Origin: Candidatus Nomurabacteria bacterium GW2011_GWB1_40_7
GTDB taxonomy: Bacteria > Patescibacteriota > Minisyncoccia > Phycocordibacterales > UBA9973
Assembly (NCBI GenBank): GCA_000994705.1
Contig: LBZL01000003.1
Span: forward strand, 10,215 to 70,657
Reading direction: 5' to 3'
Length of the DNA: 60,443 nt
A model generated the notes under the pieces. It was given only the letters and a program-made list of their open reading frames with translations. It searched no databases and was not told the origin of the DNA. Numbering within the stretch: position 1 is the stretch's first letter; the number at the start of each line of letters is the position of its first letter. The position numbers and the translations under genes were made by a program. Of the stretch, positions 1 through 60,443 are shown piece by piece.

Positions 1-480
1 GAAGATATGGGACTTTCAAATGTAATTCCAATGATTCCATTTTGTCGAACTCCAGAAGAGGGGAAACAGGTTATTGCAGTAATGAAAGAAAACGGTTTAG
101 ACAGGGAGGCAGATAAAGAACTTAAAATTTATGTAATGTGTGAAATTCCTTCAAACATTCTTCTCGCTGATGAATTTCTTGAAATTTTTGACGGTATGTC
201 TATCGGGTCCAATGACCTGACCCAGCTTGTGATGGGGCTTGATCGTGATTCTGGAATTGTCACACATATTGCCAACGAAAATAATCCTTCAGTTAAAAAG
301 CTCGTAGCCCAAATCATTCATAAATGTAAAGAAAAAGGGAAGTATATAGGTATTTGCGGCCAGGCGCCGTCCGATTATCCAGAATTTGCGCAATTCCTCG
401 TGGATGAAGGCATAGAAAGTATGTCACTTAATCCTGATACTGTTATTAAGATTATAATGGCACTAGGGGAAAAGAAATAA
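1..480 (+). CDS. ppsA: Phosphoenolpyruvate synthase, C-terminal part (partial at window start)
   Basis: C-terminal part of the PEP-utilising TIM barrel of phosphoenolpyruvate synthase (pyruvate, water dikinase), which makes PEP from pyruvate and ATP for gluconeogenesis. The reading frame is open from base 1, so the gene starts upstream. Family signatures are visible: the GSNDLTQLVMGLDRDSG segment (substrate and metal binding) and CGQAPSDYPEFA near the end, which contains the conserved C-G-x-x-P active-site cysteine region. It ends with TAA. A GC-rich hairpin at 495-517 follows. The enzyme family is clear; only the N-terminal swivelling and ATP-grasp domains are missing, because they lie outside the window. 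Confidence 0.95.
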   Translation, partial: EDMGLSNVIPMIPFCRTPEEGKQVIAVMKENGLDREADKELKIYVMCEIPSNILLADEFLEIFDGMSIGSNDLTQLVMGLDRDSGIVTHIANENNPSVKKLVAQIIHKCKEKGKYIGICGQAPSDYPEFAQFLVDEGIESMSLNPDTVIKIIMALGEKK

Positions 481-494
481 ATGAAAATGCGGAG

Positions 495-517
495 GAGGGG
501 GTCACGTAAACCCCCTC
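495..517. terminator. GC-rich hairpin between convergent genes
   Basis: Arms GAGGGGGT and ACCCCCTC (8 bp) lie between ppsA (+) and the convergent orphan gene at 544-837 (-). The T-richer flank is on the minus-strand side, so it serves the minus-strand gene best, but it could terminate both. Confidence 0.6.
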
Positions 518-543
518 CGCGCTGATGCTTCAAACTTTCTAGG

Positions 544-837
544 TCAGTAGATTGGCTCGCAGACCGAGCCATCGAAAACCAGGTGTTTCGCCCGCCTCGA
601 TAGATGGATTTTCCACCACTCGGCGGCAGGAAGGTTATTCCGCTCGAGTTCTTTGATTGCTACTGACGGTACCACAGCATAGCCCCCGGTTTCTTTTACC
701 GGGTTGCCTGTAACTACCCCTGCCAAAGGGAAGTTGTTGGGAAGCCTTTCTGCGGGCAAGGTGAGCCCCACCCACTGTTTCCGGACCTCCAGGGGTGCTT
801 CCCCCGGAGGCACTGCCAGTATTTTAATATTAACCAT
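544..837 (-). CDS. Hypothetical protein, SD-led orphan cassette gene
   Basis: A 97-residue protein that I do not recognise. It is soluble-looking, with a proline-rich N-terminal third and no signal peptide or membrane helix. The case for a real gene is a near-perfect Shine-Dalgarno (GTGGAGGTGAAAC) just upstream of the ATG, a hairpin terminator just past the stop, and clearly higher GC than flanking genes. Most native genes here lack an SD, so this resembles the other SD-led orphan genes at 11577, 15365, 20857, 26667 and 34663. tRNA-Gly lies upstream on the same strand and could be co-transcribed. The function is unknown. Confidence 0.65.
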   Translation of the reverse strand: MVNIKILAVPPGEAPLEVRKQWVGLTLPAERLPNNFPLAGVVTGNPVKETGGYAVVPSVAIKELERNNLPAAEWWKIHLSRRAKHLVFDGSVCEPIY

Positions 838-897
838 GTTTCACCTCCACTTGCATATTACTAAATATTGGTAAAAAGACAAGATAGAGTTTTTTTG

Positions 898-968
898 TGC
901 GGGATGGGGTAATCGAAACCCCGTCTAATCCTTGGGAAGGACTCATTCTACCACTAAACTAATCCCGC
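898..968 (-). tRNA. tRNA-Gly(CCC)
   Basis: The cloverleaf folds fully: acceptor GCGGGAT/ATCCCGC, anticodon stem AGTCC/GGATT with loop TTCCCAA (anticodon CCC), and T stem GGGGT/ACCCC with loop TTCGATT. CCA is not encoded. The 5' half of this tRNA is duplicated at 1006-1034. Confidence 0.95.
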
Positions 969-1005
969 ATTATTTTTTTCAAACTATCTGTGCAGACTTA
1001 GAAAT

Positions 1006-1034
1006 ACTCATTCTACCACTAAACTAATCCCGCA
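1006..1034 (-). repeat. Partial duplicate of the 5' half of tRNA-Gly
   Basis: 29 bp identical to 941-969, covering the 5' acceptor strand, D arm and first bases of the anticodon stem of tRNA-Gly(CCC). It lies 65 bp from the intact copy, in the same orientation. It lacks the anticodon loop, T arm and 3' acceptor strand, so it cannot form a tRNA. It is probably a tandem-duplication remnant. Confidence 0.9.
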
Positions 1035-1075
1035 ATTAGATAAAATATAGCTTTATTTTGTCTGCTTGACAAGCG

Positions 1076-1084
1076 TGCTATAAT
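1076..1084 (+). promoter_or_regulatory. Extended -10 promoter element for the glutaredoxin gene
   Basis: TGCTATAAT, an extended -10 (TG-N-TATAAT) 32 nt before the ATG at 1117. The same nonamer recurs upstream of 7309, 36365, 60348 and 27246, which suggests a preferred housekeeping promoter form. Confidence 0.6.
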
Positions 1085-1116
1085 AAAGATATTAGAAATT
1101 AATTTTAAAAAACATT

Positions 1117-1350
1117 ATGAAAAACGTAACAATTTATTCAACTCCGACTTGTCACTTTTGCCATATGGCGAAGGATTTTTTTACTGCGAACAGTATTCCT
1201 TTTACTGAATACAACGTAGCAAGCGACCTTGAAAAAAGAAAAGAAATGATAGAAAAAAGCGGCCAAATGGGCGTGCCGGTAATAGTAATTGATGGTGAGC
1301 TTACCGTAGGATTTGATAAGCCGAGAATTGTTGGTTTATTGGCTCTTTAG
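1117..1350 (+). CDS. Glutaredoxin family protein
   Basis: A 77-residue single-domain thioredoxin-fold protein, predicted to reduce disulfides or mixed disulfides in the cytosol. The redox site is CHFC (residues 12-15) after the first beta strand (VTIYSTPT). The conserved cis-proline motif GVPVIVIDG is near residue 53, and GFDKPRI near the C-terminus matches the glutaredoxin/NrdH-like group. Length is normal for the family. It is monocistronic, between the tRNA-Gly region and tRNA-Arg. A partner reductase could be TrxB at 14355-15281, but that is inference. Confidence 0.9.
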   Translation: MKNVTIYSTPTCHFCHMAKDFFTANSIPFTEYNVASDLEKRKEMIEKSGQMGVPVIVIDGELTVGFDKPRIVGLLAL

Positions 1351-1355
1351 TTTTT

Positions 1356-1427
1356 GTCCTCGTAGTTCAATGGATAGAACGGCTCACTCCTAACGAGCTG
1401 ATCCAGGTTCGACTCCCGGCGAGGACA
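1356..1427 (+). tRNA. tRNA-Arg(CCT)
   Basis: Acceptor GTCCTCG/CGAGGAC, anticodon loop CTCCTAA giving anticodon CCT. An A-C mismatch appears at the base of the anticodon loop and another in the T stem; these may be tolerated or reflect drift. CCA is not encoded. It starts 5 nt after the glutaredoxin stop. Confidence 0.9.
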
Positions 1428-1482
1428 CATAAAAGCTACATTTGGAATTGGTATTTTTTAAAATTTATGCTAAATTATATTC

Positions 1483-1570
1483 ATGGATCCCGTTAGAAAT
1501 GACGTGATACATGTTCCTTAAAGTGTCGATTGTTTTAACATTATTAGCATTAATTTCTAACGGGATGGAT
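1483..1570. repeat. Inverted-repeat element, copy 1 (start-codon-donating)
   Basis: Perfect 14-bp arms ATCCCGTTAGAAAT (1487-1500) and ATTTCTAACGGGAT (1553-1566) enclose 52 bp. The ends match copies at 44255-44378 and 58230-58290 (consensus TCCCGT..GARAT / ATYTC..ACGGGAT). The right arm contains the ATG (1565) that I take as the start of the next gene, so the hairpin would cover its initiation site. Confidence 0.85.
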
Positions 1571-1822
1571 CCTGAATCCAAAAAATTGCTAGAGGAGACT
1601 TATTCTTTAGCGGAGGAAAATAATAAAATGCTACGCGCCATAAGGCGCTCAATGCTTTGGTCACGTATTACGAGTACTTTATATTGGGTACTTATAATTG
1701 GTATTTCTGTCGGGGCTTTTTATTTTATTCAGCCATACTTGGAGCAATTGATGGGTGCTTATAGCGACGCAAAAAGCAACCTTGATAACATCGGTTCTTT
1801 GTTGAGAAAATTTCAAAATTAA
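1565..1822 (+). CDS. Small conserved single-pass membrane protein (CPR family)
   Basis: 85 residues from the ATG at 1565. The N-terminal half is charged and helical (MDPESKKLLEETYSLAEENN), followed by basic RRSMLWSR, one transmembrane helix (about residues 38-60) and a short polar tail. From memory this is a common small protein in Parcubacteria with this same MDPESKK-type N-terminus, which is why I prefer 1565 over the in-frame ATG at 1511 (103 residues). The start lies inside the right arm of an inverted repeat, so translation may be limited by RNA structure. It sits between tRNA-Arg and tRNA-Phe. The function is unknown. Confidence 0.75.
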   Translation: MDPESKKLLEETYSLAEENNKMLRAIRRSMLWSRITSTLYWVLIIGISVGAFYFIQPYLEQLMGAYSDAKSNLDNIGSLLRKFQN

Positions 1823-1826
1823 AATT

Positions 1827-1899
1827 GCCTGGGTAGCTCAGTTAGTAGAGCATTCCCCTGAAGAGGGAAGGGTCGGCAGTGCGATCCTGCCCCCAGGCA
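1827..1899 (+). tRNA. tRNA-Phe(GAA)
   Basis: Acceptor GCCTGGG/CCCAGGC, anticodon stem TTCCC/GGGAA with loop CTGAAGA (anticodon GAA). CCA is not encoded. A terminator hairpin follows immediately. Confidence 0.95.
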
Positions 1900-1917
1900 C
1901 AAAAACGAAGTTTTTGT
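1899..1917 (+). terminator. Hairpin after tRNA-Phe
   Basis: ACAAAAAC, loop gaa, GTTTTTGT: 8-bp arms directly at the 3' end of tRNA-Phe. It probably ends the tRNA transcript, or the convergent hsp20 transcript. Confidence 0.6.
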
Positions 1918-1958
1918 GAGCCGGAGCGCGACGGCGCGAGGTGGGGTCGCGAGATTTT

Positions 1959-2459
1959 TTAGCAAAAAAATACTTGTGACCAAAAGTGTTTCTTAGATTG
2001 ATTTGACCTCTTTTCTTTGTCCACCTTTTTGATTTTGATAGTGAGCAGACCGTGGCGCTCGGTTGCTTCAACTTCTTCCGGTTCCACTTCCGCGGGAAGC
2101 GATATGGTACGGGAAAATTTTCCCCAATAAAGCTCTTTGGCAAAATAATTATCTTCGTCAATCGTTCTGGATTCTTCGCGCTTGCCACGAATGGTAATCA
2201 TGTCTCGAGAGACCGATAGTTCCAAATCTTCCGGCTTAACTCCGGCGACCATTGTCTGAATAATGATATCGGTCGGCGTTTGAAAAACATCAATGGATAA
2301 TTCCGCCTCGTCGTTTTCTTCCTCAATCCAATTATTCCCGTTTTTTTTATCCCCCTTCACTCCTTTTAACAGGTAATCCTTTTTGGGTTCCCCGTGCTCT
2401 TCTTCCATGCCCATACTTCCGGTTAATCTCTCAAAAAAACTTCTTTTTTTATTTTCCAT
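1959..2459 (-). CDS. Hsp20/alpha-crystallin family small heat-shock protein
   Basis: A 166-residue ATP-independent cytosolic holdase chaperone. A variable charged N-terminus (about 1-50) precedes the alpha-crystallin domain (about 52-150), recognised by ELSIDVFQTPTDIIIQ, the GVKPEDLELSV loop, the FSRTISLP strand and the GLLTIKI strand (A-x-x-x-x-G-L-L motif as ATERHGLL). The C-terminal tail after KKVDKEK is lysine-rich and ends oddly in FWSQVFFC, without an obvious I-x-I anchor, so the last residues may be recently altered. It is convergent with tRNA-Phe. Confidence 0.92.
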   Translation of the reverse strand: MENKKRSFFERLTGSMGMEEEHGEPKKDYLLKGVKGDKKNGNNWIEEENDEAELSIDVFQTPTDIIIQTMVAGVKPEDLELSVSRDMITIRGKREESRTIDEDNYFAKELYWGKFSRTISLPAEVEPEEVEATERHGLLTIKIKKVDKEKRSNQSKKHFWSQVFFC

Positions 2460-2487
2460 AAATTTTTTAGTTAATTAATATTAATAA

Positions 2488-3189
2488 TTACTCGCTCATT
2501 CTTCTGACTTTTTCAAAAAGCAGCATAATAATAATTGTAACGACCCACAAGAACGCGAACACTTTCAAAAAATCATTTCCATTATTCTTTATTATAAAAA
2601 AATTAAAAACGCTATGCAAGGCGATGGCAACTAAAAAACCAATAAAAAGATACCATTTTTTCTTCCATTTTTCCATATAAAACGAAAGCCCCATGGCAAT
2701 ACCTATTGTTCCGCTTGAAACAGTGTGCAAAAGAGTGGAGCCGAGAAATCTAAGTTGTCCGAGCGAAGCAATGGCAACCAAACTCGTCGTTTCATTTGCG
2801 AAGAATGGTTTGATTAAAAAAAAAGCGTTTTCCAGCGCGGCAAAACCTAAAGCCGCGGTAATGAGATAAATCGGCCAATCTACCGGTTCATCTGCGTAGT
2901 TTGTTTTATAAAGAATGATTAAAACGGCCAGATATTTCAGTATCTCTTCCGCGCTGGCCCAGAGAATGAGCTCTATTCCCTGCGAGCCTACATAGGATTG
3001 TATTAATTTTTGAACTGGCAAAACGATTGCAACCGCCAGCATGCCCATAATAAATACGATAGCAAGCAATCCTTTGGGTTCGGGATTTTCCTCTTCTTTC
3101 ATCCAAAACCACAGCCACAAAAAGGAAGGAATAATTCCGCCTAGAAATGCCAGAATTAAAATTTTTGGGTTACTTGCTAAGACGGCCAT
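2488..3189 (-). CDS. PrsW-family intramembrane metalloprotease
   Basis: A 233-residue polytopic membrane protein (about seven hydrophobic segments) of the PrsW/CPBP-like superfamily. Signature residues are visible: the EE-x-x-K motif in SAEEILKYL (81-85), GFAALENAFF (115-124), a histidine in STLLHTVSSGT and another in ALHSVFNFF. In Bacillus, PrsW cleaves an anti-sigma factor at site 1; the substrate here is unknown, but a sigma/DUF5667-like pair lies at 27246-28224. The start overlaps the valS stop by 13 nt, so translation is probably coupled to valS. Confidence 0.85.
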   Translation of the reverse strand: MAVLASNPKILILAFLGGIIPSFLWLWFWMKEEENPEPKGLLAIVFIMGMLAVAIVLPVQKLIQSYVGSQGIELILWASAEEILKYLAVLIILYKTNYADEPVDWPIYLITAALGFAALENAFFLIKPFFANETTSLVAIASLGQLRFLGSTLLHTVSSGTIGIAMGLSFYMEKWKKKWYLFIGFLVAIALHSVFNFFIIKNNGNDFLKVFAFLWVVTIIIMLLFEKVRRMSE

Positions 3190-5324
3190 TTTTCAACCAT
3201 TAGAAGACTTTTTTCTTTTAAAGGTAGCATCGACCAAATTTCTTCCGTGACAAACGGCATAAAAGGATGAAGAATCTTTAGACATTCAGCCCAAATTAAA
3301 GCTAAAGCAATTTTTCTCTCTTCCGCTTTCTTCCCTCCATTTTTTATAATTTTTTTGCTTTCTTCTATTATTTCATCAGCAAATCTATGCCAAACATATT
3401 GGTAAATTTTTTCCGAAGCCAAATGAAAACGATAGTTTTCCATATCCGCCGTTATCTCTTCCGCAATTTCATAAAACTCTTTTGTAAGTTTATTTTGAAT
3501 ACTGCTTTCAAAATCGTTTTCATCAACATTGTCCGAAATGAAACGGGTAATATTCCAGATTTTATTCGCAAAATTTTTATAACCTCTGATTTTATCCTCC
3601 GAAATTTTTGAATCCGTGCCCGGGGCCGTGCCGACAACAAGCGCCATACGCCCCGCATCGGCGCCGAACTTGTCCGCTATGTCAAGCGGGTCAATGCCGT
3701 TGTTTAAAGATTTGGACATCTTGCGTCCCTTAATGTCGCGGACGGTGCCGTGCAAAAATACCTTTCTAAAAGGTATTTCGCCCAGAGCGTATTGCGACAT
3801 TAAAACCATTCTGGCCACCCAGAAGAAAAGTATTTCATATCCTGTTTCTAAAACATCTGTTGGATGGAATGTTTCCAAATCTTTTGTCTTTTCTGGCCAG
3901 CCAAGGGTAGAGAAAGTCCACAGACTGGAGGAAAACCATGTGTCCAAGGTATCTTCATCTTGTTTCCAATTATCGTTACCCGGAGTCTTCATTCCAACAT
4001 AAATTTCTTCTTTACCAGCCGTGAGTGTGGTCGAACGATACCACACTGGTACTCGATGTCCGTACCAAATCTGACGTGAAATACACCAATCACGCAGGTT
4101 TTCTACCCAATGGAAATACGTTTTTGAAAAATAATCAGGAATAATCTTGATTTTTTCTTTTTCAAACGGTTCACGCATTAGATCTTTTAATGTTTTATTG
4201 TCGCGTTCTTTAATTGGTTTATTAACATCGATAAACCATTGGAGTTTTGGTAATGGTTCTATTATTCCACCAGTTCGTTCTGCGGTAGAGATATTTTGCT
4301 TCACCTCCTCCTCTTTTTCTAAAAGATTTTCACTGCGAAGCCAACTTACAATAATTTCTCGCGCTTCTGTAGTCTTTTTACCCAGTAAATTTTCTCCGCC
4401 GATAGACATTTTGGCGTATTCATTTATAACTTGAGGCCTAGGAAGACTATGTCTATCAGCCATTTCCCAGTCAATTATGGAGTGTGCCGGAGTGACGCCG
4501 AGCGCGCCGGTGCCGAATTCCGGATCCACTTCTTTATCGGCGATAATTTTTATATGCAAAGGCACTCCGCAAAATATCACATCATATTCTTTGCCGACAA
4601 ACTGCTCATATCTCTTGTCATCAGGGTGAATTGCCACGGCCACATCTCCAATTTTTGTCTCAGGCCTGCTGGTTGAAATAGAAATAGGAAAGTCCTTGCT
4701 ATATTTAAAAGTATAAAGTTTTGCATTGCGTTCTTCGTAGACTATCTCATCATCGGAGATTGTAGTTTGTCCTTTTGGATCCCAGTTCACAATTCTGTTT
4801 CCGCGGTAAATCAAGCCGTCATCATACATTTTTTTAAATATCGTGTTCACCGCCAAATTTCTTTTCTCATCTAGGGTAAAGGCCTCCCGAGACCAATCGC
4901 ACGACGCACCCATTACTCTCATCTGGGATGTCATGATATTTTTGTTCTTTTCCACAAATTCATCAATTCGTTTCAATAGTTCCTCGCGACCCAAGTCATA
5001 TCTGGATTTTCCCTCTTTTTTGTATATTTCCTTTTCAACTTTTGACTGAGTCGCTATAGCGGCGTGGTCGGTGCCGGGTAACCATAGAGTTTTGAAGCCC
5101 CGCATGCGTTTATAACGAATCATAATATCTTCAATCGTTAAAAAAAGCGCATGTCCCATGTGTAATGTTCCGGTAGCATTAGGCGGAGGCATCATTATGG
5201 TAAATGTTTCTTTTCTGTCGTCAGGCAGGTTGTCAGGATTAAAGAAGCCACTTTCTTCCCAGAGCTTATAGATTCTGTTTTCTGTTGTTTTAGGGTCATA
5301 GGGTTTCAGCAATTTCTCATCCAT
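3177..5324 (-). CDS. valS: Valyl-tRNA synthetase
   Basis: A class I aminoacyl-tRNA synthetase that charges tRNA-Val. The HIGH signature is HMGH within PPPNATGTLHMGHAL (about residues 45-60); the KMSKS loop is GRKMSKSLNN (near residue 535); the CP1 editing domain lies between them. At 715 residues it is shorter than the usual 850-950; by position the C-terminal coiled-coil arm is missing or minimal. The ATG lies 6 nt after a TATTAT box, so the mRNA may be leaderless. prsW overlaps its 3' end. It may act on tRNA-Val(GAC) encoded at 11406. Confidence 0.96.
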   Translation of the reverse strand: MDEKLLKPYDPKTTENRIYKLWEESGFFNPDNLPDDRKETFTIMMPPPNATGTLHMGHALFLTIEDIMIRYKRMRGFKTLWLPGTDHAAIATQSKVEKEIYKKEGKSRYDLGREELLKRIDEFVEKNKNIMTSQMRVMGASCDWSREAFTLDEKRNLAVNTIFKKMYDDGLIYRGNRIVNWDPKGQTTISDDEIVYEERNAKLYTFKYSKDFPISISTSRPETKIGDVAVAIHPDDKRYEQFVGKEYDVIFCGVPLHIKIIADKEVDPEFGTGALGVTPAHSIIDWEMADRHSLPRPQVINEYAKMSIGGENLLGKKTTEAREIIVSWLRSENLLEKEEEVKQNISTAERTGGIIEPLPKLQWFIDVNKPIKERDNKTLKDLMREPFEKEKIKIIPDYFSKTYFHWVENLRDWCISRQIWYGHRVPVWYRSTTLTAGKEEIYVGMKTPGNDNWKQDEDTLDTWFSSSLWTFSTLGWPEKTKDLETFHPTDVLETGYEILFFWVARMVLMSQYALGEIPFRKVFLHGTVRDIKGRKMSKSLNNGIDPLDIADKFGADAGRMALVVGTAPGTDSKISEDKIRGYKNFANKIWNITRFISDNVDENDFESSIQNKLTKEFYEIAEEITADMENYRFHLASEKIYQYVWHRFADEIIEESKKIIKNGGKKAEERKIALALIWAECLKILHPFMPFVTEEIWSMLPLKEKSLLMVEKWPS

Positions 5325-5362
5325 GCCTCAATAATATCATATTTACCCGTCCTCTGGCGAGG

Positions 5363-6556
5363 CTAAAGCCTCAAATTACCAACTGCTTTTACGCTATCCA
5401 TTTCCGGGACTTTTTTTTTATTTTTTATATAATTTAAATACCCAGCAACGCCAATCATCAAGGAGTTGTCTCCAGTTAATTCTTTGGGCGGGAATAAAAG
5501 TTTTATTTTACTGCCGGCTTGCCCCGCCTTGGCGGTGGTTATTTTTTTGATTTCATTTTTCAGATGTTTGTTTGCCGAAACCCCTCCGGCGACGATAAGG
5601 GTTTTGATTTTATATTTTTCAATTGCCTTAGCCGTTTTGTGAACGAGGCATTCTATGGCGGCGTTTTCAAATTCGAGCGCTATTTGTGCTTTTGTTTTTT
5701 GGTCAAGTTTTTTTATTAAATTTATATCTCTAATTAAATAAAGAACTGCTGTTTTTAATCCAGAAAAAGAAAAATCAAAATTTTTACTATGCAACATCGG
5801 GCGGGGTAGGGAAATTTTAGCATGAGAAGAAGTAGAAGATTTTTTATGGTCTGGCTGGGAGAGGGACCCAGGGAACCGAGGACCTAAAAAATTTTCTACT
5901 TCTTTAAGGTGCTCGCGTTCTTTTTCTGCCAATTTAGAAATTTGTGGTCCGCCTGGATAGGGAAGACCTAACATTCGTGCGACTTTATCAAATGCTTCAC
6001 CGACCGCATCATCTAAAGTTTCTCCGATGATTTTATAATCCATCCATTTTTTTATAAGAACCAATTCTGTGTGACCGCCGGACACCAGCAAAGAAAGAAT
6101 CGGATATTTTATCTCCGGAATCTCAAATTTTTTTTTATCTTTTATAAAAACAGAAAATATATGTCCTTCCATGTGGTTCACGGACATGATGGGCACTTTC
6201 CATTGTTTTGATAATTCTTGCGCAAAAGTAATTCCTGTCCAAAGTGTTGGTTCCAGTCCGGGACCACAAGTTACAGTTATGAGATCAATAGGATTTTTTT
6301 CTTTTTCAAGTTCTGCTTCTTTAAGTGTTTTTTCTAAAATAATGGGCAAATTTTTTATATGTTCTCTTTTTGCCAACGCTGGGAAAACTCCGCCATGGGG
6401 GATATGAATACTAATCTGTGAAGATACATTGTTTGCTAAAACTTTAAAAGAAGCATTTGTCGCGCTCTCCCTTGCCCCGTCTGAATGGGCGGGGTGAACT
6501 TCCATTATGCTTATTCCCGTGTCGTCACAACTTGTTTCAATGCTCAAGATTTTCAT
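5363..6556 (-). CDS. tsaD: tRNA N6-adenosine threonylcarbamoyltransferase with palindromic insertions
   Basis: Catalytic subunit of t6A37 tRNA modification. The ASKHA fold shows ETSCDDTGIS (residues 7-16), the metal-binding HMEGH (H128, H132), SGGHTEL and the GGVSANKHL motif near the C-terminus. It is 397 residues against about 340 usual. Extra segments map to structured DNA: HPAHSDGARE (residues 21-30) between the first strand and the KVLANNVSSQ motif; about 30 residues before LPRPMLHSKN; and AKAGQAGS near the C-terminus, from a CCACCGCC/GGCGGGG palindrome. Catalytic residues are intact, so I expect an active enzyme carrying tolerated insertions. Confidence 0.94.
   Translation of the reverse strand: MKILSIETSCDDTGISIMEVHPAHSDGARESATNASFKVLANNVSSQISIHIPHGGVFPALAKREHIKNLPIILEKTLKEAELEKEKNPIDLITVTCGPGLEPTLWTGITFAQELSKQWKVPIMSVNHMEGHIFSVFIKDKKKFEIPEIKYPILSLLVSGGHTELVLIKKWMDYKIIGETLDDAVGEAFDKVARMLGLPYPGGPQISKLAEKEREHLKEVENFLGPRFPGSLSQPDHKKSSTSSHAKISLPRPMLHSKNFDFSFSGLKTAVLYLIRDINLIKKLDQKTKAQIALEFENAAIECLVHKTAKAIEKYKIKTLIVAGGVSANKHLKNEIKKITTAKAGQAGSKIKLLFPPKELTGDNSLMIGVAGYLNYIKNKKKVPEMDSVKAVGNLRL
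6472..6497. repeat. Palindromic insertion in the tsaD N-terminus
   Basis: CCCCG and CGGGG arms extended by TT/AA and one G-T wobble. It encodes the HPAHSDGARE stretch that is absent from typical TsaD. The GC-rich arm resembles the intergenic inverted repeat at 6619-6660. Confidence 0.6.
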
Positions 6557-6789
6557 AAAAGTATGGTTTTGGTGACCTAATTATACACTTTGCACGAACT
6601 TTTTTCGAACAAAATCCCGCACCCCGCCACAAAATGTCTGGGGTAAATGAGGCGGGGTGCTAAATGCGGACTCGCCCGCGCGGAAGATCCGCTATGTGAA
6701 AAAGTCAAGCATTTCGGTAAATGGTTTTGGCGAAATTCGGGTGGGGGCTTCCTTTCGCAAAAGAAATACAAAAATGGTAAAATCTTTCT
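6557..6789. other. Intergenic region with palindromes
   Basis: 233 bp between divergent tsaD and the MazF-like gene. It holds a large inverted repeat (6619-6660) and a G+C-rich tract, plus the two promoters: a TATAAT-like box for tsaD on the minus strand and TAAAAT at 6778-6783 for the toxin gene. I see no convincing gene here. Confidence 0.6.
6619..6660. repeat. Inverted repeat, 10-bp perfect arms
   Basis: GCACCCCGCC at 6619-6628 and GGCGGGGTGC at 6651-6660 with a 22-nt loop. The arm is related to the coding insertion in tsaD (CACCCCGCCC on the minus strand), which suggests one element family in both coding and intergenic positions. Confidence 0.8.
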
Positions 6790-7182
6790 ATGAAAGATTT
6801 TGACTCTTGGAACAAGGAAAAGAAAAGTTTAGAGAATGTCGGTCACGACATTCTCGTTTTTCACGAGCGAGAAATTTGGTGGTGCTCAATCGGTATAAAC
6901 CTTGGTGATGAACAAGACGGGAAGAATAAATTGTTTGAAAGGCCAGTGTTAATTTTGAAAAAGTTTAATAATAAAGTGGCTTGGGTTTTGCCGATGAGCA
7001 CCAAACCGAAAGACGGAATCTATTATCATAATTTAGAACATGAGGGAAAAGTATTTACTGTTATTCTCTCTCAACTACGCTTAACAAGTGTTAAAAGATT
7101 CCGTCGATTCGTGAGAAAAATTTCTCCGCACCAGTTTGAGCTAATACAGAATAAATTGGTAAATTTCATAAAAAAGCCATAA
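6790..7182 (+). CDS. MazF/PemK-like type II toxin (endoribonuclease), solitary
   Basis: 130 residues. After a 25-residue N-terminal extension comes the PemK/MazF barrel: REIWWCSIGINLGDEQDGKN (usual form is E-IW-v-DLG...G-E-q-g), FERPVLILKK, VAWVLPMSTKPKD and VILSQLRLTSVKRF. Members cleave mRNA as the toxin of a toxin-antitoxin pair. No small antitoxin ORF lies immediately upstream, where a MazE-type partner would be expected, and downstream is a hairpin. TAAAAT ends exactly 6 nt before the ATG, so the mRNA is probably leaderless. A 24-nt hairpin-forming palindrome (6832-6855) lies in the N-terminal extension. It may be a solitary or domesticated toxin. Confidence 0.82.
   Translation: MKDFDSWNKEKKSLENVGHDILVFHEREIWWCSIGINLGDEQDGKNKLFERPVLILKKFNNKVAWVLPMSTKPKDGIYYHNLEHEGKVFTVILSQLRLTSVKRFRRFVRKISPHQFELIQNKLVNFIKKP
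6832..6855. repeat. In-frame palindrome in the MazF-like gene
   Basis: Perfect 10-bp arms GAGAATGTCG and CGACATTCTC with loop gtca, encoding part of the N-terminal extension (ENVGHDIL) and not the toxin core. Confidence 0.75.
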
Positions 7183-7189
7183 AACGAAC

Positions 7190-7211
7190 GAAGCCCCCTT
7201 GCGGGGGCTTC
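7190..7211. terminator. GAAGCCCCC hairpin after the MazF-like gene
   Basis: GAAGCCCCC-ttgc-GGGGGCTTC, 9-bp perfect stem 8 nt after the stop. A T-tract is weak on the plus strand and better on the minus strand. Confidence 0.6.
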
Positions 7212-7293
7212 TCGGTTGGACTAATGTCCATTTGTATCTCTAGTATAGCAAGCGGTTGCCATAAGTCAAGCGAATATTTGAATACTAAAAAAG

Positions 7294-7302
7294 TGCTATA
7301 AT
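7294..7302 (+). promoter_or_regulatory. Extended -10 promoter, leaderless start
   Basis: TGCTATAAT ends 6 nt before the ATG at 7309, so the transcript would begin at or within a base or two of the start codon. Confidence 0.65.
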
Positions 7303-7308
7303 GACAGC

Positions 7309-7620
7309 ATGAAATCGGAAAATAAAATATGTCAAAATTGCAAAAAGGGATTTATTGTTGAACCGGATGATTTTGGATTTTATGAAAAAATTAAAGTTCC
7401 TCCACCAACTTTTTGTCCTGAATGTAGAATGCAGAGGCGTATGACTTGGCGTAATGAACGAACTTTACATAGAAACAAATGCGCTAAAAGTGGACAAAAT
7501 GTAGTAAGTTGTTTTTCTAAAGATTCTCTGTTTACTGGATATATATATATTGGACCACATCCTTCTTATCGTGGTTCACGTATGCCAGAAAAATATTTAA
7601 ATAAATTTAAATTATTATAA
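7309..7620 (+). CDS. Zinc-ribbon domain protein, probably C-terminally truncated
   Basis: A 103-residue protein with an N-terminal treble-clef-like zinc ribbon: CQNCKKGF (C-x2-C) and CPECRMQRRMTWRNERTLHRNKC. The pattern (CxxC, FYEKIKVPPPTFCPECR, QRR..WRNE) matches a CPR protein family that is normally several hundred residues long. Here the frame runs out soon after the domain and ends in a sequence (GPHPSYRGSRMPEKYLNKFKLL) that reads like a shifted or alien tail, so I think it is a fragment. It sits in a decayed accessory patch (7.3-8.5 kb). The function of the full-length family is unknown to me. Confidence 0.6.
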   Translation: MKSENKICQNCKKGFIVEPDDFGFYEKIKVPPPTFCPECRMQRRMTWRNERTLHRNKCAKSGQNVVSCFSKDSLFTGYIYIGPHPSYRGSRMPEKYLNKFKLL

Positions 7621-7665
7621 AATCAAATGACAAAATTGGATAAAATTATAAAATATAGCTGGTAG

Positions 7666-8034
7666 GTGCTGATAATAATTCCTTTTATTTTTGCCTTCGG
7701 GGTGTATGAAAATAATGATTACAAAATAAATAATGAGGAAGCAACTCAAGAAACACAAAACTACTCACAGCAGGAAATGAAGGAAGCTATTATTTATTTC
7801 AATCAATCTGAAGAGTTTGACAAAGCTTTATTATTAGCAAAAGAATATGTGTCGCTTTACCCTGAAGATACTGAAGGGTGGGTACACAGGGGATATGCTT
7901 ATTTTAATCTAGGACAATGTGTGGAAGCATCTGCTGATTTGTATCATGGTTCAGTCAATGGCAACAAAGATGCTAGCGAATTTCTGGCTATGGTTGCAAA
8001 TAGTGATATGTGTAAAGAAGCTACGAAACCTTAA
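7666..8034 (+). CDS. TPR-like repeat protein with N-terminal membrane anchor (upstream in-frame amber)
   Basis: 122 residues from GTG at 7666: a hydrophobic N-terminal segment (LIIIPFIFAFGVY), a short linker, then a helical region with tetratricopeptide character (FDKALLLAKEYVSLYPEDTEGW, followed by HRGYAYFNLGQ). An ATG at 7627 is in the same frame: 12 codons (MTKLDKIIKYSW), then TAG at 7663, then GTG. The ancestral protein therefore probably began at 7627 and a nonsense change (TGG to TAG fits) now splits off the first 12 codons; GTG 7666, preceded by a weak GGTAGGT, may rescue it. It is 4 nt from the truncated recombinase downstream. Function unknown. Confidence 0.55.
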   Translation: MLIIIPFIFAFGVYENNDYKINNEEATQETQNYSQQEMKEAIIYFNQSEEFDKALLLAKEYVSLYPEDTEGWVHRGYAYFNLGQCVEASADLYHGSVNGNKDASEFLAMVANSDMCKEATKP

Positions 8035-8037
8035 TTT

Positions 8038-8457
8038 ATGAACAAACAAAAATATTTTCTTTACGCACGAAAATCAACGGAAGATGACGATAAGCAGGTC
8101 ATGAGTATTGAAGCTCAACTTTTTGAGCTTCGTGAATTCGCGCGTAAAGAAAATCTTGAAATTTTACAAGAATTTCAAGAGTCGAAAAGCGCAAAGAAGC
8201 CCGGGCGAGAAGAATTTGCAAAAATGTTGGCGTTCGTGGAAACTTCAAAAGAACCGATAGGTATACTCGCTTGGCATAGAAAGTCTGACCGTCTAGCGAG
8301 AAATAGCATTGATGGGGGTCGCATCATTTATGCCGTAGACACTTCTAAAATTGTCTCTTTGCGTTTTCCAACATTTTGGTTTGAACCGACACCGCAGGGG
8401 CTGTTTATGCTTCAAGTGGCGTTCGGACAAAGCAAGTATTATTCTGATAATCCTTAG
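8038..8457 (+). pseudogene. Truncated large serine recombinase (resolvase N-terminal domain only)
   Basis: The catalytic N-terminal domain of a site-specific serine recombinase: YFLYARKSTEDDD (catalytic Ser in ARKST), SIEAQLFELREFA, PGREEFAKML, then W-H-x..DRLARNSIDGG and TPQGLFMLQVAFGQSKYY. Full-length CPR relatives continue with a recombinase and a zinc-ribbon domain; here the frame stops just after SKYYSDNP, so the DNA-binding half is absent. One residue set (HRKSDRLARN) looks slightly expanded against the usual HPDRLARN. This is a decayed mobile element, consistent with the damaged neighbours. Confidence 0.82.
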
Positions 8458-8538
8458 AGATTTCGCAGGATTTATAAATATGCTATATTAAAAATACACC
8501 AAAAAGAGCAATTTGCTAAGTTCGATAGTCGACGCAAG

Positions 8539-8564
8539 CCACATCGCAAGATGTGGTCTTTTTC
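8539..8564 (+). terminator. Rho-independent terminator
   Basis: CCACATC-gcaa-GATGTGG (8539-8556) followed by TCTTTTTC. Confidence 0.8.
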
Positions 8565-8607
8565 GTATATGGGGGCTTTGTATGCTTCTCGTGCTAGCTC
8601 TAAAAGG

Positions 8608-8679
8608 TGACCCTACCGGGAATCGAACCCGGATTACCGGCTTGAAAAGCCGATGTCCTAACCGTTAGACGATAGGGCC
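8608..8679 (-). tRNA. tRNA-Glu(TTC)
   Basis: Acceptor GGCCCTA/TAGGGTC, anticodon loop TTTTCAA giving anticodon TTC, T arm CCGGG-TTCGATT-CCCGG. CCA is not encoded. Confidence 0.95.
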
Positions 8680-8817
8680 ATTAACTATCCTTAAAAATAT
8701 ATCATTTTTGGGCTTAAATGCAAAATAAAAAACACCAGAAAAGAAAAACGCCTCAATAACAACAAGGTCAAGCACTTGTTGTTAAATATAATCTTATTGC
8801 TTATAATTCTTTATTAA

Positions 8818-9405
8818 ATGGACAAAAAACAGGAACTGGAAAATCTTAATAATAAATGGAGGGAGGAATGCGAATGCGAACTTAAAAAAACTGCGACGCA
8901 GGCAGTACCGGGGGTTGGGAATGAAGACGCGGAGATTGTTTTTATCGGGGAGGCGCCCGGTAAAAAAGAAGATGAAATGGGAGAGCCTTTTGTCGGAGCC
9001 GCCGGAAAATTTCTAAATGAAATGCTCGGGTTAATAAATTTAGAAAGAAATGATGTTTATATTACAAACATTGTAAAGTACCGCCCGCCGAACAATCGCG
9101 ACCCTCTGCCAGAAGAAAAATCTGCCTGTCGAACATGGCTTTTGAAAGAGCTTAAAATAATCTCGCCCAAGCTTATCATTTTCCTTGGCCGTCACGCGAT
9201 GAATAATTTTTTTCCGGATTTGCAAATTTCCGGCGCTCATGGCAAATTATTAATCAAGCCATTTAAGGATATGTCCACAAAATACTTTTTCCCTCTTTAT
9301 CATCCGGCCGCGGCATTGTATGACGGCTCTATGCGCGAAGTTTTGATGGAAGATTTCAAAAAAATTCCAAAGGTCTTGAAAGAAATTGATAAACGACAAG
9401 CATAA
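8818..9405 (+). CDS. Uracil-DNA glycosylase, family 4-like, with altered Fe-S ligands
   Basis: 195 residues, a base-excision repair enzyme removing uracil from DNA. Motif 1 GEAPGKKEDEMGEPFVGAAG and motif 2 HPAAALYD are intact. Family 4 enzymes bind a 4Fe-4S cluster through four cysteines, typically C-x2-C near the N-terminus, the Cys of K-C-R-P-P, and a Cys about 16 residues later. Here the first pair is CEC (C18, C20) and the KCRPP cysteine is Tyr (KYRPPNNRDP), with only the last (SACRTWL) kept. The cluster may be lost or rebuilt. I recall other CPR homologues with KYRPP, so this may be a lineage trait. It overlaps the next gene's upstream region. Confidence 0.88.
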   Translation: MDKKQELENLNNKWREECECELKKTATQAVPGVGNEDAEIVFIGEAPGKKEDEMGEPFVGAAGKFLNEMLGLINLERNDVYITNIVKYRPPNNRDPLPEEKSACRTWLLKELKIISPKLIIFLGRHAMNNFFPDLQISGAHGKLLIKPFKDMSTKYFFPLYHPAAALYDGSMREVLMEDFKKIPKVLKEIDKRQA

Positions 9406-9421
9406 GGTGCATTTAGAAAAT

Positions 9422-10168
9422 ATGTTTAAAAAAGAAAAAATTAAAATAATAATTCTAGCCGCCGGAAAAGGAAAACGGATGCAAAGCGATTTGCCGAAGG
9501 TTTTGTCTCCTCTTAAGGGGACGCATATGATAGGGCATCTTTTGGAAACCATAGGAAAAGTAACGAAAGAAAAACCAATAGCAATAATCGGACATCAAGC
9601 GGAACTTGTCAAAAAAGAACTTGGGGATTCTTGTTTCTACGTCTTACAAAAAAAACAGCTTGGAACAGGCCACGCGGTGATTTGCGCCCAAAATGCCTGC
9701 AAAAAAGCGAAACATCTTCTTGTTCTTTCGGGTGATCAACCATTTATTTCCGAAAAAACCTTAAAAAACCTGATTAAAAAACACCTGCATTCAAAAGCGA
9801 AAATAACTTTCGCCGCAACCAAAGTTCCAAATTTTGAAGATTGGCGAAAAGGCTTCAAAACTTTTGGAAGAATTTTGAGAAAAAACAAAAAAATAATAGG
9901 CATAAAAGAATACAAAGACGCCAATGAAAAAGAAAAAAATATCAAGGAGATTAATACTGGCTGTTATGTTTTTGACGCAAAATGGCTTTGGAAAAATTTA
10001 GGGAAAATAAAAAATAAAAATATCCAAAAAGAATATTACTTGACGGATTTGTTATGTCTTGCTTCAAATAAAAACGGCAAGGTGGAGACCGTCAAGATAA
10101 GGCCTCGTGAAGCGCTGGGAGCCAATACAAAAGAAGAACTTGAACTATTAGAGAAGCTGGTAGTATAA
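9422..10168 (+). CDS. GlmU-type nucleotidyltransferase (UDP-GlcNAc pyrophosphorylase domain)
   Basis: 248 residues from ATG 9422 (an in-frame upstream start at 9386 would overlap the UDG gene). N-terminal Rossmann-like motif IILAAGKGKRM followed by LPKVLSPLKG, then LGTGHAVICA and SGDQPF: the uridylyltransferase half of GlmU, which makes UDP-GlcNAc from GlcNAc-1-P and UTP. The left-handed beta-helix acetyltransferase domain of full GlmU is absent, so acetylation would need another enzyme, or the substrate may be another sugar-1-phosphate. It lies 7 nt before gdhA. Confidence 0.85.
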   Translation: MFKKEKIKIIILAAGKGKRMQSDLPKVLSPLKGTHMIGHLLETIGKVTKEKPIAIIGHQAELVKKELGDSCFYVLQKKQLGTGHAVICAQNACKKAKHLLVLSGDQPFISEKTLKNLIKKHLHSKAKITFAATKVPNFEDWRKGFKTFGRILRKNKKIIGIKEYKDANEKEKNIKEINTGCYVFDAKWLWKNLGKIKNKNIQKEYYLTDLLCLASNKNGKVETVKIRPREALGANTKEELELLEKLVV

Positions 10169-10175
10169 TAAAAAA

Positions 10176-11396
10176 ATGCAAAACCCTTTTCAAAACGCAA
10201 TGGCGCAGTTGAGCAAGGCCGCTCAAATTAAAAATTTTGGTGATGAATTCATTACCCGCCTCCGCCAGCCCGACCGCGATATCAGAATTTCAATTCCCGT
10301 CAAAATGGACGACGGCTCTTTAAAAATCTTTGAGGGCTACAGAGTAGAATACAATAACGCTCTCGGGCCCTACAAAGGCGGAATCAGATACCATCCGGAC
10401 ACTGAAATAAATGAGGTGAAAGCGCTCGCTTTTTGGATGACGATAAAATGCGCCGTGGCAAATATCCCCATGGGTGGAGGCAAGGGCGGAATAACGGTTG
10501 ACCCGAAAAAATTGTCCAAAGAAGAATTGGAACGCCTCTCGCGCGGATGGGTGCAAAAACTTTCTGATATATTGGGCCCGCGCAAAGATGTCCCTGCGCC
10601 GGATGTAAACACTACGCCAGAAATAATGGCTTGGATGACGGACGAATTTGAAAAAATTACCGGAGACAAAACACGAGCGACGTTTACCGGCAAGCCGATT
10701 GAAAACGGTGGCTCGGCGGGCCGAGGACCAGCAACAGGGCTTGGCGGTTTTTATGTTTTTGATTCATTACGCGCGCAGATTGGACTTCCAGAAAAATGCA
10801 AAGTAGTTGTTCAGGGTTTCGGCAATGTGGGAAGTAATGCAGCTCGTATTCTCGCAGAAAATAGCCATATAGTGATAGCAGTTTCTGATTCCAAAAGCGC
10901 CATATTAAAAGAAGATGGATTGGACTTGGCAAAAGTTGAAGCCCACAAGAAAAACACAGGCAGTTTGAGAAATTTTCCGGGAGCAAAAAATATTACTAAC
11001 GAAGAATTGCTTGAACTCCCCTGCGACCTCCTGGTACCCGCGGCATTTGAAAATGTGATAACTAATGCGAACGTCTCAAAAATCAAGGCTAAGGCCATTC
11101 TAGAGCTTGCTAACGGCCCCATAACTCCGGAAGCCGATGAAATCTTATTCCGAAAAAATATACCGGTGATACCAGATGTTTTAGCCAATTCTGGCGGGGT
11201 AACTGTCTCCTATTTTGAATGGAAACAAAACCTCAAAAATGAGCATTGGACAGAAAAAGAGATCAACGCAAAACTTTTGCCTATGATGCAGGATGCCGCG
11301 CAAAAAATATTTGAAAAAGCCAAAGAAAATAAAATTTACCTCCGCATGGGCGCATTTATTTTGGCGCTTGAAAAAATTAAGGAAAAAATGCTATAA
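10176..11396 (+). CDS. gdhA: Glutamate dehydrogenase (Glu/Leu/Phe/Val family)
   Basis: 406 residues; oxidative deamination of glutamate or reductive amination of 2-oxoglutarate. The N-terminal dimerisation/substrate domain has GYRVEYNNALGPYKGGIRYH and the catalytic-lysine glycine loop MGGGKGGI; PAPDVNTTPEIMAWM follows. The Rossmann coenzyme domain begins with VVVQGFGNVGSNAA. NSGGVTVSYFEWKQN near the C-terminus is typical. Length is normal for the hexameric class. It follows the nucleotidyltransferase by 7 nt and precedes tRNA-Val. Whether it uses NAD or NADP cannot be settled here. Confidence 0.95.
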   Translation: MQNPFQNAMAQLSKAAQIKNFGDEFITRLRQPDRDIRISIPVKMDDGSLKIFEGYRVEYNNALGPYKGGIRYHPDTEINEVKALAFWMTIKCAVANIPMGGGKGGITVDPKKLSKEELERLSRGWVQKLSDILGPRKDVPAPDVNTTPEIMAWMTDEFEKITGDKTRATFTGKPIENGGSAGRGPATGLGGFYVFDSLRAQIGLPEKCKVVVQGFGNVGSNAARILAENSHIVIAVSDSKSAILKEDGLDLAKVEAHKKNTGSLRNFPGAKNITNEELLELPCDLLVPAAFENVITNANVSKIKAKAILELANGPITPEADEILFRKNIPVIPDVLANSGGVTVSYFEWKQNLKNEHWTEKEINAKLLPMMQDAAQKIFEKAKENKIYLRMGAFILALEKIKEKML

Positions 11397-11405
11397 ATAA
11401 AGGAC

Positions 11406-11481
11406 GCGCGGTTAGCTCAGTTGGTAGAGCGTGTCTTTGACGTAGACAAGGTCATAGGTTCGAACCCTATACCGCGCACCA
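11406..11481 (+). tRNA. tRNA-Val(GAC), CCA encoded
   Basis: Acceptor GCGCGGT/ACCGCGC, anticodon stem TGTCT/AGACA with loop TTGACGT (GAC), discriminator A, and an encoded CCA at 11479-11481. Most other tRNAs in the window lack encoded CCA. Confidence 0.95.
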
Positions 11482-11576
11482 AATGAAACGATGTTTATTT
11501 TATACACTATATAACATATAATGTTAAATGAATATAGTTCACCCGTCCGTTTGATTATTTCAAAAAGGAGGAGCAA

Positions 11577-11816
11577 ATGAACAAGAAAAAGGGCAATATA
11601 CTGGCTTGCGTTCACGAGATGGGTGTTCATCTCGCGATGATGAAAGCAGCTACCAGGGAGCTACGTTCAGGTATCCTTGACGACCGTTTAAAGTTTCTTG
11701 GTGACAATCTCGATTTGGTTGGGAAAAAACTGCGGGAAGCCCTTGTGGCTGCAAAAATGGGCAATTCCTCGGTTGTACTCAAGGCTCTTTTTGATGAGGA
11801 GATAGAATTTAAGTGA
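11577..11816 (+). CDS. Hypothetical protein, SD-led orphan cassette gene
   Basis: 79 residues, unrecognised; predicted mostly helical and basic/acidic mixed, no membrane segment. It is preceded by AAAAAGGAGGAGCAA directly before the ATG (strong Shine-Dalgarno) and a TATAAT box about 60 nt upstream, and followed within 6 nt by a terminator (11822-11861), so it is a self-contained transcription unit between tRNA-Val and an MFS gene. The repeated hydrophobic/charged pattern (LRSGILDDRLKFLGDNLDLV) could form a helical bundle. Function unknown. Confidence 0.68.
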   Translation: MNKKKGNILACVHEMGVHLAMMKAATRELRSGILDDRLKFLGDNLDLVGKKLREALVAAKMGNSSVVLKALFDEEIEFK

Positions 11817-11821
11817 AGTTG

Positions 11822-11861
11822 ACCCGCTAAATTAACGATGCAAAGCTCGTTGAAAGCGGGT
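11822..11861 (+). terminator. Rho-independent terminator
   Basis: ACCCGCT...AGCGGGT outer arms with inner AACGA/TCGTT, followed by TTTTG. It directly follows the orphan gene at 11577. Confidence 0.8.
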
Positions 11862-11927
11862 TTTGTATTGTTTAATTTCTTTTAAAATACTAGAAAATCC
11901 TGTTCTAATTCTGTATAATCAACTCAC

Positions 11928-13103
11928 ATGGAAAAACGATTTTTAAATGTTCACCCGGATGTGTTGAAATTGGGGGTAGTCAGTTTTTTGACTGATGTCA
12001 GTTCGGAATCCATTTTTTCGGTTTTTTCTATATTCTTTACCGTGGTGGTCGGCGCCTCTGCTTCGCTTTTGGGCTTGATTGAGGGTTTCGCGGATTTTTC
12101 CGCTTCTTCCCTGGATTATTTTGCCGGTTGGTTGTCGGACAAGACAGGGAAAAGAAAAAATCTTGCTTTAGCCGGCTATGGTTTTTCAACTTTGGCGAAA
12201 ATATCATTACTGCTCGGAACTTCCGCTTTTTTTCTCGCTATATTCAGAATAATTGAACGCCTGGGCAAAAGCTTCCGCGGTCCGCCAAGGGATGCGTGGC
12301 TTTCAGCCGTGGCTGATTCCTCCACTCGTGGATATGTTTTTGGCTTGCATAAAGCTTTTGACAAAGGGGGAGCGATTCTTGGGCCGCTTATTGCGTATTT
12401 TTTGCTTCTTTATTTGGGCCAAAGTGAAAGCACATTTCGTTTGATTTTTACTATTGCTGTTGTTGGTGCGGTGGCAGCTGTTGTTGTTTTGTCGTTCATG
12501 AAGGATCGTCCGGGAATTTCACACGAGCGAGAAAACATATTTAAAGCCTGGGGAACCCTGAGCAATGGATTCAAGTTATTTCTTATCCCAGCTGGAATAT
12601 TTTCTTTAGCGTATTTTAGTTTTGGTTTTCTTCTTCTCAAAGCATACCTCGTGGGTTTTGCGGTAAAGGACGTGGTTTTGCTTTACGCGCTATTTAATAT
12701 TTCTTTTGTAATTTTCTCGGTACCTATTGGTAAATTAGGAGATTGGATTGGTAGAAAATATATCATTATTTTTGGATATTTATCTTATATCATAATGTCT
12801 TTAGGTTTTATTTTTGCAAAAGAAAAATGGGAAATAATTATTTTGTTTTTGTTATTTGGTATTTTTTACACGATTGATGAAGCTCAAGGAAAAGCGTTTA
12901 TTTCTGACATAGAAACGGACAGGAGAGCAACGGCTATTGGTATGTATAATTTTGTAGTTGGGCTTATATATTTGCCGGCTTCAGTTATCGCAGGAGCATT
13001 ATGGGTTTTTAATCCAGCTTACGCTTTTATTTTTGCCGCGATTGTAGCATTTATTGCAATGAGCGTTTTCATTTTTCTCCAGCCGAGAATTTTGCAGAAA
13101 TAA
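11928..13103 (+). CDS. MFS transporter
   Basis: 391 residues with about 12 hydrophobic segments, major facilitator superfamily. The conserved loop between TM2 and TM3 reads GWLSDKTGKRKNLALAGYG; the N-terminus (LGVVSFLTDVSSESIF) and the R-x-x-E-R-x-GKSFRGPPRDAW segment place it with a group of MFS proteins often annotated as multidrug or metal efflux. The substrate cannot be predicted. Its ATG lies 8 nt after a TATAAT box, so it has a very short or no leader. It appears to be monocistronic. Confidence 0.9.
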   Translation: MEKRFLNVHPDVLKLGVVSFLTDVSSESIFSVFSIFFTVVVGASASLLGLIEGFADFSASSLDYFAGWLSDKTGKRKNLALAGYGFSTLAKISLLLGTSAFFLAIFRIIERLGKSFRGPPRDAWLSAVADSSTRGYVFGLHKAFDKGGAILGPLIAYFLLLYLGQSESTFRLIFTIAVVGAVAAVVVLSFMKDRPGISHERENIFKAWGTLSNGFKLFLIPAGIFSLAYFSFGFLLLKAYLVGFAVKDVVLLYALFNISFVIFSVPIGKLGDWIGRKYIIIFGYLSYIIMSLGFIFAKEKWEIIILFLLFGIFYTIDEAQGKAFISDIETDRRATAIGMYNFVVGLIYLPASVIAGALWVFNPAYAFIFAAIVAFIAMSVFIFLQPRILQK

Positions 13104-13128
13104 TCAATGTGTTCTAACATAAAAGCAC

Positions 13129-13213
13129 GGAGGGTTGGCAGAATGGTAATGCACTGGTTTCGAAAACCAGCGGGAGCAATCCCTTACAGGTTCAAGTCCT
13201 GTACCCTCCGCCA
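13129..13213 (+). tRNA. tRNA-Ser(CGA), CCA encoded
   Basis: Class II tRNA with a long variable arm. Acceptor GGAGGGT/ACCCTCC, anticodon stem CTGGT/ACCAG with loop TTCGAAA (CGA), discriminator G, encoded CCA at 13211-13213. Confidence 0.95.
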
Positions 13214-13461
13214 AAATTGAAAATCGGAATTCAAATTTCCGCCAAAAATTGTGCTATACCAAATCTCCTCTCTGCATTCTACTGAATTTTTCAGAAAAAT
13301 CGCTTAATTCATTAAATACAAAAACCCAGTAGATTCTCTCATACTGGAATGCGGGCGGGATTCGCTTCCGTTTCTTTCGGAAAAAATTTGGCGGCTACTA
13401 CTGGCCGGTATCCCAAATCCTAGACACATTTTCTCTTCTAGCAGAGTAAAAGACTTTATTT

Positions 13462-14355
13462 TTATACTTTTTGTTCTTCATATACTCTTTTGAGTAAAGG
13501 GAAATCTTTTTCTAGTTCGTTTAGAATAAATTCCTTTTCTTTCTTTGGAAGAGAAGAATATATGATAATTTCTTTGAAATGATTAATATATATAGCAATT
13601 TCTTCTATATTTTGAATATGGAGTAACGCAAGTTTAAGCATACGAAGTATACATCCCTCGCGAGTTGCACACACAAGAGCGAGATTTTCTTGAGGTAAAT
13701 AATCAAGCTTTGGGTTATATATTTTCCAATTATAGTTTTCATCTAATTCTTTGGGGCCAAAAAAATCAACAAAGTATAGGTTGCCATTGGTGTCCAAAAT
13801 GAGATTTGCAAGTTTTAAGTCTATTCCATAGGGAAGTTGCGAAAAAGATTGCCCAAAGTATATTTTTTGTTCTAAATTTTGATGAGCTTCGTTAGTTAAT
13901 GTATATATTATTTTTTGTATGACTGCCAGTTTCTCAAAACGGGCCGTTTCAGGATCCTTGAACATTCGTTCAGCATCCGCGGCATTTACAAGTTCCTCGT
14001 AGGAAAAGATAACGTTTTCATCTTTGATTGAAATTGCTTCGGAATAAAATATATTTGGAACATCCCAACCATACTTTTTTAAAATTTCTCGATAGGGCAA
14101 CAGTCTTAGGCACAGAGATTTGGCCTCCTTTATAGTTAATTGTTTTTTAACCCCACATCTTTTCCAGACAACTCTTGTGGCAGCATTGTCTTTAATTATT
14201 TCCAACGCGCTTACTCTGGATTGTCTTCCTTCACTGAATATCATTGGTGGTATTTCAAAATTAATACCAGGGTTATTTTTTATGAATGCCAGCTTTTCTT
14301 CTTCGCGGATATCATTTCTTTCTAATTGGACGTGTAACTTATATTCTTGCTTCAT
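13462..14355 (-). CDS. Protein-kinase-like fold protein of unknown substrate
   Basis: 297 residues, not a named family that I recognise. Kinase-fold features: a candidate ATP-anchoring lysine in VVWKRCG (K65), a catalytic-loop-like GIDLKLANLIL (D179, K181, N184, pattern D-x-K-x-x-N), and a metal-loop-like VDFFGP (D197, G200). This pattern matches bacterial protein-kinase-like/aminoglycoside-phosphotransferase folds. I infer a phosphotransferase or atypical kinase. The start codon overlaps the trxB stop, so the two genes are probably translationally coupled and functionally linked, perhaps to redox control. No membrane segment. Confidence 0.6.
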   Translation of the reverse strand: MKQEYKLHVQLERNDIREEEKLAFIKNNPGINFEIPPMIFSEGRQSRVSALEIIKDNAATRVVWKRCGVKKQLTIKEAKSLCLRLLPYREILKKYGWDVPNIFYSEAISIKDENVIFSYEELVNAADAERMFKDPETARFEKLAVIQKIIYTLTNEAHQNLEQKIYFGQSFSQLPYGIDLKLANLILDTNGNLYFVDFFGPKELDENYNWKIYNPKLDYLPQENLALVCATREGCILRMLKLALLHIQNIEEIAIYINHFKEIIIYSSLPKKEKEFILNELEKDFPLLKRVYEEQKV

Positions 14356-15281
14356 TATTTTGTATGCATCGCTAAATATATATCCTCTAGTGCTCGAACT
14401 GCGTCACCGGCGGCGATGTTATTTTGATGATATAGAACATTGGTGCAATCACCCGCCGCCCAAATGCCCGGGACTTTTGTTTTCTGAGACCATGCATCAA
14501 TTTCTATTCTTCCTATTTTATCAAGGGGGATTAGTTCCTTCACAAAATTAGTATTTGGAATTTGCCCGATTTCTACAAAAATACCCGCGACTTTCAATAT
14601 TTTTTCTTCCCCAGTATTTTTATCCTTGTAAACCAATCCGTCCACGAATTTATCTCCCAGTATCTCCAAAATTTCCACATTTTTGATGGCTGACATTTTT
14701 GGGTTTTTTAGCACTTCTTCAACCGTGATTTCATCCGCGCGAAAAGTATCGCTTCGGTTTAGAAGCGTGACAGACTTGCAATAAGCGAGGAGTTGGGCGG
14801 CCGTTTCAAAAGCGGCATTGCCTCCGCCGATAACAGCCACATCCATATCGGTAAAAAGGGGGCCATCGCAGGTGGCGCAATAGGTGAGGCCTTTATGTTC
14901 AAGCTTGTCTGCATTTTTAGCCGTGAGTTTTCTGTGTCCGCTACCGCTGGCGATTAAAATTGTTTTGGTCAGGAATTCTTTTCCAGATTCTGTCTTTATG
15001 GAAAATTCTTTGCCAGTTTTCAATATAGTATTTACTTTTTCTCCTTCTTTAACTTCCAAACTATCGCCAGTGTTTGCTAGCACATGCTCTTTAAAATTTT
15101 TAGCAAGCTCATTGCCGGAAATTGAAGAAGTTCCAATCCAATTATAAATTTTCTCTGAAACTACGCTTTGTCCGCCCCATTCGGAAGTTATGAAAAGCGT
15201 TTTTAATCTTTTGCGGGCGGCATAAATAGCCGCCGCGCTGCCAGCCGGCCCGCCCCCGATAATTATTAAATCGTATGTCAT
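14355..15281 (-). CDS. trxB: Thioredoxin reductase-like FAD/NAD(P) oxidoreductase
   Basis: 308 residues. FAD-binding GGGPAGSAAAIYAA (9-22), redox-active CATC (C135, C138), NAD(P)-binding IGGGNAAFETA (151-161), and a C-terminal FAD motif IWAAGDCTNV. Length and order match bacterial thioredoxin reductase, which passes electrons from NAD(P)H to a thioredoxin or glutaredoxin; the glutaredoxin at 1117 is one possible partner. A TATAAT box ends 8 nt before the ATG. It leads a two-gene unit with the kinase-like gene. Confidence 0.93.
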   Translation of the reverse strand: MTYDLIIIGGGPAGSAAAIYAARKRLKTLFITSEWGGQSVVSEKIYNWIGTSSISGNELAKNFKEHVLANTGDSLEVKEGEKVNTILKTGKEFSIKTESGKEFLTKTILIASGSGHRKLTAKNADKLEHKGLTYCATCDGPLFTDMDVAVIGGGNAAFETAAQLLAYCKSVTLLNRSDTFRADEITVEEVLKNPKMSAIKNVEILEILGDKFVDGLVYKDKNTGEEKILKVAGIFVEIGQIPNTNFVKELIPLDKIGRIEIDAWSQKTKVPGIWAAGDCTNVLYHQNNIAAGDAVRALEDIYLAMHTK

Positions 15282-15312
15282 ATATTTATATTATACACCA
15301 AGGGTCAAGCTT

Positions 15313-15341
15313 TTGACAAAAATAATTTTTAGATATATAGT
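15313..15341 (+). promoter_or_regulatory. Consensus sigma-70 promoter for the orphan gene
   Basis: TTGACA (15313-15318), 17-nt spacer, TATAGT (15336-15341); the start codon is 24 nt further with GGAGGTG between. Confidence 0.75.
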
Positions 15342-15364
15342 TTTATCCAGAAGGAGGTGTCACA

Positions 15365-15613
15365 ATGGAAAAATTTCCGGTTCCCCCTGTTCTTCCCAGC
15401 CTAAGGCTGGTCATTCCATTGTCAGAAGAGACCGATTTATCGGCAGGGGAAGCAATCCCTAACGAAGAGCCGGCGATTTTTAAAAGAATTGAAAATTTGC
15501 TCAACGGGAAAAGATATAGTTCTTTGCGTTACTGCTGTGGCGGAAGGGGATCAAAGGCCCGAAAAAAAACGGGGGAAAAGCACAATCGTCAAAGGCCTCG
15601 CGGGAAACCGTGA
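15365..15613 (+). CDS. Hypothetical protein, SD-led orphan cassette gene
   Basis: 82 residues, unrecognised. Proline-rich N-terminus, acidic middle, and a strongly basic C-terminus (GGRGSKARKKTGEKHNRQRP) that could bind nucleic acid; a CC pair sits just before it. It has a textbook unit: TTGACA-17-TATAGT promoter, AGAAGGAGGTGTCACA before ATG, and a terminator whose right arm contains the TGA stop codon. It lies between divergent trxB and convergent ftsZ. Function unknown; its layout matches the orphan genes at 11577 and 26667. Confidence 0.68.
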   Translation: MEKFPVPPVLPSLRLVIPLSEETDLSAGEAIPNEEPAIFKRIENLLNGKRYSSLRYCCGGRGSKARKKTGEKHNRQRPRGKP

Positions 15614-15627
15614 GGCCTGATTTTTTT
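15593..15627 (+). terminator. Terminator overlapping the stop codon
   Basis: 11-bp stem AGGCCTCGCGG/CCGTGAGGCCT with a GAAA tetraloop followed by a seven-T run. The TGA stop (15611-15613) is inside the 3' arm. Confidence 0.88.
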
Positions 15628-15630
15628 AAC

Positions 15631-16815
15631 TTATTTTTTATTGCGCCTCAAAAAAGCTGGGACGGCGCTCCAGTCGTCGCCGTCGTCCTCTATAATTTCT
15701 TCTTTTACTTCTTTCTTTTCCGTCTTTTTTACAAAATCATTGTTGCTTATGTTGCCGTTTTGGAAACTATTGTGTATCTCTTTTTTTGCCGTGGCCGGAT
15801 TTTCGTCTTTTAAGAGCTGACTTACAATTGTTCCGCTAAAGAGATTTTTGCGAGGCATATCGGCAGGAAAGCTGGTGGCGATAACCGTAACTTTTATTTC
15901 TCCCTTTTTTAATTTTTCATCGCGGATTGTGCCGAAAATTACCTTCGCGTCTTTATCAATTGACTCGGTAATTATTTTTGCCGCTTCCTGAATTTCATTA
16001 ATAGTCAAATCGTCTCCGCCGGAAATAGCGAAAAGCACTCCTTTGGCGCCGTGGATAGAGACTTCAAGGAGTGGCGAATTGATGGCGGATAGAGCTGCTT
16101 TTTCCGCGCGTTTTTCGCCGGAAGCGCCGCCAATGCCCATTAACGCCGAACCGGCATTGGCCATAACCGCTTTAATATCCGCGAAATCAACATTTATGAT
16201 GCCGGGAGTGGTAATTAAGTCGGAAATGCCTTCTACCGCTTGGCGCAGTATGTCGTCGCACTTGGCGAAAGCGTCTTTAAAATTGGTGTTTTGTTCAGCC
16301 AATTGAAGCAATTTGTCATTAGGAACTATAATTATGGCGTCCACTTCTTTTGCCAAATCCTCAATGCCTTTTTCCGCGATTTTCATTCGGTGATTGCCCT
16401 CAAAAAAGAAAGGTTTTGTCGTCACAGCCACGGTAAGAATGCCCTGCTCTTTCGCTGCTCTAGCGACAATCGGCGCCGCGCCGGTGCCGGTGCCTCCGCC
16501 CATTCCGCAGGCCAGGAAAATCATATCCGCTCCTTTAACGACATCTTGAATTTCAGATTTTGTTTCTTCGGCGGCTTTTTTCCCGATCTCCGGATCCATG
16601 CCTGCGCCGAGGCCTTTAGTCAAATTTTTTCCGATGTGAATTTTTTTCTCCGCCAGCGAGTGATGCAAGTCTTGCGTATCGGTATTCATGCAGATAAAAG
16701 AGACGCCTTTAACTTTTGAATTTATCATATGGTTCACGGCGTTTTTTCCAGACCCTCCGATTCCGATAACCATAATGCGGGCGAAACTCTGTATCTCTTG
16801 GTTTATTTTTGGCAT
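15631..16815 (-). CDS. ftsZ: Cell division protein FtsZ
   Basis: 394-residue tubulin-like GTPase forming the cytokinetic ring. Signature GGGTGTG loop (106-112 in [12 protein letters not shown]), N-terminal [15 protein letters not shown]7 synergy loop [11 protein letters not shown], and a conserved C-terminal peptide [15 protein letters not shown] for binding partners such as FtsA. It lies just downstream of ftsA on the same strand (74-nt gap), a common arrangement, but is separated from the mraZ cluster by about 5 kb. Confidence 0.97.
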
Positions 16816-16889
16816 AATAATACATTACCATCTAAATAAAAAAAAGCAAATTTTTTGCTTTTTCTAAAATCTAACGTCTAAAACCCAAC

Positions 16890-18053
16890 TTACGGCATTA
16901 GCTGTTTTAAGCTTGACTTGAGCGTGTTTTTCAGCTCTTTTAAAATCTTTTTAAAAGAGCTGCCAGAATAACCTCCGCTATCTTTTCCGGAAGTTAAAAG
17001 GCCTAAGGCGGCGAAATAAGACGGGTCGCGAAGTTTGGTTTTGACATTGCCGAAGATTTCAGTAGACCCGATAGCAGAGGGAAGTTTTAGAACAGATTTT
17101 GATAATTCCGCCAAGCCGGGAGTATTCGCGCCGCCGCCCACAAATACCATGCCCGCCGGCAAAAGTTCTGCCCTTTTTATTTTTTTCAAATTATTTTCTA
17201 TTGATTCAAAAATATCGCAGAGACGCGCTTCAATAATTTCATCCAGTTTTTTCTTTGAAAATTCTTCGGCAACATTTCCAAGCTTTAATTCTTCCGCTTT
17301 TTCTAACGGGATTTTGAATCCAAGAGCAATGTCATTGGTAATATCTGAAGAGCCGATGGAAAAAGTGTGAACGGACATTAATAATCCATTCTCAAAAACC
17401 GAAAGAGAGGTCGTCTGGTCGCCTATATTAACTAGGGCCACCCCGACAATTTTTTGTTTTTCGGATAAAACAACACCGCTCTCGGCGATTGGGGCGGCGA
17501 TGACGTCTATTATTTCCATACCGGCTTCCGCGATAACTTCGAGCAAATCTTCCAAATGCACGATAGAATAAGTGACAAAAAAAGCTTTAGCTTCAAGCTT
17601 GGTTCCGCGCAGGCTCTCCAGCCGGCCCAAAACCTCTTTTCCATCGAGCCGGAAGGAGACAGGATACATATGAATTATTTTTTTATTACCGACGCTTAAA
17701 TTATCTTCGCAATCTTGCAACGCCTTGTTTATATCTAAATTTGTCACTTCGCCGTCAGCTTTGGAAATAATCGCCTCGCCAGAGCTTATTTCTCCGCGCA
17801 GAGATGCGCCGGAAAGCGAAACGAAACCGCGTTTTATTTTTAGACCTGAAGATTTTTCCGCCATTTGAATAGCCGCTCTTACTGAGCTTGCAACTTGGGT
17901 CGGATTGACAACATAGCCATGCCGAAGGCCCTCCGTAGCACTTTCACCGACGCCAATAACTCTAAGATTTGTTTCTCCCTTTAGAAATTCTCCGACCACG
18001 ACTCGCGTCCTGGACGATCCCACATCTATTCCGACAGAAATATTTTTGATCAT
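16890..18053 (-). CDS. ftsA: Cell division protein FtsA
   Basis: 387-residue actin-like protein tethering FtsZ to the membrane. ASKHA signatures: GIDVGSSRTRVV (8-19), phosphate-2 segment VALVNIGDQTTSLSVF, and the adenosine motif FVGGGANTPGL. The C-terminal stretch SSFKKILKELKNTLKSSLKQLM is the expected amphipathic membrane-targeting helix; remarkably its first part is encoded by a 31-nt perfect palindrome (16932-16962). The start overlaps the ybeY reading frame. ftsA-ftsZ form a minus-strand division unit. Confidence 0.95.
   Translation of the reverse strand: MIKNISVGIDVGSSRTRVVVGEFLKGETNLRVIGVGESATEGLRHGYVVNPTQVASSVRAAIQMAEKSSGLKIKRGFVSLSGASLRGEISSGEAIISKADGEVTNLDINKALQDCEDNLSVGNKKIIHMYPVSFRLDGKEVLGRLESLRGTKLEAKAFFVTYSIVHLEDLLEVIAEAGMEIIDVIAAPIAESGVVLSEKQKIVGVALVNIGDQTTSLSVFENGLLMSVHTFSIGSSDITNDIALGFKIPLEKAEELKLGNVAEEFSKKKLDEIIEARLCDIFESIENNLKKIKRAELLPAGMVFVGGGANTPGLAELSKSVLKLPSAIGSTEIFGNVKTKLRDPSYFAALGLLTSGKDSGGYSGSSFKKILKELKNTLKSSLKQLMP
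16932..16962. repeat. 14-bp-arm palindrome in the ftsA 3' end
   Basis: CAGCTCTTTTAAAA and TTTTAAAAGAGCTG, 3-nt loop, in frame. It encodes SSFKKILKEL of the membrane-targeting helix. Confidence 0.8.
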
Positions 18054-18345
18054 ACCTTTTTTCCGCTTCCTCCATTCTACTACTATGTTCCATTCCTTTC
18101 AAATGAAGCATTCCGTGGATAACTAAAAAGCCCAAAAATCGCTCAAGATTTTTGTTGAATTTTTTGGCTTCTCGTCTTGCGACAGCGGGACAAAGTATAA
18201 TTTCGCCACTCTGCTTGGTTAAAGCGAAAGACAGAATGTTCGTCGGTTTATCTTTATGTCTATATTTTTTATTTAACTCTCTAGATTTTTTTTCCGATAC
18301 CGGGGCGATTGAAAGTTCATACTCTCTGCCTAGGATAGAGTTTTT
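17962..18345 (-). pseudogene. ybeY: Endoribonuclease YbeY-like frame lacking a canonical start
   Basis: An open frame on the minus strand recognisable as YbeY, a metal-dependent RNase for 16S rRNA maturation: YELSIAPVSEKKSRELNKKY, then KDKPTNILSFAL, GEIILCP and the metal site HGMLHLKGMEH (H-x3-H-x5-H: HGMLHLKGMEH). The C-terminus runs about 30 codons into ftsA in another frame. Upstream the frame hits TAG just before 18345, with no ATG, GTG or TTG between it and the conserved region, and about 30-40 N-terminal residues are missing; that space is taken by rpsU. An 8-A run (18287-18294 region) could allow slippage. It is either a pseudogene, a non-canonical start or an assembly error. Confidence 0.6.
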
Positions 18346-18541
18346 CTATTTCCTTTCTTCGGGTCATCCTTTTGAGCGCACTTTTTTTGACCTTGAGTTT
18401 TGATTCCTTCCGGATATTATAACGGGCGCTTTTGACCTTGCGGATGATTCCGGACTCCTGGATGCGGCGTGAAAAACGGCGCAAAACACTTGCATTGTTT
18501 TCGTTCGGATTTTTCTTGATTTCTATTACTGTTTTTGCCAT
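18317..18541 (-). CDS. rpsU: 30S ribosomal protein S21
   Basis: 74-residue basic protein of the small subunit platform. The S21 core is visible: VLRRFSRRIQESGIIRKVKSARY, followed by a lysine/arginine-rich helix and a TRRKEIEKLYPR tail. Ends in TGA (standard stop). It overlaps the 5' end of the ybeY-like frame. A GATAAT box lies 11 nt before the ATG. Confidence 0.93.
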   Translation of the reverse strand: MAKTVIEIKKNPNENNASVLRRFSRRIQESGIIRKVKSARYNIRKESKLKVKKSALKRMTRRKEIEKLYPRQRV

Positions 18542-18639
18542 ATAACCCTAAGATTATCATAAAAAAGATTTTTAGCAAGTTTTTTATGGGCTTTTTACGT
18601 TTTTATTGACTTTTTTATGAAAAAATATAATATGCATAT

Positions 18640-19101
18640 ATGATAGAAGATTATATAACTGAAGAAAAAAAAGAAGCTCTTCTGACCGAACTGAAACGCT
18701 TGAAAGGTCCGGAAAGAAAAGAAATTTTGGAGAATTTGGAGTACGCCAAATCGTTGGGTGACTTGTCGGAAAATGCGGAATATCATCAAGCTCGCGAAGA
18801 GCAAGGCAAACTGGAGGAGCGTATCGCTAAAATAGAAAAAATCTTGCAATCTTCGCGCATCGCAAAGGGTGGCGGGGGAGAGCTTATTGAAATTGGCTCT
18901 AAGGTGCTTGTGCAAAAGAAGGGCTCCAAAGAACAGAGAAATTATGTTATAGTGGGATCTGAAGAAGCGGATATGGTCAAAGGAAAAATTTCAAACCGTT
19001 CACCTATCGGTCTCGCGCTTTTTGGCAAAAAGAAAGGTGATAACGTTTCTTTCAAAACTCCGAATGGATTGGTTGATTACAAAATAATAAGCGTTTCCTA
19101 A
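18640..19101 (+). CDS. greA: Transcription elongation factor GreA
   Basis: 153 residues. The N-terminal coiled coil with the acidic tip motif GDLSENAEYHQAREEQ that enters the RNA polymerase secondary channel to stimulate cleavage of backtracked RNA; C-terminal FKBP-like domain ends VDYKIISVS, with SPIGLALFGKKKGD matching the conserved SPIG.AL.G..GD motif. Length is normal. The ATG is 8 nt after TATAAT. lysS follows by 11 nt, a plausible operon. Confidence 0.96.
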   Translation: MIEDYITEEKKEALLTELKRLKGPERKEILENLEYAKSLGDLSENAEYHQAREEQGKLEERIAKIEKILQSSRIAKGGGGELIEIGSKVLVQKKGSKEQRNYVIVGSEEADMVKGKISNRSPIGLALFGKKKGDNVSFKTPNGLVDYKIISVS

Positions 19102-19112
19102 ACAAATTAATA

Positions 19113-20570
19113 ATGTCTTCAATTGATGAAATTAGGGACATCCGAATAAGAAAACTAAAACTCTTAAAGGATAAGGGAATAAACCCGTATCCCGCAGATT
19201 CAAAAAAAGAAATAACTCTGAAGCATGCCGCAGATAATTTTGAAGATCTGGAAAATAAAAAAGAAGCAAAGTGGATTGCCGGCAGAGTTATGTCTATTCG
19301 CGGGCAGGGCGCGATTGTTTTTTTTACCCTAAATGACGGAACAGGAACTTTTCAAGGTTTGCTCAAAAAAGATATTTTGAGCGATGAAAAATTCGATTTT
19401 TGGAACGAAGTAGTTGATATTGGGGACTTTGTAGAGGGACAAGGGACTTTTTTTAAAACCAATAGGGGAGAAAAAACAATAGAAATAAGAGATTGGCGAA
19501 TGTTGTCTAAGAGCTTACGTCCGCTTCCGGAAAAGTGGCACGGTCTCGTGGATGCCGAAGAGCGATTTCGAAAACGATACCTAGATATTTTGATGGATCC
19601 CGAAATCAAAGAAATTTTTGAAAAGAAAGAAAAATTTTGGAAAACCACTAGAAATTTTTTAAAAGACAAAGAATTTTTGGAAGTGGAAACACCAACTCTT
19701 GAGGTGACAACTGGCGGAGCGGAAGCCAGACCGTTTAAAACTCATCATAATGATTTTGATATTGATGTTTTTCTGCGAATTTCCGTGGGGGAGCTTTGGC
19801 AGAAAAGATTGATGGCGGCCGGTTTTCCCAGAACTTTTGAGATAGGCAAAATTTATAGAAATGAGGGCGGAAGCGTCGAACATCTGCAAGAATTTACCAA
19901 TATGGAATTTTACGCTTCTTATATGAATATAGAAGAAGGAAAAAAATTTGTTAGAGATTTATACATAAAAATAGCCAAAGAAGTTTTCGGAAAAACGAAA
20001 TTTGAAACGAGAGGACATAAATTTGATTTGGCGGGCGACTGGGCCGAGATAGACTATGCGGAAGAAGTAAAAAAGCAGACCGGTATTGATGTCTTGGAAG
20101 ATTCGGAAGAGAAAATGGAACAGGCGCTTAAAAAGTTGGGCGTAGAATTTGCCGGTAAAAACAAAGAAAGAATGACTGACTCACTTTGGAAGTATTGTCG
20201 GAAAAATATTTCCGGTCCGGCATATCTTATAAATCATCCGAAATTAGTTGCCCCGCTTTCTAAGGAAAATGAGAAAGATAATCGCAAGACCGAAATGTTC
20301 CAAGTTATTATCGCTGGAAGCGAAATCGGCAGAGCCCACGCGGAGCTCAATGACCCGCTTGAACAAGAAGCGCGTTTTGAAACCCAAAAGAAATTGATCG
20401 AAAAAGGGGACGAGGAGGCGATGATGCCGGACTCGGAATTCGTAGAGATGCTTGAATACGGCATGCCGCCGTGTTTCGGCTTCGGCTTCGGCGAACGCTT
20501 TTTTGCTTTTCTTATAGATAAACCTATTCGCGAAACACAGCTTTTTCCGCTGATGCGTCCGATTAAATAA
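19113..20570 (+). CDS. lysS: Lysyl-tRNA synthetase, class II
   Basis: 485 residues. N-terminal OB-fold anticodon-binding domain (about 55-150), then the class II catalytic domain with motif 1 (FRKRYLDIL), motif 2 (FEIGKIYRNEGG) and motif 3 (MPPCFGFGFGERFFAFL). Motif 3 normally reads G-x-G-x-G-x-D-R; here it is GFGFGERFF, keeping the essential Arg. Charges tRNA-Lys. Followed by a hairpin (20591-20612). Confidence 0.96.
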   Translation: MSSIDEIRDIRIRKLKLLKDKGINPYPADSKKEITLKHAADNFEDLENKKEAKWIAGRVMSIRGQGAIVFFTLNDGTGTFQGLLKKDILSDEKFDFWNEVVDIGDFVEGQGTFFKTNRGEKTIEIRDWRMLSKSLRPLPEKWHGLVDAEERFRKRYLDILMDPEIKEIFEKKEKFWKTTRNFLKDKEFLEVETPTLEVTTGGAEARPFKTHHNDFDIDVFLRISVGELWQKRLMAAGFPRTFEIGKIYRNEGGSVEHLQEFTNMEFYASYMNIEEGKKFVRDLYIKIAKEVFGKTKFETRGHKFDLAGDWAEIDYAEEVKKQTGIDVLEDSEEKMEQALKKLGVEFAGKNKERMTDSLWKYCRKNISGPAYLINHPKLVAPLSKENEKDNRKTEMFQVIIAGSEIGRAHAELNDPLEQEARFETQKKLIEKGDEEAMMPDSEFVEMLEYGMPPCFGFGFGERFFAFLIDKPIRETQLFPLMRPIK

Positions 20571-20732
20571 AAAAACTCCAGAAATAGCGATGCCCCAGCC
20601 AAAGCTGGGGCATTTATACCACCGACGTAAACTCTCGAATTTGGGTGGCGAGAGATTATCGTCATTGTTTTTGATGACCATTAACACTCCTATGACTAGG
20701 AGCAAATACATGACGATATCGAAAGTGTCCAC
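20244..20732 (-). CDS. Small membrane protein ORF running into lysS antisense
   Basis: GTG start with GGGAGGTC just upstream. The first about 20 residues form a hydrophobic helix (FDIVMYLLLVIGVLMVI) followed by polar residues. The frame stays open to 20244, antisense to lysS for about 330 nt; that part shows no protein character and the real gene probably ended near 20571, at the junction with lysS. I think only 20571-20732 reflects a real (or once real) small gene whose 3' end was lost. Third of three SD-led minus-strand genes. Confidence 0.35.
   Translation of the reverse strand: MDTFDIVMYLLLVIGVLMVIKNNDDNLSPPKFESLRRWYKCPSFGWGIAISGVFLFNRTHQRKKLCFANRFIYKKSKKAFAEAEAETRRHAVFKHLYEFRVRHHRLLVPFFDQFLLGFKTRFLFKRVIELRVGSADFASSDNNLEHFGLAIIFLIFLRKRGN
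20591..20612. terminator. Hairpin after lysS
   Basis: TGCCCCAGC-caaa-GCTGGGGCA, 9-bp perfect stem between lysS (+) and small minus-strand genes; U-tracts are weak on both sides. Confidence 0.6.
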
Positions 20733-20743
20733 TAAGACCTCCC

Positions 20744-20836
20744 TTACTCGTCAAAAAAATAAAGAGTTATCACGATTAGTCCAACCAGCGTGTTGATGAC
20801 AACAGAGAGGATACCTGCCCTGATTTTTTTCAGCAC
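20744..20836 (-). CDS. 30-residue single-pass membrane peptide
   Basis: GTG start after a strong SD (AAAGGAGGGCTTTCC), a short basic N-terminus (LKKIRAG) and one hydrophobic helix (ILSVVINTLVGLIVITLYFF), ending DE and TAA. It lies 20 nt after the 71-residue gene and 11 nt before the next GTG, so three tiny SD-led genes form one minus-strand operon. The N-in topology and size resemble small membrane toxins or regulators, but nothing specific supports that. Confidence 0.5.
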   Translation of the reverse strand: MLKKIRAGILSVVINTLVGLIVITLYFFDE

Positions 20837-20856
20837 GGAAAGCCCTCCTTTCCTTT

Positions 20857-21072
20857 CTAGGTGACCAACTCAAAGCAGAACCCCGCTGCGGTAAGTTTTT
20901 GGGGATCCCTCTTTTCTTTCCATCCGGGAATGTATAAAACCTCTGGACGAGGGTCTGTCCCGTTTGGGAAGACAAACTTACCCAGAACAGTTGCTACGTC
21001 CTTGACGCTTGTTTTCGGGGGCCAATACGAAATACTAATCTTTGCCCCCTTTCGTCCCTTTTTTCTTTCCAT
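20857..21072 (-). CDS. Hypothetical protein, SD-led orphan cassette gene
   Basis: 71 residues, unrecognised. Very basic start (MERKKGRKGAK), then a beta-rich middle (ISISYWPPKTSVKDV, VLGKFVFPNG, VLYIPGWKEK) and a hydrophobic end. Strong SD (GGAAGGAGGTGTTCC) before the ATG. It is the first gene of a three-gene minus-strand unit with two small membrane peptides (20744-20836 and the frame starting at 20732). Higher GC than flanking lysS. Function unknown. Confidence 0.62.
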   Translation of the reverse strand: MERKKGRKGAKISISYWPPKTSVKDVATVLGKFVFPNGTDPRPEVLYIPGWKEKRDPQKLTAAGFCFELVT

Positions 21073-21151
21073 GGAACACCTCCTTCCAATAAAAAATATG
21101 GCATATTTTGCAAAAATAGTAAAGATTTAAAACTCTCCCAAAACGAAAACG

Positions 21152-21177
21152 ACCCCAAGAGCGTAAAGCAACGGGGT
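21152..21177 (-). terminator. Terminator of the 44-residue ORF
   Basis: ACCCC...GGGGT hairpin followed on the minus strand by CGTTTTCGTTTT. Confidence 0.6.
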
Positions 21178-21195
21178 GTTTTTATGTTGGCGTTT

Positions 21196-21330
21196 TTAGG
21201 CGCCGATTTTTATGCAGAGAACAGAAAGAACAATTTCGTTGAGAACCCCGACCAGCTTTGTCGAAAGGCTGTTTGCCCTATCGGTCGCCGGTCGGGGTTC
21301 CCCTGCGGGGCTCTCCCAGTTGAGAGACAT
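21196..21330 (-). CDS. 44-residue ORF with its own promoter and terminator
   Basis: ATG at 21330 (minus) lies 4 nt after TATACT, so a leaderless start is possible; there is no SD. The peptide is polar for 25 residues then hydrophobic (LVGVLNEIVLSVLCIKIGA). A near-consensus promoter (TTGACA-16-TATACT) and a hairpin terminator bracket it, so a short transcript is well supported; whether it is translated or is a small RNA with the GC-rich hairpin AACCCCGACC/GGTCGGGGTT (in this transcript) is open. Confidence 0.45.
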   Translation of the reverse strand: MSLNWESPAGEPRPATDRANSLSTKLVGVLNEIVLSVLCIKIGA

Positions 21331-21334
21331 GCCC

Positions 21335-21362
21335 AGTATATATTTCTCGTAAAAAATGTCAA
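21335..21362 (-). promoter_or_regulatory. Near-consensus sigma-70 promoter
   Basis: On the minus strand: TTGACA, 16-nt spacer, TATACT. Confidence 0.7.
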
Positions 21363-21422
21363 TAAGTTATCCACAGGCGGGGCTTGGCATTATTTTTAGG
21401 CGTGGTTTATAATGTTAATCAA

Positions 21423-21437
21423 GTGGGAAAAAGTGGG
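21423..21437 (+). promoter_or_regulatory. MraZ-type operator repeats
   Basis: Two GTGGGA units 10 bp apart (GTGGGAAAAAGTGGGA) about 35 nt upstream of mraZ and just after a TTGGCA/TATAAT promoter. MraZ is known to bind GTGGGN repeats in front of its own operon, so this fits autoregulation. Confidence 0.8.
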
Positions 21438-21469
21438 AAAGATGTTAATAACTAATTTTTTCGAAATTT

Positions 21470-21916
21470 ATGTTGATCGGCGAATACATACATACCATAG
21501 ATGAAAAAAATCGCATTTCGATGCCCTCAAAATTTCGAAAAGAGATGGGCAAAAAAATTATTATTACTCCCGGATTAGATTCATGCTTGTTCATTTTTAC
21601 AATCAAAGAATGGGAAAAAGTAAGCAAGAGGCTTGCTGATAGTAGCACCGACCTTTCTTTTTTAAAAGCAGATCAAAGAAGTTTTAATCGATACATGTTT
21701 GGACGGGCGGCGGAAGTGGAAATTGATTCCATCGGCAGAATATTAATCCCAGATTTTTTGAAAGACAGAATCAGGCTCAAAGACAAAGCGGCGATAATCG
21801 GAGTGGAAGACAGGGTGGAAATCTGGAATGACAAAATTTGGTCGCAGAATCAGGCAGTCGTGGAAAAGCAGGCGGGAGAGTTAGCAGAAAAGCTTGGTAA
21901 TGAGAAGACCAAATAA
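21470..21916 (+). CDS. mraZ: Transcriptional regulator MraZ
   Basis: 148 residues with the two AbrB-like/MraZ repeats: IDEKNRISMPSKFR (about 11-24) and IDSIGRILIPDFLKDR (about 84-99), each carrying the D-x-x-x-R DNA-binding motif. MraZ forms an oligomeric ring repressing the division and cell wall cluster. Two GTGGG operator repeats sit just upstream. It heads the order mraZ-rsmH-ftsL-ftsI-murF; the rsmH ATG begins 1 nt after its TAA. Confidence 0.95.
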   Translation: MLIGEYIHTIDEKNRISMPSKFRKEMGKKIIITPGLDSCLFIFTIKEWEKVSKRLADSSTDLSFLKADQRSFNRYMFGRAAEVEIDSIGRILIPDFLKDRIRLKDKAAIIGVEDRVEIWNDKIWSQNQAVVEKQAGELAEKLGNEKTK

Positions 21917-21917
21917 G

Positions 21918-22799
21918 ATGGACAGTATTCACAGGACAGTTCTTTTAAATGAAACAATAGACGGTTTGCTTGTCTCGCAGAAAGTAGGGGATGAGAAGCT
22001 TGTGATTCTGGATTGCACATTCGGCGGAGGCGGGCACAGCGCGGAAATTCTGAAGAAATTTCCAAAAGCGAAAATAATCGCGCTTGACGAGGATAAAAGT
22101 GCGTGGAGAGAAAATGATGTTCGGATTTTCTTTCACAATGAAAATTTTTCCAATCTGGATAAAATCCTGAAAAACGAAAAAGTTGACGGCGTAATTTTTG
22201 ACCTCGGCTTGAGTTCCGACCAGTTGGAGAATTCCGGAAGAGGATTTTCTTTTATGAAAGATGAACCGCTTTTAATGACGATGAAAGAAAATCCTTCTCT
22301 GGAAGATGTTACCGCAGAAGATATCGTAAATACTTGGAGTGAAGAAAATTTAGCAGATATTATTTACGGTTATGGGGAAGAGAAGTATTCAAGAAGAATA
22401 GCGCGGAGAATAGCGAAGGCTCGGAAAAAGGCAAAAATTAAAACCACTTTTGATTTAGTAAAGATAATAGAAAAGGCAGTGCCGGAAGCATATAAAAGGG
22501 GAAAAATTCATTTTGCCACCAGAACGTTTCAAGCATTACGAATAGCGGTTAATGACGAGCTTAGGGTTTTGCAGACAGGTTTAGAGAAAGGATTTAACGC
22601 GCTGAAAGCAGGCGGAAGAATGGCGGTGATTTCTTTTCATAGTTTGGAAGATAGGATAGTTAAAAAATTTTATAAAGAAAAAGAGAAAGAAGGCAGAGTG
22701 ATATTAATAAACAAAAAACCAATCATAGCAAGTCAGGAAGAAATAAAAAATAATCCGCGAGCGAGAAGCGCAAAATTAAGAATTTTTAAAAAAATATGA
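21918..22799 (+). CDS. rsmH: 16S rRNA (cytosine1402-N4)-methyltransferase
   Basis: 293 residues from ATG 21918 (a TTG at 21894 is an alternative but overlaps mraZ). Motifs: HRTVLLNETIDGL, SAM-binding DCTFGGGGHSAEIL, DLGLSSDQLENSGRGFSF and the C-terminal SFHSLEDRIVKKF plus NPRARSAKLR. Methylates C1402 in 16S rRNA. It overlaps ftsL by ATGA. Confidence 0.96.
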   Translation: MDSIHRTVLLNETIDGLLVSQKVGDEKLVILDCTFGGGGHSAEILKKFPKAKIIALDEDKSAWRENDVRIFFHNENFSNLDKILKNEKVDGVIFDLGLSSDQLENSGRGFSFMKDEPLLMTMKENPSLEDVTAEDIVNTWSEENLADIIYGYGEEKYSRRIARRIAKARKKAKIKTTFDLVKIIEKAVPEAYKRGKIHFATRTFQALRIAVNDELRVLQTGLEKGFNALKAGGRMAVISFHSLEDRIVKKFYKEKEKEGRVILINKKPIIASQEEIKNNPRARSAKLRIFKKI

Positions 22800-23179
22800 G
22801 ACAAGCGACATTACAACTCAAGACACGCATCCAGAACGTCAATATTATGAATAATAATATTGAAATCAGGAAAATTATTTTAAATACAATGTTTTTTGCT
22901 TTGTCCGGGCTGGCGCTTTTATACGTTCTAATTTTAGGAAACATAGTTTTTGATATTGTGCAAAGAAAAGCTCTGGAAAAAGAAATGCTCGCTCTTTCAA
23001 ACAAAGTGGGGGATTTGGAACTTTCTTATTTGTCCATTTCAAACAGCGTTGACATGGTGCTTTCCTCTTCCATGGGATTCAAAGAAACAAAAGCGGCCTT
23101 TGCAACCCGTAAATCCCTCGGCTATGGCGCTACGGGCGAAGCCCTCGGTAGCTTTAAAATTGCTAAAAATGAAATCTAG
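22796..23179 (+). CDS. ftsL: FtsL-like division protein
   Basis: 127 residues, located where FtsL is expected between rsmH and ftsI. A polar N-terminus, one transmembrane helix (about residues 28-50, LNTMFFALSGLALLYVLILG), then a short coiled-coil-like segment (RKALEKEMLALSNKVGDLELSYLSI). The call rests on architecture and position more than sequence. The ATG overlaps the rsmH stop (ATGA), though ATG 22847 is also possible. The C-terminal part carries a palindromic segment (23130-23151) encoding GATGEALG. Stop overlaps ftsI. Confidence 0.75.
   Translation: MRQATLQLKTRIQNVNIMNNNIEIRKIILNTMFFALSGLALLYVLILGNIVFDIVQRKALEKEMLALSNKVGDLELSYLSISNSVDMVLSSSMGFKETKAAFATRKSLGYGATGEALGSFKIAKNEI
23130..23151. 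repeat. In-frame palindromic element in ftsL (rmuC/PriA-like family)
   Basis: CTAC-GGGC-gaa-GCCC-tcg-GTAG. Shares TACGGGCGA with the elements in rmuC (28277-28305) and the PriA-like gene (51300-51327). Confidence 0.6.
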
Positions 23180-24884
23180 TTTTCTTTTCAGATCCAGAGT
23201 AATTATTTTTTGCGCCATAGTTTTTGCCATAGTGCTTTTAGGAAAGCTTTTTTTGGTGCAAATTGTGCATAGAAATTATTATTCAAACGAAGCCGACCGC
23301 AACTACATAACGCCCTCCGCCAATATTTATGAGCGCGGGGTCATTTATTTTGAGCGCAAAGATGGGGGACTTGTTTCGGCCGCCACGCAGACTTCCGGTT
23401 TTAAAATGGCCATTAATGCCGGCAAGATTATCGATGCGGAAAACACTTATCAAAAGTTATCAAAAATTATAGCCATAGATTATGACAATTTTATAAAAAA
23501 AGCGGAGCAAAAAAACGATCCCTATGAAGAAATAGCCAATCGTCTTTCCAAAGAGCAGGCTGACACTATTTCCGGATTAAAAATTCCCGGCGTAAGCATT
23601 TTTAAAGAGAAGTGGCGCTTTTATCCCGGCAGGAATTTGGCTTCGCATGTCTTAGGTTTCGTGGGATATCGGGGAGATGAATTGGGCGGGCGATATGGGC
23701 TGGAAAGGCAATATAACCCTCTTCTTACCCGCAACACAGACAACCCTTATATTAATTTTTTTGCGGAAGTTTTTTCCAATATGCGCAAAACTTTATTTGA
23801 AAAAGAAATGCCGGAAGGGGACATCATAACGACCATTGAGCCGCAAGTTCAGGGTTTTTTAGAGAAAAAATTAACTGAAGTAAAGGATAAATACCAGATT
23901 GATTCCATCGGCGGAATAATCATGAACCCGCAAGACGGATCTATTTATGCGATGGGAGCGAAACCGGATTTTAACCCCAACAATTTTTCACAAGTAAAAA
24001 TAATTTCAGTTTTTTCAAACCCGTTGGTAGAAAATGTTTTAGAATTCGGGTCGGTGGTAAAGCCCTTGATTATGGCGGCCGCCCTGGACGCGGGAGTTGT
24101 CACAGCCGATACGGCCTATGATGACAAGGGATCCGTAATAGTTGAAAAACATGAAATATTCAATTTTGACAAAAAAGCCAGAGGACCCGGTATGAGCATG
24201 CAGGAAGTTTTAAGCCAGTCGCTCAATACCGGTATGGTATTTGTGGAGCAGAAGCTGGGCAGGATAAAATTGCGCGATTATCTGCTCTCGTTTGGCATTA
24301 AAGATAAAACCGGAATTGATTTGCCGAATGAAACCGGCGGATTGGTTTCGGGCATATTAAAAAGTCCCCGGGAAATTGAATATGCCAACGCCGCTTTCGG
24401 CCAGGGAATCGCCCTTACTCCCGTTGGACTGGTGCGGGCGCTGGCCTCGCTCGGCAACGGCGGGAATTTAGTTGTCCCGCACGTTGTCAAGGAAATAAAA
24501 TACAGTAGCGGCGCTTCCGAAAAAATGGCATATCCCATTACGCCCGCGAAAATCACCCAAACGGCCTCGCAAGAAATAACCAGAATGCTGGTAGCCGTGA
24601 TGGACAAGGGAATTGGTGGAGGACAGAAAAAATTGGAACATTTCAGCATCGCGGCAAAAACCGGCACGGCGCAAGTTGCGGATAATATCACCGGAGGATA
24701 TTATGAAGACAGGCATACGCATTCTTTTTTCGGTTATTTTCCAGCCTATGACCCGAAGTTTATAATTTTTCTTTATGCCGTGAATCCCAAGGGCGTACCT
24801 TATGCCGCAACGACATGGACCGATCCATTTTTGGATATCGCCAAATTTTTATTAAATTATTATAACGTTCCGCCGGACAGATAA
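23169..24884 (+). CDS. ftsI: Penicillin-binding protein 2/FtsI (division transpeptidase)
   Basis: 571 residues from ATG 23169, which overlaps the ftsL stop. Short cytoplasmic tail, one transmembrane helix (RVIIFCAIVFAIVLLGKLF), PBP dimerisation domain, and a transpeptidase domain with the three active-site motifs: SVVK (S-x-x-K) in EFGSVVKPLIM, SLN (S-x-N) in SQSLNTGM, and KTGTAQ. It crosslinks septal peptidoglycan. Frame remains open upstream to 22950, but that part is a shadow of ftsL. Confidence 0.94.
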   Translation: MKSSFLFRSRVIIFCAIVFAIVLLGKLFLVQIVHRNYYSNEADRNYITPSANIYERGVIYFERKDGGLVSAATQTSGFKMAINAGKIIDAENTYQKLSKIIAIDYDNFIKKAEQKNDPYEEIANRLSKEQADTISGLKIPGVSIFKEKWRFYPGRNLASHVLGFVGYRGDELGGRYGLERQYNPLLTRNTDNPYINFFAEVFSNMRKTLFEKEMPEGDIITTIEPQVQGFLEKKLTEVKDKYQIDSIGGIIMNPQDGSIYAMGAKPDFNPNNFSQVKIISVFSNPLVENVLEFGSVVKPLIMAAALDAGVVTADTAYDDKGSVIVEKHEIFNFDKKARGPGMSMQEVLSQSLNTGMVFVEQKLGRIKLRDYLLSFGIKDKTGIDLPNETGGLVSGILKSPREIEYANAAFGQGIALTPVGLVRALASLGNGGNLVVPHVVKEIKYSSGASEKMAYPITPAKITQTASQEITRMLVAVMDKGIGGGQKKLEHFSIAAKTGTAQVADNITGGYYEDRHTHSFFGYFPAYDPKFIIFLYAVNPKGVPYAATTWTDPFLDIAKFLLNYYNVPPDR

Positions 24885-24915
24885 CCTCCGCCTTTCCCAA
24901 AAGGGAGGAGAAATT

Positions 24916-26220
24916 ATGAAAACAACTTTCAAAAAAGTCATTGCTTATATTTTGAGAATAGAGTCGCAATTTGTTCTTTGGAAGTATAAACCAAAGATTA
25001 TCGCTATTACTGGGTCAGTCGGTAAGACCTCCACTAAGGACGCAGTTTACGCCGTACTTTCTAAAATAGCGCATATTCGCAAAAGCGAGAAAAGTTTTAA
25101 CAGCGAAATAGGTCTGCCCCTTACTATTTTAGGATGTCCCAACGGCTGGAATAATCCCGTTATTTGGCTCGCAAACGTATTCAAAGGCTTGTGGCTTTTT
25201 CTTTGGCCTCATAAATATCCGGAATGGCTTGTGCTGGAAGTGGGCGTGGGAAAGCAAGGCGATATGAAAAAAACCGCTTCTTGGCTTAAAACAGACGCGG
25301 TGATCATTACTGCCATAGGAGAAACTCCGGTCCATATTGAATTTTTTGATTCGCGAAAGCATTTGATTGAAGAAAAAAGCCAGCTTATAAAAACCCTGAA
25401 ACAGGACGGCCTTTTGGTATTAAATACTGACGATAAGGCGGTGCTTGAAATGAAAGCGAAAAGCAAGCATCGCTCCATTACTTTCGGGTTTAACGAGGGT
25501 GCGGATGTTTTGGGTTCGGGCGATGCTATTTTTTATGGCGATAACGGCGAGCCAGAGGGAATAATTTTTAGGGCGGACGAAGGAGGCAACAGTCTGCCGG
25601 TCGTCATTGAAGGGGTGTTTGGGCGAAATCATGTGTATGCGTCTCTTGCGGCCCTGGCCCTTTCCTCCGGCTTGAAATTGAACATGGTAACAGCGATAAA
25701 TTCGCTTAAAAATTATGATGTTCCGCCGGGGCGAATGCGACTTTTGAAAGGGATAAAGGATTCTCTTATTATTGATGATACATACAATTCTTCTCCTCTT
25801 GCTTGCGAATCCGCGCTCAAAACTTTAGGTGAAATAAAATGTAAAGACAAAGAAGGCAAAAAAATTGCCGTTTTGGGCGATATGCTGGAACTTGGCCGGC
25901 ATACTACTGAAGCTCACAAAAATATCGGGAAAATTGCAAAAGAAAATGCAGATATACTTATTGTCGTGGGTCCTAGGGCGAAAGCGATTAAAGAAGGCGC
26001 CATAGAAGCGGGTATGGGTTTAGAAAGTATTTTTGAATTTTTGAATTCATACGAAGCCGGAGATTTTATAAAAACTTTTTTACAGAAAAACGATATTGTT
26101 TTAATTAAAGGTTCGCAGGGGATGCGCATGGAGCGCGTTGTTGAAAAAATTCTTTTGGACCAAGAAAATAAAAAGAAACTATTGGTTCGCCAAGACGACG
26201 AGTGGAAAAAGAAGCAGTGA
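24916..26220 (+). CDS. murF: UDP-N-acetylmuramoyl-tripeptide-D-alanyl-D-alanine ligase
   Basis: 434-residue Mur ligase adding D-Ala-D-Ala to the peptidoglycan precursor. P-loop ITGSVGKTSTKD (about 32-43), NSEIGLPLTIL, VEVGVGKQGDM-like motif (VLEVGVGKQGDM), DDTYNSSP (D-x-Y-N-S-x-P, the MurF/MurD signature) and the C-terminal VLGDMLELG. The N-terminal domain is short compared with typical MurF. SD GGGAGGAG precedes the ATG, one of few native genes with one. It works with ddl at 56135, which makes D-Ala-D-Ala. Confidence 0.94.
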   Translation: MKTTFKKVIAYILRIESQFVLWKYKPKIIAITGSVGKTSTKDAVYAVLSKIAHIRKSEKSFNSEIGLPLTILGCPNGWNNPVIWLANVFKGLWLFLWPHKYPEWLVLEVGVGKQGDMKKTASWLKTDAVIITAIGETPVHIEFFDSRKHLIEEKSQLIKTLKQDGLLVLNTDDKAVLEMKAKSKHRSITFGFNEGADVLGSGDAIFYGDNGEPEGIIFRADEGGNSLPVVIEGVFGRNHVYASLAALALSSGLKLNMVTAINSLKNYDVPPGRMRLLKGIKDSLIIDDTYNSSPLACESALKTLGEIKCKDKEGKKIAVLGDMLELGRHTTEAHKNIGKIAKENADILIVVGPRAKAIKEGAIEAGMGLESIFEFLNSYEAGDFIKTFLQKNDIVLIKGSQGMRMERVVEKILLDQENKKKLLVRQDDEWKKKQ

Positions 26221-26229
26221 AAGTACATC

Positions 26230-26265
26230 ACTTTTGGACGGCCGTCTGAAAGTGGTATTTTTATA
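26230..26265 (+). terminator. Terminator of the mraZ-murF cluster
   Basis: 12-bp stem ACTTTTGGACGG/CCGTCTGAAAGT (two G-T wobbles) at 26230-26253 followed by GGTATTTTTAT. Confidence 0.75.
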
Positions 26266-26509
26266 TTTCTCCGATAATTTTTGCCATCCATTTTTCAACT
26301 TTTTCTATTATCGGAAATAAGCGCGGGTATTTTTCTGTATGCTTATTTATCCAGGAGCGAACTGGGGGAAAACAAAAAGATATAAGAAAAAGGCCAATAA
26401 ATAAAAAAATAATTCCCTGCAAAAAGGGGAGAAACAAACCAATTAATCCAAATATTATAAAAATAATTCCAATACTTAAAATAAGAATTTTTTTCGCTTT
26501 CTTTTTCAT
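26261..26509 (-). CDS. Small two-helix membrane protein
   Basis: 82 residues: basic start (MKKKAKK), a hydrophobic hairpin (ILILSIGIIFIIFGLIGLFLP and QGIIFLFIGLFLISF), then an amphipathic cytosolic tail (PPVRSWINKHTEKYPRLFPIIEKVEKW). It resembles the PGPGW/DUF454-type small membrane proteins. Function unknown. Convergent with murF, sharing the terminator region. Confidence 0.75.
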   Translation of the reverse strand: MKKKAKKILILSIGIIFIIFGLIGLFLPFLQGIIFLFIGLFLISFCFPPVRSWINKHTEKYPRLFPIIEKVEKWMAKIIGEI

Positions 26510-26553
26510 AACGAAAGTATAACTTTAATAATATTTTTAAACTAATTTTTTGA

Positions 26554-26583
26554 TTGACACAGACTCTTCACGGGTGTTATAAT
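26554..26583 (+). promoter_or_regulatory. Sigma-70 promoter with extended -10
   Basis: TTGACA (26554-26559), 18-nt spacer ending TGT, TATAAT (26578-26583). Confidence 0.75.
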
Positions 26584-26666
26584 ACACAAGGAACTCTCTC
26601 ACGCACAAGCTGCACACTTTCCTCTTTTCGTCGTCTTTACGATACCATGCCAAAAAGGAGAAACCA

Positions 26667-27074
26667 ATGTGGGTAACAGTAAAGAAAGCAGAAGCATTAA
26701 AAGGCGGAACAGTAGAAATTATTTTTCCAAAAAAGTCTTGCCTTTTTTTGGGCAACGTGGGGGAAATTAAAGTTAGTCCGGACGGCGAATTTCAGGCTGA
26801 AATCACTCTTTCCGAACATGTTCAGTTCAAGGGAGAGAGGGAGGATTTTAGTCCGATTTCGTCGGAGTACATAATGGGTCGTCAGTTTAAACAACTGATT
26901 GACCTTAACATCTACTCCGCTAACAACATAGGTCCGGATTCGAATCAAGAGGGTGGGGGAGACAGACTTTGTCTCAGTTCGCCCGACAAAAGCCAAATCA
27001 TTATTTTCCATCCGGCCAATGATGCCAGGATGGAGGAATGCACATTTACACATCCCCGCTCCCAAAACAGGTGA
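26667..27074 (+). CDS. Hypothetical protein, SD-led orphan cassette gene
   Basis: 135 residues, unrecognised; predicted beta-rich (VTVKKAEALKGGTVEIIFP, GEIKVSPDGEFQAEITL), soluble. An AAAAAGGAGAAACCA SD precedes the ATG, a TTGACA-18-TATAAT promoter lies about 85 nt upstream, and the TGA stop sits within the terminator hairpin (27054-27080). It forms a self-contained unit between a small membrane gene and tRNA-Glu(CTC), similar in layout to 15365-15613. Function unknown. Confidence 0.65.
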   Translation: MWVTVKKAEALKGGTVEIIFPKKSCLFLGNVGEIKVSPDGEFQAEITLSEHVQFKGEREDFSPISSEYIMGRQFKQLIDLNIYSANNIGPDSNQEGGGDRLCLSSPDKSQIIIFHPANDARMEECTFTHPRSQNR

Positions 27075-27085
27075 GCGGGGTTTTT
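27054..27085 (+). terminator. Terminator overlapping the stop codon
   Basis: CCCCGCTC/GAGCGGGG stem followed by TTTTT; the TGA stop (27072-27074) lies at the loop/3' arm junction. Confidence 0.88.
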
Positions 27086-27103
27086 GCGTGTGGTTTTCAT
27101 TTG

Positions 27104-27175
27104 TGACTCTACTGGGAATCGCACCCAGATTTGAAGCTTGAGAAGCTTCCGTCCTGACTATTAGACGATAGAGCC
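27104..27175 (-). tRNA. tRNA-Glu(CTC)
   Basis: Acceptor GGCTCTA/TAGAGTC, anticodon loop TTCTCAA (CTC). Second Glu isoacceptor in the window. CCA is not encoded. Confidence 0.93.
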
Positions 27176-27245
27176 AATTTCGCATCGTGCTATAATATAA
27201 AATACCATTTTTTGTAATAAAAACAATAGCTTATTCGTCATTAAA

Positions 27246-27752
27246 ATGAACGCCAAAGAAGAAAAAGAAAAATCGTTCGTTGAACTTTATGATACTCACG
27301 CAGACGCTATTTTTCGTTTTTGCTTTTTTAAAACAGGGGATAGGGAAATAGCCAAGGATTTGACGCAAGACACTTTTATAAAAGTGTTCAATTATCTGGC
27401 GAAAAAAGAAGTGCAAAACGCCAAGAGTTTTATTTACACAACGGCGAAAAATACCGTTATTGATTTTTGGAGAAAGAAAAAAAGTCTTTCCGAAAATCAG
27501 TTGCCCGAAGGGTTCTTTGAGTCTATTGCGGAGAGAGACGACACTGAAGCGGATATTGATTATTCAATTTTTCTTTCACTGTTGGATAAATTATCCGAAT
27601 CTGACAGAGAAGTTATAATTTTACGTTTTATTGAGGATATGAGTTCGAAAAATATGGCAGAATTGCTCGGTGAACGGGAAAATACGATCTTGGTGCGGAT
27701 TAGCCGGGCAAAAGAAAAATTGCGGAACTTATTAAAAGAAGCAAATAAATAA
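27246..27752 (+). CDS. RNA polymerase sigma-70 family factor (ECF type)
   Basis: 168 residues. Region 2 (FVELYDTHADAIFRFCFFKTGD..A.DLTQDTFIKVF, about 10-50) for -10 recognition and core binding, a short linker, and region 4 helix-turn-helix (LSESDREVIILRFIEDMSSKNMAELLG, about 112-140). A typical ECF layout with no region 1 or 3. TGCTATAAT lies about 55 nt upstream. It starts one gene before a membrane protein with DUF5667-like features, a candidate anti-sigma partner; the intergenic gap is 1 nt. Confidence 0.93.
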   Translation: MNAKEEKEKSFVELYDTHADAIFRFCFFKTGDREIAKDLTQDTFIKVFNYLAKKEVQNAKSFIYTTAKNTVIDFWRKKKSLSENQLPEGFFESIAERDDTEADIDYSIFLSLLDKLSESDREVIILRFIEDMSSKNMAELLGERENTILVRISRAKEKLRNLLKEANK

Positions 27753-27753
27753 T

Positions 27754-28224
27754 ATGGAAGATGAATTTAATAAAATAAAAAAAGCGGTAGAGAACATCAG
27801 ATTAAGCTCTGCTGAAAAAGAACAAATGCGCGCGAATATCCTACGCTCTGCAAATTCGGGCGTTCAGAGCCCGTATTTTGCGCGTAGCCATTTTTTTGCC
27901 ATCTTGCGCACGCATAGATTTGTGCCGGCTTTACTGCTTGCCCTTTTAATTATCCTCGGTGGAGGTTCGGTTGTTTTCGCGGAAAAAGCCGTGCCGGGAG
28001 ATTGGCTCTACGGAGTGAAAACGATGGTCAACGAGCCGGTCGCCGGCATACTCGCCCTGACGAAAACAAAAAAAATAAAATGGGAAAAAAAGCTTATCGA
28101 AAGGAGAATGGATGAAGAGAAAACTCTAATTTCCCAAAATAGACTGGATGAAAAAAAGAAAAATTATTTGGAAAACAGAATCAAAAAATCTCGCGAAAAA
28201 ATAGATAGGGTCAATAAAAAATAA
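27754..28224 (+). CDS. Membrane protein with DUF5667-like domain, candidate anti-sigma factor
   Basis: 156 residues: a cytosolic N-terminus (MEDEFNKIKKAVENIRLSSAEKE) of about 55 residues, one transmembrane helix (VPALLLALLIILGGGSVVFA), then an extracytoplasmic AEKAVPGDWLYGVKTMVNEPVAG segment, the DUF5667 hallmark, and a lysine-rich helical tail. The gene lies 1 nt after the sigma gene, so it is probably its anti-sigma or a regulated partner. An imperfect palindrome (27841-27887) encodes SANSGVQSPYFAR, just before the membrane helix. Confidence 0.72.
   Translation: MEDEFNKIKKAVENIRLSSAEKEQMRANILRSANSGVQSPYFARSHFFAILRTHRFVPALLLALLIILGGGSVVFAEKAVPGDWLYGVKTMVNEPVAGILALTKTKKIKWEKKLIERRMDEEKTLISQNRLDEKKKNYLENRIKKSREKIDRVNKK
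27841..27887. repeat. Nested palindrome in the DUF5667-like gene
   Basis: Outer CTACGC/GCGTAG and inner CGGGC-gttcaga-GCCCG, in frame. Confidence 0.65.
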
Positions 28225-28232
28225 AGAAAGTC

Positions 28233-29303
28233 CTATTCTTCTATTTTAGGTTTCTCTACTTCCAACAAAGAAAGTTCCCTCGGGCGTAGCCCTACGGGCG
28301 AGTCTGGCGAAGAGCCGGCGATGCGGAGCACGTCTTTGTCTATCTTTTTTAATTCTTTGTTTGAAGAATTATAATGATTTACCACTGTGCCCAGGGCATT
28401 GCCAAGCTTGTTGTGATATTCATCATAAGATTTCAAATGCTTGCCCAAATCCTCCACTTTTTTGATTATTTCTTTCGCGGATTCCTCTATTTTGAGCGCT
28501 TTGAGTCCCTGCAAAACAGTTTGCAGATAAGCGAGGAAAGAAGTAGGGGAAGTGATGATGACTTTATATTTTCCAGCGGCGCGCTGGATAAGATTCTCAT
28601 TGTCCTCCGACGCACCAACTTTATTAGTAATCAGATCATAATAAATAGCCTCGTGCGGAATAAACATAAAAGCGAAGTCCGTCGTTCCCTTAGAAGGTTG
28701 GATATATTTTGCCGTTTCGGTAATGCGATTTTTTAAATCATTAACAAAAATTGTTTCCAATCTTTTTTTCTCTGTATTGTCGCGTTCTTCCGCCATTTTG
28801 TTGTAATTTTCTAAAGAAAATTTTGAATCTATTGGAATGATTTTATCTTTCACGAAGACGACAGCGTCCACGATAGTGTCGTCAGGGAAAGGGTATTGCA
28901 TTTGATAGCTTCCGGGCGGGAGAACATTTTTCAAAACCGTTTCCAGGTAGTATTCGCCCAAAATCCCGCGCTGTTTCGGATTTTTTAAAATATTTTCCAA
29001 GCTTTGAAGCTGGTCGGCGAAAGAAATGACTTGCTTGTTTGTTTCGTCCAAGCGAGTGAGACGCTCCGTCACATCTCTAATAATTTTATTTGATTCGCTG
29101 GAGTGAAATTTTAAACTCTCATTGACCTGTTTATGCGATTCGCCAATTTTATTGTCTACAGTGCGTGAAAGTTCGTTTAATTGAGTGAGTATAAGCTGCA
29201 AGCCGACATCTTCGTTTTTTCTCTCTTTTTTCTTGCTAAGAATAAAATAGACAACTATGCCTCCTCCTACTATTCCTATTATTATCCAAACGATATTTTG
29301 CAT
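28233..29303 (-). CDS. rmuC: DNA recombination protein RmuC
   Basis: 356 residues: an N-terminal transmembrane helix (VWIIIGIVGGGIVVYFIL), a coiled coil (about 30-95) and the RmuC nuclease-like domain (about 105-310) with KQRGILGEYYLETVLKNVLP, IPIDSKFSLENY and TDFAFMFIPHEAIY. RmuC limits recombination between inverted repeats in E. coli, which is suggestive given the palindrome-rich genes here (inference). The C-terminal tail contains the palindromic element at 28277-28305 (SPVGLRPRE). Its ATG is 4 nt from the exonuclease stop. Confidence 0.92.
   Translation of the reverse strand: MQNIVWIIIGIVGGGIVVYFILSKKKERKNEDVGLQLILTQLNELSRTVDNKIGESHKQVNESLKFHSSESNKIIRDVTERLTRLDETNKQVISFADQLQSLENILKNPKQRGILGEYYLETVLKNVLPPGSYQMQYPFPDDTIVDAVVFVKDKIIPIDSKFSLENYNKMAEERDNTEKKRLETIFVNDLKNRITETAKYIQPSKGTTDFAFMFIPHEAIYYDLITNKVGASEDNENLIQRAAGKYKVIITSPTSFLAYLQTVLQGLKALKIEESAKEIIKKVEDLGKHLKSYDEYHNKLGNALGTVVNHYNSSNKELKKIDKDVLRIAGSSPDSPVGLRPRELSLLEVEKPKIEE
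28277..28305. repeat. In-frame palindromic element in rmuC (family A)
   Basis: CTCG..CGTAG/CTACG..CGAG imperfect palindrome, closely matching 51300-51327 in the PriA-like gene. Confidence 0.75.
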
Positions 29304-29307
29304 AGTA

Positions 29308-30024
29308 TTATTTTTCTAAATGATGTTTAAGTGTATAAATCCAGTCCTCATCAATCTGGTCGCTCTCCAATTTCTGGGCAAGGAGCCATTCCAGATATCC
29401 GCGATCAGTTGTTAGCACTTCTTCCAGTTTTTTGCCATTGTGTTTGCCGAAATTAAATGAGCGCAGAAGCGTCGGATGCGAAGAAATTTCTATCATTTTT
29501 TCTATCGTTTGGTTCTCGCCCAAATTTTGTTCGCTCATTATTTTCTTTTTTAATCTTTCAAAAAGTTTTTCCAAAATCAAAACATCGCCCATCGCGTCAT
29601 GCGCAGTGGCCTCTACGTCAAGGTCAAGCAAGTAGCGCAAGTATTGCAAATTATAACGTTCAATTTTTCCTTCTTTGTCCAATTCTCTCGCCACCCGTAG
29701 CGTGCAGATGAATTTTTTCGGTTTTATGCCTTCTTTTTCCATTATCATTAAATCAAAGAGGGCGTTGTGCGCGACCAGAACGGAATCTTCGTCTTCAAAA
29801 AGTTTCTTGATTATCGGCTGATCGGTGCTTTCTTTGAAAGTCGGCTTGTCCGCGACCATTTTATTGGTAAGATGATGTATGGCCGAAGCTTCCGGAGGAA
29901 TTTTGGATGGAGGTAGGTAAAGACCAACAAAACTTTCATTGTCGTATTTATAGGCAATTTGAACCAAAAAATCTTTTTCCGTATTGCCCGTAGTCTCTGT
30001 ATCAAAAAATATTAACTTATTCAT
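29308..30024 (-). CDS. DEDD-family 3'-5' exonuclease
   Basis: 238 residues. Exo I motif FFDTETTGN (D8, E10), Exo II with VAHNALFDLMIME, Exo III region ATAHDAMGDVLILE (H-x4-D). This is the DnaQ-like fold of proofreading and RNase T type enzymes. The C-terminal 50 residues (FNFGKHNGKKLEEV, GYLEWLLAQ) match the small DUF3820-like domain often fused to such exonucleases. TAAAAT in a TGCTAAAAT box lies 6 nt before ATG, so a leaderless mRNA is likely. It is followed directly by rmuC, a DNA-repair pair. Confidence 0.9.
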   Translation of the reverse strand: MNKLIFFDTETTGNTEKDFLVQIAYKYDNESFVGLYLPPSKIPPEASAIHHLTNKMVADKPTFKESTDQPIIKKLFEDEDSVLVAHNALFDLMIMEKEGIKPKKFICTLRVARELDKEGKIERYNLQYLRYLLDLDVEATAHDAMGDVLILEKLFERLKKKIMSEQNLGENQTIEKMIEISSHPTLLRSFNFGKHNGKKLEEVLTTDRGYLEWLLAQKLESDQIDEDWIYTLKHHLEK

Positions 30025-30162
30025 AGTGCTATTTTAGCATATTCTTGTTATAATATGTATGGATTACAAAAATTTAAAAATTTCTGAGCCTTCGCCCTCG
30101 GAGTCATGAGGACAGGGAACCCACGACTCTTAAAATTTTTTATTTTTATAATCCTCGGAATT

Positions 30163-30612
30163 ATGCTTCATGAACAAATTAAAAATGGAATAAAAGACGC
30201 GATGCTGGCGAAAGACGCTTTACATTTGAAAGCTTTTCGCGCAATGTCCGCGGCCTTTACCAACGAGCTTGTAGCAAAAAATAAAAAACCGAACGAAATA
30301 CTCGCTGACGAGGAAGCGCTTGCCGTTATAACTCGCCTTGCGAAGCAAAGGAAAGATTCCATAGAGCAGTTTAAAAAAGGAAACCGCGAAGATTTAGTGA
30401 AAGAAGAAGAATCCGAGCTGGCTATTTTTGAAACTTATTTACCGAAATTGATGGACAAAGCCGAAGTGGAAAAGTTTGCCCTGTCTAAAAAAAGCGAGCT
30501 TAACATCACGGACGCAAAAGAAAAAGGAAAATTAATGTCTGCCTTGATGAAAGATTTAAAAGGCAAAGCCGACGGCATGACCGTAAAAGAAGTGGTAGAT
30601 GCTCTGTTTTAA
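30163..30612 (+). CDS. GatB/YqeY domain-containing protein
   Basis: 149 residues from ATG 30163 (an in-frame start at 30106 would add a hydrophobic, unconserved leader). YqeY domain: LHEQIKNGIKDAMLAKD, LKAFRAMSAAFTNELVAKNK, LADEEALAVITRLAKQRKDS, FKKGNREDLVKEEESELAIF, YLPK. Same fold as the tail of GatB (33146-34585), suggesting tRNA-related binding, though the biochemical role of free-standing YqeY is not established. Confidence 0.9.
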   Translation: MLHEQIKNGIKDAMLAKDALHLKAFRAMSAAFTNELVAKNKKPNEILADEEALAVITRLAKQRKDSIEQFKKGNREDLVKEEESELAIFETYLPKLMDKAEVEKFALSKKSELNITDAKEKGKLMSALMKDLKGKADGMTVKEVVDALF

Positions 30613-30621
30613 TTCACTCGT

Positions 30622-31233
30622 ATGCATACGGTAAATCTTTTAACTCGTTTGATAGAAGACCATCAAATTCTAGCTTATGGAATAATTTATTTGGGGCTTC
30701 TTTTTGAGGGAGAGTTTTTTTTGATTTCCGCCGGAATTTTAGCGCATCTCGGCGCTTTGAATGTCTGGCTTGGCCTTTTGATCGCTCTTTTGGGCGGATT
30801 GTCCAAGACTTTTATGGGATATGCTTTGGGAGAATTTCTCTACAAAATATTCAATCATCATAAATTTTTTAAATATATTCAAAAGCGAGTGTATATTATT
30901 TTGCCCAGGTTTAAAACAAAACCATTCTGGTCTATTTTTATTTCAAAATTTATTGCGGGAGCGAATAATGTTGTTATTATTTTTTCCGGCTATGAAAAAA
31001 TAGATTATAAAAAATTTCTGAAAGCGGAAATTTCAGCTACGATAATTTGGACCCCGCTCGTGCTGTTTCTCGGCTATATTTTCAGCTATGCGGCGCTTCA
31101 AATCAGCCGTGAAATTTGGAAATTTTTAATGGTAGTATTGACGTTGTATATAATATTTATTCTTTTTGATAAATTGGTCGGTTGGCTTTATGAATTGTTT
31201 GAAGAATCTTATGAAGAAAACAGCGAAAGTTAA
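30622..31233 (+). CDS. DedA family membrane protein
   Basis: 203 residues with about five hydrophobic segments. SNARE-associated/DedA signature: FEGEFFLISAGILAHLG near the N-terminus, GDxxGYxxG-like GLSKTFMGYALGEFLY, and FISKFIAGANNVVIIFSG. DedA proteins are proposed lipid (undecaprenyl-phosphate or phospholipid) flippases. Lies 9 nt after yqeY; its end overlaps the next gene by 23 nt. Confidence 0.88.
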   Translation: MHTVNLLTRLIEDHQILAYGIIYLGLLFEGEFFLISAGILAHLGALNVWLGLLIALLGGLSKTFMGYALGEFLYKIFNHHKFFKYIQKRVYIILPRFKTKPFWSIFISKFIAGANNVVIIFSGYEKIDYKKFLKAEISATIIWTPLVLFLGYIFSYAALQISREIWKFLMVVLTLYIIFILFDKLVGWLYELFEESYEENSES

Positions 31234-32116
31234 AAAATTAATCACCCATGACGGGTCTTTTCACTCCGATGACATTTTTGCCTGCGCCACCCTGTGTCTG
31301 ATGCTGGAAAAGAGCAAAAAAAAATTCAAAATTATCCGCACTCGAGACGAAAAAATAATCAAAACGGGAGATTATGTTTTTGATGTCGGGGGAATCTGTG
31401 ATGCCGAGAAGAACAGGTTTGACCATCATCAGGCGGGCGGAGTTGGGAAGAGACTGAATGGGATAGAATATGCTTCATTTGGGCTGGTTTGGAAAAAATT
31501 TGGTTTAGCAATTTCTGATTCCGAAGCTGTGGCTGAACTTATAGATGAACGCCTGATTTCGCCCATTGATGCGTACGATAATGGTTTTAATTTGTTTGAA
31601 AAAAAACATAAAATTTCGCCTTTTTTAATTCAAGATTTTTTTAAACTTATACGTCCGACATGGAAAGAACCCCCAGAAGATCATAATAAAAATTTTCTGA
31701 AAGCGATTAGTATCGCAAAAGAAGTTTTGTCTAGAAGCATAATTCATGGACGAGACACGATTTTGGCAGAAAAAATACTTGCCAAAGCCTATCGGGATGC
31801 TGAAAATAAAAAAATTATTATTTTAGACAGATATTATCCATTTGGAAATATATTTGATAAATTTCCGGAACCCCTCTTTATAATCTTTCCAAGAGAGGAT
31901 GAAGATGTTTGGATAATAAAAACGATAAATAAGGAAGAAAGAGAATTCATAAGCAGAAAAGATTTTCCCAAGAAATGGGGAGGATTGCAGAATAAAGAAT
32001 TGCAAAAAATTACCGGGATACCAGAAGCGATTTTTTGCCATAAAAATCTTTTTATGGCGGTGGCAAAAACAAAAGCGGGAGCTATTAAATTGGCGCGAAT
32101 TGCGGTAGAATCTTAA
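31211..32116 (+). CDS. MYG1/UPF0160-like DHH-type phosphoesterase
   Basis: 301 residues from ATG 31211 (a more upstream ATG at 31166 lies in dedA). ITHDGSFHSDDIFACATL carries the metal-binding H-x-D..D pattern, followed by DVGG and FDHHQAGG. MYG1-family proteins are 3'-5' RNA exonucleases in eukaryotes; bacterial members are little studied. Its start overlaps dedA's end by 23 nt, so the two are probably translationally coupled; obgE starts 1 nt after its stop. Confidence 0.85.
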   Translation: MKKTAKVKKLITHDGSFHSDDIFACATLCLMLEKSKKKFKIIRTRDEKIIKTGDYVFDVGGICDAEKNRFDHHQAGGVGKRLNGIEYASFGLVWKKFGLAISDSEAVAELIDERLISPIDAYDNGFNLFEKKHKISPFLIQDFFKLIRPTWKEPPEDHNKNFLKAISIAKEVLSRSIIHGRDTILAEKILAKAYRDAENKKIIILDRYYPFGNIFDKFPEPLFIIFPREDEDVWIIKTINKEEREFISRKDFPKKWGGLQNKELQKITGIPEAIFCHKNLFMAVAKTKAGAIKLARIAVES

Positions 32117-32117
32117 G

Positions 32118-33143
32118 ATGGCATTCATTGATGAAATGATATTTCATGCCGAAGCCGGACACGGCGGAAACGGCGTGGTGCGCTGGCGGCAAGAAAAATT
32201 TATACCCAAAGGCGGACCGGCGGGAGGGGACGGTGGACGAGGCGGAAATTTTTATATTTTGGCGGTGCGGGATATGCATATACTTTCAAAATATAAAGCG
32301 AAAAAAAGTTTTTCGGCGGGACGAGGAGAAGACGGCGGGGGAAAAAGCCTGCACGGCAAAAACGGAGAAGATTTTGTTTTGGAACTGCCGATTGGTTCTG
32401 TTGTCACAGATATTGAGACTGACGAAGTATGGCAGTTGGTTGAAGAAGGGCAGAAGTTTTTAATTTTGAGGGGGGGGTATGGCGGTTTCGGGAACGAACA
32501 TTTCAAAAGTTCCACGAACACGACTCCGAAAGAATCACGCAAGGGGCAGGATGGCGAAAAAGGAAATTTCAAAATAGAATTGGAACTTTTTGCCGATGTC
32601 GGATTAATTGGGCTTCCGAATGCGGGGAAAACTTCTCTGCTTAACGCTTTGACTAATGCTCAAGCAAGAGTTGGGGATTACGCCTTCACCACCCTTGATC
32701 CGAATTTGGGAGATTTTTACGGCTACATTATTGCCGATATTCCAGGACTCATTGAAGGGGCGTCCGAAGGCAAGGGGCTCGGAGTTAAATTTTTACGCCA
32801 CATAAAACGCACCAAGATGCTCGCGCATCTGGTGTCATTTGAAAATTTGTCCAAAGGAACAGCGGGCATGATGAAAGCTTATAAAGAAATTCGGAAAGAG
32901 CTGGAAAAGTACGATAAAAAATTGGACTTAGGCGGGGACGGACTTTCTTCTAAACAGGGAATAATAATTTTGACAAAAAGCGATGTTATTCCTGAGCAAG
33001 GGGAGTCCTTGCTCAAGTTTATAGAAAAAGAAAAAAAGAAATTTGAAAAACTAGACGAGAAAGTTTTTATTTTGTCTTTGTTTGATGATAAAATGGTAAA
33101 GAAACTCAGCGATGAATTGGCAAAAATTTTAAAAAAGAAATAA
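32118..33143 (+). CDS. obgE: GTPase Obg
   Basis: 341 residues. Glycine-rich Obg fold (1-157), then a G domain with P-loop GLPNAGKTSLLNAL, switch FTTLDPNLG, G3 DIPGLIEGAS, and TKSD (G4). Ribosome-associated GTPase in late 50S assembly and stress. No C-terminal OCT domain. A 23-nt hairpin palindrome (32993-33015) encodes PEQGESLLK between G4 and the C-terminus, a likely insertion. Confidence 0.95.
   Translation: MAFIDEMIFHAEAGHGGNGVVRWRQEKFIPKGGPAGGDGGRGGNFYILAVRDMHILSKYKAKKSFSAGRGEDGGGKSLHGKNGEDFVLELPIGSVVTDIETDEVWQLVEEGQKFLILRGGYGGFGNEHFKSSTNTTPKESRKGQDGEKGNFKIELELFADVGLIGLPNAGKTSLLNALTNAQARVGDYAFTTLDPNLGDFYGYIIADIPGLIEGASEGKGLGVKFLRHIKRTKMLAHLVSFENLSKGTAGMMKAYKEIRKELEKYDKKLDLGGDGLSSKQGIIILTKSDVIPEQGESLLKFIEKEKKKFEKLDEKVFILSLFDDKMVKKLSDELAKILKKK
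32993..33015. repeat. In-frame palindrome in obgE
   Basis: TGAGCAAGG-ggagt-CCTTGCTCA, 9-bp arms. Confidence 0.7.
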
Positions 33144-33145
33144 AT

Positions 33146-34585
33146 ATGACTAATAAATATTATCCGACAATTGGGCTTGAAATACATGCGGAATTAAAAA
33201 CGCAAACGAAGATGTTTTGTGCGTGCAAAAATGACCCTGACGAGGAGAAGCCAAATGTGAATATTTGCTCTGTTTGCATAGCGCATCCGGGAGCCTTGCC
33301 GGTGCCCAACAAAAAAGCGATAGAAAATGTTATAAAAGTCGGTTTGGCGATAAACGGGGACATCGCGGACTTTTCAGAATTTAATCGCAAGAATTATTTT
33401 TATCCGGACATTCCGAAGGGCTATCAGATTTCCCAGTATAAATATCCGATAGTCTCCGGAGGGCATTTGGCCGATTTTGATATTACGCGCGTGCATTTGG
33501 AGGAAGATACGGCAAATAACAAACACGATCGCGGAGATTTTTCCTTGATAGACTTTAATCGTGCAGGAATACCCTTAATGGAGATTGTTACCGAACCGCA
33601 TACATTTGATAACGCCGAAGAAGCGGCCCAAAAAGCAACTAAATTTGCGAAGGAACTCCAATTAGTACTTTGGTATTTAGATGTTTCTGAAGCGAATATG
33701 GAAAAAGGAGAGATGCGGGTAGAGGCAAATATTTCAATTTCAATAGATCCAAAAGTTCTCGGCACAAAGGTAGAAGTAAAAAACCTAAATTCTTTTAGAG
33801 CTGTTGAGCGAGCGATTAAGTATGAAGTTGACAGGATGACAGAACTATTAGAAAACGGAAAGGGTGCAGAAATAGTTCAGGAAACACGAGGTTGGGATGA
33901 AAACAAACAACAGACTTTTTCGCAAAGAAAAAAGGAGGGAAGTGCGGATTATCGATATTTTCCAGACCCAGATTTACCAAAAATGAAATTGCATGAAGCG
34001 TTTAATTTAGAAAAAATGAAGAAGGATTTACCAGAATTGCCCGAAGCCAAAAGGGTAAGGTATAAAAATGATTTTGTAATCAAAGACGAGGATATAGAAG
34101 TGTTTGTAAACGACCCAGTTTTGGCAATCTGGTTCGAAGAAGTATCAAGAATATTGGGAGATAAAGACAAAATAAAGACAGCTTCAAATTATATAACTTC
34201 AGATTATATAGGTTTAAAGAAAACCCAGAAGGAAGCAATGCTTCCTTCTGGGAACAGTTTCGCTGAATTAATAAATTTGGTTGCGGAAAATAAGATTTCC
34301 TCGCGTGTGGCGAAGGATATTTTAACGATGATTGTTCTAAAAGATGAATCACCGATAAAAATTGCTACAGAGAAAAATTTATTACAAAAAAATGACGAGG
34401 GAGCCATAAAGGTTTTGGTGGAAAAAGCTATAGCCGAAAATCCAGAAGTTGTGGCTGTGTATAAAAGCGGAAAAGAAAATGCGATAATGTCTCTCGTCGG
34501 AAAAATAATCAAAGAATCTAATGGTTCAGCAAATCCTCAAATTGTTATTAAAATATTGAAGGATTTATTGACAAAAACAGTATAA
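33146..34585 (+). CDS. gatB: Aspartyl/glutamyl-tRNA amidotransferase subunit B
   Basis: 479 residues of the GatCAB amidotransferase. GLEIHAELKTQTKMFC, CSVCIAHPGALPVPN (zinc-associated Cys), FYPDIPKGYQISQY and GGHLADFDI are classic GatB motifs; the C-terminal 150 residues form the YqeY-like tRNA-binding tail. A near-perfect 29-nt palindrome (34224-34252) encodes QKEAMLPSG in the linker before the tail and looks inserted. GatA and GatC are not in this window. Confidence 0.96.
   Translation: MTNKYYPTIGLEIHAELKTQTKMFCACKNDPDEEKPNVNICSVCIAHPGALPVPNKKAIENVIKVGLAINGDIADFSEFNRKNYFYPDIPKGYQISQYKYPIVSGGHLADFDITRVHLEEDTANNKHDRGDFSLIDFNRAGIPLMEIVTEPHTFDNAEEAAQKATKFAKELQLVLWYLDVSEANMEKGEMRVEANISISIDPKVLGTKVEVKNLNSFRAVERAIKYEVDRMTELLENGKGAEIVQETRGWDENKQQTFSQRKKEGSADYRYFPDPDLPKMKLHEAFNLEKMKKDLPELPEAKRVRYKNDFVIKDEDIEVFVNDPVLAIWFEEVSRILGDKDKIKTASNYITSDYIGLKKTQKEAMLPSGNSFAELINLVAENKISSRVAKDILTMIVLKDESPIKIATEKNLLQKNDEGAIKVLVEKAIAENPEVVAVYKSGKENAIMSLVGKIIKESNGSANPQIVIKILKDLLTKTV
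34224..34252. repeat. In-frame palindrome in gatB
   Basis: 14-bp arms CCCAGAAGGAAGCA and TGCTTCCTTCTGGG around a single A. Core GGAAGC..TGCTTCC shared with 58717-58739 in miaA. Confidence 0.85.
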
Positions 34586-34662
34586 TATGTCAGTATTATT
34601 ATGAATTTGTTGAGCAGATCCAATCCCGGATGTGCTCTTTTGAAAAAAAATAGGAGGAACTA

Positions 34663-36249
34663 ATGTGGAAGATCGCACTGGTACAGCCCCTAATCAGGGC
34701 CGGAAAGTCCCTTGGAATTATGAAGGCTCCCGAGTCTATCATGATTCTAGCTGGACTCCTCGAGAGTCTCGGTTATACCGTGCGCAAGTTTCACGCGCCG
34801 GCAAGTCCAGAACTTCAAGCAGAGCTCGAAACTTTTAACCCCAACTTTGTGGGCATCTCGACGATGACTGCAAACTTCCCGGAAGCGCAAAAGATTGCGC
34901 ACGCGCTTAAAAACTGGAGGACTGGCATACCTATCATCATCGGTGGTTGGCATGCTTCCGGTTGTGTGCAGGCACACATTTCCAGACAGGAAAGCGAGAC
35001 CGTCAGTGAGCTTCTCAATCCAAACTCGCCTTTTGATTACGTGGTAGCGGGTGAGGGTGAGGAAGCTCTTCCGTACTTGCTTCGCTGCCTCGAGAACAGC
35101 AACATGGTGCAAGCTGACAACGGCATCAGCTACTACAAAGATGGGCAAATGCGCATCAGTCAGCTCGCCTCTCGCGTGAAGGATCTTGGCCATTTGCCTT
35201 GGCCTTCATGGTCGGGACTCGATATCGATTCTTACCGCGATCAACGGAGTGTCGATGAGGGTCAAGGCAGCTTGGACCTCAGCGTCCACTTCAACCGTAG
35301 TTGTAGATTCCGGTGCGGGTTCTGCTCCACGCCAGTGGTTTACGGACAGGGTGTCAGAACTGTTCCGGCCCGCCAAGCAGTCGAGTACATCGAACACATT
35401 CTGGACCGATTCCGGCCGCAGGTTATCACTTTTACTGATGAAGACTTCTTCGCTCAGCCTCGTTGGGTGGAGGAGGTGGTGAGCCTGCTCGAACAGAAGG
35501 ATCTTGCTGGCAAGTTTAAAGCATCGTTTGATACTTTTGCCAGCATCAACGATCTGTACCGTCTCGAAGAGAGAGGGCAGGGCGGTTTTCTGGATCGAAT
35601 GAAGGCGGCCGGCTTTGGCGGTTTCACTATCGGCATCGAATCTTTCAACGCCGATGTCCTGTTCAGCTACAATAAGGAGTTGATGATTCTGCCCACGATG
35701 AGCATCGAAGATCGTAGGATCTATGGAAAGCTGAGCGATGACCAAAAGAAGAAGACGCTCGTCATGCACTATCGCAGACGGGCGCAGGAAGCAATCAATT
35801 TTGCCATGGAGCACGGCATTGACGTAGTCGGCGACTACATGCTAGGCAACATTGGCGAAAGCGAGGCGGATGTGCGAACGGGCTTTGAGATTTTCACGAA
35901 TCTCGAAAACTTGTTCAGCGCATATATTCCCATTTTCACTCCGTTTCCTGGTACCAAACTCTGGGCTGACGCTTACTCCTCAGGTCTCCTGCCGAGGGAT
36001 TCCAAGGGAAACATCGACTGGACACGCTTCGATGCATCTGCCGGAGCCCTCAATCTCGGTTACGACATTGAGGCGCTTCGCAATGAGCTCGAGATACAGT
36101 TCTACACCTCCAGTCGTTACTGTCGGGACATGCTCAAGAAGCTCGAGCAAAATCCGACGAGCAAGGCGAAGTTCTTGGGGCGGTTTAACTACATGAACCG
36201 TGAGTTCCCTGATAATCCGCGCGTCCAGAAAATGCTCGACTTGCTTTAA
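34663..36249 (+). CDS. B12-binding radical SAM protein, GC-rich, SD-led
   Basis: 528 residues. N-terminal cobalamin-binding-like Rossmann domain (about 1-130; FVGISTMTANFPEA, IIIGGWHASGC), then a radical SAM core with C-x3-C-x2-C in CRFRCGFC (near residue 215) and YxxGxxGExxxD-like YMLGNIGESEADV. Such proteins are methylases or modify lipids, cofactors or peptides; the substrate is unknown. The coding sequence is visibly GC-richer than both neighbours and has a strong SD (AATAGGAGGAACTA) and its own terminator, so recent transfer is likely. Parcubacteria usually lack B12 synthesis. Confidence 0.85.
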   Translation: MWKIALVQPLIRAGKSLGIMKAPESIMILAGLLESLGYTVRKFHAPASPELQAELETFNPNFVGISTMTANFPEAQKIAHALKNWRTGIPIIIGGWHASGCVQAHISRQESETVSELLNPNSPFDYVVAGEGEEALPYLLRCLENSNMVQADNGISYYKDGQMRISQLASRVKDLGHLPWPSWSGLDIDSYRDQRSVDEGQGSLDLSVHFNRSCRFRCGFCSTPVVYGQGVRTVPARQAVEYIEHILDRFRPQVITFTDEDFFAQPRWVEEVVSLLEQKDLAGKFKASFDTFASINDLYRLEERGQGGFLDRMKAAGFGGFTIGIESFNADVLFSYNKELMILPTMSIEDRRIYGKLSDDQKKKTLVMHYRRRAQEAINFAMEHGIDVVGDYMLGNIGESEADVRTGFEIFTNLENLFSAYIPIFTPFPGTKLWADAYSSGLLPRDSKGNIDWTRFDASAGALNLGYDIEALRNELEIQFYTSSRYCRDMLKKLEQNPTSKAKFLGRFNYMNREFPDNPRVQKMLDLL

Positions 36250-36274
36250 TTATCTCATCTGTGTTATATAAACA

Positions 36275-36312
36275 TGTCCTGCCCTTACTTTAGGGGTGGG
36301 ACATTTTGCTTT
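36275..36312 (+). terminator. Terminator after the radical SAM gene
   Basis: TGTCC..GCCC / AGGG..GGACA hairpin (36275-36303) followed by TTTTGCTTTT. Confidence 0.7.
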
Positions 36313-36348
36313 TCATTATAAAAAATAAAAAAAGTACACTGGATGATG

Positions 36349-36357
36349 TGCTATAAT
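36349..36357 (+). promoter_or_regulatory. Extended -10 promoter for fba
   Basis: TGCTATAAT ending 7 nt before the fba ATG at 36365; a leaderless transcript is likely. Confidence 0.65.
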
Positions 36358-36364
36358 ATATTAT

Positions 36365-37231
36365 ATGAAAACATTACGCGAATATATAAAAGAAGCTGAA
36401 GAAAAAAAGGTAGCTATCGGACATTTTAATATTTCAAACTTAGAAGGATTACATGCTATATATAACGCGGCAAAAAAATTAAACGTGCCCGTGGTCATCG
36501 GTCTTTCGGAAGGAGAAGAAAGTTTTGTGGGCCGGGAAGAAGCGGTGGCCCTTGTTCATGCATTGCGTGAGCGAGATGATTATCCATTATTTTTAAATGC
36601 TGACCATCACCATAGTTTTGAATCTGTAAAAAATTGCATTGATGCGGGTTTTGACTCAGTAATTATCGATGGAACGAAATTAAGTTTTGACGAAAATGTT
36701 AAAATTACAAAGGAATGTGTTGATTATGCGCGTAATGTAACGAAAGAAACCGGCAGAGATATTTTAGTGGAAGCGGAGCTTGGTTATATTGGTGAAGGTT
36801 CAAATATTAAAGAGACAATTCCGGAAGGCGCTGGAATTTTGGCAAAGCCCGAAGAAGCGGAAAAATTTGTCAAAATGACTGGTATAGATTTATTTGCTCC
36901 GTCAGTTGGCAGTATCCACGGACTGATAAAAAGCGGCAAGCCGCATGTTGATATAGATTTAGTAAGGCAAATTAGAAAGATTACCGGGGTATCACTCGTG
37001 CTTCATGGGGGTTCGGGATTGCGAGATGTTGATTTTACGGAAGGTATCAAGGCGGGTATCTCAATCATACACATAAATTCGGAAATCAGGCTTGCTTATA
37101 AAGATGCAGTAAAAAAGTTCATAAACGAGAATCCGGAAGAGATAAATCCGACAAAAATCTTAAAACCAGCAGTAGATGCGATTGAACAGATTGTAGAATC
37201 TCGCCTAAAACTTTTTAACGGAATTAAATAA
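36365..37231 (+). CDS. fba: Class II fructose-bisphosphate aldolase
   Basis: 288 residues. Zinc-dependent TIM-barrel aldolase of glycolysis/gluconeogenesis (FBP to DHAP plus G3P). GHFNISNLEG N-terminal motif, zinc ligands in ADHHHSFESV, DGTKLSFDENV, EAELGYIGEG, HGGSGL and the phosphate-binding GISIIHINSE. Length is normal. Could alternatively be a tagatose-bisphosphate aldolase. Leaderless promoter. Confidence 0.93.
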   Translation: MKTLREYIKEAEEKKVAIGHFNISNLEGLHAIYNAAKKLNVPVVIGLSEGEESFVGREEAVALVHALRERDDYPLFLNADHHHSFESVKNCIDAGFDSVIIDGTKLSFDENVKITKECVDYARNVTKETGRDILVEAELGYIGEGSNIKETIPEGAGILAKPEEAEKFVKMTGIDLFAPSVGSIHGLIKSGKPHVDIDLVRQIRKITGVSLVLHGGSGLRDVDFTEGIKAGISIIHINSEIRLAYKDAVKKFINENPEEINPTKILKPAVDAIEQIVESRLKLFNGIK

Positions 37232-37239
37232 TTTTTCTC

Positions 37240-38886
37240 GTGAAAGAAGAAATATTAAAATTTTTTAAGGGGGATGCGGATGACAGCGAAGAAACACTTA
37301 TAAAATATTCGCATGATGCGAGTTTGTTGGAAGTGCGGCCGAAAATCGTGCTTTTTCCGAAAGATTCTGAAGATGTAAAAAATTTAGTGAAATGGGTTTC
37401 TAAAAACAAAAATAAACATCCCGATTTATCCATAACTTGCAGGTGCGCTGGCACGGATATGTCGGGCGGGGCAATCGGGGAATCTATAATTTTGGATTTC
37501 ACAAGATATATGAATAAATTAGTGGGGGGTCCGTTGCCCTTAAAAACCAAATCAATTTGGGAAATTGCTGTGCAACCCGGAATGTTATATAGAGATTTTG
37601 AGAAAATAACTTTAGAAAAAGGACTGATTCTGCCTTGCTATACGGCTTCCAAAAGTTTGAATGCTCTCGGCGGAATGTATGGGAATAATTGCGCGGGTGA
37701 AAGGACTTTGAAATACGGAAAAATGGAAGATTACATATTATCCGCCAAAGTTGTTTTTGCGGACGGAATTGAAAAAATTATAAAACCTTTTCCGGTAAAT
37801 GAAATTTCCGAAAAAGAAGAAATATATAAAAAAATTTATGATCTAATTAAACAAAACGAGGAAGAAATAAAACAAGCCAAACCAAACGTACATAAAAATT
37901 CCGCTGGTTATTATATTTGGAATGTTATACAGAATAATATTTTTGATTTAAATAAACTTCTCGTGGGTTCGCAGGGAACACTAGGCATTGTAACTGAAAT
38001 GACCCTCAAATTAATTCCAGAAAACAAATACTCAAAACTCGTTGCTATTTTTATGAATGACCTGGAGCCGCTGGGCCGCCTAGTGGATGAAATTTTAACA
38101 CTTAACCCAGAAACACTTGAAACTTACGACGATAAAACAATGAAACTGGCGGTAAAATTTTTCCCGGATTTTCTAAAGAATAAAGGGTTTTTGGGGATGA
38201 TGAAATTTATGTGGAGCTTCTTGCCAGAGTTTTTTATGATGCTGACTTCCGGTTTCCCAAAATTGATTATTCTGGCTGAATTTGCCGGAGATGACGAAAA
38301 AACAGTAAATGACAAATGTGTAAAATTGACGGAAAAAATCAAGGATTTCAAACTGAAAGTCCACATTACCAAATCCGAGATAGAAGCGAATAAATATTGG
38401 GATATTCGCAGAGAAAGCTTTACGCTGTTAAGAAAACACGTGAAAGGCATGCGCACGGCTCCATTTATTGACGATATCATTGTTCGTCCGGAATTTCTGC
38501 CGAAATTTCTTCCCGAATTAAACAATATTCTAAATAAATATAATTTAGTCTTTACACTTGCTGGACATGCGGGAGATGGTAATTTTCATATCATTCCTTT
38601 AATGGATTTTAAACGTCCTGACACCGCTAAAATAATAATAGAACTTGGCGGGTTGGTATACGACCTTGTGCTGAAATACCACGGTTCAATTACTGCCGAA
38701 CACAATGATGGCCTTATTCGCACGCCGTATTTGCGGAAAATGTACGGCGATAGAATAATTAGAATTTTTGAGAAAATAAAAGAAATTTTTGATCCCGAAA
38801 ATATTTTTAACCCCGGCAAAAAAATTGCTACTTTAAATCTGGGAGGAACTAAAGAATACATAGTCGCTCATATAGCGGCAGAATAA
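37240..38886 (+). CDS. FAD-linked oxidase (GlcD/D-lactate dehydrogenase type)
   Basis: 548 residues starting with GTG. PCMH-type FAD-binding domain (about 50-240; CRCAGTDMSGGAIGESI, SLNALGGMYGNNCAGERTLKYG) and the FAD-linked oxidase C-terminal domain with H-x-G-D-G-N-x-H (GHAGDGNFHIIP). Likely oxidises a 2-hydroxy acid such as D-lactate or glycolate. No Fe-S domain is fused. It lies 8 nt after fba. Confidence 0.9.
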   Translation: MKEEILKFFKGDADDSEETLIKYSHDASLLEVRPKIVLFPKDSEDVKNLVKWVSKNKNKHPDLSITCRCAGTDMSGGAIGESIILDFTRYMNKLVGGPLPLKTKSIWEIAVQPGMLYRDFEKITLEKGLILPCYTASKSLNALGGMYGNNCAGERTLKYGKMEDYILSAKVVFADGIEKIIKPFPVNEISEKEEIYKKIYDLIKQNEEEIKQAKPNVHKNSAGYYIWNVIQNNIFDLNKLLVGSQGTLGIVTEMTLKLIPENKYSKLVAIFMNDLEPLGRLVDEILTLNPETLETYDDKTMKLAVKFFPDFLKNKGFLGMMKFMWSFLPEFFMMLTSGFPKLIILAEFAGDDEKTVNDKCVKLTEKIKDFKLKVHITKSEIEANKYWDIRRESFTLLRKHVKGMRTAPFIDDIIVRPEFLPKFLPELNNILNKYNLVFTLAGHAGDGNFHIIPLMDFKRPDTAKIIIELGGLVYDLVLKYHGSITAEHNDGLIRTPYLRKMYGDRIIRIFEKIKEIFDPENIFNPGKKIATLNLGGTKEYIVAHIAAE

Positions 38887-38891
38887 GAATT

Positions 38892-38920
38892 TTGACTTTC
38901 GATAAGTGTTTGGGTATACT
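38892..38920 (+). promoter_or_regulatory. Sigma-70 promoter of rplY, leaderless
   Basis: TTGACT (38892-38897), 17-nt spacer, TATACT (38915-38920); 6 nt to the ATG at 38927. Confidence 0.8.
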
Positions 38921-38926
38921 ATCTTT

Positions 38927-39601
38927 ATGTTTGTAATTAAGGCAAAAAAGAGAGATACGGGCATAAAATTAGATGCCTTAAGAAAATCCGGAGAAATTCC
39001 GGCTGTTTTTTATGGAGCGGGGAAAGACGCAACTTCTATTTCAGTTGGAACAACTGAGTTTAAAAAAATCTGGCGGGACGCGGGAGAATCCTCGGCTGTC
39101 AAAATATCAATGGAAAACGGCAATGTTGACAGTCTTATCCATGAAGTGCAGGTTGACCCGGTTACCGACGAGCCAATTCACGTGGACTTCTTGGCGATAG
39201 ATATGAAAAAGAAAATTAAAGTTGAAGTTCCACTTGTCTTTGAAGGTGTTTCCAACGCAGTGAAAAGCGGGATTGGAAATCTCGTTAAAGTTTTGCACGA
39301 ACTTGAGATTGAAGCATTGCCGAATGATTTGCCGCACAATCTCATTGTTGATATTTCTAAACTGGAAACGTTAAATGACCAAGTTTTCGTTTCTGATGTA
39401 AAACTTCCCGCTGGAGTTGTTGTTGTCAACAATCCAACCGATGTTGTGGCCTCTATAATAGAACAAGTAGAAGAAAAAGAAGAAGTGGCTCCTGTTGATT
39501 TGTCCGCAATTGAAGTAGAGAAGAAAGGCAAAAAAGAGGAAGAAGAAGGATCAGGAGTTGAAACTAGTGCCCCGGCGAAAGAAGAAAAAGCTGAAAAATA
39601 A
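38927..39601 (+). CDS. rplY: 50S ribosomal protein L25 (CTC form)
   Basis: 224 residues from ATG 38927. The N-terminal 5S rRNA-binding L25 domain (about 1-90: DTGIKLDALRKSGEIPAVFYGAGKDA) plus the beta-rich CTC C-terminal domain (IKVEVPLVFEG, LPNDLPHNLIVDISKL) and an acidic-lysine tail rich in E and K. The long form is usual for many phyla. The perfectly spaced promoter sits 6 nt from ATG. Confidence 0.92.
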   Translation: MFVIKAKKRDTGIKLDALRKSGEIPAVFYGAGKDATSISVGTTEFKKIWRDAGESSAVKISMENGNVDSLIHEVQVDPVTDEPIHVDFLAIDMKKKIKVEVPLVFEGVSNAVKSGIGNLVKVLHELEIEALPNDLPHNLIVDISKLETLNDQVFVSDVKLPAGVVVVNNPTDVVASIIEQVEEKEEVAPVDLSAIEVEKKGKKEEEEGSGVETSAPAKEEKAEK

Positions 39602-39623
39602 ATAATTGTGTTATAATAAAAAG

Positions 39624-40994
39624 ATGGTAAAAAGAACCATAATTTCTATTTTTCTAGGTGTTTTATTTATATTTTCTTTTACTTTGCCGACGCAAAAGGT
39701 TTTTGCTTTTGATTGCTTAACATTAACGCCATCTTCCAGCCAGTCCGATAAGGACTACTGCCGAAAAGAACTGGCTCAAATAGAAGCCCAACTGGCGGAC
39801 TTGCTGGATAAACAAAAAGAACAGCAAAAGCAGACGGGAACATTGAAAGGAGACGTTGATTATTTGACCAGCCAAATTAACGCTCTTAAAGCGAAAATAA
39901 AAGCGAGGGCTCTGGCCATTGCCCAGTTAAAGGTGAGCATTACGGAAAAAGCGAATACAATCAATTCACTTTCCAATAAAATAAATCGCGAATATGAATC
40001 GCTGGCCCAGCTTCTTCGCAACACAAATGAATTTGACAAGGAGACTCTTGTCCACTTGATTCTTTCCGACAGCAGTATTTCTAATTTTTACAGCGACCTA
40101 GAATCCTATGATTCCATAAAACAAGCGATAAAGGATTCGGTGGATATTATTAGGGGAGTAAAAACACAAACTGAAATTGTCAAAGAAGATCTTGAAAAGA
40201 AACAAGACGCTGAAACTGACGCGAAAGTCGAACTTGAAAGCGCCCAGAAAAAAGTAGCCCTTTCCGAAGCTGAGAAAAAGAAACTTCTGGAAATTTCTAA
40301 GCAGACGGAAGCCGCCTACCAAAAATTAGCCGCCGAGAAAAAAATTCAAGCTGATAAAATTCGAGCCGCTCTTTTTCCGCTTCGCGACGCGCAGGCCATT
40401 CCTTTTGGAACGGCTTTGGCTTATGCCGAAAATGCTTCAAAAAAGACCGGAGTACGTCCCGCTTTCGTTCTGGCAATTTTGCAACAAGAATCCAATATGG
40501 GAGCGAATGTCGGCTCTTGCATTATTACCAATCTTTCTACCGGAGAGACTAAGGGTGTTAATTACGGGACTATTTTCCCCAATGGCATACACCCGACCAG
40601 GGACCTGCCCCTTTTGCAAAAAATTGTGGAAGGACTTGGCAGGAATCCTTTAACTACTCGGGTTTCTTGTCCGCTTTCTAGCGGAGGATATGGCGGGGCG
40701 ATGGGACCAACACAATTCATTCCTTCCACTTGGAATGGCTTACAGGCCCGAATAGCAAGCGTATTAGGAAAAGCGATAGCCGACCCTTGGATTCCAGAGG
40801 ATGCTATTATGGCTTCATCCATTTATTTAAGCGATTTGGGGGCAAATGTTGGAGGATATACCGCGGAACGTACAGCCGCCTTAAAATATTATGCCGGTAG
40901 CAATTGGAATAAATCAGCAAATGCTTTTTATGGCAATCAAGTAATGCAAAGAACGGCGACAATTCAAGCAGATATAGATTTGCTTTATCAATAA
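39624..40994 (+). CDS. Secreted coiled-coil murein hydrolase (lytic transglycosylase-like)
   Basis: 456 residues from ATG 39624. A signal peptide or anchor (IISIFLGVLFIFSFTLP), a coiled coil (about 45-260; NLpC/EnvC-like layout, QIEAQLADLLDKQKEQQ) and a C-terminal lysozyme-like domain: PAFVLAILQQESNMGANVGSC (catalytic Glu in QQES), AMGPTQFIPSTWN (G-P-x-Q-F) and YYAGSNWNK. A division- or wall-remodelling hydrolase; the coiled coil could regulate it as in EnvC or PcsB. TATAAT ends 6 nt before the ATG. Confidence 0.88.
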   Translation: MVKRTIISIFLGVLFIFSFTLPTQKVFAFDCLTLTPSSSQSDKDYCRKELAQIEAQLADLLDKQKEQQKQTGTLKGDVDYLTSQINALKAKIKARALAIAQLKVSITEKANTINSLSNKINREYESLAQLLRNTNEFDKETLVHLILSDSSISNFYSDLESYDSIKQAIKDSVDIIRGVKTQTEIVKEDLEKKQDAETDAKVELESAQKKVALSEAEKKKLLEISKQTEAAYQKLAAEKKIQADKIRAALFPLRDAQAIPFGTALAYAENASKKTGVRPAFVLAILQQESNMGANVGSCIITNLSTGETKGVNYGTIFPNGIHPTRDLPLLQKIVEGLGRNPLTTRVSCPLSSGGYGGAMGPTQFIPSTWNGLQARIASVLGKAIADPWIPEDAIMASSIYLSDLGANVGGYTAERTAALKYYAGSNWNKSANAFYGNQVMQRTATIQADIDLLYQ

Positions 40995-41017
40995 ATTCGT
41001 GATAATATTTTCAGATA

Positions 41018-41242
41018 ATGCAGAAAAACATACATCCAAAATTTGATTTGAGAACGAAAGCCGCTTGCGCTTGTGGGGCGGTTTTTGAAGTTGGTTCCAC
41101 TATGACGGAAATTAAAATAGAAATATGCAGTCAATGCCATCCTTTCTACACCGGTAATGAAAAGATAATGGACACGGCCGGACGCGTTGAACGCTTCAAA
41201 AAACGCCATGCCGCTACTGCAAAAATTAAAGCGAAGAAATAA
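41018..41242 (+). CDS. rpmE: 50S ribosomal protein L31
   Basis: 74 residues, bL31 with zinc cysteines: CAC (C-x-C) and CSQC (C-x2-C), followed by HPFYTGNEKIMDTAGRVERFKKR. The cysteine pattern is the C+ form. prfA follows by 3 nt, a common pairing of L31 and RF1. Confidence 0.95.
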   Translation: MQKNIHPKFDLRTKAACACGAVFEVGSTMTEIKIEICSQCHPFYTGNEKIMDTAGRVERFKKRHAATAKIKAKK

Positions 41243-41245
41243 ATA

Positions 41246-42058
41246 ATGGATTGGGAAGAGTGGAAAAAAAATAAAAAAAATGCGGAAACAGAATCCCGAC
41301 CTGATGTCGGGACGAATGAAATAGTTCTGGAAGTACGAGCAGGCGCCGGCGGGAACGAGGCGTCTCTTTTTGCTTGGGAGCTCGCGCATATGTATGAAAA
41401 ATTTGCGGAAACGCAGGGCTGGCAGTGGAAAATGAATTATGAATCCAAGAGCGATTTGAATGGCTACAAAGAAGCGAGTTTTGAGATAAAGGGAAAAGAT
41501 GTTTACAAAAAAATGCGTTATGAAACTGGTGTACATAGAGTGCAAAGAATTCCGGCGACAGAAAAAAATGGCAGGGTACATACTTCCACCGCTTCCGTTG
41601 CCGTGCTTCCAATCAGAAAAAAAATAACTTTTCAAATAAACCCGGCTGATTTTGAAATGGAATATTCTCGTTCGGGCGGAAAGGGCGGACAAAATGTGAA
41701 CAAAGTGGAGACGGCCGTACGGATTATTCACAAACCGACGGGACTGGACGTGCGTTCCACCAATGAGCGAAGCCAGTTGGCGAATCGCGAAAAAGCGATG
41801 ATGATTTTAACAGCAAAACTACAACAGCTGGAAGAAGAAAAAGAAGCTGCCAAACATGCCGGCATTCGCAAAAATCAAATTGGCACAGGCGACCGCTCGG
41901 AGAAAATCCGTACCTATAATTATTCGCAAGACCGCGTTACTGACCACCGCGTCAAAAAATCCTGGCACAATTTGCCGAAAATAATGGAAGGGGATATCGG
42001 AAACATTATTGCCGATCTTGAATCCGGAGTGGTTGGAGAGGAAGAAGAGAACGAATAA
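41246..42058 (+). CDS. prfA: Peptide chain release factor 1, short form
   Basis: 270 residues instead of about 360: the N-terminal coiled-coil domain 1 is missing. The rest is complete: codon-recognition PxT motif (PAT in VQRIPATEKNGRVHTS), GGQ motif SGGKGGQNVNK, and RSTNERSQLANREKA. RF1 reads UAA and UAG. The N-terminal linker carries the palindrome at 41294-41312 (SRPDVGT). It follows rpmE by 3 nt. Confidence 0.92.
   Translation: MDWEEWKKNKKNAETESRPDVGTNEIVLEVRAGAGGNEASLFAWELAHMYEKFAETQGWQWKMNYESKSDLNGYKEASFEIKGKDVYKKMRYETGVHRVQRIPATEKNGRVHTSTASVAVLPIRKKITFQINPADFEMEYSRSGGKGGQNVNKVETAVRIIHKPTGLDVRSTNERSQLANREKAMMILTAKLQQLEEEKEAAKHAGIRKNQIGTGDRSEKIRTYNYSQDRVTDHRVKKSWHNLPKIMEGDIGNIIADLESGVVGEEEENE
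41294..41312. repeat. In-frame palindrome in prfA
   Basis: TCCCGAC-ctgat-GTCGGGA, 7-bp arms, encodes SRPDVG between the start and EIVLEVRAGAGG. Confidence 0.75.
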
Positions 42059-42181
42059 AAAATTGCTTTTTATTTTTAATAATATATGATTATATAGTAG
42101 GATCTCATTTAGCGAAATAGAGTTTCTATGTTTATAAATAGTTTTTGCCTGTTTTTAATAAATAGGAGAAGTAAAATAAAT

Positions 42182-42493
42182 ATGGCTACAAAGCTATATG
42201 TAGGGGGACTCCCTTACAGCACACAAGAGGATGCTCTAAAAGAGCTCTTCGCACAAGCTGGGTCAGTAACATCCGCTGTGATTATTATGGACAAAATGTC
42301 CGGTCGTTCAAAAGGTTTTGGGTTCGTAGAAATGGATAGTGCTGATGCGGCTGCAAAAGCTATTTCAATGTTCAACGATCAAGAATTCGAAGGACGCAAA
42401 CTTACTGTCAACGAAGCTCGCCCGATGGAAGCTCGACCACCAAGAAGTGGTGGTAACGGCGGATACAACGGAGGCGGACGCAGAGAATACTAA
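42182..42493 (+). CDS. RRM-type RNA-binding protein
   Basis: 103 residues from ATG 42182 (an in-frame ATG at 42128 is less likely; GGAGAAG is correctly spaced before 42182). One RRM: RNP2 KLYVGGLPYS, RNP1 KGFGFVEM, and a glycine-arginine tail (GGNGGYNGGGRREY). This is the cold-shock-type small RBP found in many bacteria. Ends before a strong terminator. Confidence 0.93.
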   Translation: MATKLYVGGLPYSTQEDALKELFAQAGSVTSAVIIMDKMSGRSKGFGFVEMDSADAAAKAISMFNDQEFEGRKLTVNEARPMEARPPRSGGNGGYNGGGRREY

Positions 42494-42533
42494 AAATTAG
42501 CTAATAGCTTGTAGGTTATAGATTTTAGTAAAA

Positions 42534-42573
42534 TCAAAAAACCGCTCTGAATTTATTTTAGGCGGTTTTTTGA
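42534..42573 (+). terminator. Terminator of the RRM gene
   Basis: 12-bp perfect stem TCAAAAAACCGC/GCGGTTTTTTGA. Confidence 0.85.
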
Positions 42574-42596
42574 TTGCCCTCACCCCGCCTGAAGCA

Positions 42597-42624
42597 CCCC
42601 TCTCCAAAAAAGTTTGGAGAGGGG
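42597..42624. repeat. Intergenic palindrome
   Basis: CCCCTCTCC and GGAGAGGGG, 10-nt loop, in a GC-rich patch between the RRM gene and tRNA-Ile; no gene seen between 42494 and 42747. Confidence 0.7.
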
Positions 42625-42747
42625 CAAAGGGGAGAGGAGAAGTTTGCTTTAGCGTGTTATTTTTGTTATATTTTCTACACAGTATTTTGTATTTATGCTT
42701 TTGCGTTTTTCTAAAACCTAGAAGCTAGTTACTAGAACCTGTGTCTT

Positions 42748-42819
42748 GAGCGTGTAGTTCAGTGGTAGAACGCTGTCCTGATAAGACAGAGGTCGATGGT
42801 TCGATCCCATCCACGCTCA
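42748..42819 (+). tRNA. tRNA-Ile(GAT)
   Basis: Acceptor GAGCGTG/CACGCTC, anticodon loop CTGATAA (GAT). Directly upstream of the ATP synthase operon. CCA is not encoded. Confidence 0.95.
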
Positions 42820-42889
42820 CAAAATTTGACATTTGCAACAAAAATATCTTTATCCTATAATACACGAAAGCCGCAACGGCTTTGTTTTT

Positions 42890-43138
42890 ATGGTTGATGA
42901 TAAGCAAGATTTGAATAAGAACAATGGTCCTTGGTGGAAACCGGGAATGCAGATAATGAGCGAGGTTTCTACTTGGATTGTTGTGCCTATTGTTTTGGCG
43001 CTCATTTTCGGCAAAATGTTGGATACGCGCTTTGGCACGAAGCCAATTATATTTCTTGTATTCGCGGGACTCGGATTTTTGGCTACCTGCTTCGGCATAT
43101 TTCGGGTTGTGAAAAATTATATGAAGAAGATAAAATAA
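42890..43138 (+). CDS. AtpZ/AtpI-like ATP synthase accessory protein
   Basis: 82 residues from ATG 42890 (an ORF open to 42833 is less conserved). Two transmembrane helices (IVVPIVLALIFGKML and PIIFLVFAGLGFLATCFGIF) separated by a short polar loop, with an N-terminal WWKPGMQIMSEVSTW segment, typical of the AtpZ/AtpI group that precedes atpB and helps c-ring assembly or ion uptake. atpB begins 1 nt after its stop. Confidence 0.8.
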   Translation: MVDDKQDLNKNNGPWWKPGMQIMSEVSTWIVVPIVLALIFGKMLDTRFGTKPIIFLVFAGLGFLATCFGIFRVVKNYMKKIK

Positions 43139-43139
43139 G

Positions 43140-44027
43140 ATGGAACAAATATCTCACGAAATTACACTTTTTGCCGAACCCATTTTCCACTTTGGAAATT
43201 TTACTATTACCAATGCGCTTTTTACCAGCTGGGTAGTGGTTGCCGTAATAATTGTTTTATCTTTGGCTTTGCGCTCAAAACTCGCGACAATTCCTGGCAA
43301 ACTGCAAAATATTTTTGAAATTATTGTGGACGGCGCGCTCGGTTTGTGCGATCAGGTGACGGGCAAAAGAGCTGTTTCTATTAAAATCTTTCCCATTGCC
43401 ATTTCGGTTTTCTTTTTTATTTTAATTAATAATTGGCTCGGCATCCTTCCCCTCGGAGCGTTCGGGATTTTGGAGGAAGGCGAGCTTGGATTGCTTTTTG
43501 TCCCGTTTCTTCGCGGGGGCACCGCTGACATAAATACAACCATTGCGCTTGCGGTGATGGCGGTTTTGGGCGCGAATCTTTTCGGAATTTTTTCCGTCGG
43601 TATCTGGAAAACTTTTAACAAATATGTTAATCTAAAAGTATTGGGAGGAATATTCACCAAAATTCGCCGCGAGCCGACGATTATCATCGTCGCCCCCATT
43701 ACGTTCTTTGTCGGCCTCATTGAAATTGTCGGCGAATTCGCAAAAGTGGCATCATTGTCCTTTCGTCTCTTTGGCAATGTGTTTGCCGGAGAAGTGCTCT
43801 TGATTTCAATGGCGGCCCTAGTGGCATATATCGTTCCAATACCATTTCTTTTTCTTGAACTGCTCGTGGGAGTTATTCAAGCGCTTATTTTTTCAATTTT
43901 GCTTGTTGTTTATTTTACGATTGCGGCCAGCGACCATGAAGAGCATGAGCATGAACCTGCCCGCGATGCTTCGCATGATGCGGATGAAAAATACAAAGAG
44001 TCGATTATTATTAATAGTAATATATAA
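43140..44027 (+). CDS. atpB: ATP synthase Fo subunit a
   Basis: 295 residues, five or six membrane helices. The proton half-channel arginine is in SLSFRLFGNVFAGEVLL. C-terminal helices end LLVVYFTIAASDHEEHEHE, rich in charged residues. Ion translocation with the c ring. Confidence 0.94.
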   Translation: MEQISHEITLFAEPIFHFGNFTITNALFTSWVVVAVIIVLSLALRSKLATIPGKLQNIFEIIVDGALGLCDQVTGKRAVSIKIFPIAISVFFFILINNWLGILPLGAFGILEEGELGLLFVPFLRGGTADINTTIALAVMAVLGANLFGIFSVGIWKTFNKYVNLKVLGGIFTKIRREPTIIIVAPITFFVGLIEIVGEFAKVASLSFRLFGNVFAGEVLLISMAALVAYIVPIPFLFLELLVGVIQALIFSILLVVYFTIAASDHEEHEHEPARDASHDADEKYKESIIINSNI

Positions 44028-44243
<216 letters not shown>

Positions 44244-44254
44244 ACGACAAGGAT

Positions 44255-44378
44255 ATGGCTCCCGTACGAAATCGCGGACGCGGGACTTCGTCTTTTGAGT
44301 TAAAATGTTTATTGAGTATTAAAAGAGGTTAATTTTTTATAGGTAGGGCGTCCGCGTCCTATTTCGTACGGGATGGAT
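44255..44378. repeat. Inverted-repeat element, copy 2, between atpE and atpF
   Basis: Outer arms TCCCGTACGAAAT (44260-44272) and ATTTCGTACGGGA (44361-44373); inner arms CGCGGACGC (44273-44281) and GCGTCCGCG (44348-44356), with a 4-nt bulge on the right. The ATG of atpF is the last part of the right arm. Likely to tune b-subunit translation relative to c; also a possible transcription attenuator. Confidence 0.88.
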
Positions 44379-44834
44379 TCTATTATCTCCACATTTCACA
44401 TAGATTGGAAAATTATGATTGCGCAAGCAATTAATTTTGGAATTGTTTTTGCCGTTTTGTATATTTTTGCTCTCAAACCGTTAAGCAAGCTGATGGCGGA
44501 ACGAAGCGAAAGAATAGCCAAGGGAGTGAACGACGCGAAAACGAACACAACGCTTCTTCTAAAAACTCGCGCCGAATATGAAGAAGCGCTCGCAAAGGCT
44601 CGGGCGGAAGCCAATAAAATTTTTCAGGATGGTAAAAAAGAAGCTGAAGCTAAAAAAGCGATAATGCTGGAAGAAGCAAAGCAAGAAGTAGCTACCGTTA
44701 TAGAAAACGGCAAAAAAATACTGGAAGCGGAAAAGGTAAAAATGGTAGGGGAAGCAAAAAATGAAATTATTTCTTTGGCAATGCTCGCTACTGAGAAATT
44801 AATTAGCAACAAGCAAGATTTAAATAATTTATAA
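44373..44834 (+). CDS. atpF: ATP synthase Fo subunit b
   Basis: 153 residues: N-terminal membrane helix (MIAQAINFGIVFAVLYIFAL), then a long charged helix (KLMAERSERIAKGVND onward) for the peripheral stalk. Start codon lies in the right arm of a long inverted repeat, separated 129 nt from atpE. atpH begins 1 nt after its stop. Confidence 0.92.
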   Translation: MDSIISTFHIDWKIMIAQAINFGIVFAVLYIFALKPLSKLMAERSERIAKGVNDAKTNTTLLLKTRAEYEEALAKARAEANKIFQDGKKEAEAKKAIMLEEAKQEVATVIENGKKILEAEKVKMVGEAKNEIISLAMLATEKLISNKQDLNNL

Positions 44835-44835
44835 T

Positions 44836-45246
44836 ATGTCTGCAATTTCAAACAATAATATAGCTCGCGCCATTTATTTAGAACTTGGGGGCAAAGACGA
44901 GGGAGAACAGTCTTTAATTTTTCCAAAAATAATTCAATTTTTAGTAAAAAAAAGATTATTGGCTAGGGCCCCGGACATCCTAAATCATTTAAGCAAAATA
45001 ATTAACGACGAGGAAAAGAGAATTGTAGCCAGAGTATCCAGCAAAGATAATCTTGATGAAAAAACAAAACACGAACTCAAACATTCTCTCGCCAAACGAT
45101 ATTTGGTGGAAGAAGTGGACTTGGTTTTGAATACGGATGAAAAGTTATTGGGTGGATTAAAAATAGAAGTAAATGACGAGGTTATAGACCTGACGATAAA
45201 AAATAAAATCGGAAAATTACAAGAATATTTAATACAAACCACATGA
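44836..45246 (+). CDS. atpH: ATP synthase F1 subunit delta
   Basis: 136 residues; short against about 175 usual. Helical N-terminus and the conserved C-terminal segment [32 protein letters not shown]. Joins F1 to the peripheral stalk. ATGA overlap with atpA. Confidence 0.88.
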
Positions 45247-46742
45247 GTGTAGACCACATCGTAGAAAATTTAAAAAAGGAGATAGAAAATTTTTCTATCC
45301 AGATAAAAGCCGAAAAAGTGGGCAAAGTGCTGGAAGTTTTTGACGGTATCGCAAAAGTTTCCGGTCTTTCGGATATCAAGTCCTCCGAAATGGTTACTTT
45401 TCCGAATGGCGAAACGGGCGTCGCGCTTAACTTGGAAGAAGATGCAGTCGGCGTGATTATTTTGGGAGAATATTCCAAAATTAAGGAAGGGGACGAAGTC
45501 AAGGCAACCGGTAAAATTCTTGAAATTTCAGTTTCGGACGCTATTTTAGGGCGCGTAGTCAACGCTATCGGTGTTCCTATTGACGGCAAGGGCGTGATAA
45601 AAAGCGCAAAGACTTACCCGATTGAAAGAGTCGCTCCGGGTGTCATCACTCGTCTGTCCGTAAGCCAGTCTGTAGCCACGGGCATTAAGGTTATCGATAG
45701 CATTATTCCTATTGGTCGTGGACAACGCGAGCTTATTATCGGTGACCGCCAAACCGGCAAAACAGCCATCGCTATTGACACGATTTTGAATCAGAAAGGC
45801 CAAGATATGATTTGTGTTTATGTGTCTATTGGCCAAAAAGATTCTAAATTACGTAAATTACAGGCAAGACTCGAAGCTGGCAATAGCATGAATTATACGG
45901 TTATTGTTTCCGCTGGCGCGTCCGAAGCCACTTCGCTTTCATATATTGCGCCCTACACGGGAGTGTCTATCGCTGAATATTTTATGGACCAAGGAAAAGA
46001 TGTGTTGATTATTTATGACGATCTTTCCAAGCACGCTGTCGCTTATCGCGAGATTTCGCTTCTTCTCCGCCGTCCGCCAGGCCGAGAGGCGTATCCTGGA
46101 GATGTTTTTTATCTGCATTCCCGTCTGCTGGAACGCGCCTGTCGCCGAAATCAAGAATACGGCGGAGGATCTATCACCGCCTTGCCCATTATTGAAACGC
46201 AAGCTGGCGACGTATCCGCGTATATTCCGACCAATGTTATTTCCATCACCGACGGACAAATTTTCTTGGAAACGGATCTTTTTTACAAAGGTATTCGACC
46301 GGCAGTAAATGTCGGTCTTTCAGTTTCTCGCGTCGGTTCCAGCGCGCAAATCAAGGCAATGAAAAAAGTGGCTGGAACGCTCAAGCTTGACCTCGCGCAA
46401 TTCCGCGAGCTTGAAGCATTTGCTCAATTCGGCTCTGACCTTGACGAAGTCACTAAGCAACAGCTTGAACGAGGCAAAAGAGCGGTAGAAGTATTGAAAC
46501 AGCTCCAATACGCGCCAATGAAAATTGAGCATCAAGTAATGATTCTTTACGCTTTAACGAAAGGCTACATGGACGATGTGGCAATAGATAAAATAAAAGA
46601 ATTTGAGCAGGAATTTATTGATTATAGCGAACGAAACGCAAAAGTTTTTTATAAGCAAATTGTGGAGAAAAAAATGTGGGATGACAAGGGAGAAGAAGAA
46701 TTAAAAAAAGCAATAAAAGATTTCAAAAATGGCTGGAACTAA
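45243..46742 (+). CDS. atpA: ATP synthase F1 subunit alpha
   Basis: 499 residues. Walker [14 protein letters not shown]; the noncatalytic nucleotide-binding subunit with the [12 protein letters not shown] signature and arginine finger region in [18 protein letters not shown]. The 3' end overlaps atpG by 14 nt. Confidence 0.97.
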
Positions 46743-47658
46743 AGAAATAAAAAGAAGAATAAAGAGCATAAAAAATACGAAAAAAATCACGAAAGCGATG
46801 GAGCTGGTGGCGGCTTCAAAGATGAAACGCGCCGTTAATAGCACTCTTGCGTCGCGCCTGTATGCCGAATATTCGTGGGAAATCCTCACTTCTATAGCCA
46901 AAAATCTTGAAGAAAACACGCATCAGTTTTTTGAAGAACGTGAGGTAAAAAACATCTTGCTTATTCTCATCACCTCCAATCGCGGTCTTTGCGGAGCATA
47001 TAACGCACAGATTATAAAAAAAGTTATTTCTTTGTTAAAAACTGAAAACAGCCTGCCTGCGCAGGCAGGAAATATCAATATTGATTTTATTACTGTTGGC
47101 AAAAAAGGCGACATTGCAACGCGCCGCTTGAATAAGAATGTAATTGCCAATTTTTCAGAATTACCCGATGACATAAATCTTTTTGAGATTGTTCCAATAG
47201 CAAAATTAGCGACAGAAGAGTATAACTCTATGCGCTATGATAAAGTTTTGATTGCTTACACGGACTTTGTTTCAGCTCTTGTCCAAAGGCCGAATATCAA
47301 GCAAATTCTCCCCATCTCTAAAACGGATTTAAAAGAATTAATGGATTCTTTAGAAGTAATTAGGGGGAATAAAAAAGAAAATCAAATCAAGGAAGAAAAA
47401 ATTGATTATTTATTTGAAGGAGACTTCAATATGTTAATAGAGTCATTGGCCGAAAAAATTACCCGAATGCAAATTTACCAAATGCTTCTTGAATCAAATG
47501 CTTCTGAACAATCCGCTCGTATGGTGGCGATGAAAAATGCCAGCGAAGCTTCCGGCGAAATGATTGACGATTTAACTTTGATGTTCAATAAAGCAAGACA
47601 AGCGAATATTACCAGAGAAATATCGGAAATCAGCGCCGGCATGGCATCGGTCAGTTAA
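46729..47658 (+). CDS. atpG: ATP synthase F1 subunit gamma (with LPAQAG insertion)
   Basis: 309 residues. N- and C-terminal helices of the rotor: [26 protein letters not shown] and [28 protein letters not shown] (last helix). An 18-bp palindrome at 47052-47069 encodes LPAQAG in the middle domain, a segment with no role in the fold. Confidence 0.95.
47052..47069. repeat. 18-bp palindrome in atpG
   Basis: CCTGCCTGCGCAGGCAGG, perfect palindrome, in frame LPAQAG; identical copy at 54152-54169. Confidence 0.92.
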
Positions 47659-47686
47659 CAATTATTAATTACGAATTAAAAATTAA

Positions 47687-49054
<1,368 letters not shown>

Positions 49055-49057
49055 AAA

Positions 49058-49507
49058 ATGAGTGCCAAGCAATTAAAACTTAAAATAGTTACTCCGGAAC
49101 GTCTCGTTCTAGAAGAAATGGTTGATCAAGTCAGCTTGCCGACTACCTTGGGCGAGATTACGGTATTGCCGAATCATGTTCCACTTATTACTGGACTTTC
49201 CTCGGGAGATGTTGTTGCATTTGCGGGAGGCGAACACGTGCCAATGGCTGTTGTTGGTGGGTTCGTGGAAATAAAACAAAATGGAAAAAGAGAAACGGAA
49301 GTTGCTGTGCTCGCTGATTTCGCTGAACATATTTCAGAACTACACGAAGAGAAAATAGAAAAAGCGAAAGCTCGAGCAGAAGAATTAAAGAAATTGATGG
49401 AGAACAAAGAACATGTTGATTTTGAACATTTTGAAGCGGAACTTGAACGGTCCCTCACTCGCGTAAAAATCGCTGACAAGTGGCGTAACAAAAAATACAG
49501 AAAATAG
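49058..49507 (+). CDS. atpC: ATP synthase F1 subunit epsilon
   Basis: 149 residues: beta sandwich (LKIVTPERLVLEEMVDQVSLPTTLGEITVLPNHVPLITGL) and a C-terminal helical pair that can inhibit rotation. Three nt after atpD; last ATP synthase gene. Confidence 0.93.
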   Translation: MSAKQLKLKIVTPERLVLEEMVDQVSLPTTLGEITVLPNHVPLITGLSSGDVVAFAGGEHVPMAVVGGFVEIKQNGKRETEVAVLADFAEHISELHEEKIEKAKARAEELKKLMENKEHVDFEHFEAELERSLTRVKIADKWRNKKYRK

Positions 49508-49519
49508 TATAATGCTATT

Positions 49520-49957
49520 ATGAGACTAGAAAGCCCAGAGTTTGAAAATGGTGGGAATATACCTAGTAGATTTACATGTGATGGAGAGGGAACTAATCCC
49601 GAACTCATTTTTAGTGATATATCAAAAGAAGCAAAAAGTTTAGTACTACTTATGGATGATCCAGATGCTCCGATGGGGATTTGGGATCATTGGATTGTTT
49701 TTAATATGCCTCCTGACACAAAAGGAATAAGTGAAAATTCTATACCGAACGGAGTAGTCGGAAAAAATACGCGAGGAGATAACAAATACGGTCCACCTTG
49801 CCCACCAGACCGCGAACACAGATATTTTTTCAAACTATACGCGCTTAATACCAAGCTAGGGCTTGACGAGAACGCCACAAAACAAGATGTTCTAAACGCA
49901 ATGCAAGAGCATATTCTTACAGAAGCTGAATTAATGGGAAGATACAATAGAATATAA
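49520..49957 (+). CDS. YbhB/YbcL family (PEBP-like) protein
   Basis: 145 residues, phosphatidylethanolamine-binding protein fold: IPSRFTCDGEGTNPEL, VLLMDDPDAPMGIWDHWIVFN, GDNKYGPPCPPDREHRYFFKLYALN. Bacterial members are of unclear role. TATAAT ends 6 nt before ATG, so an independent leaderless unit begins after the ATP synthase operon. Confidence 0.93.
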   Translation: MRLESPEFENGGNIPSRFTCDGEGTNPELIFSDISKEAKSLVLLMDDPDAPMGIWDHWIVFNMPPDTKGISENSIPNGVVGKNTRGDNKYGPPCPPDREHRYFFKLYALNTKLGLDENATKQDVLNAMQEHILTEAELMGRYNRI

Positions 49958-49958
49958 A

Positions 49959-50636
49959 ATGTCTAAATTTTATATTGTTGCGACGCCGATTGGAAATATG
50001 GGAGATATCACACTTCGAGCTATTGAGACGCTAAAAAGTGTTGATTTGATATTGTGCGAAGATACGAGGGAAACGAAAAAGATTTTAGATAAATATAATA
50101 TAAGTAAACCAACGATGAGCTATCATGCTCAAAGCAAACTAACCAAGGTTGATAAAATTTTTGAATTATTGGAGGAAGGGAAAAATCTTGCACTAGTTTC
50201 TGACGCAGGTACACCTGGAATTTCTGATCCTGGAGCACTTCTCGTATCAAAAATAAAAGAAAAATTTGATGAAAAAGATGTGCAAGTTATTCCAATTCCA
50301 GGAGCCACGGCCTTAATAACTGCCTTGTCTGGATCAGGATTGCCTACACACGAATTCACTTTTCTTGGATTTTTGCCCCACAAAAAGGGAAGAGAAACGC
50401 TATTTAAAGAAATCACGCAGTCAAAAAGAACTGTAGTATTCTACGAATCCCCACATAGAATATTAAAAACCCTTGAATCACTAGTAAAATTCTGCCCACA
50501 CAAAAATGTATGCATCGCTCGCGAGCTCACAAAAATATTTGAACAATTCAAAACAGGTTCTCCAGCTGAGATTTTAGAGTATTTCAAAACAAACCCAGAT
50601 AAACAAAGAGGGGAGTTTACGGTAATCATCGTCTAA
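49959..50636 (+). CDS. rsmI: 16S rRNA (cytidine1402-2'-O)-methyltransferase
   Basis: 225 residues of the tetrapyrrole-methylase fold: VATPIGNMGDITLRAIETL, CEDTRETKKILDKYNI, LVSDAGTPGISDPG, PIPGATALITALSGSGL. Modifies the same C1402 as RsmH (21918), on the ribose. It follows the PEBP gene by 1 nt. Confidence 0.96.
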   Translation: MSKFYIVATPIGNMGDITLRAIETLKSVDLILCEDTRETKKILDKYNISKPTMSYHAQSKLTKVDKIFELLEEGKNLALVSDAGTPGISDPGALLVSKIKEKFDEKDVQVIPIPGATALITALSGSGLPTHEFTFLGFLPHKKGRETLFKEITQSKRTVVFYESPHRILKTLESLVKFCPHKNVCIARELTKIFEQFKTGSPAEILEYFKTNPDKQRGEFTVIIV

Positions 50637-50640
50637 AAAA

Positions 50641-52617
50641 TTACAGTAAATCCTCCGGATCCACAAAAACCTCAAAAGTCGGCGGAAGGGAAGAAAGCTT
50701 ATTAAAAAGATTTCCGTCAATTACTGAGTTTATTTTAAGTTCCGGCAAAGACCATTTTTGCGGGTCTGTTTTTATCAATGCATTGGTGACATATTTTTCT
50801 TTTGACTGGGCGACGAATCCACTAAAAATTTCAGGAGAATATTCTTCAAAAATCTCTGCCAAGTTTTTTCTTGCCTTGACCGTTTGTTCCTTGTCGCCCA
50901 AATGGGTTATTTTTATAAAACGCTTGAAGGGTGGATAATTTAATTTTTTCCTATCTTCTAACTCCTCCCGCACGAAAGACAGCAGATTTAAAGATTTAAT
51001 TGCCAGAATTGCTTCATCATCTTTGTTTTTTGTTTGAATAATAAGTTTATCTTTTGTACTGTTTATTATGGACAATGCTATCTGTATAATCTTTTCCCCC
51101 ATCTTATAATTTGGAATACTCCAAAGTGAATCAAAAGAAGCGACGACCGAAAGCGAAGTTTTCTGTTTTAAATAAAAGAAGGCCATTTCAGTCCCGATAA
51201 GTATTGATCCCTGACTTTCCTCAAATTCTTGTATTATTTTTTTAGCACCGCTCGCTGTTTTTGCAGACTCTTTGTCCAGTTTAAAAATTTTGGTTTTTGG
51301 CTCGCCCGTAGGTCTATGCCCGAGGGGAAACAGTTTTTTTATCTCTTGAAAAACCGTGTCGGTGCCAATCCCAAGGGGCATTAAATTCCATCCTCTGCAG
51401 TAACCACAGGATATGTCGCCATCTATTGCTCTTTCACATCTATTGCAGACAAACATTCTTTTCTTAGCTTGGTGGGACATGTAAAGTACCAACGGCGCCC
51501 CACATTTTTCACAGCTTACGGTATCACCGCAATCCTTACATGTAGTTATGGTTGCTAGCCCCTTTCTAAGAGAAAAAATAAAAACATTTCTTTTGTTTTG
51601 GAGGGCAAATTTTATTTCTTTTAGCGCTTCGTCGTTAAATATTTGGAATTTTTTATTATCTCTTTTTTCTCTACCCAAAACTTCTATCTCGCCAGTAAAA
51701 TCAATCCTAAAAGATAATGGGTGTAGGGGATTTAGGTTATCCATATCTTTTCTTTCTATTGTTTCGTAGCGGAGCATTTCATCTGCCATGATAAATCTTG
51801 CATTTATTTTTGATGCGTAAATTTCTACGAAAACTCTTAAATCAAGATTCGGCTTTTGAATCATCCTGTAAGCATTTGAATTTTCGTGCTCGAGAATTAT
51901 GGTGCCGATGTCTTTTTTAGGAATAGCTAAAAATGGCGCAGTGCCGATGATTAAAACTGGATGATCCGAGGTCATTATTTTTTCATAATTTGTTAAAATT
52001 TTTTTTGTACTTATTCCACTATGCATAGAAAAGGTGAATTGTTCAATACCTTTTGACAGCTGACTCGCGAATCTTTCTATATCAAATACCGTAGGCAAAA
52101 CTAAATAAATAGATTTACCCCTCGCAAAAGATTCGCGAATAAGGGTTTTATATACAGACATACGGTCTTCTGTTCTGTATTGGAAGAGCAATTTTTCAGC
52201 CCTTAAGTTTTGTTCTTTTTCTAAAATAGCCTTCTTGTTGTTTTTTATTTTTATTATTTTGTCATATTTTTCTATAAGAATATTTGGAATCAAAGATGCA
52301 ATAGCATTATTTTTATTTTGAACAAAATATTTACTGACACCAGAAACGGTATCTAGAAATTCTTTTAAAAAAATAGAAGCCCCCTTATTTTCGATAACCT
52401 TTCTCAGGTTGAAATTCATTTTTTTTATATTGCTTTTCGCTTCTTTCAACTCTTCGCAGGATGTCACTAGGGCAAGTATTTTTCTGTTCTTTATCGGCAC
52501 GGTAACAATGTTGCCTACAGATATATTTAAGCTCGAAAAATAGGTCAAATCGCCCTTCGGTATGCCTTTTTTAAGCGGTATTACAGATATTATTTTCATG
52601 ATTTTCTTGTATTTCAT
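50641..52617 (-). CDS. PriA-like protein with degenerate helicase motifs
   Basis: 658 residues. Aligns by eye with primosomal protein N': 3'-DNA-binding-like N-terminus, a paired zinc domain (CKDCGDTVSCEKCG, CNRCERA, CGYC) and a C-terminal domain. But the Walker A segment that in PriA reads G-V-T-G-S-G-K-T is QYRTEDRM here (LLFQYRTEDRMSVYK), and DEEH is LEHE (IILEHENSNAYRM), so ATP hydrolysis is unlikely. I recall similar CPR homologues. It may be a non-motor replication-restart or DNA-structure-binding factor. A palindromic insertion at 51300-51327 encodes LGHRPTGEP after KKLFP. Confidence 0.8.
   Translation of the reverse strand: MKYKKIMKIISVIPLKKGIPKGDLTYFSSLNISVGNIVTVPIKNRKILALVTSCEELKEAKSNIKKMNFNLRKVIENKGASIFLKEFLDTVSGVSKYFVQNKNNAIASLIPNILIEKYDKIIKIKNNKKAILEKEQNLRAEKLLFQYRTEDRMSVYKTLIRESFARGKSIYLVLPTVFDIERFASQLSKGIEQFTFSMHSGISTKKILTNYEKIMTSDHPVLIIGTAPFLAIPKKDIGTIILEHENSNAYRMIQKPNLDLRVFVEIYASKINARFIMADEMLRYETIERKDMDNLNPLHPLSFRIDFTGEIEVLGREKRDNKKFQIFNDEALKEIKFALQNKRNVFIFSLRKGLATITTCKDCGDTVSCEKCGAPLVLYMSHQAKKRMFVCNRCERAIDGDISCGYCRGWNLMPLGIGTDTVFQEIKKLFPLGHRPTGEPKTKIFKLDKESAKTASGAKKIIQEFEESQGSILIGTEMAFFYLKQKTSLSVVASFDSLWSIPNYKMGEKIIQIALSIINSTKDKLIIQTKNKDDEAILAIKSLNLLSFVREELEDRKKLNYPPFKRFIKITHLGDKEQTVKARKNLAEIFEEYSPEIFSGFVAQSKEKYVTNALIKTDPQKWSLPELKINSVIDGNLFNKLSSLPPTFEVFVDPEDLL
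51300..51327. repeat. In-frame palindromic element in the PriA-like gene (family A)
   Basis: CTCGGGC-tag-rich centre-GGGCGAG: closely matches rmuC 28277-28305, inserted in the opposite orientation relative to the gene. Confidence 0.78.
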
Positions 52618-52647
52618 TCTAGCATAAATGTGTGTTATATTAGCCCT

Positions 52648-53649
52648 ATGGGATTTTTTTCACGTAAATTAGGAATAGATTTGGGCACAGCCAATACCTT
52701 GGTATTTGTGCCCGGAAAAGGCGTTGTTTTAAACGAGCCTTCTGTGGTCGCAGTTTCCGAACAAGACAATAAAATTTTAGCTATTGGTTTTGAGGCAAAA
52801 GACATGATTGGAAAGACTCCTGATTCAATAATCACATATTGTCCAATGAAAGATGGAGTTATCGCGGATTATCGAGTGACCGAAGCTATGCTACGTTATT
52901 TTATCAGTAAAGCGATGGGCAAGTTTAGTTTTTTAAAGCCGGACGTAATGGTTTCTGTTCCTGCCGGAGTCACTTCCACTGAAAGACGAGCCGTTGTGGA
53001 GGCCGCCATTCGCGCCGGCGCAAAGAATGCCTATGTAGTTTTGGCAGCCATAGGAGCTGGTATTCCGATTTATGAATCAAAAGGTTATATGGTAGTAGAT
53101 ATCGGCGGAGGCACGACAGATGTAGCAGTTATTTCTCTCGGCGGAATTGTGGCTTCCACTTCGGTAAAATACGCAGGAAACAAAATAGACGCCGCTATCG
53201 CGGATTATATTAAAAAAACTTTTAATTTGGCGATAGGCGACAGAACTGCCGAAGAAGTGAAAATTAAAATCGGAGCGGCCGTGCCTTTGGAGGAAGAGCT
53301 TCGGGTAACGATCAAGGGCCGGGATTATATCCAGGGTTTGCCACGGTCAGCTCAAATCGGGACCAATGAAATAGTCAAAGCGATAGACGCAGAATTAAAA
53401 CAAGTTATAAAAGCGATCAAGGATGTTTTGCAAGAAACTCCACCCGAATTGGCTTCCGATATTATTGATCACGGGATTATCATGACTGGTGGCTCATCTC
53501 AATTGCGAAATTTTACCGACTTGGTTTATAGAAAAACGGGAGTTAAGGCAACCTTGGCGGACGATGCCCTTTTCTGTGTAGTAAAGGGGACAGGTATTGC
53601 CCTAGAGCATTTAGATGTTTATAAAAAAACTGTGTTAAGTAAAAAATAA
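52648..53649 (+). CDS. mreB: Rod-shape protein MreB
   Basis: 333 residues from ATG 52648. Actin-like: GIDLGTANTLVFVPGKGVVLNEPSV, DIGGGTTDVAVIS (phosphate 2), GGSSQLRNF (adenosine). Guides lateral wall synthesis. TATATT ends 6 nt before ATG. Last base of the stop overlaps the next ATG. Confidence 0.96.
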   Translation: MGFFSRKLGIDLGTANTLVFVPGKGVVLNEPSVVAVSEQDNKILAIGFEAKDMIGKTPDSIITYCPMKDGVIADYRVTEAMLRYFISKAMGKFSFLKPDVMVSVPAGVTSTERRAVVEAAIRAGAKNAYVVLAAIGAGIPIYESKGYMVVDIGGGTTDVAVISLGGIVASTSVKYAGNKIDAAIADYIKKTFNLAIGDRTAEEVKIKIGAAVPLEEELRVTIKGRDYIQGLPRSAQIGTNEIVKAIDAELKQVIKAIKDVLQETPPELASDIIDHGIIMTGGSSQLRNFTDLVYRKTGVKATLADDALFCVVKGTGIALEHLDVYKKTVLSKK

Positions 53650-54392
53650 TGTCTGTCCTGAAACATCTAGATGAAAAAAATTTGCACCACGCATACTTGA
53701 TAGATGGTGCGAGAGATGAAATTATTCCTGAAATCATAAAATTTTGTGAAAGCATAAATATAAAAACTTTTGGTAATCCCGATTTTGTTCATATTTCAAT
53801 TGATAATTTTAAAATTGACGAAGCGTTTGAATTGCGCGCGATGTCTTCAAACAGGGGATTTTCCCCAACTAATAAAAAGATATTTCTGCTTTGCGCGAAC
53901 AGTCTGTCTTTGGACGCGCAAAATGTTTTGCTCAAAATGTTTGAAGAACCAATAGAAAATACACACTTTTTTTTAATTGTGCCGGACGTTAATGCTCTTT
54001 TGAAAACTCTCGTTTCCAGATTTTATTTGATTAAATCGGAAATAAAATCGGGCGAAAATTTCAAAGTCGCAGAAAAATTTATTGCTATGCCACTCCAAAA
54101 TAGAATAGATTTTATTAAAGAATTGTTAACAGAGCCAGAAGAAGACGAAGACCTGCCTGCGCAGGCAGGGGGAAATAGAACAATTGTTTTAGATTCTACT
54201 CGTTCCAAATCCTTAAATTTCTTAAATGCGCTGGAGTTAATAATTCACCACAGGGGAACCCTGTGTAATTACACAGGGTTCCCCTGTGGTATTTTTGAAC
54301 ATTTTTTCAAAGTTCGCGAATTTCTTCGTATGTCGGGGTCATCCGCAAAAAGCTTGATGGAATCTGTAGCTCTTATTACCCCAGTTTTATAA
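53649..54392 (+). CDS. DNA polymerase III delta'-like subunit, palindrome-bearing
   Basis: 247 residues related to HolB/delta' (clamp-loader subunit): HAYLIDGARDEI, SSNRGFSPTNKKIFLLCANSL, AQNVLLKMFEEPIENTHFFLI, LVSRFYL. No zinc module or P-loop, and shorter than E. coli HolB. Two palindromic insertions: LPAQAG (54152-54169) and a 42-bp perfect palindrome (54248-54289) encoding HRGTLCNYTGFPCG. Both lie after the AAA-like region. Confidence 0.82.
   Translation: MSVLKHLDEKNLHHAYLIDGARDEIIPEIIKFCESINIKTFGNPDFVHISIDNFKIDEAFELRAMSSNRGFSPTNKKIFLLCANSLSLDAQNVLLKMFEEPIENTHFFLIVPDVNALLKTLVSRFYLIKSEIKSGENFKVAEKFIAMPLQNRIDFIKELLTEPEEDEDLPAQAGGNRTIVLDSTRSKSLNFLNALELIIHHRGTLCNYTGFPCGIFEHFFKVREFLRMSGSSAKSLMESVALITPVL
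54152..54169. repeat. 18-bp palindrome in the holB-like gene
   Basis: Identical to 47052-47069 (atpG), same reading frame (LPAQAG). Confidence 0.92.
54248..54289. repeat. 42-bp perfect palindrome in the holB-like gene
   Basis: Left half begins CCACAGGGGAACCCTGTG and is followed by TAATTA and its exact reverse complement. In frame; the longest perfect palindrome in the window. Confidence 0.95.
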
Positions 54393-54412
54393 TTTCTGTT
54401 ATAATTAAACAT

Positions 54413-54964
54413 ATGATTTACAACTTTTCAAATTTTAAAACAGCACTTAAAAAAGTAGAGGAATTTTTGGGCAAGGAATATAGTCAGCTCAATATTGGAC
54501 GGGCATCACCAATGATACTGGATGGAGTAAACGTTGAATCATACGGTTCATATGTTCCGCTTAAAAATGTAGCTTCTGTTTCTATTGAAGATCCAAAAAC
54601 ACTGCGCATCGCGCCTTGGGATAAGACTCAAATTAAGGGGATTGAGAAGGCAATAGTGGCGTCAAATTTAGGTCTGTCGGTTGCGGTTGACGACGTGGGG
54701 ATAAGAGTAATTTTCCCTCAATTAACTACTGAAACAAGGCAGACTCTCGTGAAGGTTTTAAAAGAAAAATTAGAGGAACAGAGAATCACGGTACGTAAAG
54801 AACGCGAGGTTGTATTTCGTGAGATTGAAGCGAAGGAAAAAGAGGGTAAAATGACCGAAGATGAAATGTTCCGCGCCAAAGAGGAATTGCAAAAGATTAT
54901 TAATGAAACGAATGGCAATTTAGAGGCAACTTTTGAGAAGAAAGAAAAAGAAGTAATGGGGTAA
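54413..54964 (+). CDS. frr: Ribosome recycling factor
   Basis: 183 residues, RRF tRNA-mimic. ALKKVEEFLGKEYSQLNIGRASPMILD, PLKNVASVSIEDPKTL, PQLTTETRQTLVKVLKEK, RKEREVVFREIEA. Works with EF-G to split terminated ribosomes. TATAAT ends 7 nt before ATG. Confidence 0.97.
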   Translation: MIYNFSNFKTALKKVEEFLGKEYSQLNIGRASPMILDGVNVESYGSYVPLKNVASVSIEDPKTLRIAPWDKTQIKGIEKAIVASNLGLSVAVDDVGIRVIFPQLTTETRQTLVKVLKEKLEEQRITVRKEREVVFREIEAKEKEGKMTEDEMFRAKEELQKIINETNGNLEATFEKKEKEVMG

Positions 54965-54991
54965 AATAATTACGAATTACGAATTACGAAT

Positions 54992-56131
54992 TTGAGCATA
55001 CTTATATTTATAATCATACTTTTAGTTTTGGTGCTAGTTCACGAGGCGGGACATTTTTTTACTGCGAAAAGTTTTGGTATCAGAGTTGATGAATTTGGAT
55101 TTGGATTTCCACCTAAGATTTTTAGTTTTAAAAAGGGGGAGACTGAATATTCCTTAAATCTGCTTCCTCTTGGTGGGTTTGTTAAAATTTTCGGAGAAAG
55201 TGTCGACGAAGTAGATACTTTAGAGGTAGGTTTTTTAGATAAAAAAGAGACTCCTGAAAAAATGGAGTTAGCAAAGCGAAGTTTGGCACACAAACCAAAA
55301 TGGCAACAAGCTTTAGTACTTGTGGCTGGAATCGTTGCTAATTTTTTATTGGCGTGGCTTTTATTTTCCTTGAGTTTCATGTCTGGATTTCCGACATCAG
55401 TTGGTAGCGAAATAGCCGTTAAAGAACTTTCCGATGTCAATCTTGTCGTTACCTCTGTTTTGCAAGAATCACCTGCAGAAAAGGCTGGTCTTAAAACTGG
55501 AGACAAAATTATAGGTATAAAAAATAGCAATGATTCCACAACTGACGTTAGCCCTGAGGCCGTAATCTCGTTTGTTGTTGAAAGTAATGGAGAAGAAATT
55601 ATTATAGAATATACTCGTGGAAAAAATACAGAAATTAACACCACAAAGGTAGTTCCAGTAATAGACCAGGCGGACGGCAGGGCAAAAATAGGCATCTCTA
55701 TGGACCAAATAGGAACGGTCAAATTGCCTGTTTTTATGGCATTTTGGGAAGGATTGCGTCTAGACTGGTTTATGACTAAAGGCACTGTTATTGGGCTTTA
55801 TACGCTCGTAAAAGAGGGTATACAAGGCAATGGGAGCCTTGACGCAGTGATAGGGCCTGTTGGCTTAGTGGGGATAGTTGGTGATGCCTACGAATTCGGT
55901 TTTATTTATCTCATGTCTTTTGCTACGTTAATATCAATAAATCTTGCTATTATAAATCTACTTCCATTTCCTGCTCTAGATGGCGGGCGACTCCTGTTTT
56001 TGTTAATTGAAAAAATGAAAGGATCACGCATTAATCCCAAAATTGCTAATACCGTTAACGCCATGGGATTTTATCTTTTGATTCTTCTTATGCTTGTTAT
56101 TACTTATCATGATGTAGTCAAATTGTTTTAA
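54992..56131 (+). CDS. rseP: RseP-like site-2 zinc metalloprotease
   Basis: 379 residues from TTG. Metal site HEAGH (17-21) in the first membrane helix; a PDZ domain with SPAEKAGLKTGDKI; LDG motif LPFPALDGGRL near the C-terminus; four predicted membrane helices. Cleaves membrane-bound substrates such as anti-sigma factors, possibly the DUF5667-like protein (inference). A short run of GAATTAC direct repeats (about 54969-54990) precedes the TTG start. Confidence 0.93.
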   Translation: MSILIFIIILLVLVLVHEAGHFFTAKSFGIRVDEFGFGFPPKIFSFKKGETEYSLNLLPLGGFVKIFGESVDEVDTLEVGFLDKKETPEKMELAKRSLAHKPKWQQALVLVAGIVANFLLAWLLFSLSFMSGFPTSVGSEIAVKELSDVNLVVTSVLQESPAEKAGLKTGDKIIGIKNSNDSTTDVSPEAVISFVVESNGEEIIIEYTRGKNTEINTTKVVPVIDQADGRAKIGISMDQIGTVKLPVFMAFWEGLRLDWFMTKGTVIGLYTLVKEGIQGNGSLDAVIGPVGLVGIVGDAYEFGFIYLMSFATLISINLAIINLLPFPALDGGRLLFLLIEKMKGSRINPKIANTVNAMGFYLLILLMLVITYHDVVKLF

Positions 56132-56134
56132 TAT

Positions 56135-57229
56135 ATGGAAAAAAGGAAATTGAAAATCGGAGTGCTTTTTGGTGGCAAATCGGCAGAGCATGAGGTGTCA
56201 TTACAATCTGCCCGTAACGTAATCAATTCTCTTGATAAAAACAAATACGAGGTTATTCCAATTGGTATTGATAAAAACGGAAAATGGTTGCTAAATACTA
56301 CTTCTAATTATTTACTAAACAGTAATAATCCAAAACTAATTAAACTAAATAACTCAAATAAAGAAGTCGCTCTTTATGCGCAAGGGGAAGGCGAACTTGC
56401 CCCTGTAAAAAATGGTACAGCGATGAAAGGAAAAATTGACGTAGTGTTTCCTATAATGCACGGACCATTTGGTGAAGATGGCAGTATGCAAGGACTTTTG
56501 AAACTCGCCGGTGTGCCTTTTGTCGGGCCCAGCGTACTCGGCTCGGCTGTTGGCATGGACAAAGAAATCACTAAAAGAATTTTGCGAGATGCTGGCATCC
56601 CGGTTGGGAAATTTGTTGCGCTTAAATTGGGCGATAAAATAAATTTTAATAAAATAAAAAAAGAGTTGGGTTTGCCTCTTTTTATAAAGCCAGCCAATAT
56701 GGGCTCTTCGGTGGGAATAAGTAAAGTTCGAAATGAAATAGAGTTTAAAAAAGCTATCAAAGAAGCTTTTAAATATGACACAAAAATAGTAATAGAAGAG
56801 TTTATTGCCGGAAGGGAAATCGAATGTGCTGTTTTGGGAAATGAGCATCCCATGGCCTCTATCGCCGGAGAAATTATTGCTAACCAAGACTTTTATTCCT
56901 ACGATGCAAAATATATTGATGCCGGATCTGTGGCTGTTATCCCTGCTAAAATTGATAAAAAAACAATGAGAAGGATTCAGGAATTGGCAATCAAAACATT
57001 TCAAGCGCTTAATTGTGAGGGTATGAGTCGAGTAGATTTTTTCTTAAAGAAAAATGGAACTGTTGTAGTGAATGAGATAAATACGATTCCTGGATTTACC
57101 GATATCAGTATGTATCCAAAGCTCTGGGAAGCTAGCGGTCTTTCTCAGGCAAAACTTCTGGACAGGTTGATTGAACTTGCGATAGAACGTTTCAAAAGAG
57201 AACAAAAATTAAAAACCACTGTTAAATAG
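56135..57229 (+). CDS. ddl: D-alanine-D-alanine ligase
   Basis: 364-residue ATP-grasp enzyme. GVLFGGKSAEHEVSLQSA, PIMHGPFGEDGSMQGLLKL, FVGPSVLGSAVGMDKE, FIKPANMGSSVGISKV and VNEINTIPGFT. Supplies D-Ala-D-Ala to MurF (24916). Three nt after rseP. Confidence 0.96.
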   Translation: MEKRKLKIGVLFGGKSAEHEVSLQSARNVINSLDKNKYEVIPIGIDKNGKWLLNTTSNYLLNSNNPKLIKLNNSNKEVALYAQGEGELAPVKNGTAMKGKIDVVFPIMHGPFGEDGSMQGLLKLAGVPFVGPSVLGSAVGMDKEITKRILRDAGIPVGKFVALKLGDKINFNKIKKELGLPLFIKPANMGSSVGISKVRNEIEFKKAIKEAFKYDTKIVIEEFIAGREIECAVLGNEHPMASIAGEIIANQDFYSYDAKYIDAGSVAVIPAKIDKKTMRRIQELAIKTFQALNCEGMSRVDFFLKKNGTVVVNEINTIPGFTDISMYPKLWEASGLSQAKLLDRLIELAIERFKREQKLKTTVK

Positions 57230-57231
57230 TT

Positions 57232-58032
57232 ATGAATATAAAGAATGGACCAATTGGTGTTTTTGATTCAGGCGTTGGCGGGTTAAGCGTTTTAAGGGAA
57301 TTGAAACGTTTGCTTCCCAATGAAAACTTTGTATTCTTGGCTGACCAAATTCATGTTCCTTATGGCGAAAAAACAAAAAAAGAATTAATAGATCTGGCTT
57401 ATCGTATAGCTGACCTATTTATAAAAAAATATAGTGCGAAAATGATTGTTATCGCTTGCAATACTTCGACTTGTTATTCTATTGATGCACTTAGAAAAAA
57501 ATACGCGATTCCAATTGTAGGAACTGTTCCGGCAGTAAAATCAGCTAGCGAAAAAACCAAAAGCGGTGCTATCGCAGTGATATCTACTCCAGCAACTTCA
57601 AAAAGCAAAGTGTTGAAAAAATTAATTTCTGATTATTGTGGCAATGTAGAAGTTTTTAATATCGGTTGTAAAAATCTTGAAAATGCCGTAGAAGAAGGGG
57701 AGATAGATGATCCGCGGGTCCATGATTTACTAAAAAAATATTTAGGAAAAATTAGAAATACAAAAATAGACCATATTGTTTTAGGTTGCACTCATTATCC
57801 ATTTCTTAAAAATACTATTAAAAAATACTTCAAACCGTCGGTTAAGCTTGTGGATGGAGGACTTGCTATCGCTAAGCGGGTTAAATTTCTACTTAAAATT
57901 AATTCTTTAAAGAACAGCAAAAAAACAAAAGGGGAGACTGTATATCTAACCACTGGAAATGCTCTAAAATTTTCAAGAGTTGCAGGAAAATTATTAAATA
58001 AAAGAATAAAGTCCAAGACCATTAAAATCTAA
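57232..58032 (+). CDS. murI: Glutamate racemase
   Basis: 266 residues. GVFDSGVGGLSVLRELKR, catalytic cysteines in ACNTST and GCTHYPF, and PYGEKTKKEL. Makes D-glutamate for peptidoglycan. Follows ddl by 2 nt, a peptidoglycan-precursor pair. Confidence 0.95.
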   Translation: MNIKNGPIGVFDSGVGGLSVLRELKRLLPNENFVFLADQIHVPYGEKTKKELIDLAYRIADLFIKKYSAKMIVIACNTSTCYSIDALRKKYAIPIVGTVPAVKSASEKTKSGAIAVISTPATSKSKVLKKLISDYCGNVEVFNIGCKNLENAVEEGEIDDPRVHDLLKKYLGKIRNTKIDHIVLGCTHYPFLKNTIKKYFKPSVKLVDGGLAIAKRVKFLLKINSLKNSKKTKGETVYLTTGNALKFSRVAGKLLNKRIKSKTIKI

Positions 58033-58074
58033 ATTCGCCTTGCTTTTTTTGGTTTTTTATACTAATCTGTATAT

Positions 58075-58233
58075 ATGTCACAAGATAGACTTATAAAACT
58101 TGGTTGCGGAACTTGCAAGCGCATAAATTACTGGTCCAGTAAAAACAAGAAACTCGTTACTAAGAAAATCGAGCTCAAAAAGTATTGCAAATGGTGCAAG
58201 AAAATAGTTAAGCATAAAGAGGTTAAGAAATAG
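58075..58233 (+). CDS. rpmG: 50S ribosomal protein L33
   Basis: 52 residues: SQDRLIKLGCGTCKRINYW...KIELKKYCKWCKKIVKHKE. Four zinc cysteines (CGTC, CKWC) give the C+ form. Too short for most ORF filters. The TAG stop is the first part of inverted-repeat copy 3. Confidence 0.94.
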   Translation: MSQDRLIKLGCGTCKRINYWSSKNKKLVTKKIELKKYCKWCKKIVKHKEVKK

Positions 58234-58290
58234 ATCCCGTTAGAGATCGCGAGGGCTCGCAGCGACCCTCTATCTCTAAACGGGATAGAT
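58230..58290. repeat. Inverted-repeat element, copy 3, after rpmG
   Basis: Arms ATCCCGTTAGAGAT (58234-58247) and ATCTCTAAACGGGAT (58272-58286, one extra A), inner GAGGG/CCCTC, then a run of T. Here it can act as a terminator; the rpmG stop overlaps its left end. Confidence 0.88.
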
Positions 58291-58319
58291 TTTTTACCTA
58301 TTTTTTGCTACACTATAAG

Positions 58320-58339
58320 CGACCAGAGGGTCGTTTTTT
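58320..58339 (+). terminator. Short terminator before tRNA-Trp
   Basis: CGACC-agag-GGTCG followed by TTTTTT. Confidence 0.7.
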
Positions 58340-58348
58340 AGTAATTAC

Positions 58349-58419
58349 GGGCGATTAGTTTAGTGGTAGAACAGCGGTCTCCAAAACCGCTGGCGGGGGT
58401 TCGATTCCCTCATCGCCCG
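58349..58419 (+). tRNA. tRNA-Trp(CCA)
   Basis: Acceptor GGGCGAT/ATCGCCC, anticodon stem GCGGT/ACCGC with loop CTCCAAA (CCA), discriminator G. Confidence 0.95.
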
Positions 58420-58425
58420 CAATAT

Positions 58426-59268
58426 CTATATTTTGAAGTTAATTTTTTTTGACGCATCAAACCATTTTATTTCCTTGTCACGTTTAAACCAAGTCATTTG
58501 ACGCTTGGCATATCTTAACGTTTCTAAAATTACTTTTTTCGGCGTTGGTTTATAATATTCAAAACCGAATTCTTTTAATCGTCTATCGGATACACCTAAT
58601 TTTTTTAGTTTTTTAATTTCATCTAGTAAGCCACTTTTAAACATTTCTTTGACTCTTCGCTCAATTTTCTTTTTTAACTTATCGGGTGGAAGATATAATC
58701 CGATTTTTATGAATTTAAACGGAAGCCTTGCTTCCGTTTTTTCAGGAACTTTGCCCAAAGCTTCAGCTATTTCAATTGCTCTTATTAATCTGATTTTATT
58801 TTTTGGATCTATATTTTGGGCGCGCCCGGGGTCTAATTTTTGAAGTTTTAGCATTAGTGCGCGGTCGCTTACTAATGCTAATTTATTACGAAGCGTATAA
58901 TTCGGCGGAACTTCTGGAAAAATAATTCCTTTAGTGATGGCATCAATATAAAAACCCGCGCCCCCGCAGATAATCGGCGTTTTTCTCCTTTTTACGATAT
59001 CAGCTATAGCTGATATCGCTTTCTTTTGATATTCGGCTACGGAAAGTACTTTTTTAGGATTTGCCACATTAAGCAAATGATGCGGGATGCCCCGCATTTC
59101 TTTTTTTGTTATTTTGCCCGTACCAATATCAAGACCTTTATAAACCTGTCTAGAGTCAGCGGAAATTATTTCACCATTAACTTTTTTGGCAATTTTAACA
59201 GCTAAATCACTTTTGCCGGTAGCGGTTTGACCTAAAATTACGATAACTTTTGGCTTATTTTTAATCAC
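58426..59268 (-). CDS. miaA: tRNA dimethylallyltransferase, palindrome-rich
   Basis: 280 residues from GTG (59268). Adds an isopentenyl group to A37 of UNN-reading tRNAs. P-loop GQTATGKSDLAVKIA, SADSRQVYKGLDIGTGK, IPHHLLNV, GGAGFYIDAI and the C-terminal RQMTWFKRDKEIKWFD. Three long in-frame palindromes occur (58717-58739, 58848-58881, 58995-59018), an unusual density. The GTG start overlaps the upstream recombinase stop (GTGA), so the two are probably coupled. Confidence 0.94.
   Translation of the reverse strand: MIKNKPKVIVILGQTATGKSDLAVKIAKKVNGEIISADSRQVYKGLDIGTGKITKKEMRGIPHHLLNVANPKKVLSVAEYQKKAISAIADIVKRRKTPIICGGAGFYIDAITKGIIFPEVPPNYTLRNKLALVSDRALMLKLQKLDPGRAQNIDPKNKIRLIRAIEIAEALGKVPEKTEARLPFKFIKIGLYLPPDKLKKKIERRVKEMFKSGLLDEIKKLKKLGVSDRRLKEFGFEYYKPTPKKVILETLRYAKRQMTWFKRDKEIKWFDASKKINFKI
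58717..58739. repeat. miaA palindrome 1
   Basis: AAACGGAAGC-ctt-GCTTCCGTTT; core like gatB 34224-34252. Confidence 0.85.
58848..58881. repeat. miaA palindrome 2
   Basis: TTAGCATTAGT and ACTAATGCTAA, 11-bp arms, 12-nt loop. Confidence 0.8.
58995..59018. repeat. miaA palindrome 3
   Basis: Perfect 24-bp palindrome centred on CAGCTATAGCTG, encoding part of AISAIADIV. Confidence 0.9.
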
Positions 59269-60077
59269 AACGGACTCTTTATATTTTTAATGGCCGGGTT
59301 CGTCACGTGAGTATAAATTTGCGTAGTTCGAATATTTGAATGCCCCAAAAGTTCTTGAACATATCGAATATCAACTCCATTTTCCAAAAGGTGAGTGGCA
59401 AAACTGTGTCGCAAACTATGGAATGTCGCTGGTTTATTTATCCCTGATTTTTTCAGACTTTTTATAAAAACTTTTTGGGCCGTTGCCGTTGTCAGCTTGC
59501 CGCCTCTTTCGCTTTCAAAGACAAAATCATCTTTATCTTTTCCAGCAATTGCATTTTTTATTTCATTTAAAATTTTTTCAGGAAAAACTGTTATTCTGTC
59601 TTTCATTCCCTTGGCTCCCTTAATATGAATCAATAATTCGTCTATATTTACATCTTTTACCTTCAGATTTACCACCTCGCTTACTCTCAATCCTGATCCA
59701 TAAGATATCATTACCATTAATCTATGTTTTGTATTAGTGATATTTTCTATAATTTTATTTATCTCCTCTCTAGATAAAACTATCGGCAAACTTTTATTTC
59801 TTTTGGCGAATTTTAAATCTATTCTTTTGTATATTTTTAATACCTGATTATAAAAAAACTTAATAGCATTCAAATACAGGTTAATTGTTTGAGGGGATTT
59901 ATCTTTTTCTTTTAGTAATAAAAGAAAATTCTTTATGTTCTCTCCATCCAATTTACAAAAATCTACTTTTTTGTGTTTCAAATAAAGTTCTATGCATAAT
60001 AAATAAGCCTTTATTGTTTTTGGGCTATAATTTCGCAATTTCAGTTCTCTTATTGTTTTGTTTAAATATTCTTCCAT
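59265..60077 (-). CDS. Tyrosine recombinase (XerC/D-like)
   Basis: 270 residues from ATG 60077 (the frame is open to 60116). SAM-like N-terminal core-binding domain (EEYLNKTIRELKLRNYSPKTIKAY) and catalytic domain with all residues: Arg in GSGLRVSEV, H-x-x-R in FHSLRHSFATHL, the H in LLGHSNIRTT and Tyr in IYTHV. It could be the chromosome dimer resolvase or an integrase; position next to a methylase gene at the window edge suggests a mobile context. Overlaps miaA. Confidence 0.9.
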   Translation of the reverse strand: MEEYLNKTIRELKLRNYSPKTIKAYLLCIELYLKHKKVDFCKLDGENIKNFLLLLKEKDKSPQTINLYLNAIKFFYNQVLKIYKRIDLKFAKRNKSLPIVLSREEINKIIENITNTKHRLMVMISYGSGLRVSEVVNLKVKDVNIDELLIHIKGAKGMKDRITVFPEKILNEIKNAIAGKDKDDFVFESERGGKLTTATAQKVFIKSLKKSGINKPATFHSLRHSFATHLLENGVDIRYVQELLGHSNIRTTQIYTHVTNPAIKNIKSPL

Positions 60078-60198
60078 GATATAATCAATTTGGTCGATAA
60101 AGTTATAATATAACACTCAACATAATATACCGAATATTATATCATAACCAAAAACAATCTGCAAAGAAACCAGTTAGCTGAAATATTCCTTTTCTTTT

Positions 60199-60221
60199 TT
60201 GGGCTATCGCCCAATTGTTTT
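60199..60221 (+). terminator. Hairpin upstream of the methylase gene
   Basis: TTGGGC-tatc-GCCCAA followed by TTGTTTT. Confidence 0.7.
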
Positions 60222-60316
60222 AAAAAATTTTAAAATTTCTTTTTCATTAATTAGAGAGGGGTATAAGGTGTTTTCTCCACTCCGTTACGAAAACGATTTA
60301 TTTATAAGGGGAAAAA

Positions 60317-60325
60317 TGCTATAAT
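60317..60325 (+). promoter_or_regulatory. Extended -10 promoter
   Basis: TGCTATAAT, 22 nt before the ATG at 60348. Confidence 0.65.
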
Positions 60326-60347
60326 AAAAACATTAGAAATATTTTAT

Positions 60348-60443
60348 ATGGATAATAATCAAAAACATTTGAATCATATAGACAAGGTTAATTTAGGGTC
60401 TTATTATACCCCAGAAATTATTGTTGATTTAGCTTACTCTATT
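60348..60443 (+). CDS. Probable N6-adenine DNA methylase, N-terminus (partial)
   Basis: 32 codons to the window edge. KVNLGSYYTPEIIVDLAYSI matches the start of Eco57I/type I-like DNA adenine methylases (L-G-x-Y-Y-T-P-x-x-I-V-x-x-x). The N-P-P-Y catalytic motif would lie outside. It could be a restriction-modification, BREX or solitary methylase; a tyrosine recombinase sits upstream. Confidence 0.75.
   Translation, partial: MDNNQKHLNHIDKVNLGSYYTPEIIVDLAYSI

Follow-up and report, generated by a model that had tools for sequence, protein, structure and literature searches.

Very small inverted-repeat elements inserted mostly at start codons in Patescibacteria, with a longer form that encodes a GIY-YIG nuclease

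Transposons usually avoid or break genes. Among described systems, bacterial MITEs are short, intergenic elements with terminal inverted repeats (TIRs) and short target-site duplications (TSDs), found as dispersed non-autonomous copies together with a coding relative; the known ones derive from transposase-bearing insertion sequences. REP elements are intergenic palindromes tied to one nuclease-type gene, the Y1 transposase RAYT (TnpA-REP). GIY-YIG homing endonucleases, whether free-standing or intron-encoded (T4, fungal mitochondria, CPR rRNA insertion sequences), spread selfishly and insert where the host gene survives. HEARO/IscB systems combine an HNH nuclease with a guide RNA and structured ends, and their insertion has been reported at ATGA/GTGA-like sites. 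Single-domain GIY-YIG proteins of the UPF0213/YhbQ type, which include 1zg2 and 1ywl, are presumably ordinary chromosomal genes whose function is not known.

The family described here has all of the MITE features listed above, but its coding relative contains only a GIY-YIG nuclease and its usual target is a start codon. It resembles the REP/RAYT system in linking intergenic palindromes to one nuclease-type gene, but the element itself lacks a Y1 domain. A single Y1_Tnp gene was located in the assembly, on contig C4, where it lies beside its own unrelated palindrome, and a REP/RAYT system was rejected on this basis. Domain family, selfish spread and host-gene survival are shared with the GIY-YIG homing endonucleases and the CPR rRNA insertion-sequence nucleases, to which the family is possibly related, but it has no intron, occupies several unrelated target genes and has TIRs, TSDs and non-autonomous derivatives. 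The closest solved sequences to its nuclease are 1zg2 and 1ywl; unlike genes of that type, the family nuclease gene is a TIR-bounded mobile cistron. HEARO/IscB elements also pair a nuclease with structured ends at ATGA/GTGA-like sites, but the family has PF01541 as its only such domain and its elements have no Rfam match.

The window, the whole stretch of 60,443 nucleotides that was analysed, had been noted in an initial annotation to hold three copies of an inverted-repeat family. All three are present and are members of a family of ∼19 elements counted across the 548-kb Patescibacteria (Nomurabacteria-like) genome. The features are as follows.

1483-1487, plus strand: left flank of copy 1, ATGGA, comprising the original start codon and the left target copy TGGA (1484-1487)
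1488-1565, plus strand: copy 1, non-autonomous, 78 bp, with 13-bp TIRs TCCCGTTAGAAAT and ATTTCTAACGGGA
1565-1822, plus strand: gene for an 85-aa protein (MDPESKKLLEE...), beginning at the regenerated ATG
44255-44259, plus strand: left flank of copy 2, ATGGC, comprising the original start of atpF and an imperfect target copy
44260-44373, plus strand: copy 2, non-autonomous, 114 bp, with TIR TCCCGTACGAAAT and inner stem GCGGACGC/GCGTCCGC
44373-44834, plus strand: atpF, F0F1 ATP synthase subunit B, from the regenerated ATG at 44373 (family matches under curated cut-offs)
58075-58233, plus strand: rpmG-like ORF (gene name as in the initial annotation)
58235-58285, plus strand: copy 3, a short element of 51 bp at a stop codon

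The ends are shared as first described, but the interior of copy 2 measures 88 bp between the 13-bp ends rather than the 79 bp originally given. The junctions of copies 1 and 2 read ATGGA/...A/TGGA and ATGGC/...A/TGGA, and the right-end ATGs at 1565 and 44373 do start the next genes, as had been proposed; at 1565, the A comes from copy 1 and the TG from the right target copy. The 85-aa protein matched no NCBIfam family, and a second in-frame ATG for its gene is present at 1511, within copy 1. Copy 3 has the TSD TAGA at 58231-58234 and 58286-58289 (junctions ATAGA/...A/TAGA), and its right arm carries one extra A. The earlier reading that its left end overlaps the rpmG stop and that its right end precedes a T-run was borne out: the stop TAG (58231-58233) belongs to the left target copy, and the T-run follows the right TSD. 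Copies 1-3 fold better than dinucleotide shuffles (z of -3.5, -4.8 and -5.9, respectively); copy 3 is a hairpin, and terminator-like anatomy is found in this copy only.

The family ends, TCCCGTTAGAGAT...ATCTCTAACGGGA, were more frequent than expected by chance. Genome-wide, a 14-mer version of the end pattern occurred 12 times and its reversed control 0 times, a 13-mer pattern with up to one mismatch gave 57 matches and its control 11, and 22 of the 26 exact 13-mer matches formed facing pairs. In the window, the end motif with up to one mismatch occurred 7 times compared with 2.4 in shuffles, and none of 100 shuffles reached 7. The putative autonomous form is ∼274-285 bp in most copies and consists of a single cistron between 13-bp TIRs; non-autonomous forms are ∼50-200 bp. 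Among 18 aligned sequences from a single class of short copies, inner-stem pairing was higher within copies (mean 6.3) than between copies (mean 5.0; maximum of 6.0 in 1000 swaps). No element in the window matched Rfam, nor did six element loci searched at E up to 1, near which only tRNA and tmRNA were detected; a known structured RNA or intron was rejected accordingly. A phage-borne element was likewise rejected, there being no close relative in viral_contigs.

To describe the insertion sites, 60 elements with facing 13-bp TIRs from this genome and twelve relatives were compiled (61 pairs minus one, two tandem copies being joined), with the better end of each element kept. The 39 relative regions were hand-picked around facing pairs without a nuclease among the matches listed (match in 40 of 72 genomes), and 57 of the 60 elements are short copies. 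Copy 3, with its gapped arm, and one degenerate element (L018) lie outside this set. The elements ended exactly at a gene start in 55 of 60 cases, the genes including rpsS, rplV, rplE, rpsL, rpsJ, infA, rplD, topA, atpF, glyA, ligA and metG. An exact 4-bp duplication was present in 43 of 60 (shuffled mean of 10.6, maximum of 23) and was inexact in the other 17. The target is TGNN, with TGRA best, so that the final A of the element followed by the duplicated target regenerates ATG. The proposal that an element end donates the start codon thus stands, and at two loci the left flank carries GTG (L203) or TTG (L220) where the right junction reads ATG. Of 20 downstream proteins, 17 matched an NCBIfam family, 12 of them above the curated cut-off, with best alignments beginning at residues 1-17, which argues that the inserted starts are real. 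With 55 of 60 copies in 13 genomes lying exactly there, start codons are the insertion pattern of the family and not an occasional co-option, and the suggestion that the elements had been exapted for initiation was not upheld.

A right-end ATG was present in 58 of 60 copies (better of two ends kept), whereas the left ATG was absent in 9 of 60, including the gene-start insertions L042, L224 and L232; the right ATG therefore looks like the functional start. This bears on whether the element might be removed at the RNA level, by splicing or by ribosome bypass from left to right ATG, with the gene starting at the left. Bypass has precedents in phage T4 gene 60 and the mitochondrial byp elements, and a strong hairpin with one short sequence repeated on either side would suit it, but given the distribution of ATGs and the lack of Rfam intron or ribozyme matches in the six loci, we regard this explanation as very improbable.

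Comparison with relatives revealed empty sites. The topA start was free of an element in 28 of 29 relatives, the remaining one having a different element there, and the atpF start had no element in any of the 17 readable relatives (29 loci compared, 12 unreadable owing to strand or partial sequence). The topA element is 82-92% identical to copies at other loci in seven genomes in which topA itself is 68-76% identical, and at one locus (L207) a tandem double insertion lies within one start codon. The 4-bp duplications, empty sites, dispersed copies and nuclease-coding full-length version strongly support MITE-like mobility, in agreement with the initial annotation. What differs from a MITE-type family is that the autonomous relative, as seen in the three long copies of this genome, has no known transposase but only the GIY-YIG nuclease (PF01541). 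Non-mobile regulatory RNA hairpins or terminators, arising at their present sites without transposition, could account for the hairpin and T-run of copy 3 after a stop codon, and for some apparent orthologues in different species (L030/L227, which lie at gatC-like genes, and L224/L232). Such an origin is nevertheless barely credible: TSDs exceed shuffles, similar copies occur at unrelated loci and genomes, and tandem insertion and full-length nuclease copies are found. The in-place, non-transposing reading is largely refuted by the empty sites and dispersed copies.

Three long copies in this genome, on contigs C1, C16 and C26 outside the window, each contain one gene, encoding an 84-92-aa GIY-YIG nuclease (∼84-96 aa across the family); no other ORF above 48 aa and no known transposase was found in them. 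The three nuclease copies are 95-100% identical and each precedes a different gene, rather than occupying one homologous target site as in a homing-type lineage. As in homing endonucleases, the domain retains catalytic-type residues: Tyr-17, Arg-27 and Glu-63 are invariant in 90 of 90 nuclease sequences, and we take these invariant residues to include catalytic ones. Of 286 Patescibacteria genomes drawn from across the phylum, 135 yielded a relative. Among nuclease loci, 90 with distinct matched proteins had facing ends that agreed at ≥10 of 13 positions and 9 did not, although two of the 9 (L151 and L153) showed an inverted repeat in a separate comparison; in an end search over 80 loci, 4 yielded no end. 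Left and right TIR ends covary across nuclease loci, and TIR distance tracks nuclease distance (Mantel r = 0.395, 0 of 2000 permutations; one locus kept per matched protein). Across 72 genomes, nuclease presence against TIR count gave 30 and 4 versus 12 and 26; as the TIR pattern is itself present in nuclease copies, this comparison contains some circularity. The short elements look like non-autonomous derivatives of the nuclease-bearing form.

That the GIY-YIG gene is instead a passenger or homing-type partner, with another transposase of the cell (e.g. DDE) moving all copies, would fit the TIRs and short TSDs, which are typical of DDE elements, and the many short copies without a nuclease. 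In addition, the 93%-complete assembly G000 contains ACG-type short copies although its nucleases are of the TAG type only, and these short copies without a cognate nuclease count against the nuclease as mover. Set against this are the nuclease being the sole sizeable ORF of the three long copies, the correlated divergence of TIR and nuclease (which shared phylogeny could explain in part) and the different palindrome beside the one Y1 transposase gene found. On balance, we consider a separate transposase unlikely.

The anatomy of the junction suggests how the host gene is expressed. Among the 56 nuclease-bearing copies at gene starts, 52 place the nuclease stop either across the regenerated ATG (as ATGA) or 4 nt upstream of it; the nuclease-to-host gap was -4 in 37 and +4 in 15 of the 56. 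This arrangement makes translational coupling of the host gene to the nuclease probable, although the left start is in frame with the nuclease in just 22 of 56 start-codon copies. Micro-ORFs were found in 19 of 49 short copies (shuffled mean of 4.0, maximum of 11 in 500 shuffles), but 30 of 49 had no micro-ORF of ≥10 codons ending at TAA, and coupling can thus be only part of the explanation for short copies. These micro-ORF counts, like those of composition, leave aside L042, L212 and two elements lacking ATG (56 and 49-53 elements).

How the bias toward start codons arises was considered separately. Of the 44 non-coding ATG[AG]A sites that the window contains, 25 were called gene starts (57% by our own ORF calls), and taking 54 (not 55) of 60 elements at starts against this background gave a binomial P of 2.4e-8. 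The other 19 sites were not called gene starts, whereas no more than 3 of the 60 elements have a terminal ATG that opens no long ORF (the L207 tandem copy, L210 and L212); a simple sequence preference is therefore insufficient. Leaderless-promoter targeting was rejected: a -10-like motif (up to one mismatch) preceded 28 of the 56 inserted starts and 23 of the 45 other gene starts. Survivorship alone, in which insertion at TGNN is near-random and insertions giving a working start are retained, is evenly balanced as a prospect. It accords with the TIR types of the nuclease copies: among those of T-type, a gene began at the right end of 59 of 70 and at the left end of none, whereas copies of the other types (19 C, 1 A), in which a C end would give GTG, lay at a gene start in 3 of 20. 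It also accords with the orientation of the 62 nuclease copies at gene starts, all of which are co-oriented with that gene as if needing its initiation signals, and with there being no strong upstream motif that distinguishes inserted from ordinary starts. However, the non-start sites in the window, nearly as numerous as the starts, should tolerate insertion, and the bias extends to short copies, which do not have to be expressed.

Taken together, the family quite probably consists of very small transposable elements of Patescibacteria, with a GIY-YIG autonomous form, short forms moved in trans and insertion mostly inside start codons. Insertion duplicates ∼4 bp, as the anatomy, TSDs and empty sites show, converting ATGAA to ATGAA-TCCCG...CGGGA-TGAA, in which the last A of the element and the duplicated TG rebuild the start codon. 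The upstream ATG and host initiation signals stay ahead of the element, leading in frame into the nuclease in the minority of copies noted above, and the nuclease terminates at the TGA of the rebuilt ATGA or at a TAA 4 nt before the ATG. The host gene may then be translated by termination-reinitiation. In short copies, this role may fall to micro-ORFs ending at the same TAA or to the hairpin, which would draw the upstream signals near. The nuclease is the putative enzyme that cuts, inserts and recognizes the inverted repeats, and the bias would reflect TGRA preference combined with either survival of gene-preserving insertions or active recognition of start regions. To our knowledge, there is no precedent for a GIY-YIG domain producing a 4-bp duplication by itself; this counts against the proposal, as do the 17 inexact duplications and the 28 of 90 nuclease copies with TIRs that lie at no gene start.

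A more specific reading is tentative and falls a little short of an even prospect: a minimal class of transposon with a ∼90-residue single-domain GIY-YIG transposase that recognizes start codons, directly or via initiation or transcription structure. The host start would translate the nuclease, the target would supply its stop (TGA of ATGA) and the last base of the element would rebuild the start, rendering insertion near-neutral in essential genes. Among the matches listed from open PubMed Central (no preprints; titles and abstract openings), there was no published TIR-flanked GIY-YIG element or start-codon-targeting mobile element.

The family is lodged at the start codons of genes that encode ribosomal proteins, TopA, LigA and IF-1, where it survives because the junction rebuilds the codon; the element apparently sits at the most sensitive spot of a gene without breaking it. 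If the nuclease is the mover, the family would rank with the smallest transposition systems and would be, as far as we know, the first case of GIY-YIG-driven transposition, and its ATG-proximal target could serve for start-codon tagging. Start-site annotation in these genomes is affected. A common orphan family in Patescibacteria would likewise be explained if the nuclease is the mover, and many of the small GIY-YIG genes of these bacteria may represent mobile elements and not genes for repair.

The initial annotation had described three inverted-repeat copies in the window. All were present as described except for the interior of copy 2, given as 79 bp, which measured 88 bp between the 13-bp ends:

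1488-1565, copy 1
44260-44373, copy 2, before atpF
58235-58285, copy 3, at the stop codon of an rpmG-like gene and terminator-like in appearance

The assembly (548,500 bases in 26 contigs, the window belonging to contig C3) contained the 14-mer end pattern 12 times, against none for the reversed control. A scan with 13-mer ends at no more than one mismatch gave 57 matches (11 with the control); 26 of the 57 were exact, and 22 of these exact ones lay in facing pairs. The search for further copies that the annotation had proposed yielded about 19 elements in the assembly, imperfect pairs included (18 plus copy 3). A subfamily of 48-51 bp, with target duplications TTGA/TAGA, lies off start codons (locus L021, L043:693-740 and copy 3).

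Two forms were observed. Three long copies of 278-279 bp, on contigs C1, C16 and C26, each contained a single ORF of 84-92 aa and no second ORF above 48 aa; this ORF encodes a GIY-YIG nuclease (PF01541, E 5.7e-18) akin in sequence to solved UPF0213 proteins. Short copies, of 48-120 bp in this genome and up to 203 bp in relatives, keep the ends but do not contain the gene.

The insertion site was analyzed in 60 elements picked by their ends, of which 18 came from this genome (three being nuclease copies) and 42 from twelve relatives, whose regions were chosen around facing pairs without nuclease among the matches listed. An ATG was present at one end in 58 elements (the better end being kept; the search motif fixes the element's final A and leaves the following TG free), and in 54 of these it opened an ORF of 60 codons or more (15/18 in this genome, 39/42 in relatives). 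With L042 resolved to a 306-aa ORF, 55 of 60 elements lie at a gene start; of the remaining five, L021 and L043 lack an ATG, one is a tandem copy at L207, L210 opens 24 codons, and L212 is a hairpin of 30 bp. Target-site duplication, a test suggested by the annotation, was evident as exact 4-bp TGNN copies in 43/60 elements, where shuffling the pairs gave 10.6 on average and never more than 23 in 5000 rounds, and in 50/60 when 3-5 bp were allowed; TGAA (21) and TGGA (18) were the top targets. Among 56 nuclease copies at starts, 35 had the exact duplication (shuffled mean 19.6, maximum 27 of 2000). The fifth base of ATGNN was A at 80% of inserted starts (56 of the 60 elements) versus 51% of other gene starts (n = 45), and was never T at the former. 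The annotation's proposal that the element end can donate to the start codon was borne out, since the rebuilt codon is ATG even in elements with GTG or TTG at their left flank (L203, L220), the A being supplied by the element.

Of 20 proteins translated from the rebuilt ATG, 17 had an NCBIfam match at E ≤1e-5, and their best alignments set in between residues 1 and 17. Twelve exceeded the curated cut-off (S19, L22, L5, S12, S10, IF-1, L4, SHMT, TopA, L31, GatC and PurC), and five fell short of it: ATP synthase B, a phosphoribosyltransferase, and three proteins truncated where the locus ends (LigA, MetG and MurG). The remaining three, including the 85-aa window protein, had no NCBIfam match. 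Three elements occupy the rpsS, rplV and rplE start codons within about 3.7 kb of contig C8 of relative G030 (L229, L230). Nuclease-bearing copies recur at a ATGCAATT(C/T)AAAGT start in several genomes (L028, L055, L060, L063, L064, L088; the gene in L028 begins MQFKVPQ), reflecting either shared descent or repeated insertion.

Empty sites, also sought following the annotation, were found for both genes inspected. The topA start was element-free in 28 of 29 relatives, and that of atpF in all 17 readable relatives of the 29. In 27 of the 28, none of four TIR strings occurred within 250 nt upstream of topA. In G030 the upstream region aligns with that of the window's genome to TACTTA, followed by five or six unlike bases and then ATGAA, lacking the element and one TGAA; its sole TIR-like trace is a remnant common to both genomes, ATCTAACGGGAC (L053/L271), perhaps the decayed end of an older element. 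The remaining relative, G038 (L279), carries a different short element in the same start codon, an independent insertion. The topA element was 82-92% identical, near full length, to copies at other loci of G033, G034, G030, G036, G032, G012 and G014, in which topA itself shows 68-76% identity. More divergence (70-76%) was seen for most copies in G017, G082 and G097, except for a 93% partial one in G017. Locus L207 (G096 C21, 912-1148) has two tandem elements in a single start codon, and both of them regenerate ATGAA. There are also old insertions that different species have in common (L224/L232, L030/L227); in L224/L232 the left ATG is gone and the right one kept.

Among named public loci with a gene for a nuclease relative, the best 80 of 247 were taken, and ends were located in 76 of them. 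Together with close-relative genomes, 90 loci with distinct matched proteins had facing ends matching at least 10/13 positions, and 9 failed. Changes at the two ends were mirrored: T/T 67, C/C 19, T/C 3 and A/A 1 at position 1, A/A 5 at position 7 and C/C 5 at position 8. Nuclease residues Y17, R27 and E63 were conserved in 90/90, and TIR distance correlated with nuclease distance (Mantel r = 0.395; 0/2000 permutations), a correlation that could be partly due to shared phylogeny. From the presence of this sole gene in long copies, its conserved residues and the TIR correlation, we infer that the nuclease is the transposase. Among 29 further loci of 51-66% identity, 15 had an inverted repeat outscoring all 20 shuffles and 14 did not. 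L235, L237 and L242 form a nuclease-bearing sister group whose ends read CCCCG and whose borders are TTYA...TRAA; copies of this non-T type mostly lie away from start codons.

If insertions into coding sequence are taken as purged, the window retains 44 ATG[AG]A sites, 25 of them gene starts by our own ORF calls (57%), whereas 54-55 of 60 elements lie at starts (P 2.4e-8). This excess points either to recognition of start regions or to the loss, on some other grounds, of insertions at different sites. Nuclease copies with T as the first base of the end were at starts in 59/70 cases, versus 3/20 for the other types, of which 19 have C and one has A, and a first-base C would yield GTG instead of ATG; this contrast favours selection. 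The same start bias in non-coding copies favours targeting. No gene starting at the left end only was found among the 90 nuclease copies. Among random TG sites, 5.7% follow an A and open an ORF of 60 or more codons.

In 37/56 nuclease copies at starts, the nuclease stop and the rebuilt start share an ATGA; in 15/56 the stop lies 4 nt ahead of the start (TAACGGGATG). The overlapping (-4) arrangement, with its stop triplet derived from the target copy, was present in 46 of 76 loci with both ends (TGA 40, TAA 5, TAG 1). In 22/56 the nuclease shares its reading frame with the left start codon, which in one of three copies in the window's genome reads into it as MDPVRD. One study reports strict coupling in 13 of 14 tested ATGA-type overlapping gene pairs of Haloferax and E. 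coli (PMC6728339). The host gene is probably translated via coupling to the nuclease ORF at the rebuilt start. In short copies, a micro-ORF (ATG start, at least 10 codons) ended at the right-repeat TAA in 19/49, compared with 4.0 in shuffles (maximum 11 of 500) and, for the remaining two frames, 3 and 0, counts that are not independent given partial relatedness of the copies bearing it. The other 30 would have to depend on the hairpin or direct initiation.

Among the matches listed, the closest named relatives of the nuclease were from Nomurabacteria and other Patescibacteria. Relatives at E ≤1e-10, not every one of which need be a TIR element, occurred in 77/120 close-relative genomes and 135/286 genomes sampled across the phylum. 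Matches in records that carry other names, among them Omnitrophica, Planctomycetes and Woesearchaeota, may reflect transfer or misbinning, and no close relative was found in the viral contigs searched. A single Y1_Tnp (RAYT-like) gene in L039 (C4:26106-26327 of the assembly), with an open frame of 257 aa, has another palindrome, CTGTGCTAGGCAAGACCTAGCACAG, at its flanks and represents a separate REP-like system distinct from the GIY-YIG family.

No published description of such an element was found among the open-access journal papers listed. The nearest published statement there, in PMC11270868, is that GIY-YIG ORFs of CPR rRNA genes occur in non-intron insertions at poorly conserved sites. 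If another enzyme were the mover, the novelty would drop and the element would stand closer to known kinds. By its anatomy the element appears to be of a new kind: it combines TIRs and TSDs with a GIY-YIG nuclease as sole gene, and its target is the start codon.

Follow-up and report, generated by a model that had tools for sequence, protein, structure and literature searches.

A PriA ortholog with lost motor motifs in Candidatus Nomurabacteria: a probable replication-restart pseudohelicase

The priA locus and its product

The window, a stretch of 60,443 nucleotides from Candidatus Nomurabacteria bacterium GW2011_GWB1_40_7 (contig LBZL01000003.1), carries a priA ortholog with lost motor motifs on its minus strand (50641..52617). 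The assignment was based on profile matches, PDB matches and alignment of the 658-residue open reading frame. The likely start codon is at 52599 (residue M7), where the homologs begin. Across the genus, priA adjoins mreB, and rsmI is mostly nearby. The divergent intergenic stretch that separates priA from mreB (52600..52647, no strand assigned) is alike in relatives that carry PriA or a small protein described below.

The gene is a PriA ortholog. The PriA family models NF004066 (E = 5.8e-55) and TIGR00595 (E = 1.6e-51) matched the protein over its helicase, zinc and C-terminal regions, with both matches under the curated cut-offs. PriA chains in the PDB were matched by sequence at E values of about 1e-18. 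For the PriA 3′ DNA-binding domain model PF17764 (cut-off 22.7 bits), the gene scored above the cut-off in the genome search (24.3 bits) and just below it on the open reading frame alone (20.4 bits). An AlphaFold model of the protein was obtained from 72 orthologs (pLDDT 86, pTM 0.84), and its predicted fold matches whole-length PriA. The best PDB structure matches to the model were all PriA (top five entries), with Foldseek E values down to 3.4e-37. VIA-align of the model against PriA chains gave Z values of 21.6–26.4 over at least 528 residues; the next-best structural family was Mfd, with a Z value of 14.9. Named records of related PriAs were mostly from "Candidatus Nomurabacteria" and other Patescibacteria.

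The fold and domains resemble those of E. coli PriA. The 3′ DNA-binding domain spans residues 7–111 (52285..52599, minus strand), as delineated by PF17764 and the model. Conservation, the model and dN/dS delimit the conserved C-terminal region at residues 551–658 (50644..50967, minus strand). The zinc-binding cysteine-rich region (residues 360–407; 51397..51540, minus strand) is intact, as originally predicted: its eight cysteines all align with those of E. coli PriA and are invariant in 72/72 orthologs. E. coli PriA differs from the window protein in its complete set of helicase motifs and in its winged-helix domain, a stretch that comprises 99 residues in E. coli and 23 in the window protein. 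Loss of the winged helix as part of the inactivation was ruled out, since intact Patescibacteria PriAs also lack this domain (median 26 residues). Actinobacterial PriA orthologs are described as lacking helicase motifs or a working helicase site. The window protein belongs to a separate lineage, and PRK05580 models scored it much better than PRK14873 models.

The source genome assembly (548.5 kb, 93.3% complete) was searched for further PriA genes. PF17764 gave one match, the window gene. With TIGR00595, the window gene was the only strong match, and RecG, checked among the weak ones, proved to be a cross-match. Neither search found a second PriA in the 93.3%-complete genome, and the supposition that the gene might be the only PriA of its genome was thus borne out within this assembly.

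Loss of the motor motifs within the order and across Patescibacteria

The motifs were read from an alignment of the window protein with E. coli PriA (locus L192) and 105 other sequences. Relative to E. coli PriA, motif I (Walker A) changed from GVTGSGKT to QYRTEDRM (residues 146–153; 52159..52182), motif Ia from VPEIGLT to LPTVFDI, motif II (Walker B) from DEEHD to EHENS, motif III from GSATPA to ADEMLR (residues 278–283; 51769..51786), and motif VI from QVAGRAGR to SIINSTK (residues 516–522; 51052..51072), all on the minus strand. Two further motifs are still recognizable (GTQM as GTEM and RRGFA as RKGLA). The alignment confirmed the register in which QYRTEDRM had been proposed to replace the Walker A site. 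The predicted loss of motif II also held, but with a register shifted by one residue: the counterpart of DEEH is EHEN (residues 243–246; 51880..51891, minus strand; located by the alignment and a PDB match), not LEHE. A shifted Walker A, which the original prediction allowed might have been overlooked, was seen neither in the window protein nor in its relatives in the alignment.

The window protein therefore lacks SF2 helicase motifs I, II, III and VI, which mark an active PriA helicase. Loss of Walker A and B in an otherwise complete PriA is the hallmark of the Deinococcus-type pseudohelicase, and this combination was found here. Residue R152 aligns with the catalytic lysine K230 of E. coli. 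All orthologs examined from the genus and the order shared this motif loss; it is thus due neither to chance nor to sequencing error. The dead lobe 1 has invariant positions of its own across the 72 orthologs, among them Q146, R152, Y156, R161, F164, A165, S169, G190, H219, E245, D259 and R261, and E243 is nearly invariant.

Of 241 Patescibacteria genomes drawn, 89 scored above the TIGR00595 cut-off. From genomes with high and with low scores, about 80 PriA genes were taken and aligned with those of the window's order. Among the 106 Patescibacteria PriAs compared, 39 were intact and 67 motor-dead (no P-loop), counts that do not represent population frequencies, as the genes were picked by score. 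With E. coli included, the intact rows numbered 40; one sequence (L153, EVTGSGKT) was re-scored by hand as intact. The K230 column held lysine in 40/40 intact rows and arginine in 52/67 motor-dead ones. The DExH glutamate (E321) was kept in 40/40 and 14/67, respectively.

A PriA tree was built without the motif columns. The intact and dead states required at least two changes on it, both forced by well-supported branches; the deeper order of the tree is uncertain owing to long branches, and the number of changes cannot separate loss from regain. One dead sequence (L119, taxon family f88) fell among intact PriAs of the family to which it belongs, with 100% SH-aLRT support. This placement, together with the forced changes, indicates that the motor was very likely lost more than once in Patescibacteria. 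The L119 protein (genome G264) has partly decayed motifs (GATWRRRM, EEEHD and GSCAPS), and it apparently represents a recent, independent motor loss.

A small protein alternating with PriA

A PriA profile search of the genus found the protein in 37/60 genomes. Among the congeners with a completeness of 90% or more and a contamination of 5% or less, 28/45 had PriA and 17 were missing it. In PriA-less congeners, the gap adjoining mreB is filled by a protein of 105–118 residues in the same orientation as priA (L200, L202–L204, L206–L214, L216–L218; for example L207:2672-3004, plus strand). This small protein, absent from the window, occupies the same rsmI–mreB slot as priA, and its mean column identity was 80% (alignment A3). 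It was present in 21/60 genomes of the genus, never together with PriA; neither protein was found in two genomes, which are 88% and 89% complete.

Several PriA loci and several small-protein loci have a similar sequence just upstream of mreB. On a tree of MreB, HolB and Frr, the PriA and small-protein states needed eight changes, at least four of them forced, and a single clade of small-protein genomes was rejected (p-AU 0.0015). These results point to repeated exchange of PriA and the small protein at one locus. Exchange at one place makes exclusivity there automatic, and it does not by itself prove a shared function; replacement is argued for only by the absence of PriA elsewhere in the small-protein genomes. 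The small protein is not a truncated PriA, as it showed no profile similarity to it (hhalign probability 0.2%). Pfam, NCBIfam, PHROGs and PDB sequences gave no usable match. Searches of the phylum and order draws, which contained no known positive, did not detect it. We tentatively suggest that it might take over the reduced job of the motor-dead PriA, as a minimal replication-restart or DnaB-recruiting factor.

The spread of the loss over much of Patescibacteria and the existence of PriA-less congeners go beyond what had been claimed from the window. A literature search without most subscription journals found no paper on motor-dead PriA in Patescibacteria. The type of protein was already known; its spread in this phylum, its repeated origin and its alternation with a small protein are new.

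Selection and the proposed role

The PriA motor is usually deemed valuable for its strong conservation, and Deinococcus–Thermus is a notable exception. In D. radiodurans PriA, both Walker motifs are poorly matched and arginine replaces the lysine; no ATPase was measurable and unwinding was negligible. Its binding of ssDNA and forks nevertheless comes close to that of the E. coli protein, and evidence of an interaction with DnaB has been presented (PMC4504706). The lysine-to-arginine change alone abolishes the ATPase of E. coli PriA (cited in PMC4504706), and the ATPase-dead K230R and K230A mutants of E. coli still assemble primosomes or load DnaB (PMC4504706, PMC10175261). The window protein resembles D. 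radiodurans PriA as an ortholog that lost both Walker motifs and has arginine where motif I normally has its lysine. It differs in belonging to another phylum, in the additional erosion of motifs Ia, III and VI, in the occurrence of the loss in many Patescibacteria lineages, and in being known here from its sequence.

With these precedents, the window protein is probably a PriA pseudohelicase, which would bind forks and serve, independently of ATP, as a platform for DnaB recruitment. The analysis itself showed orthology, the predicted fold, the motif loss, the retained zinc ligands, purifying selection and the single copy in the assembly, and the function is inferred from them. The protein keeps the 3′ DNA-binding domain, two RecA-like lobes, the zinc region and the C-terminal domain. 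The residues for ATP binding and hydrolysis are missing, and it would have no ATPase. It would most likely recognize abandoned forks or D-loops, and it would recruit and place DnaB without ATP, with the zinc region and the C-terminal domain serving as putative docks for partners. RecG, PcrA/UvrD or another helicase could supply any unwinding required at the fork. Restart without the PriA motor and a structural DNA-binding factor, the two options of the original prediction, would then be one model, the one established for D. radiodurans PriA, and the comparison supports this view.

The gene is under purifying selection. Pairwise dN/dS over the whole priA was 0.11–0.14 where synonymous sites were unsaturated. 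By domain, it was about 0.03–0.2 for most and about 0.1 overall; the dead lobe 1 (0.07–0.14) was constrained as much as the rest of the protein. A decaying pseudogene was ruled out by the dN/dS of about 0.1 and by the motor loss common to the order. The eroded motifs and the absence of PriA from 17/45 well-assembled congeners might suggest a gene heading for loss by genome reduction. This is scarcely credible, since the frame is open and of normal length, the low dN/dS in all domains contradicts decay, the new residues of lobe 1 are invariant, and orthologs with identical losses occur throughout the order.

Repurposing away from restart, for example into a structural or regulatory DNA-binding protein without DnaB contact, would fit the disappearance of every motor motif, the fast divergence of the orthologs at the order level (30–40% identity) and the many congeners that manage without PriA. 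We consider it unlikely, as the strong conservation extends beyond the DNA-binding domain to the zinc region and the C-terminal domain, and the closest tested precedent retained its fork and DnaB interaction (PMC4504706). It is more improbable still that ATP is used through a remodeled, non-canonical pocket built from R152, E243 and E245. R152 and E245 are invariant in the 72 orthologs and E243 nearly so, but the glycine-rich P-loop, the DExH glutamate E321 and the arginines of motif VI are all lost, and the lysine-to-arginine change is by itself enough to kill the E. coli ATPase (cited in PMC4504706). Two findings stand against the preferred reading of a DnaB-recruiting platform. The role must be dispensable, or done by something else, in the many congeners without PriA, and the candidate DnaB loader DciA (PF05258) had to be rejected: it gave no match in the source genome or in the listed same-order genomes, which may be a limit of sensitivity.

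In Patescibacteria, the motor was lost in many lineages, mostly with the lysine-to-arginine change that D. radiodurans PriA also has, and the remainder of the protein stayed under strong selection. This pattern supports the view that PriA is essential for marking forks and positioning the replicative helicase. The minimal activity required could be probed directly through the repeated exchange of PriA with the small protein.

DciA was found in 90/241 Patescibacteria genomes, many of which have a motor-dead PriA; the listed genomes that belong to the order and class of the window gave no DciA match. The source genome encodes DnaB (L222). Its dnaB is interrupted by a short stretch of Ns, with a change of reading frame (L222 about 2000–2130; near 11200 of C1 of the same genome), most likely an assembly gap and not a broken gene. 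The other helicases of the genome include RecG (L196), PcrA/UvrD (L193), a DEAD-box helicase (L195) and a second UvrD-type helicase (L194), the end of which weakly matches Cas4-like sequences. Three protein genes contain, in frame, the perfect 18-bp palindrome CCTGCCTGCGCAGGCAGG, which adds LPAQAG to each product: atpG (47052–47069) and holB (54152–54169) in the window, and the pcrA-like gene of L193 (near 3213–3230). This repeat resembles a small palindromic insert that proteins tolerate.
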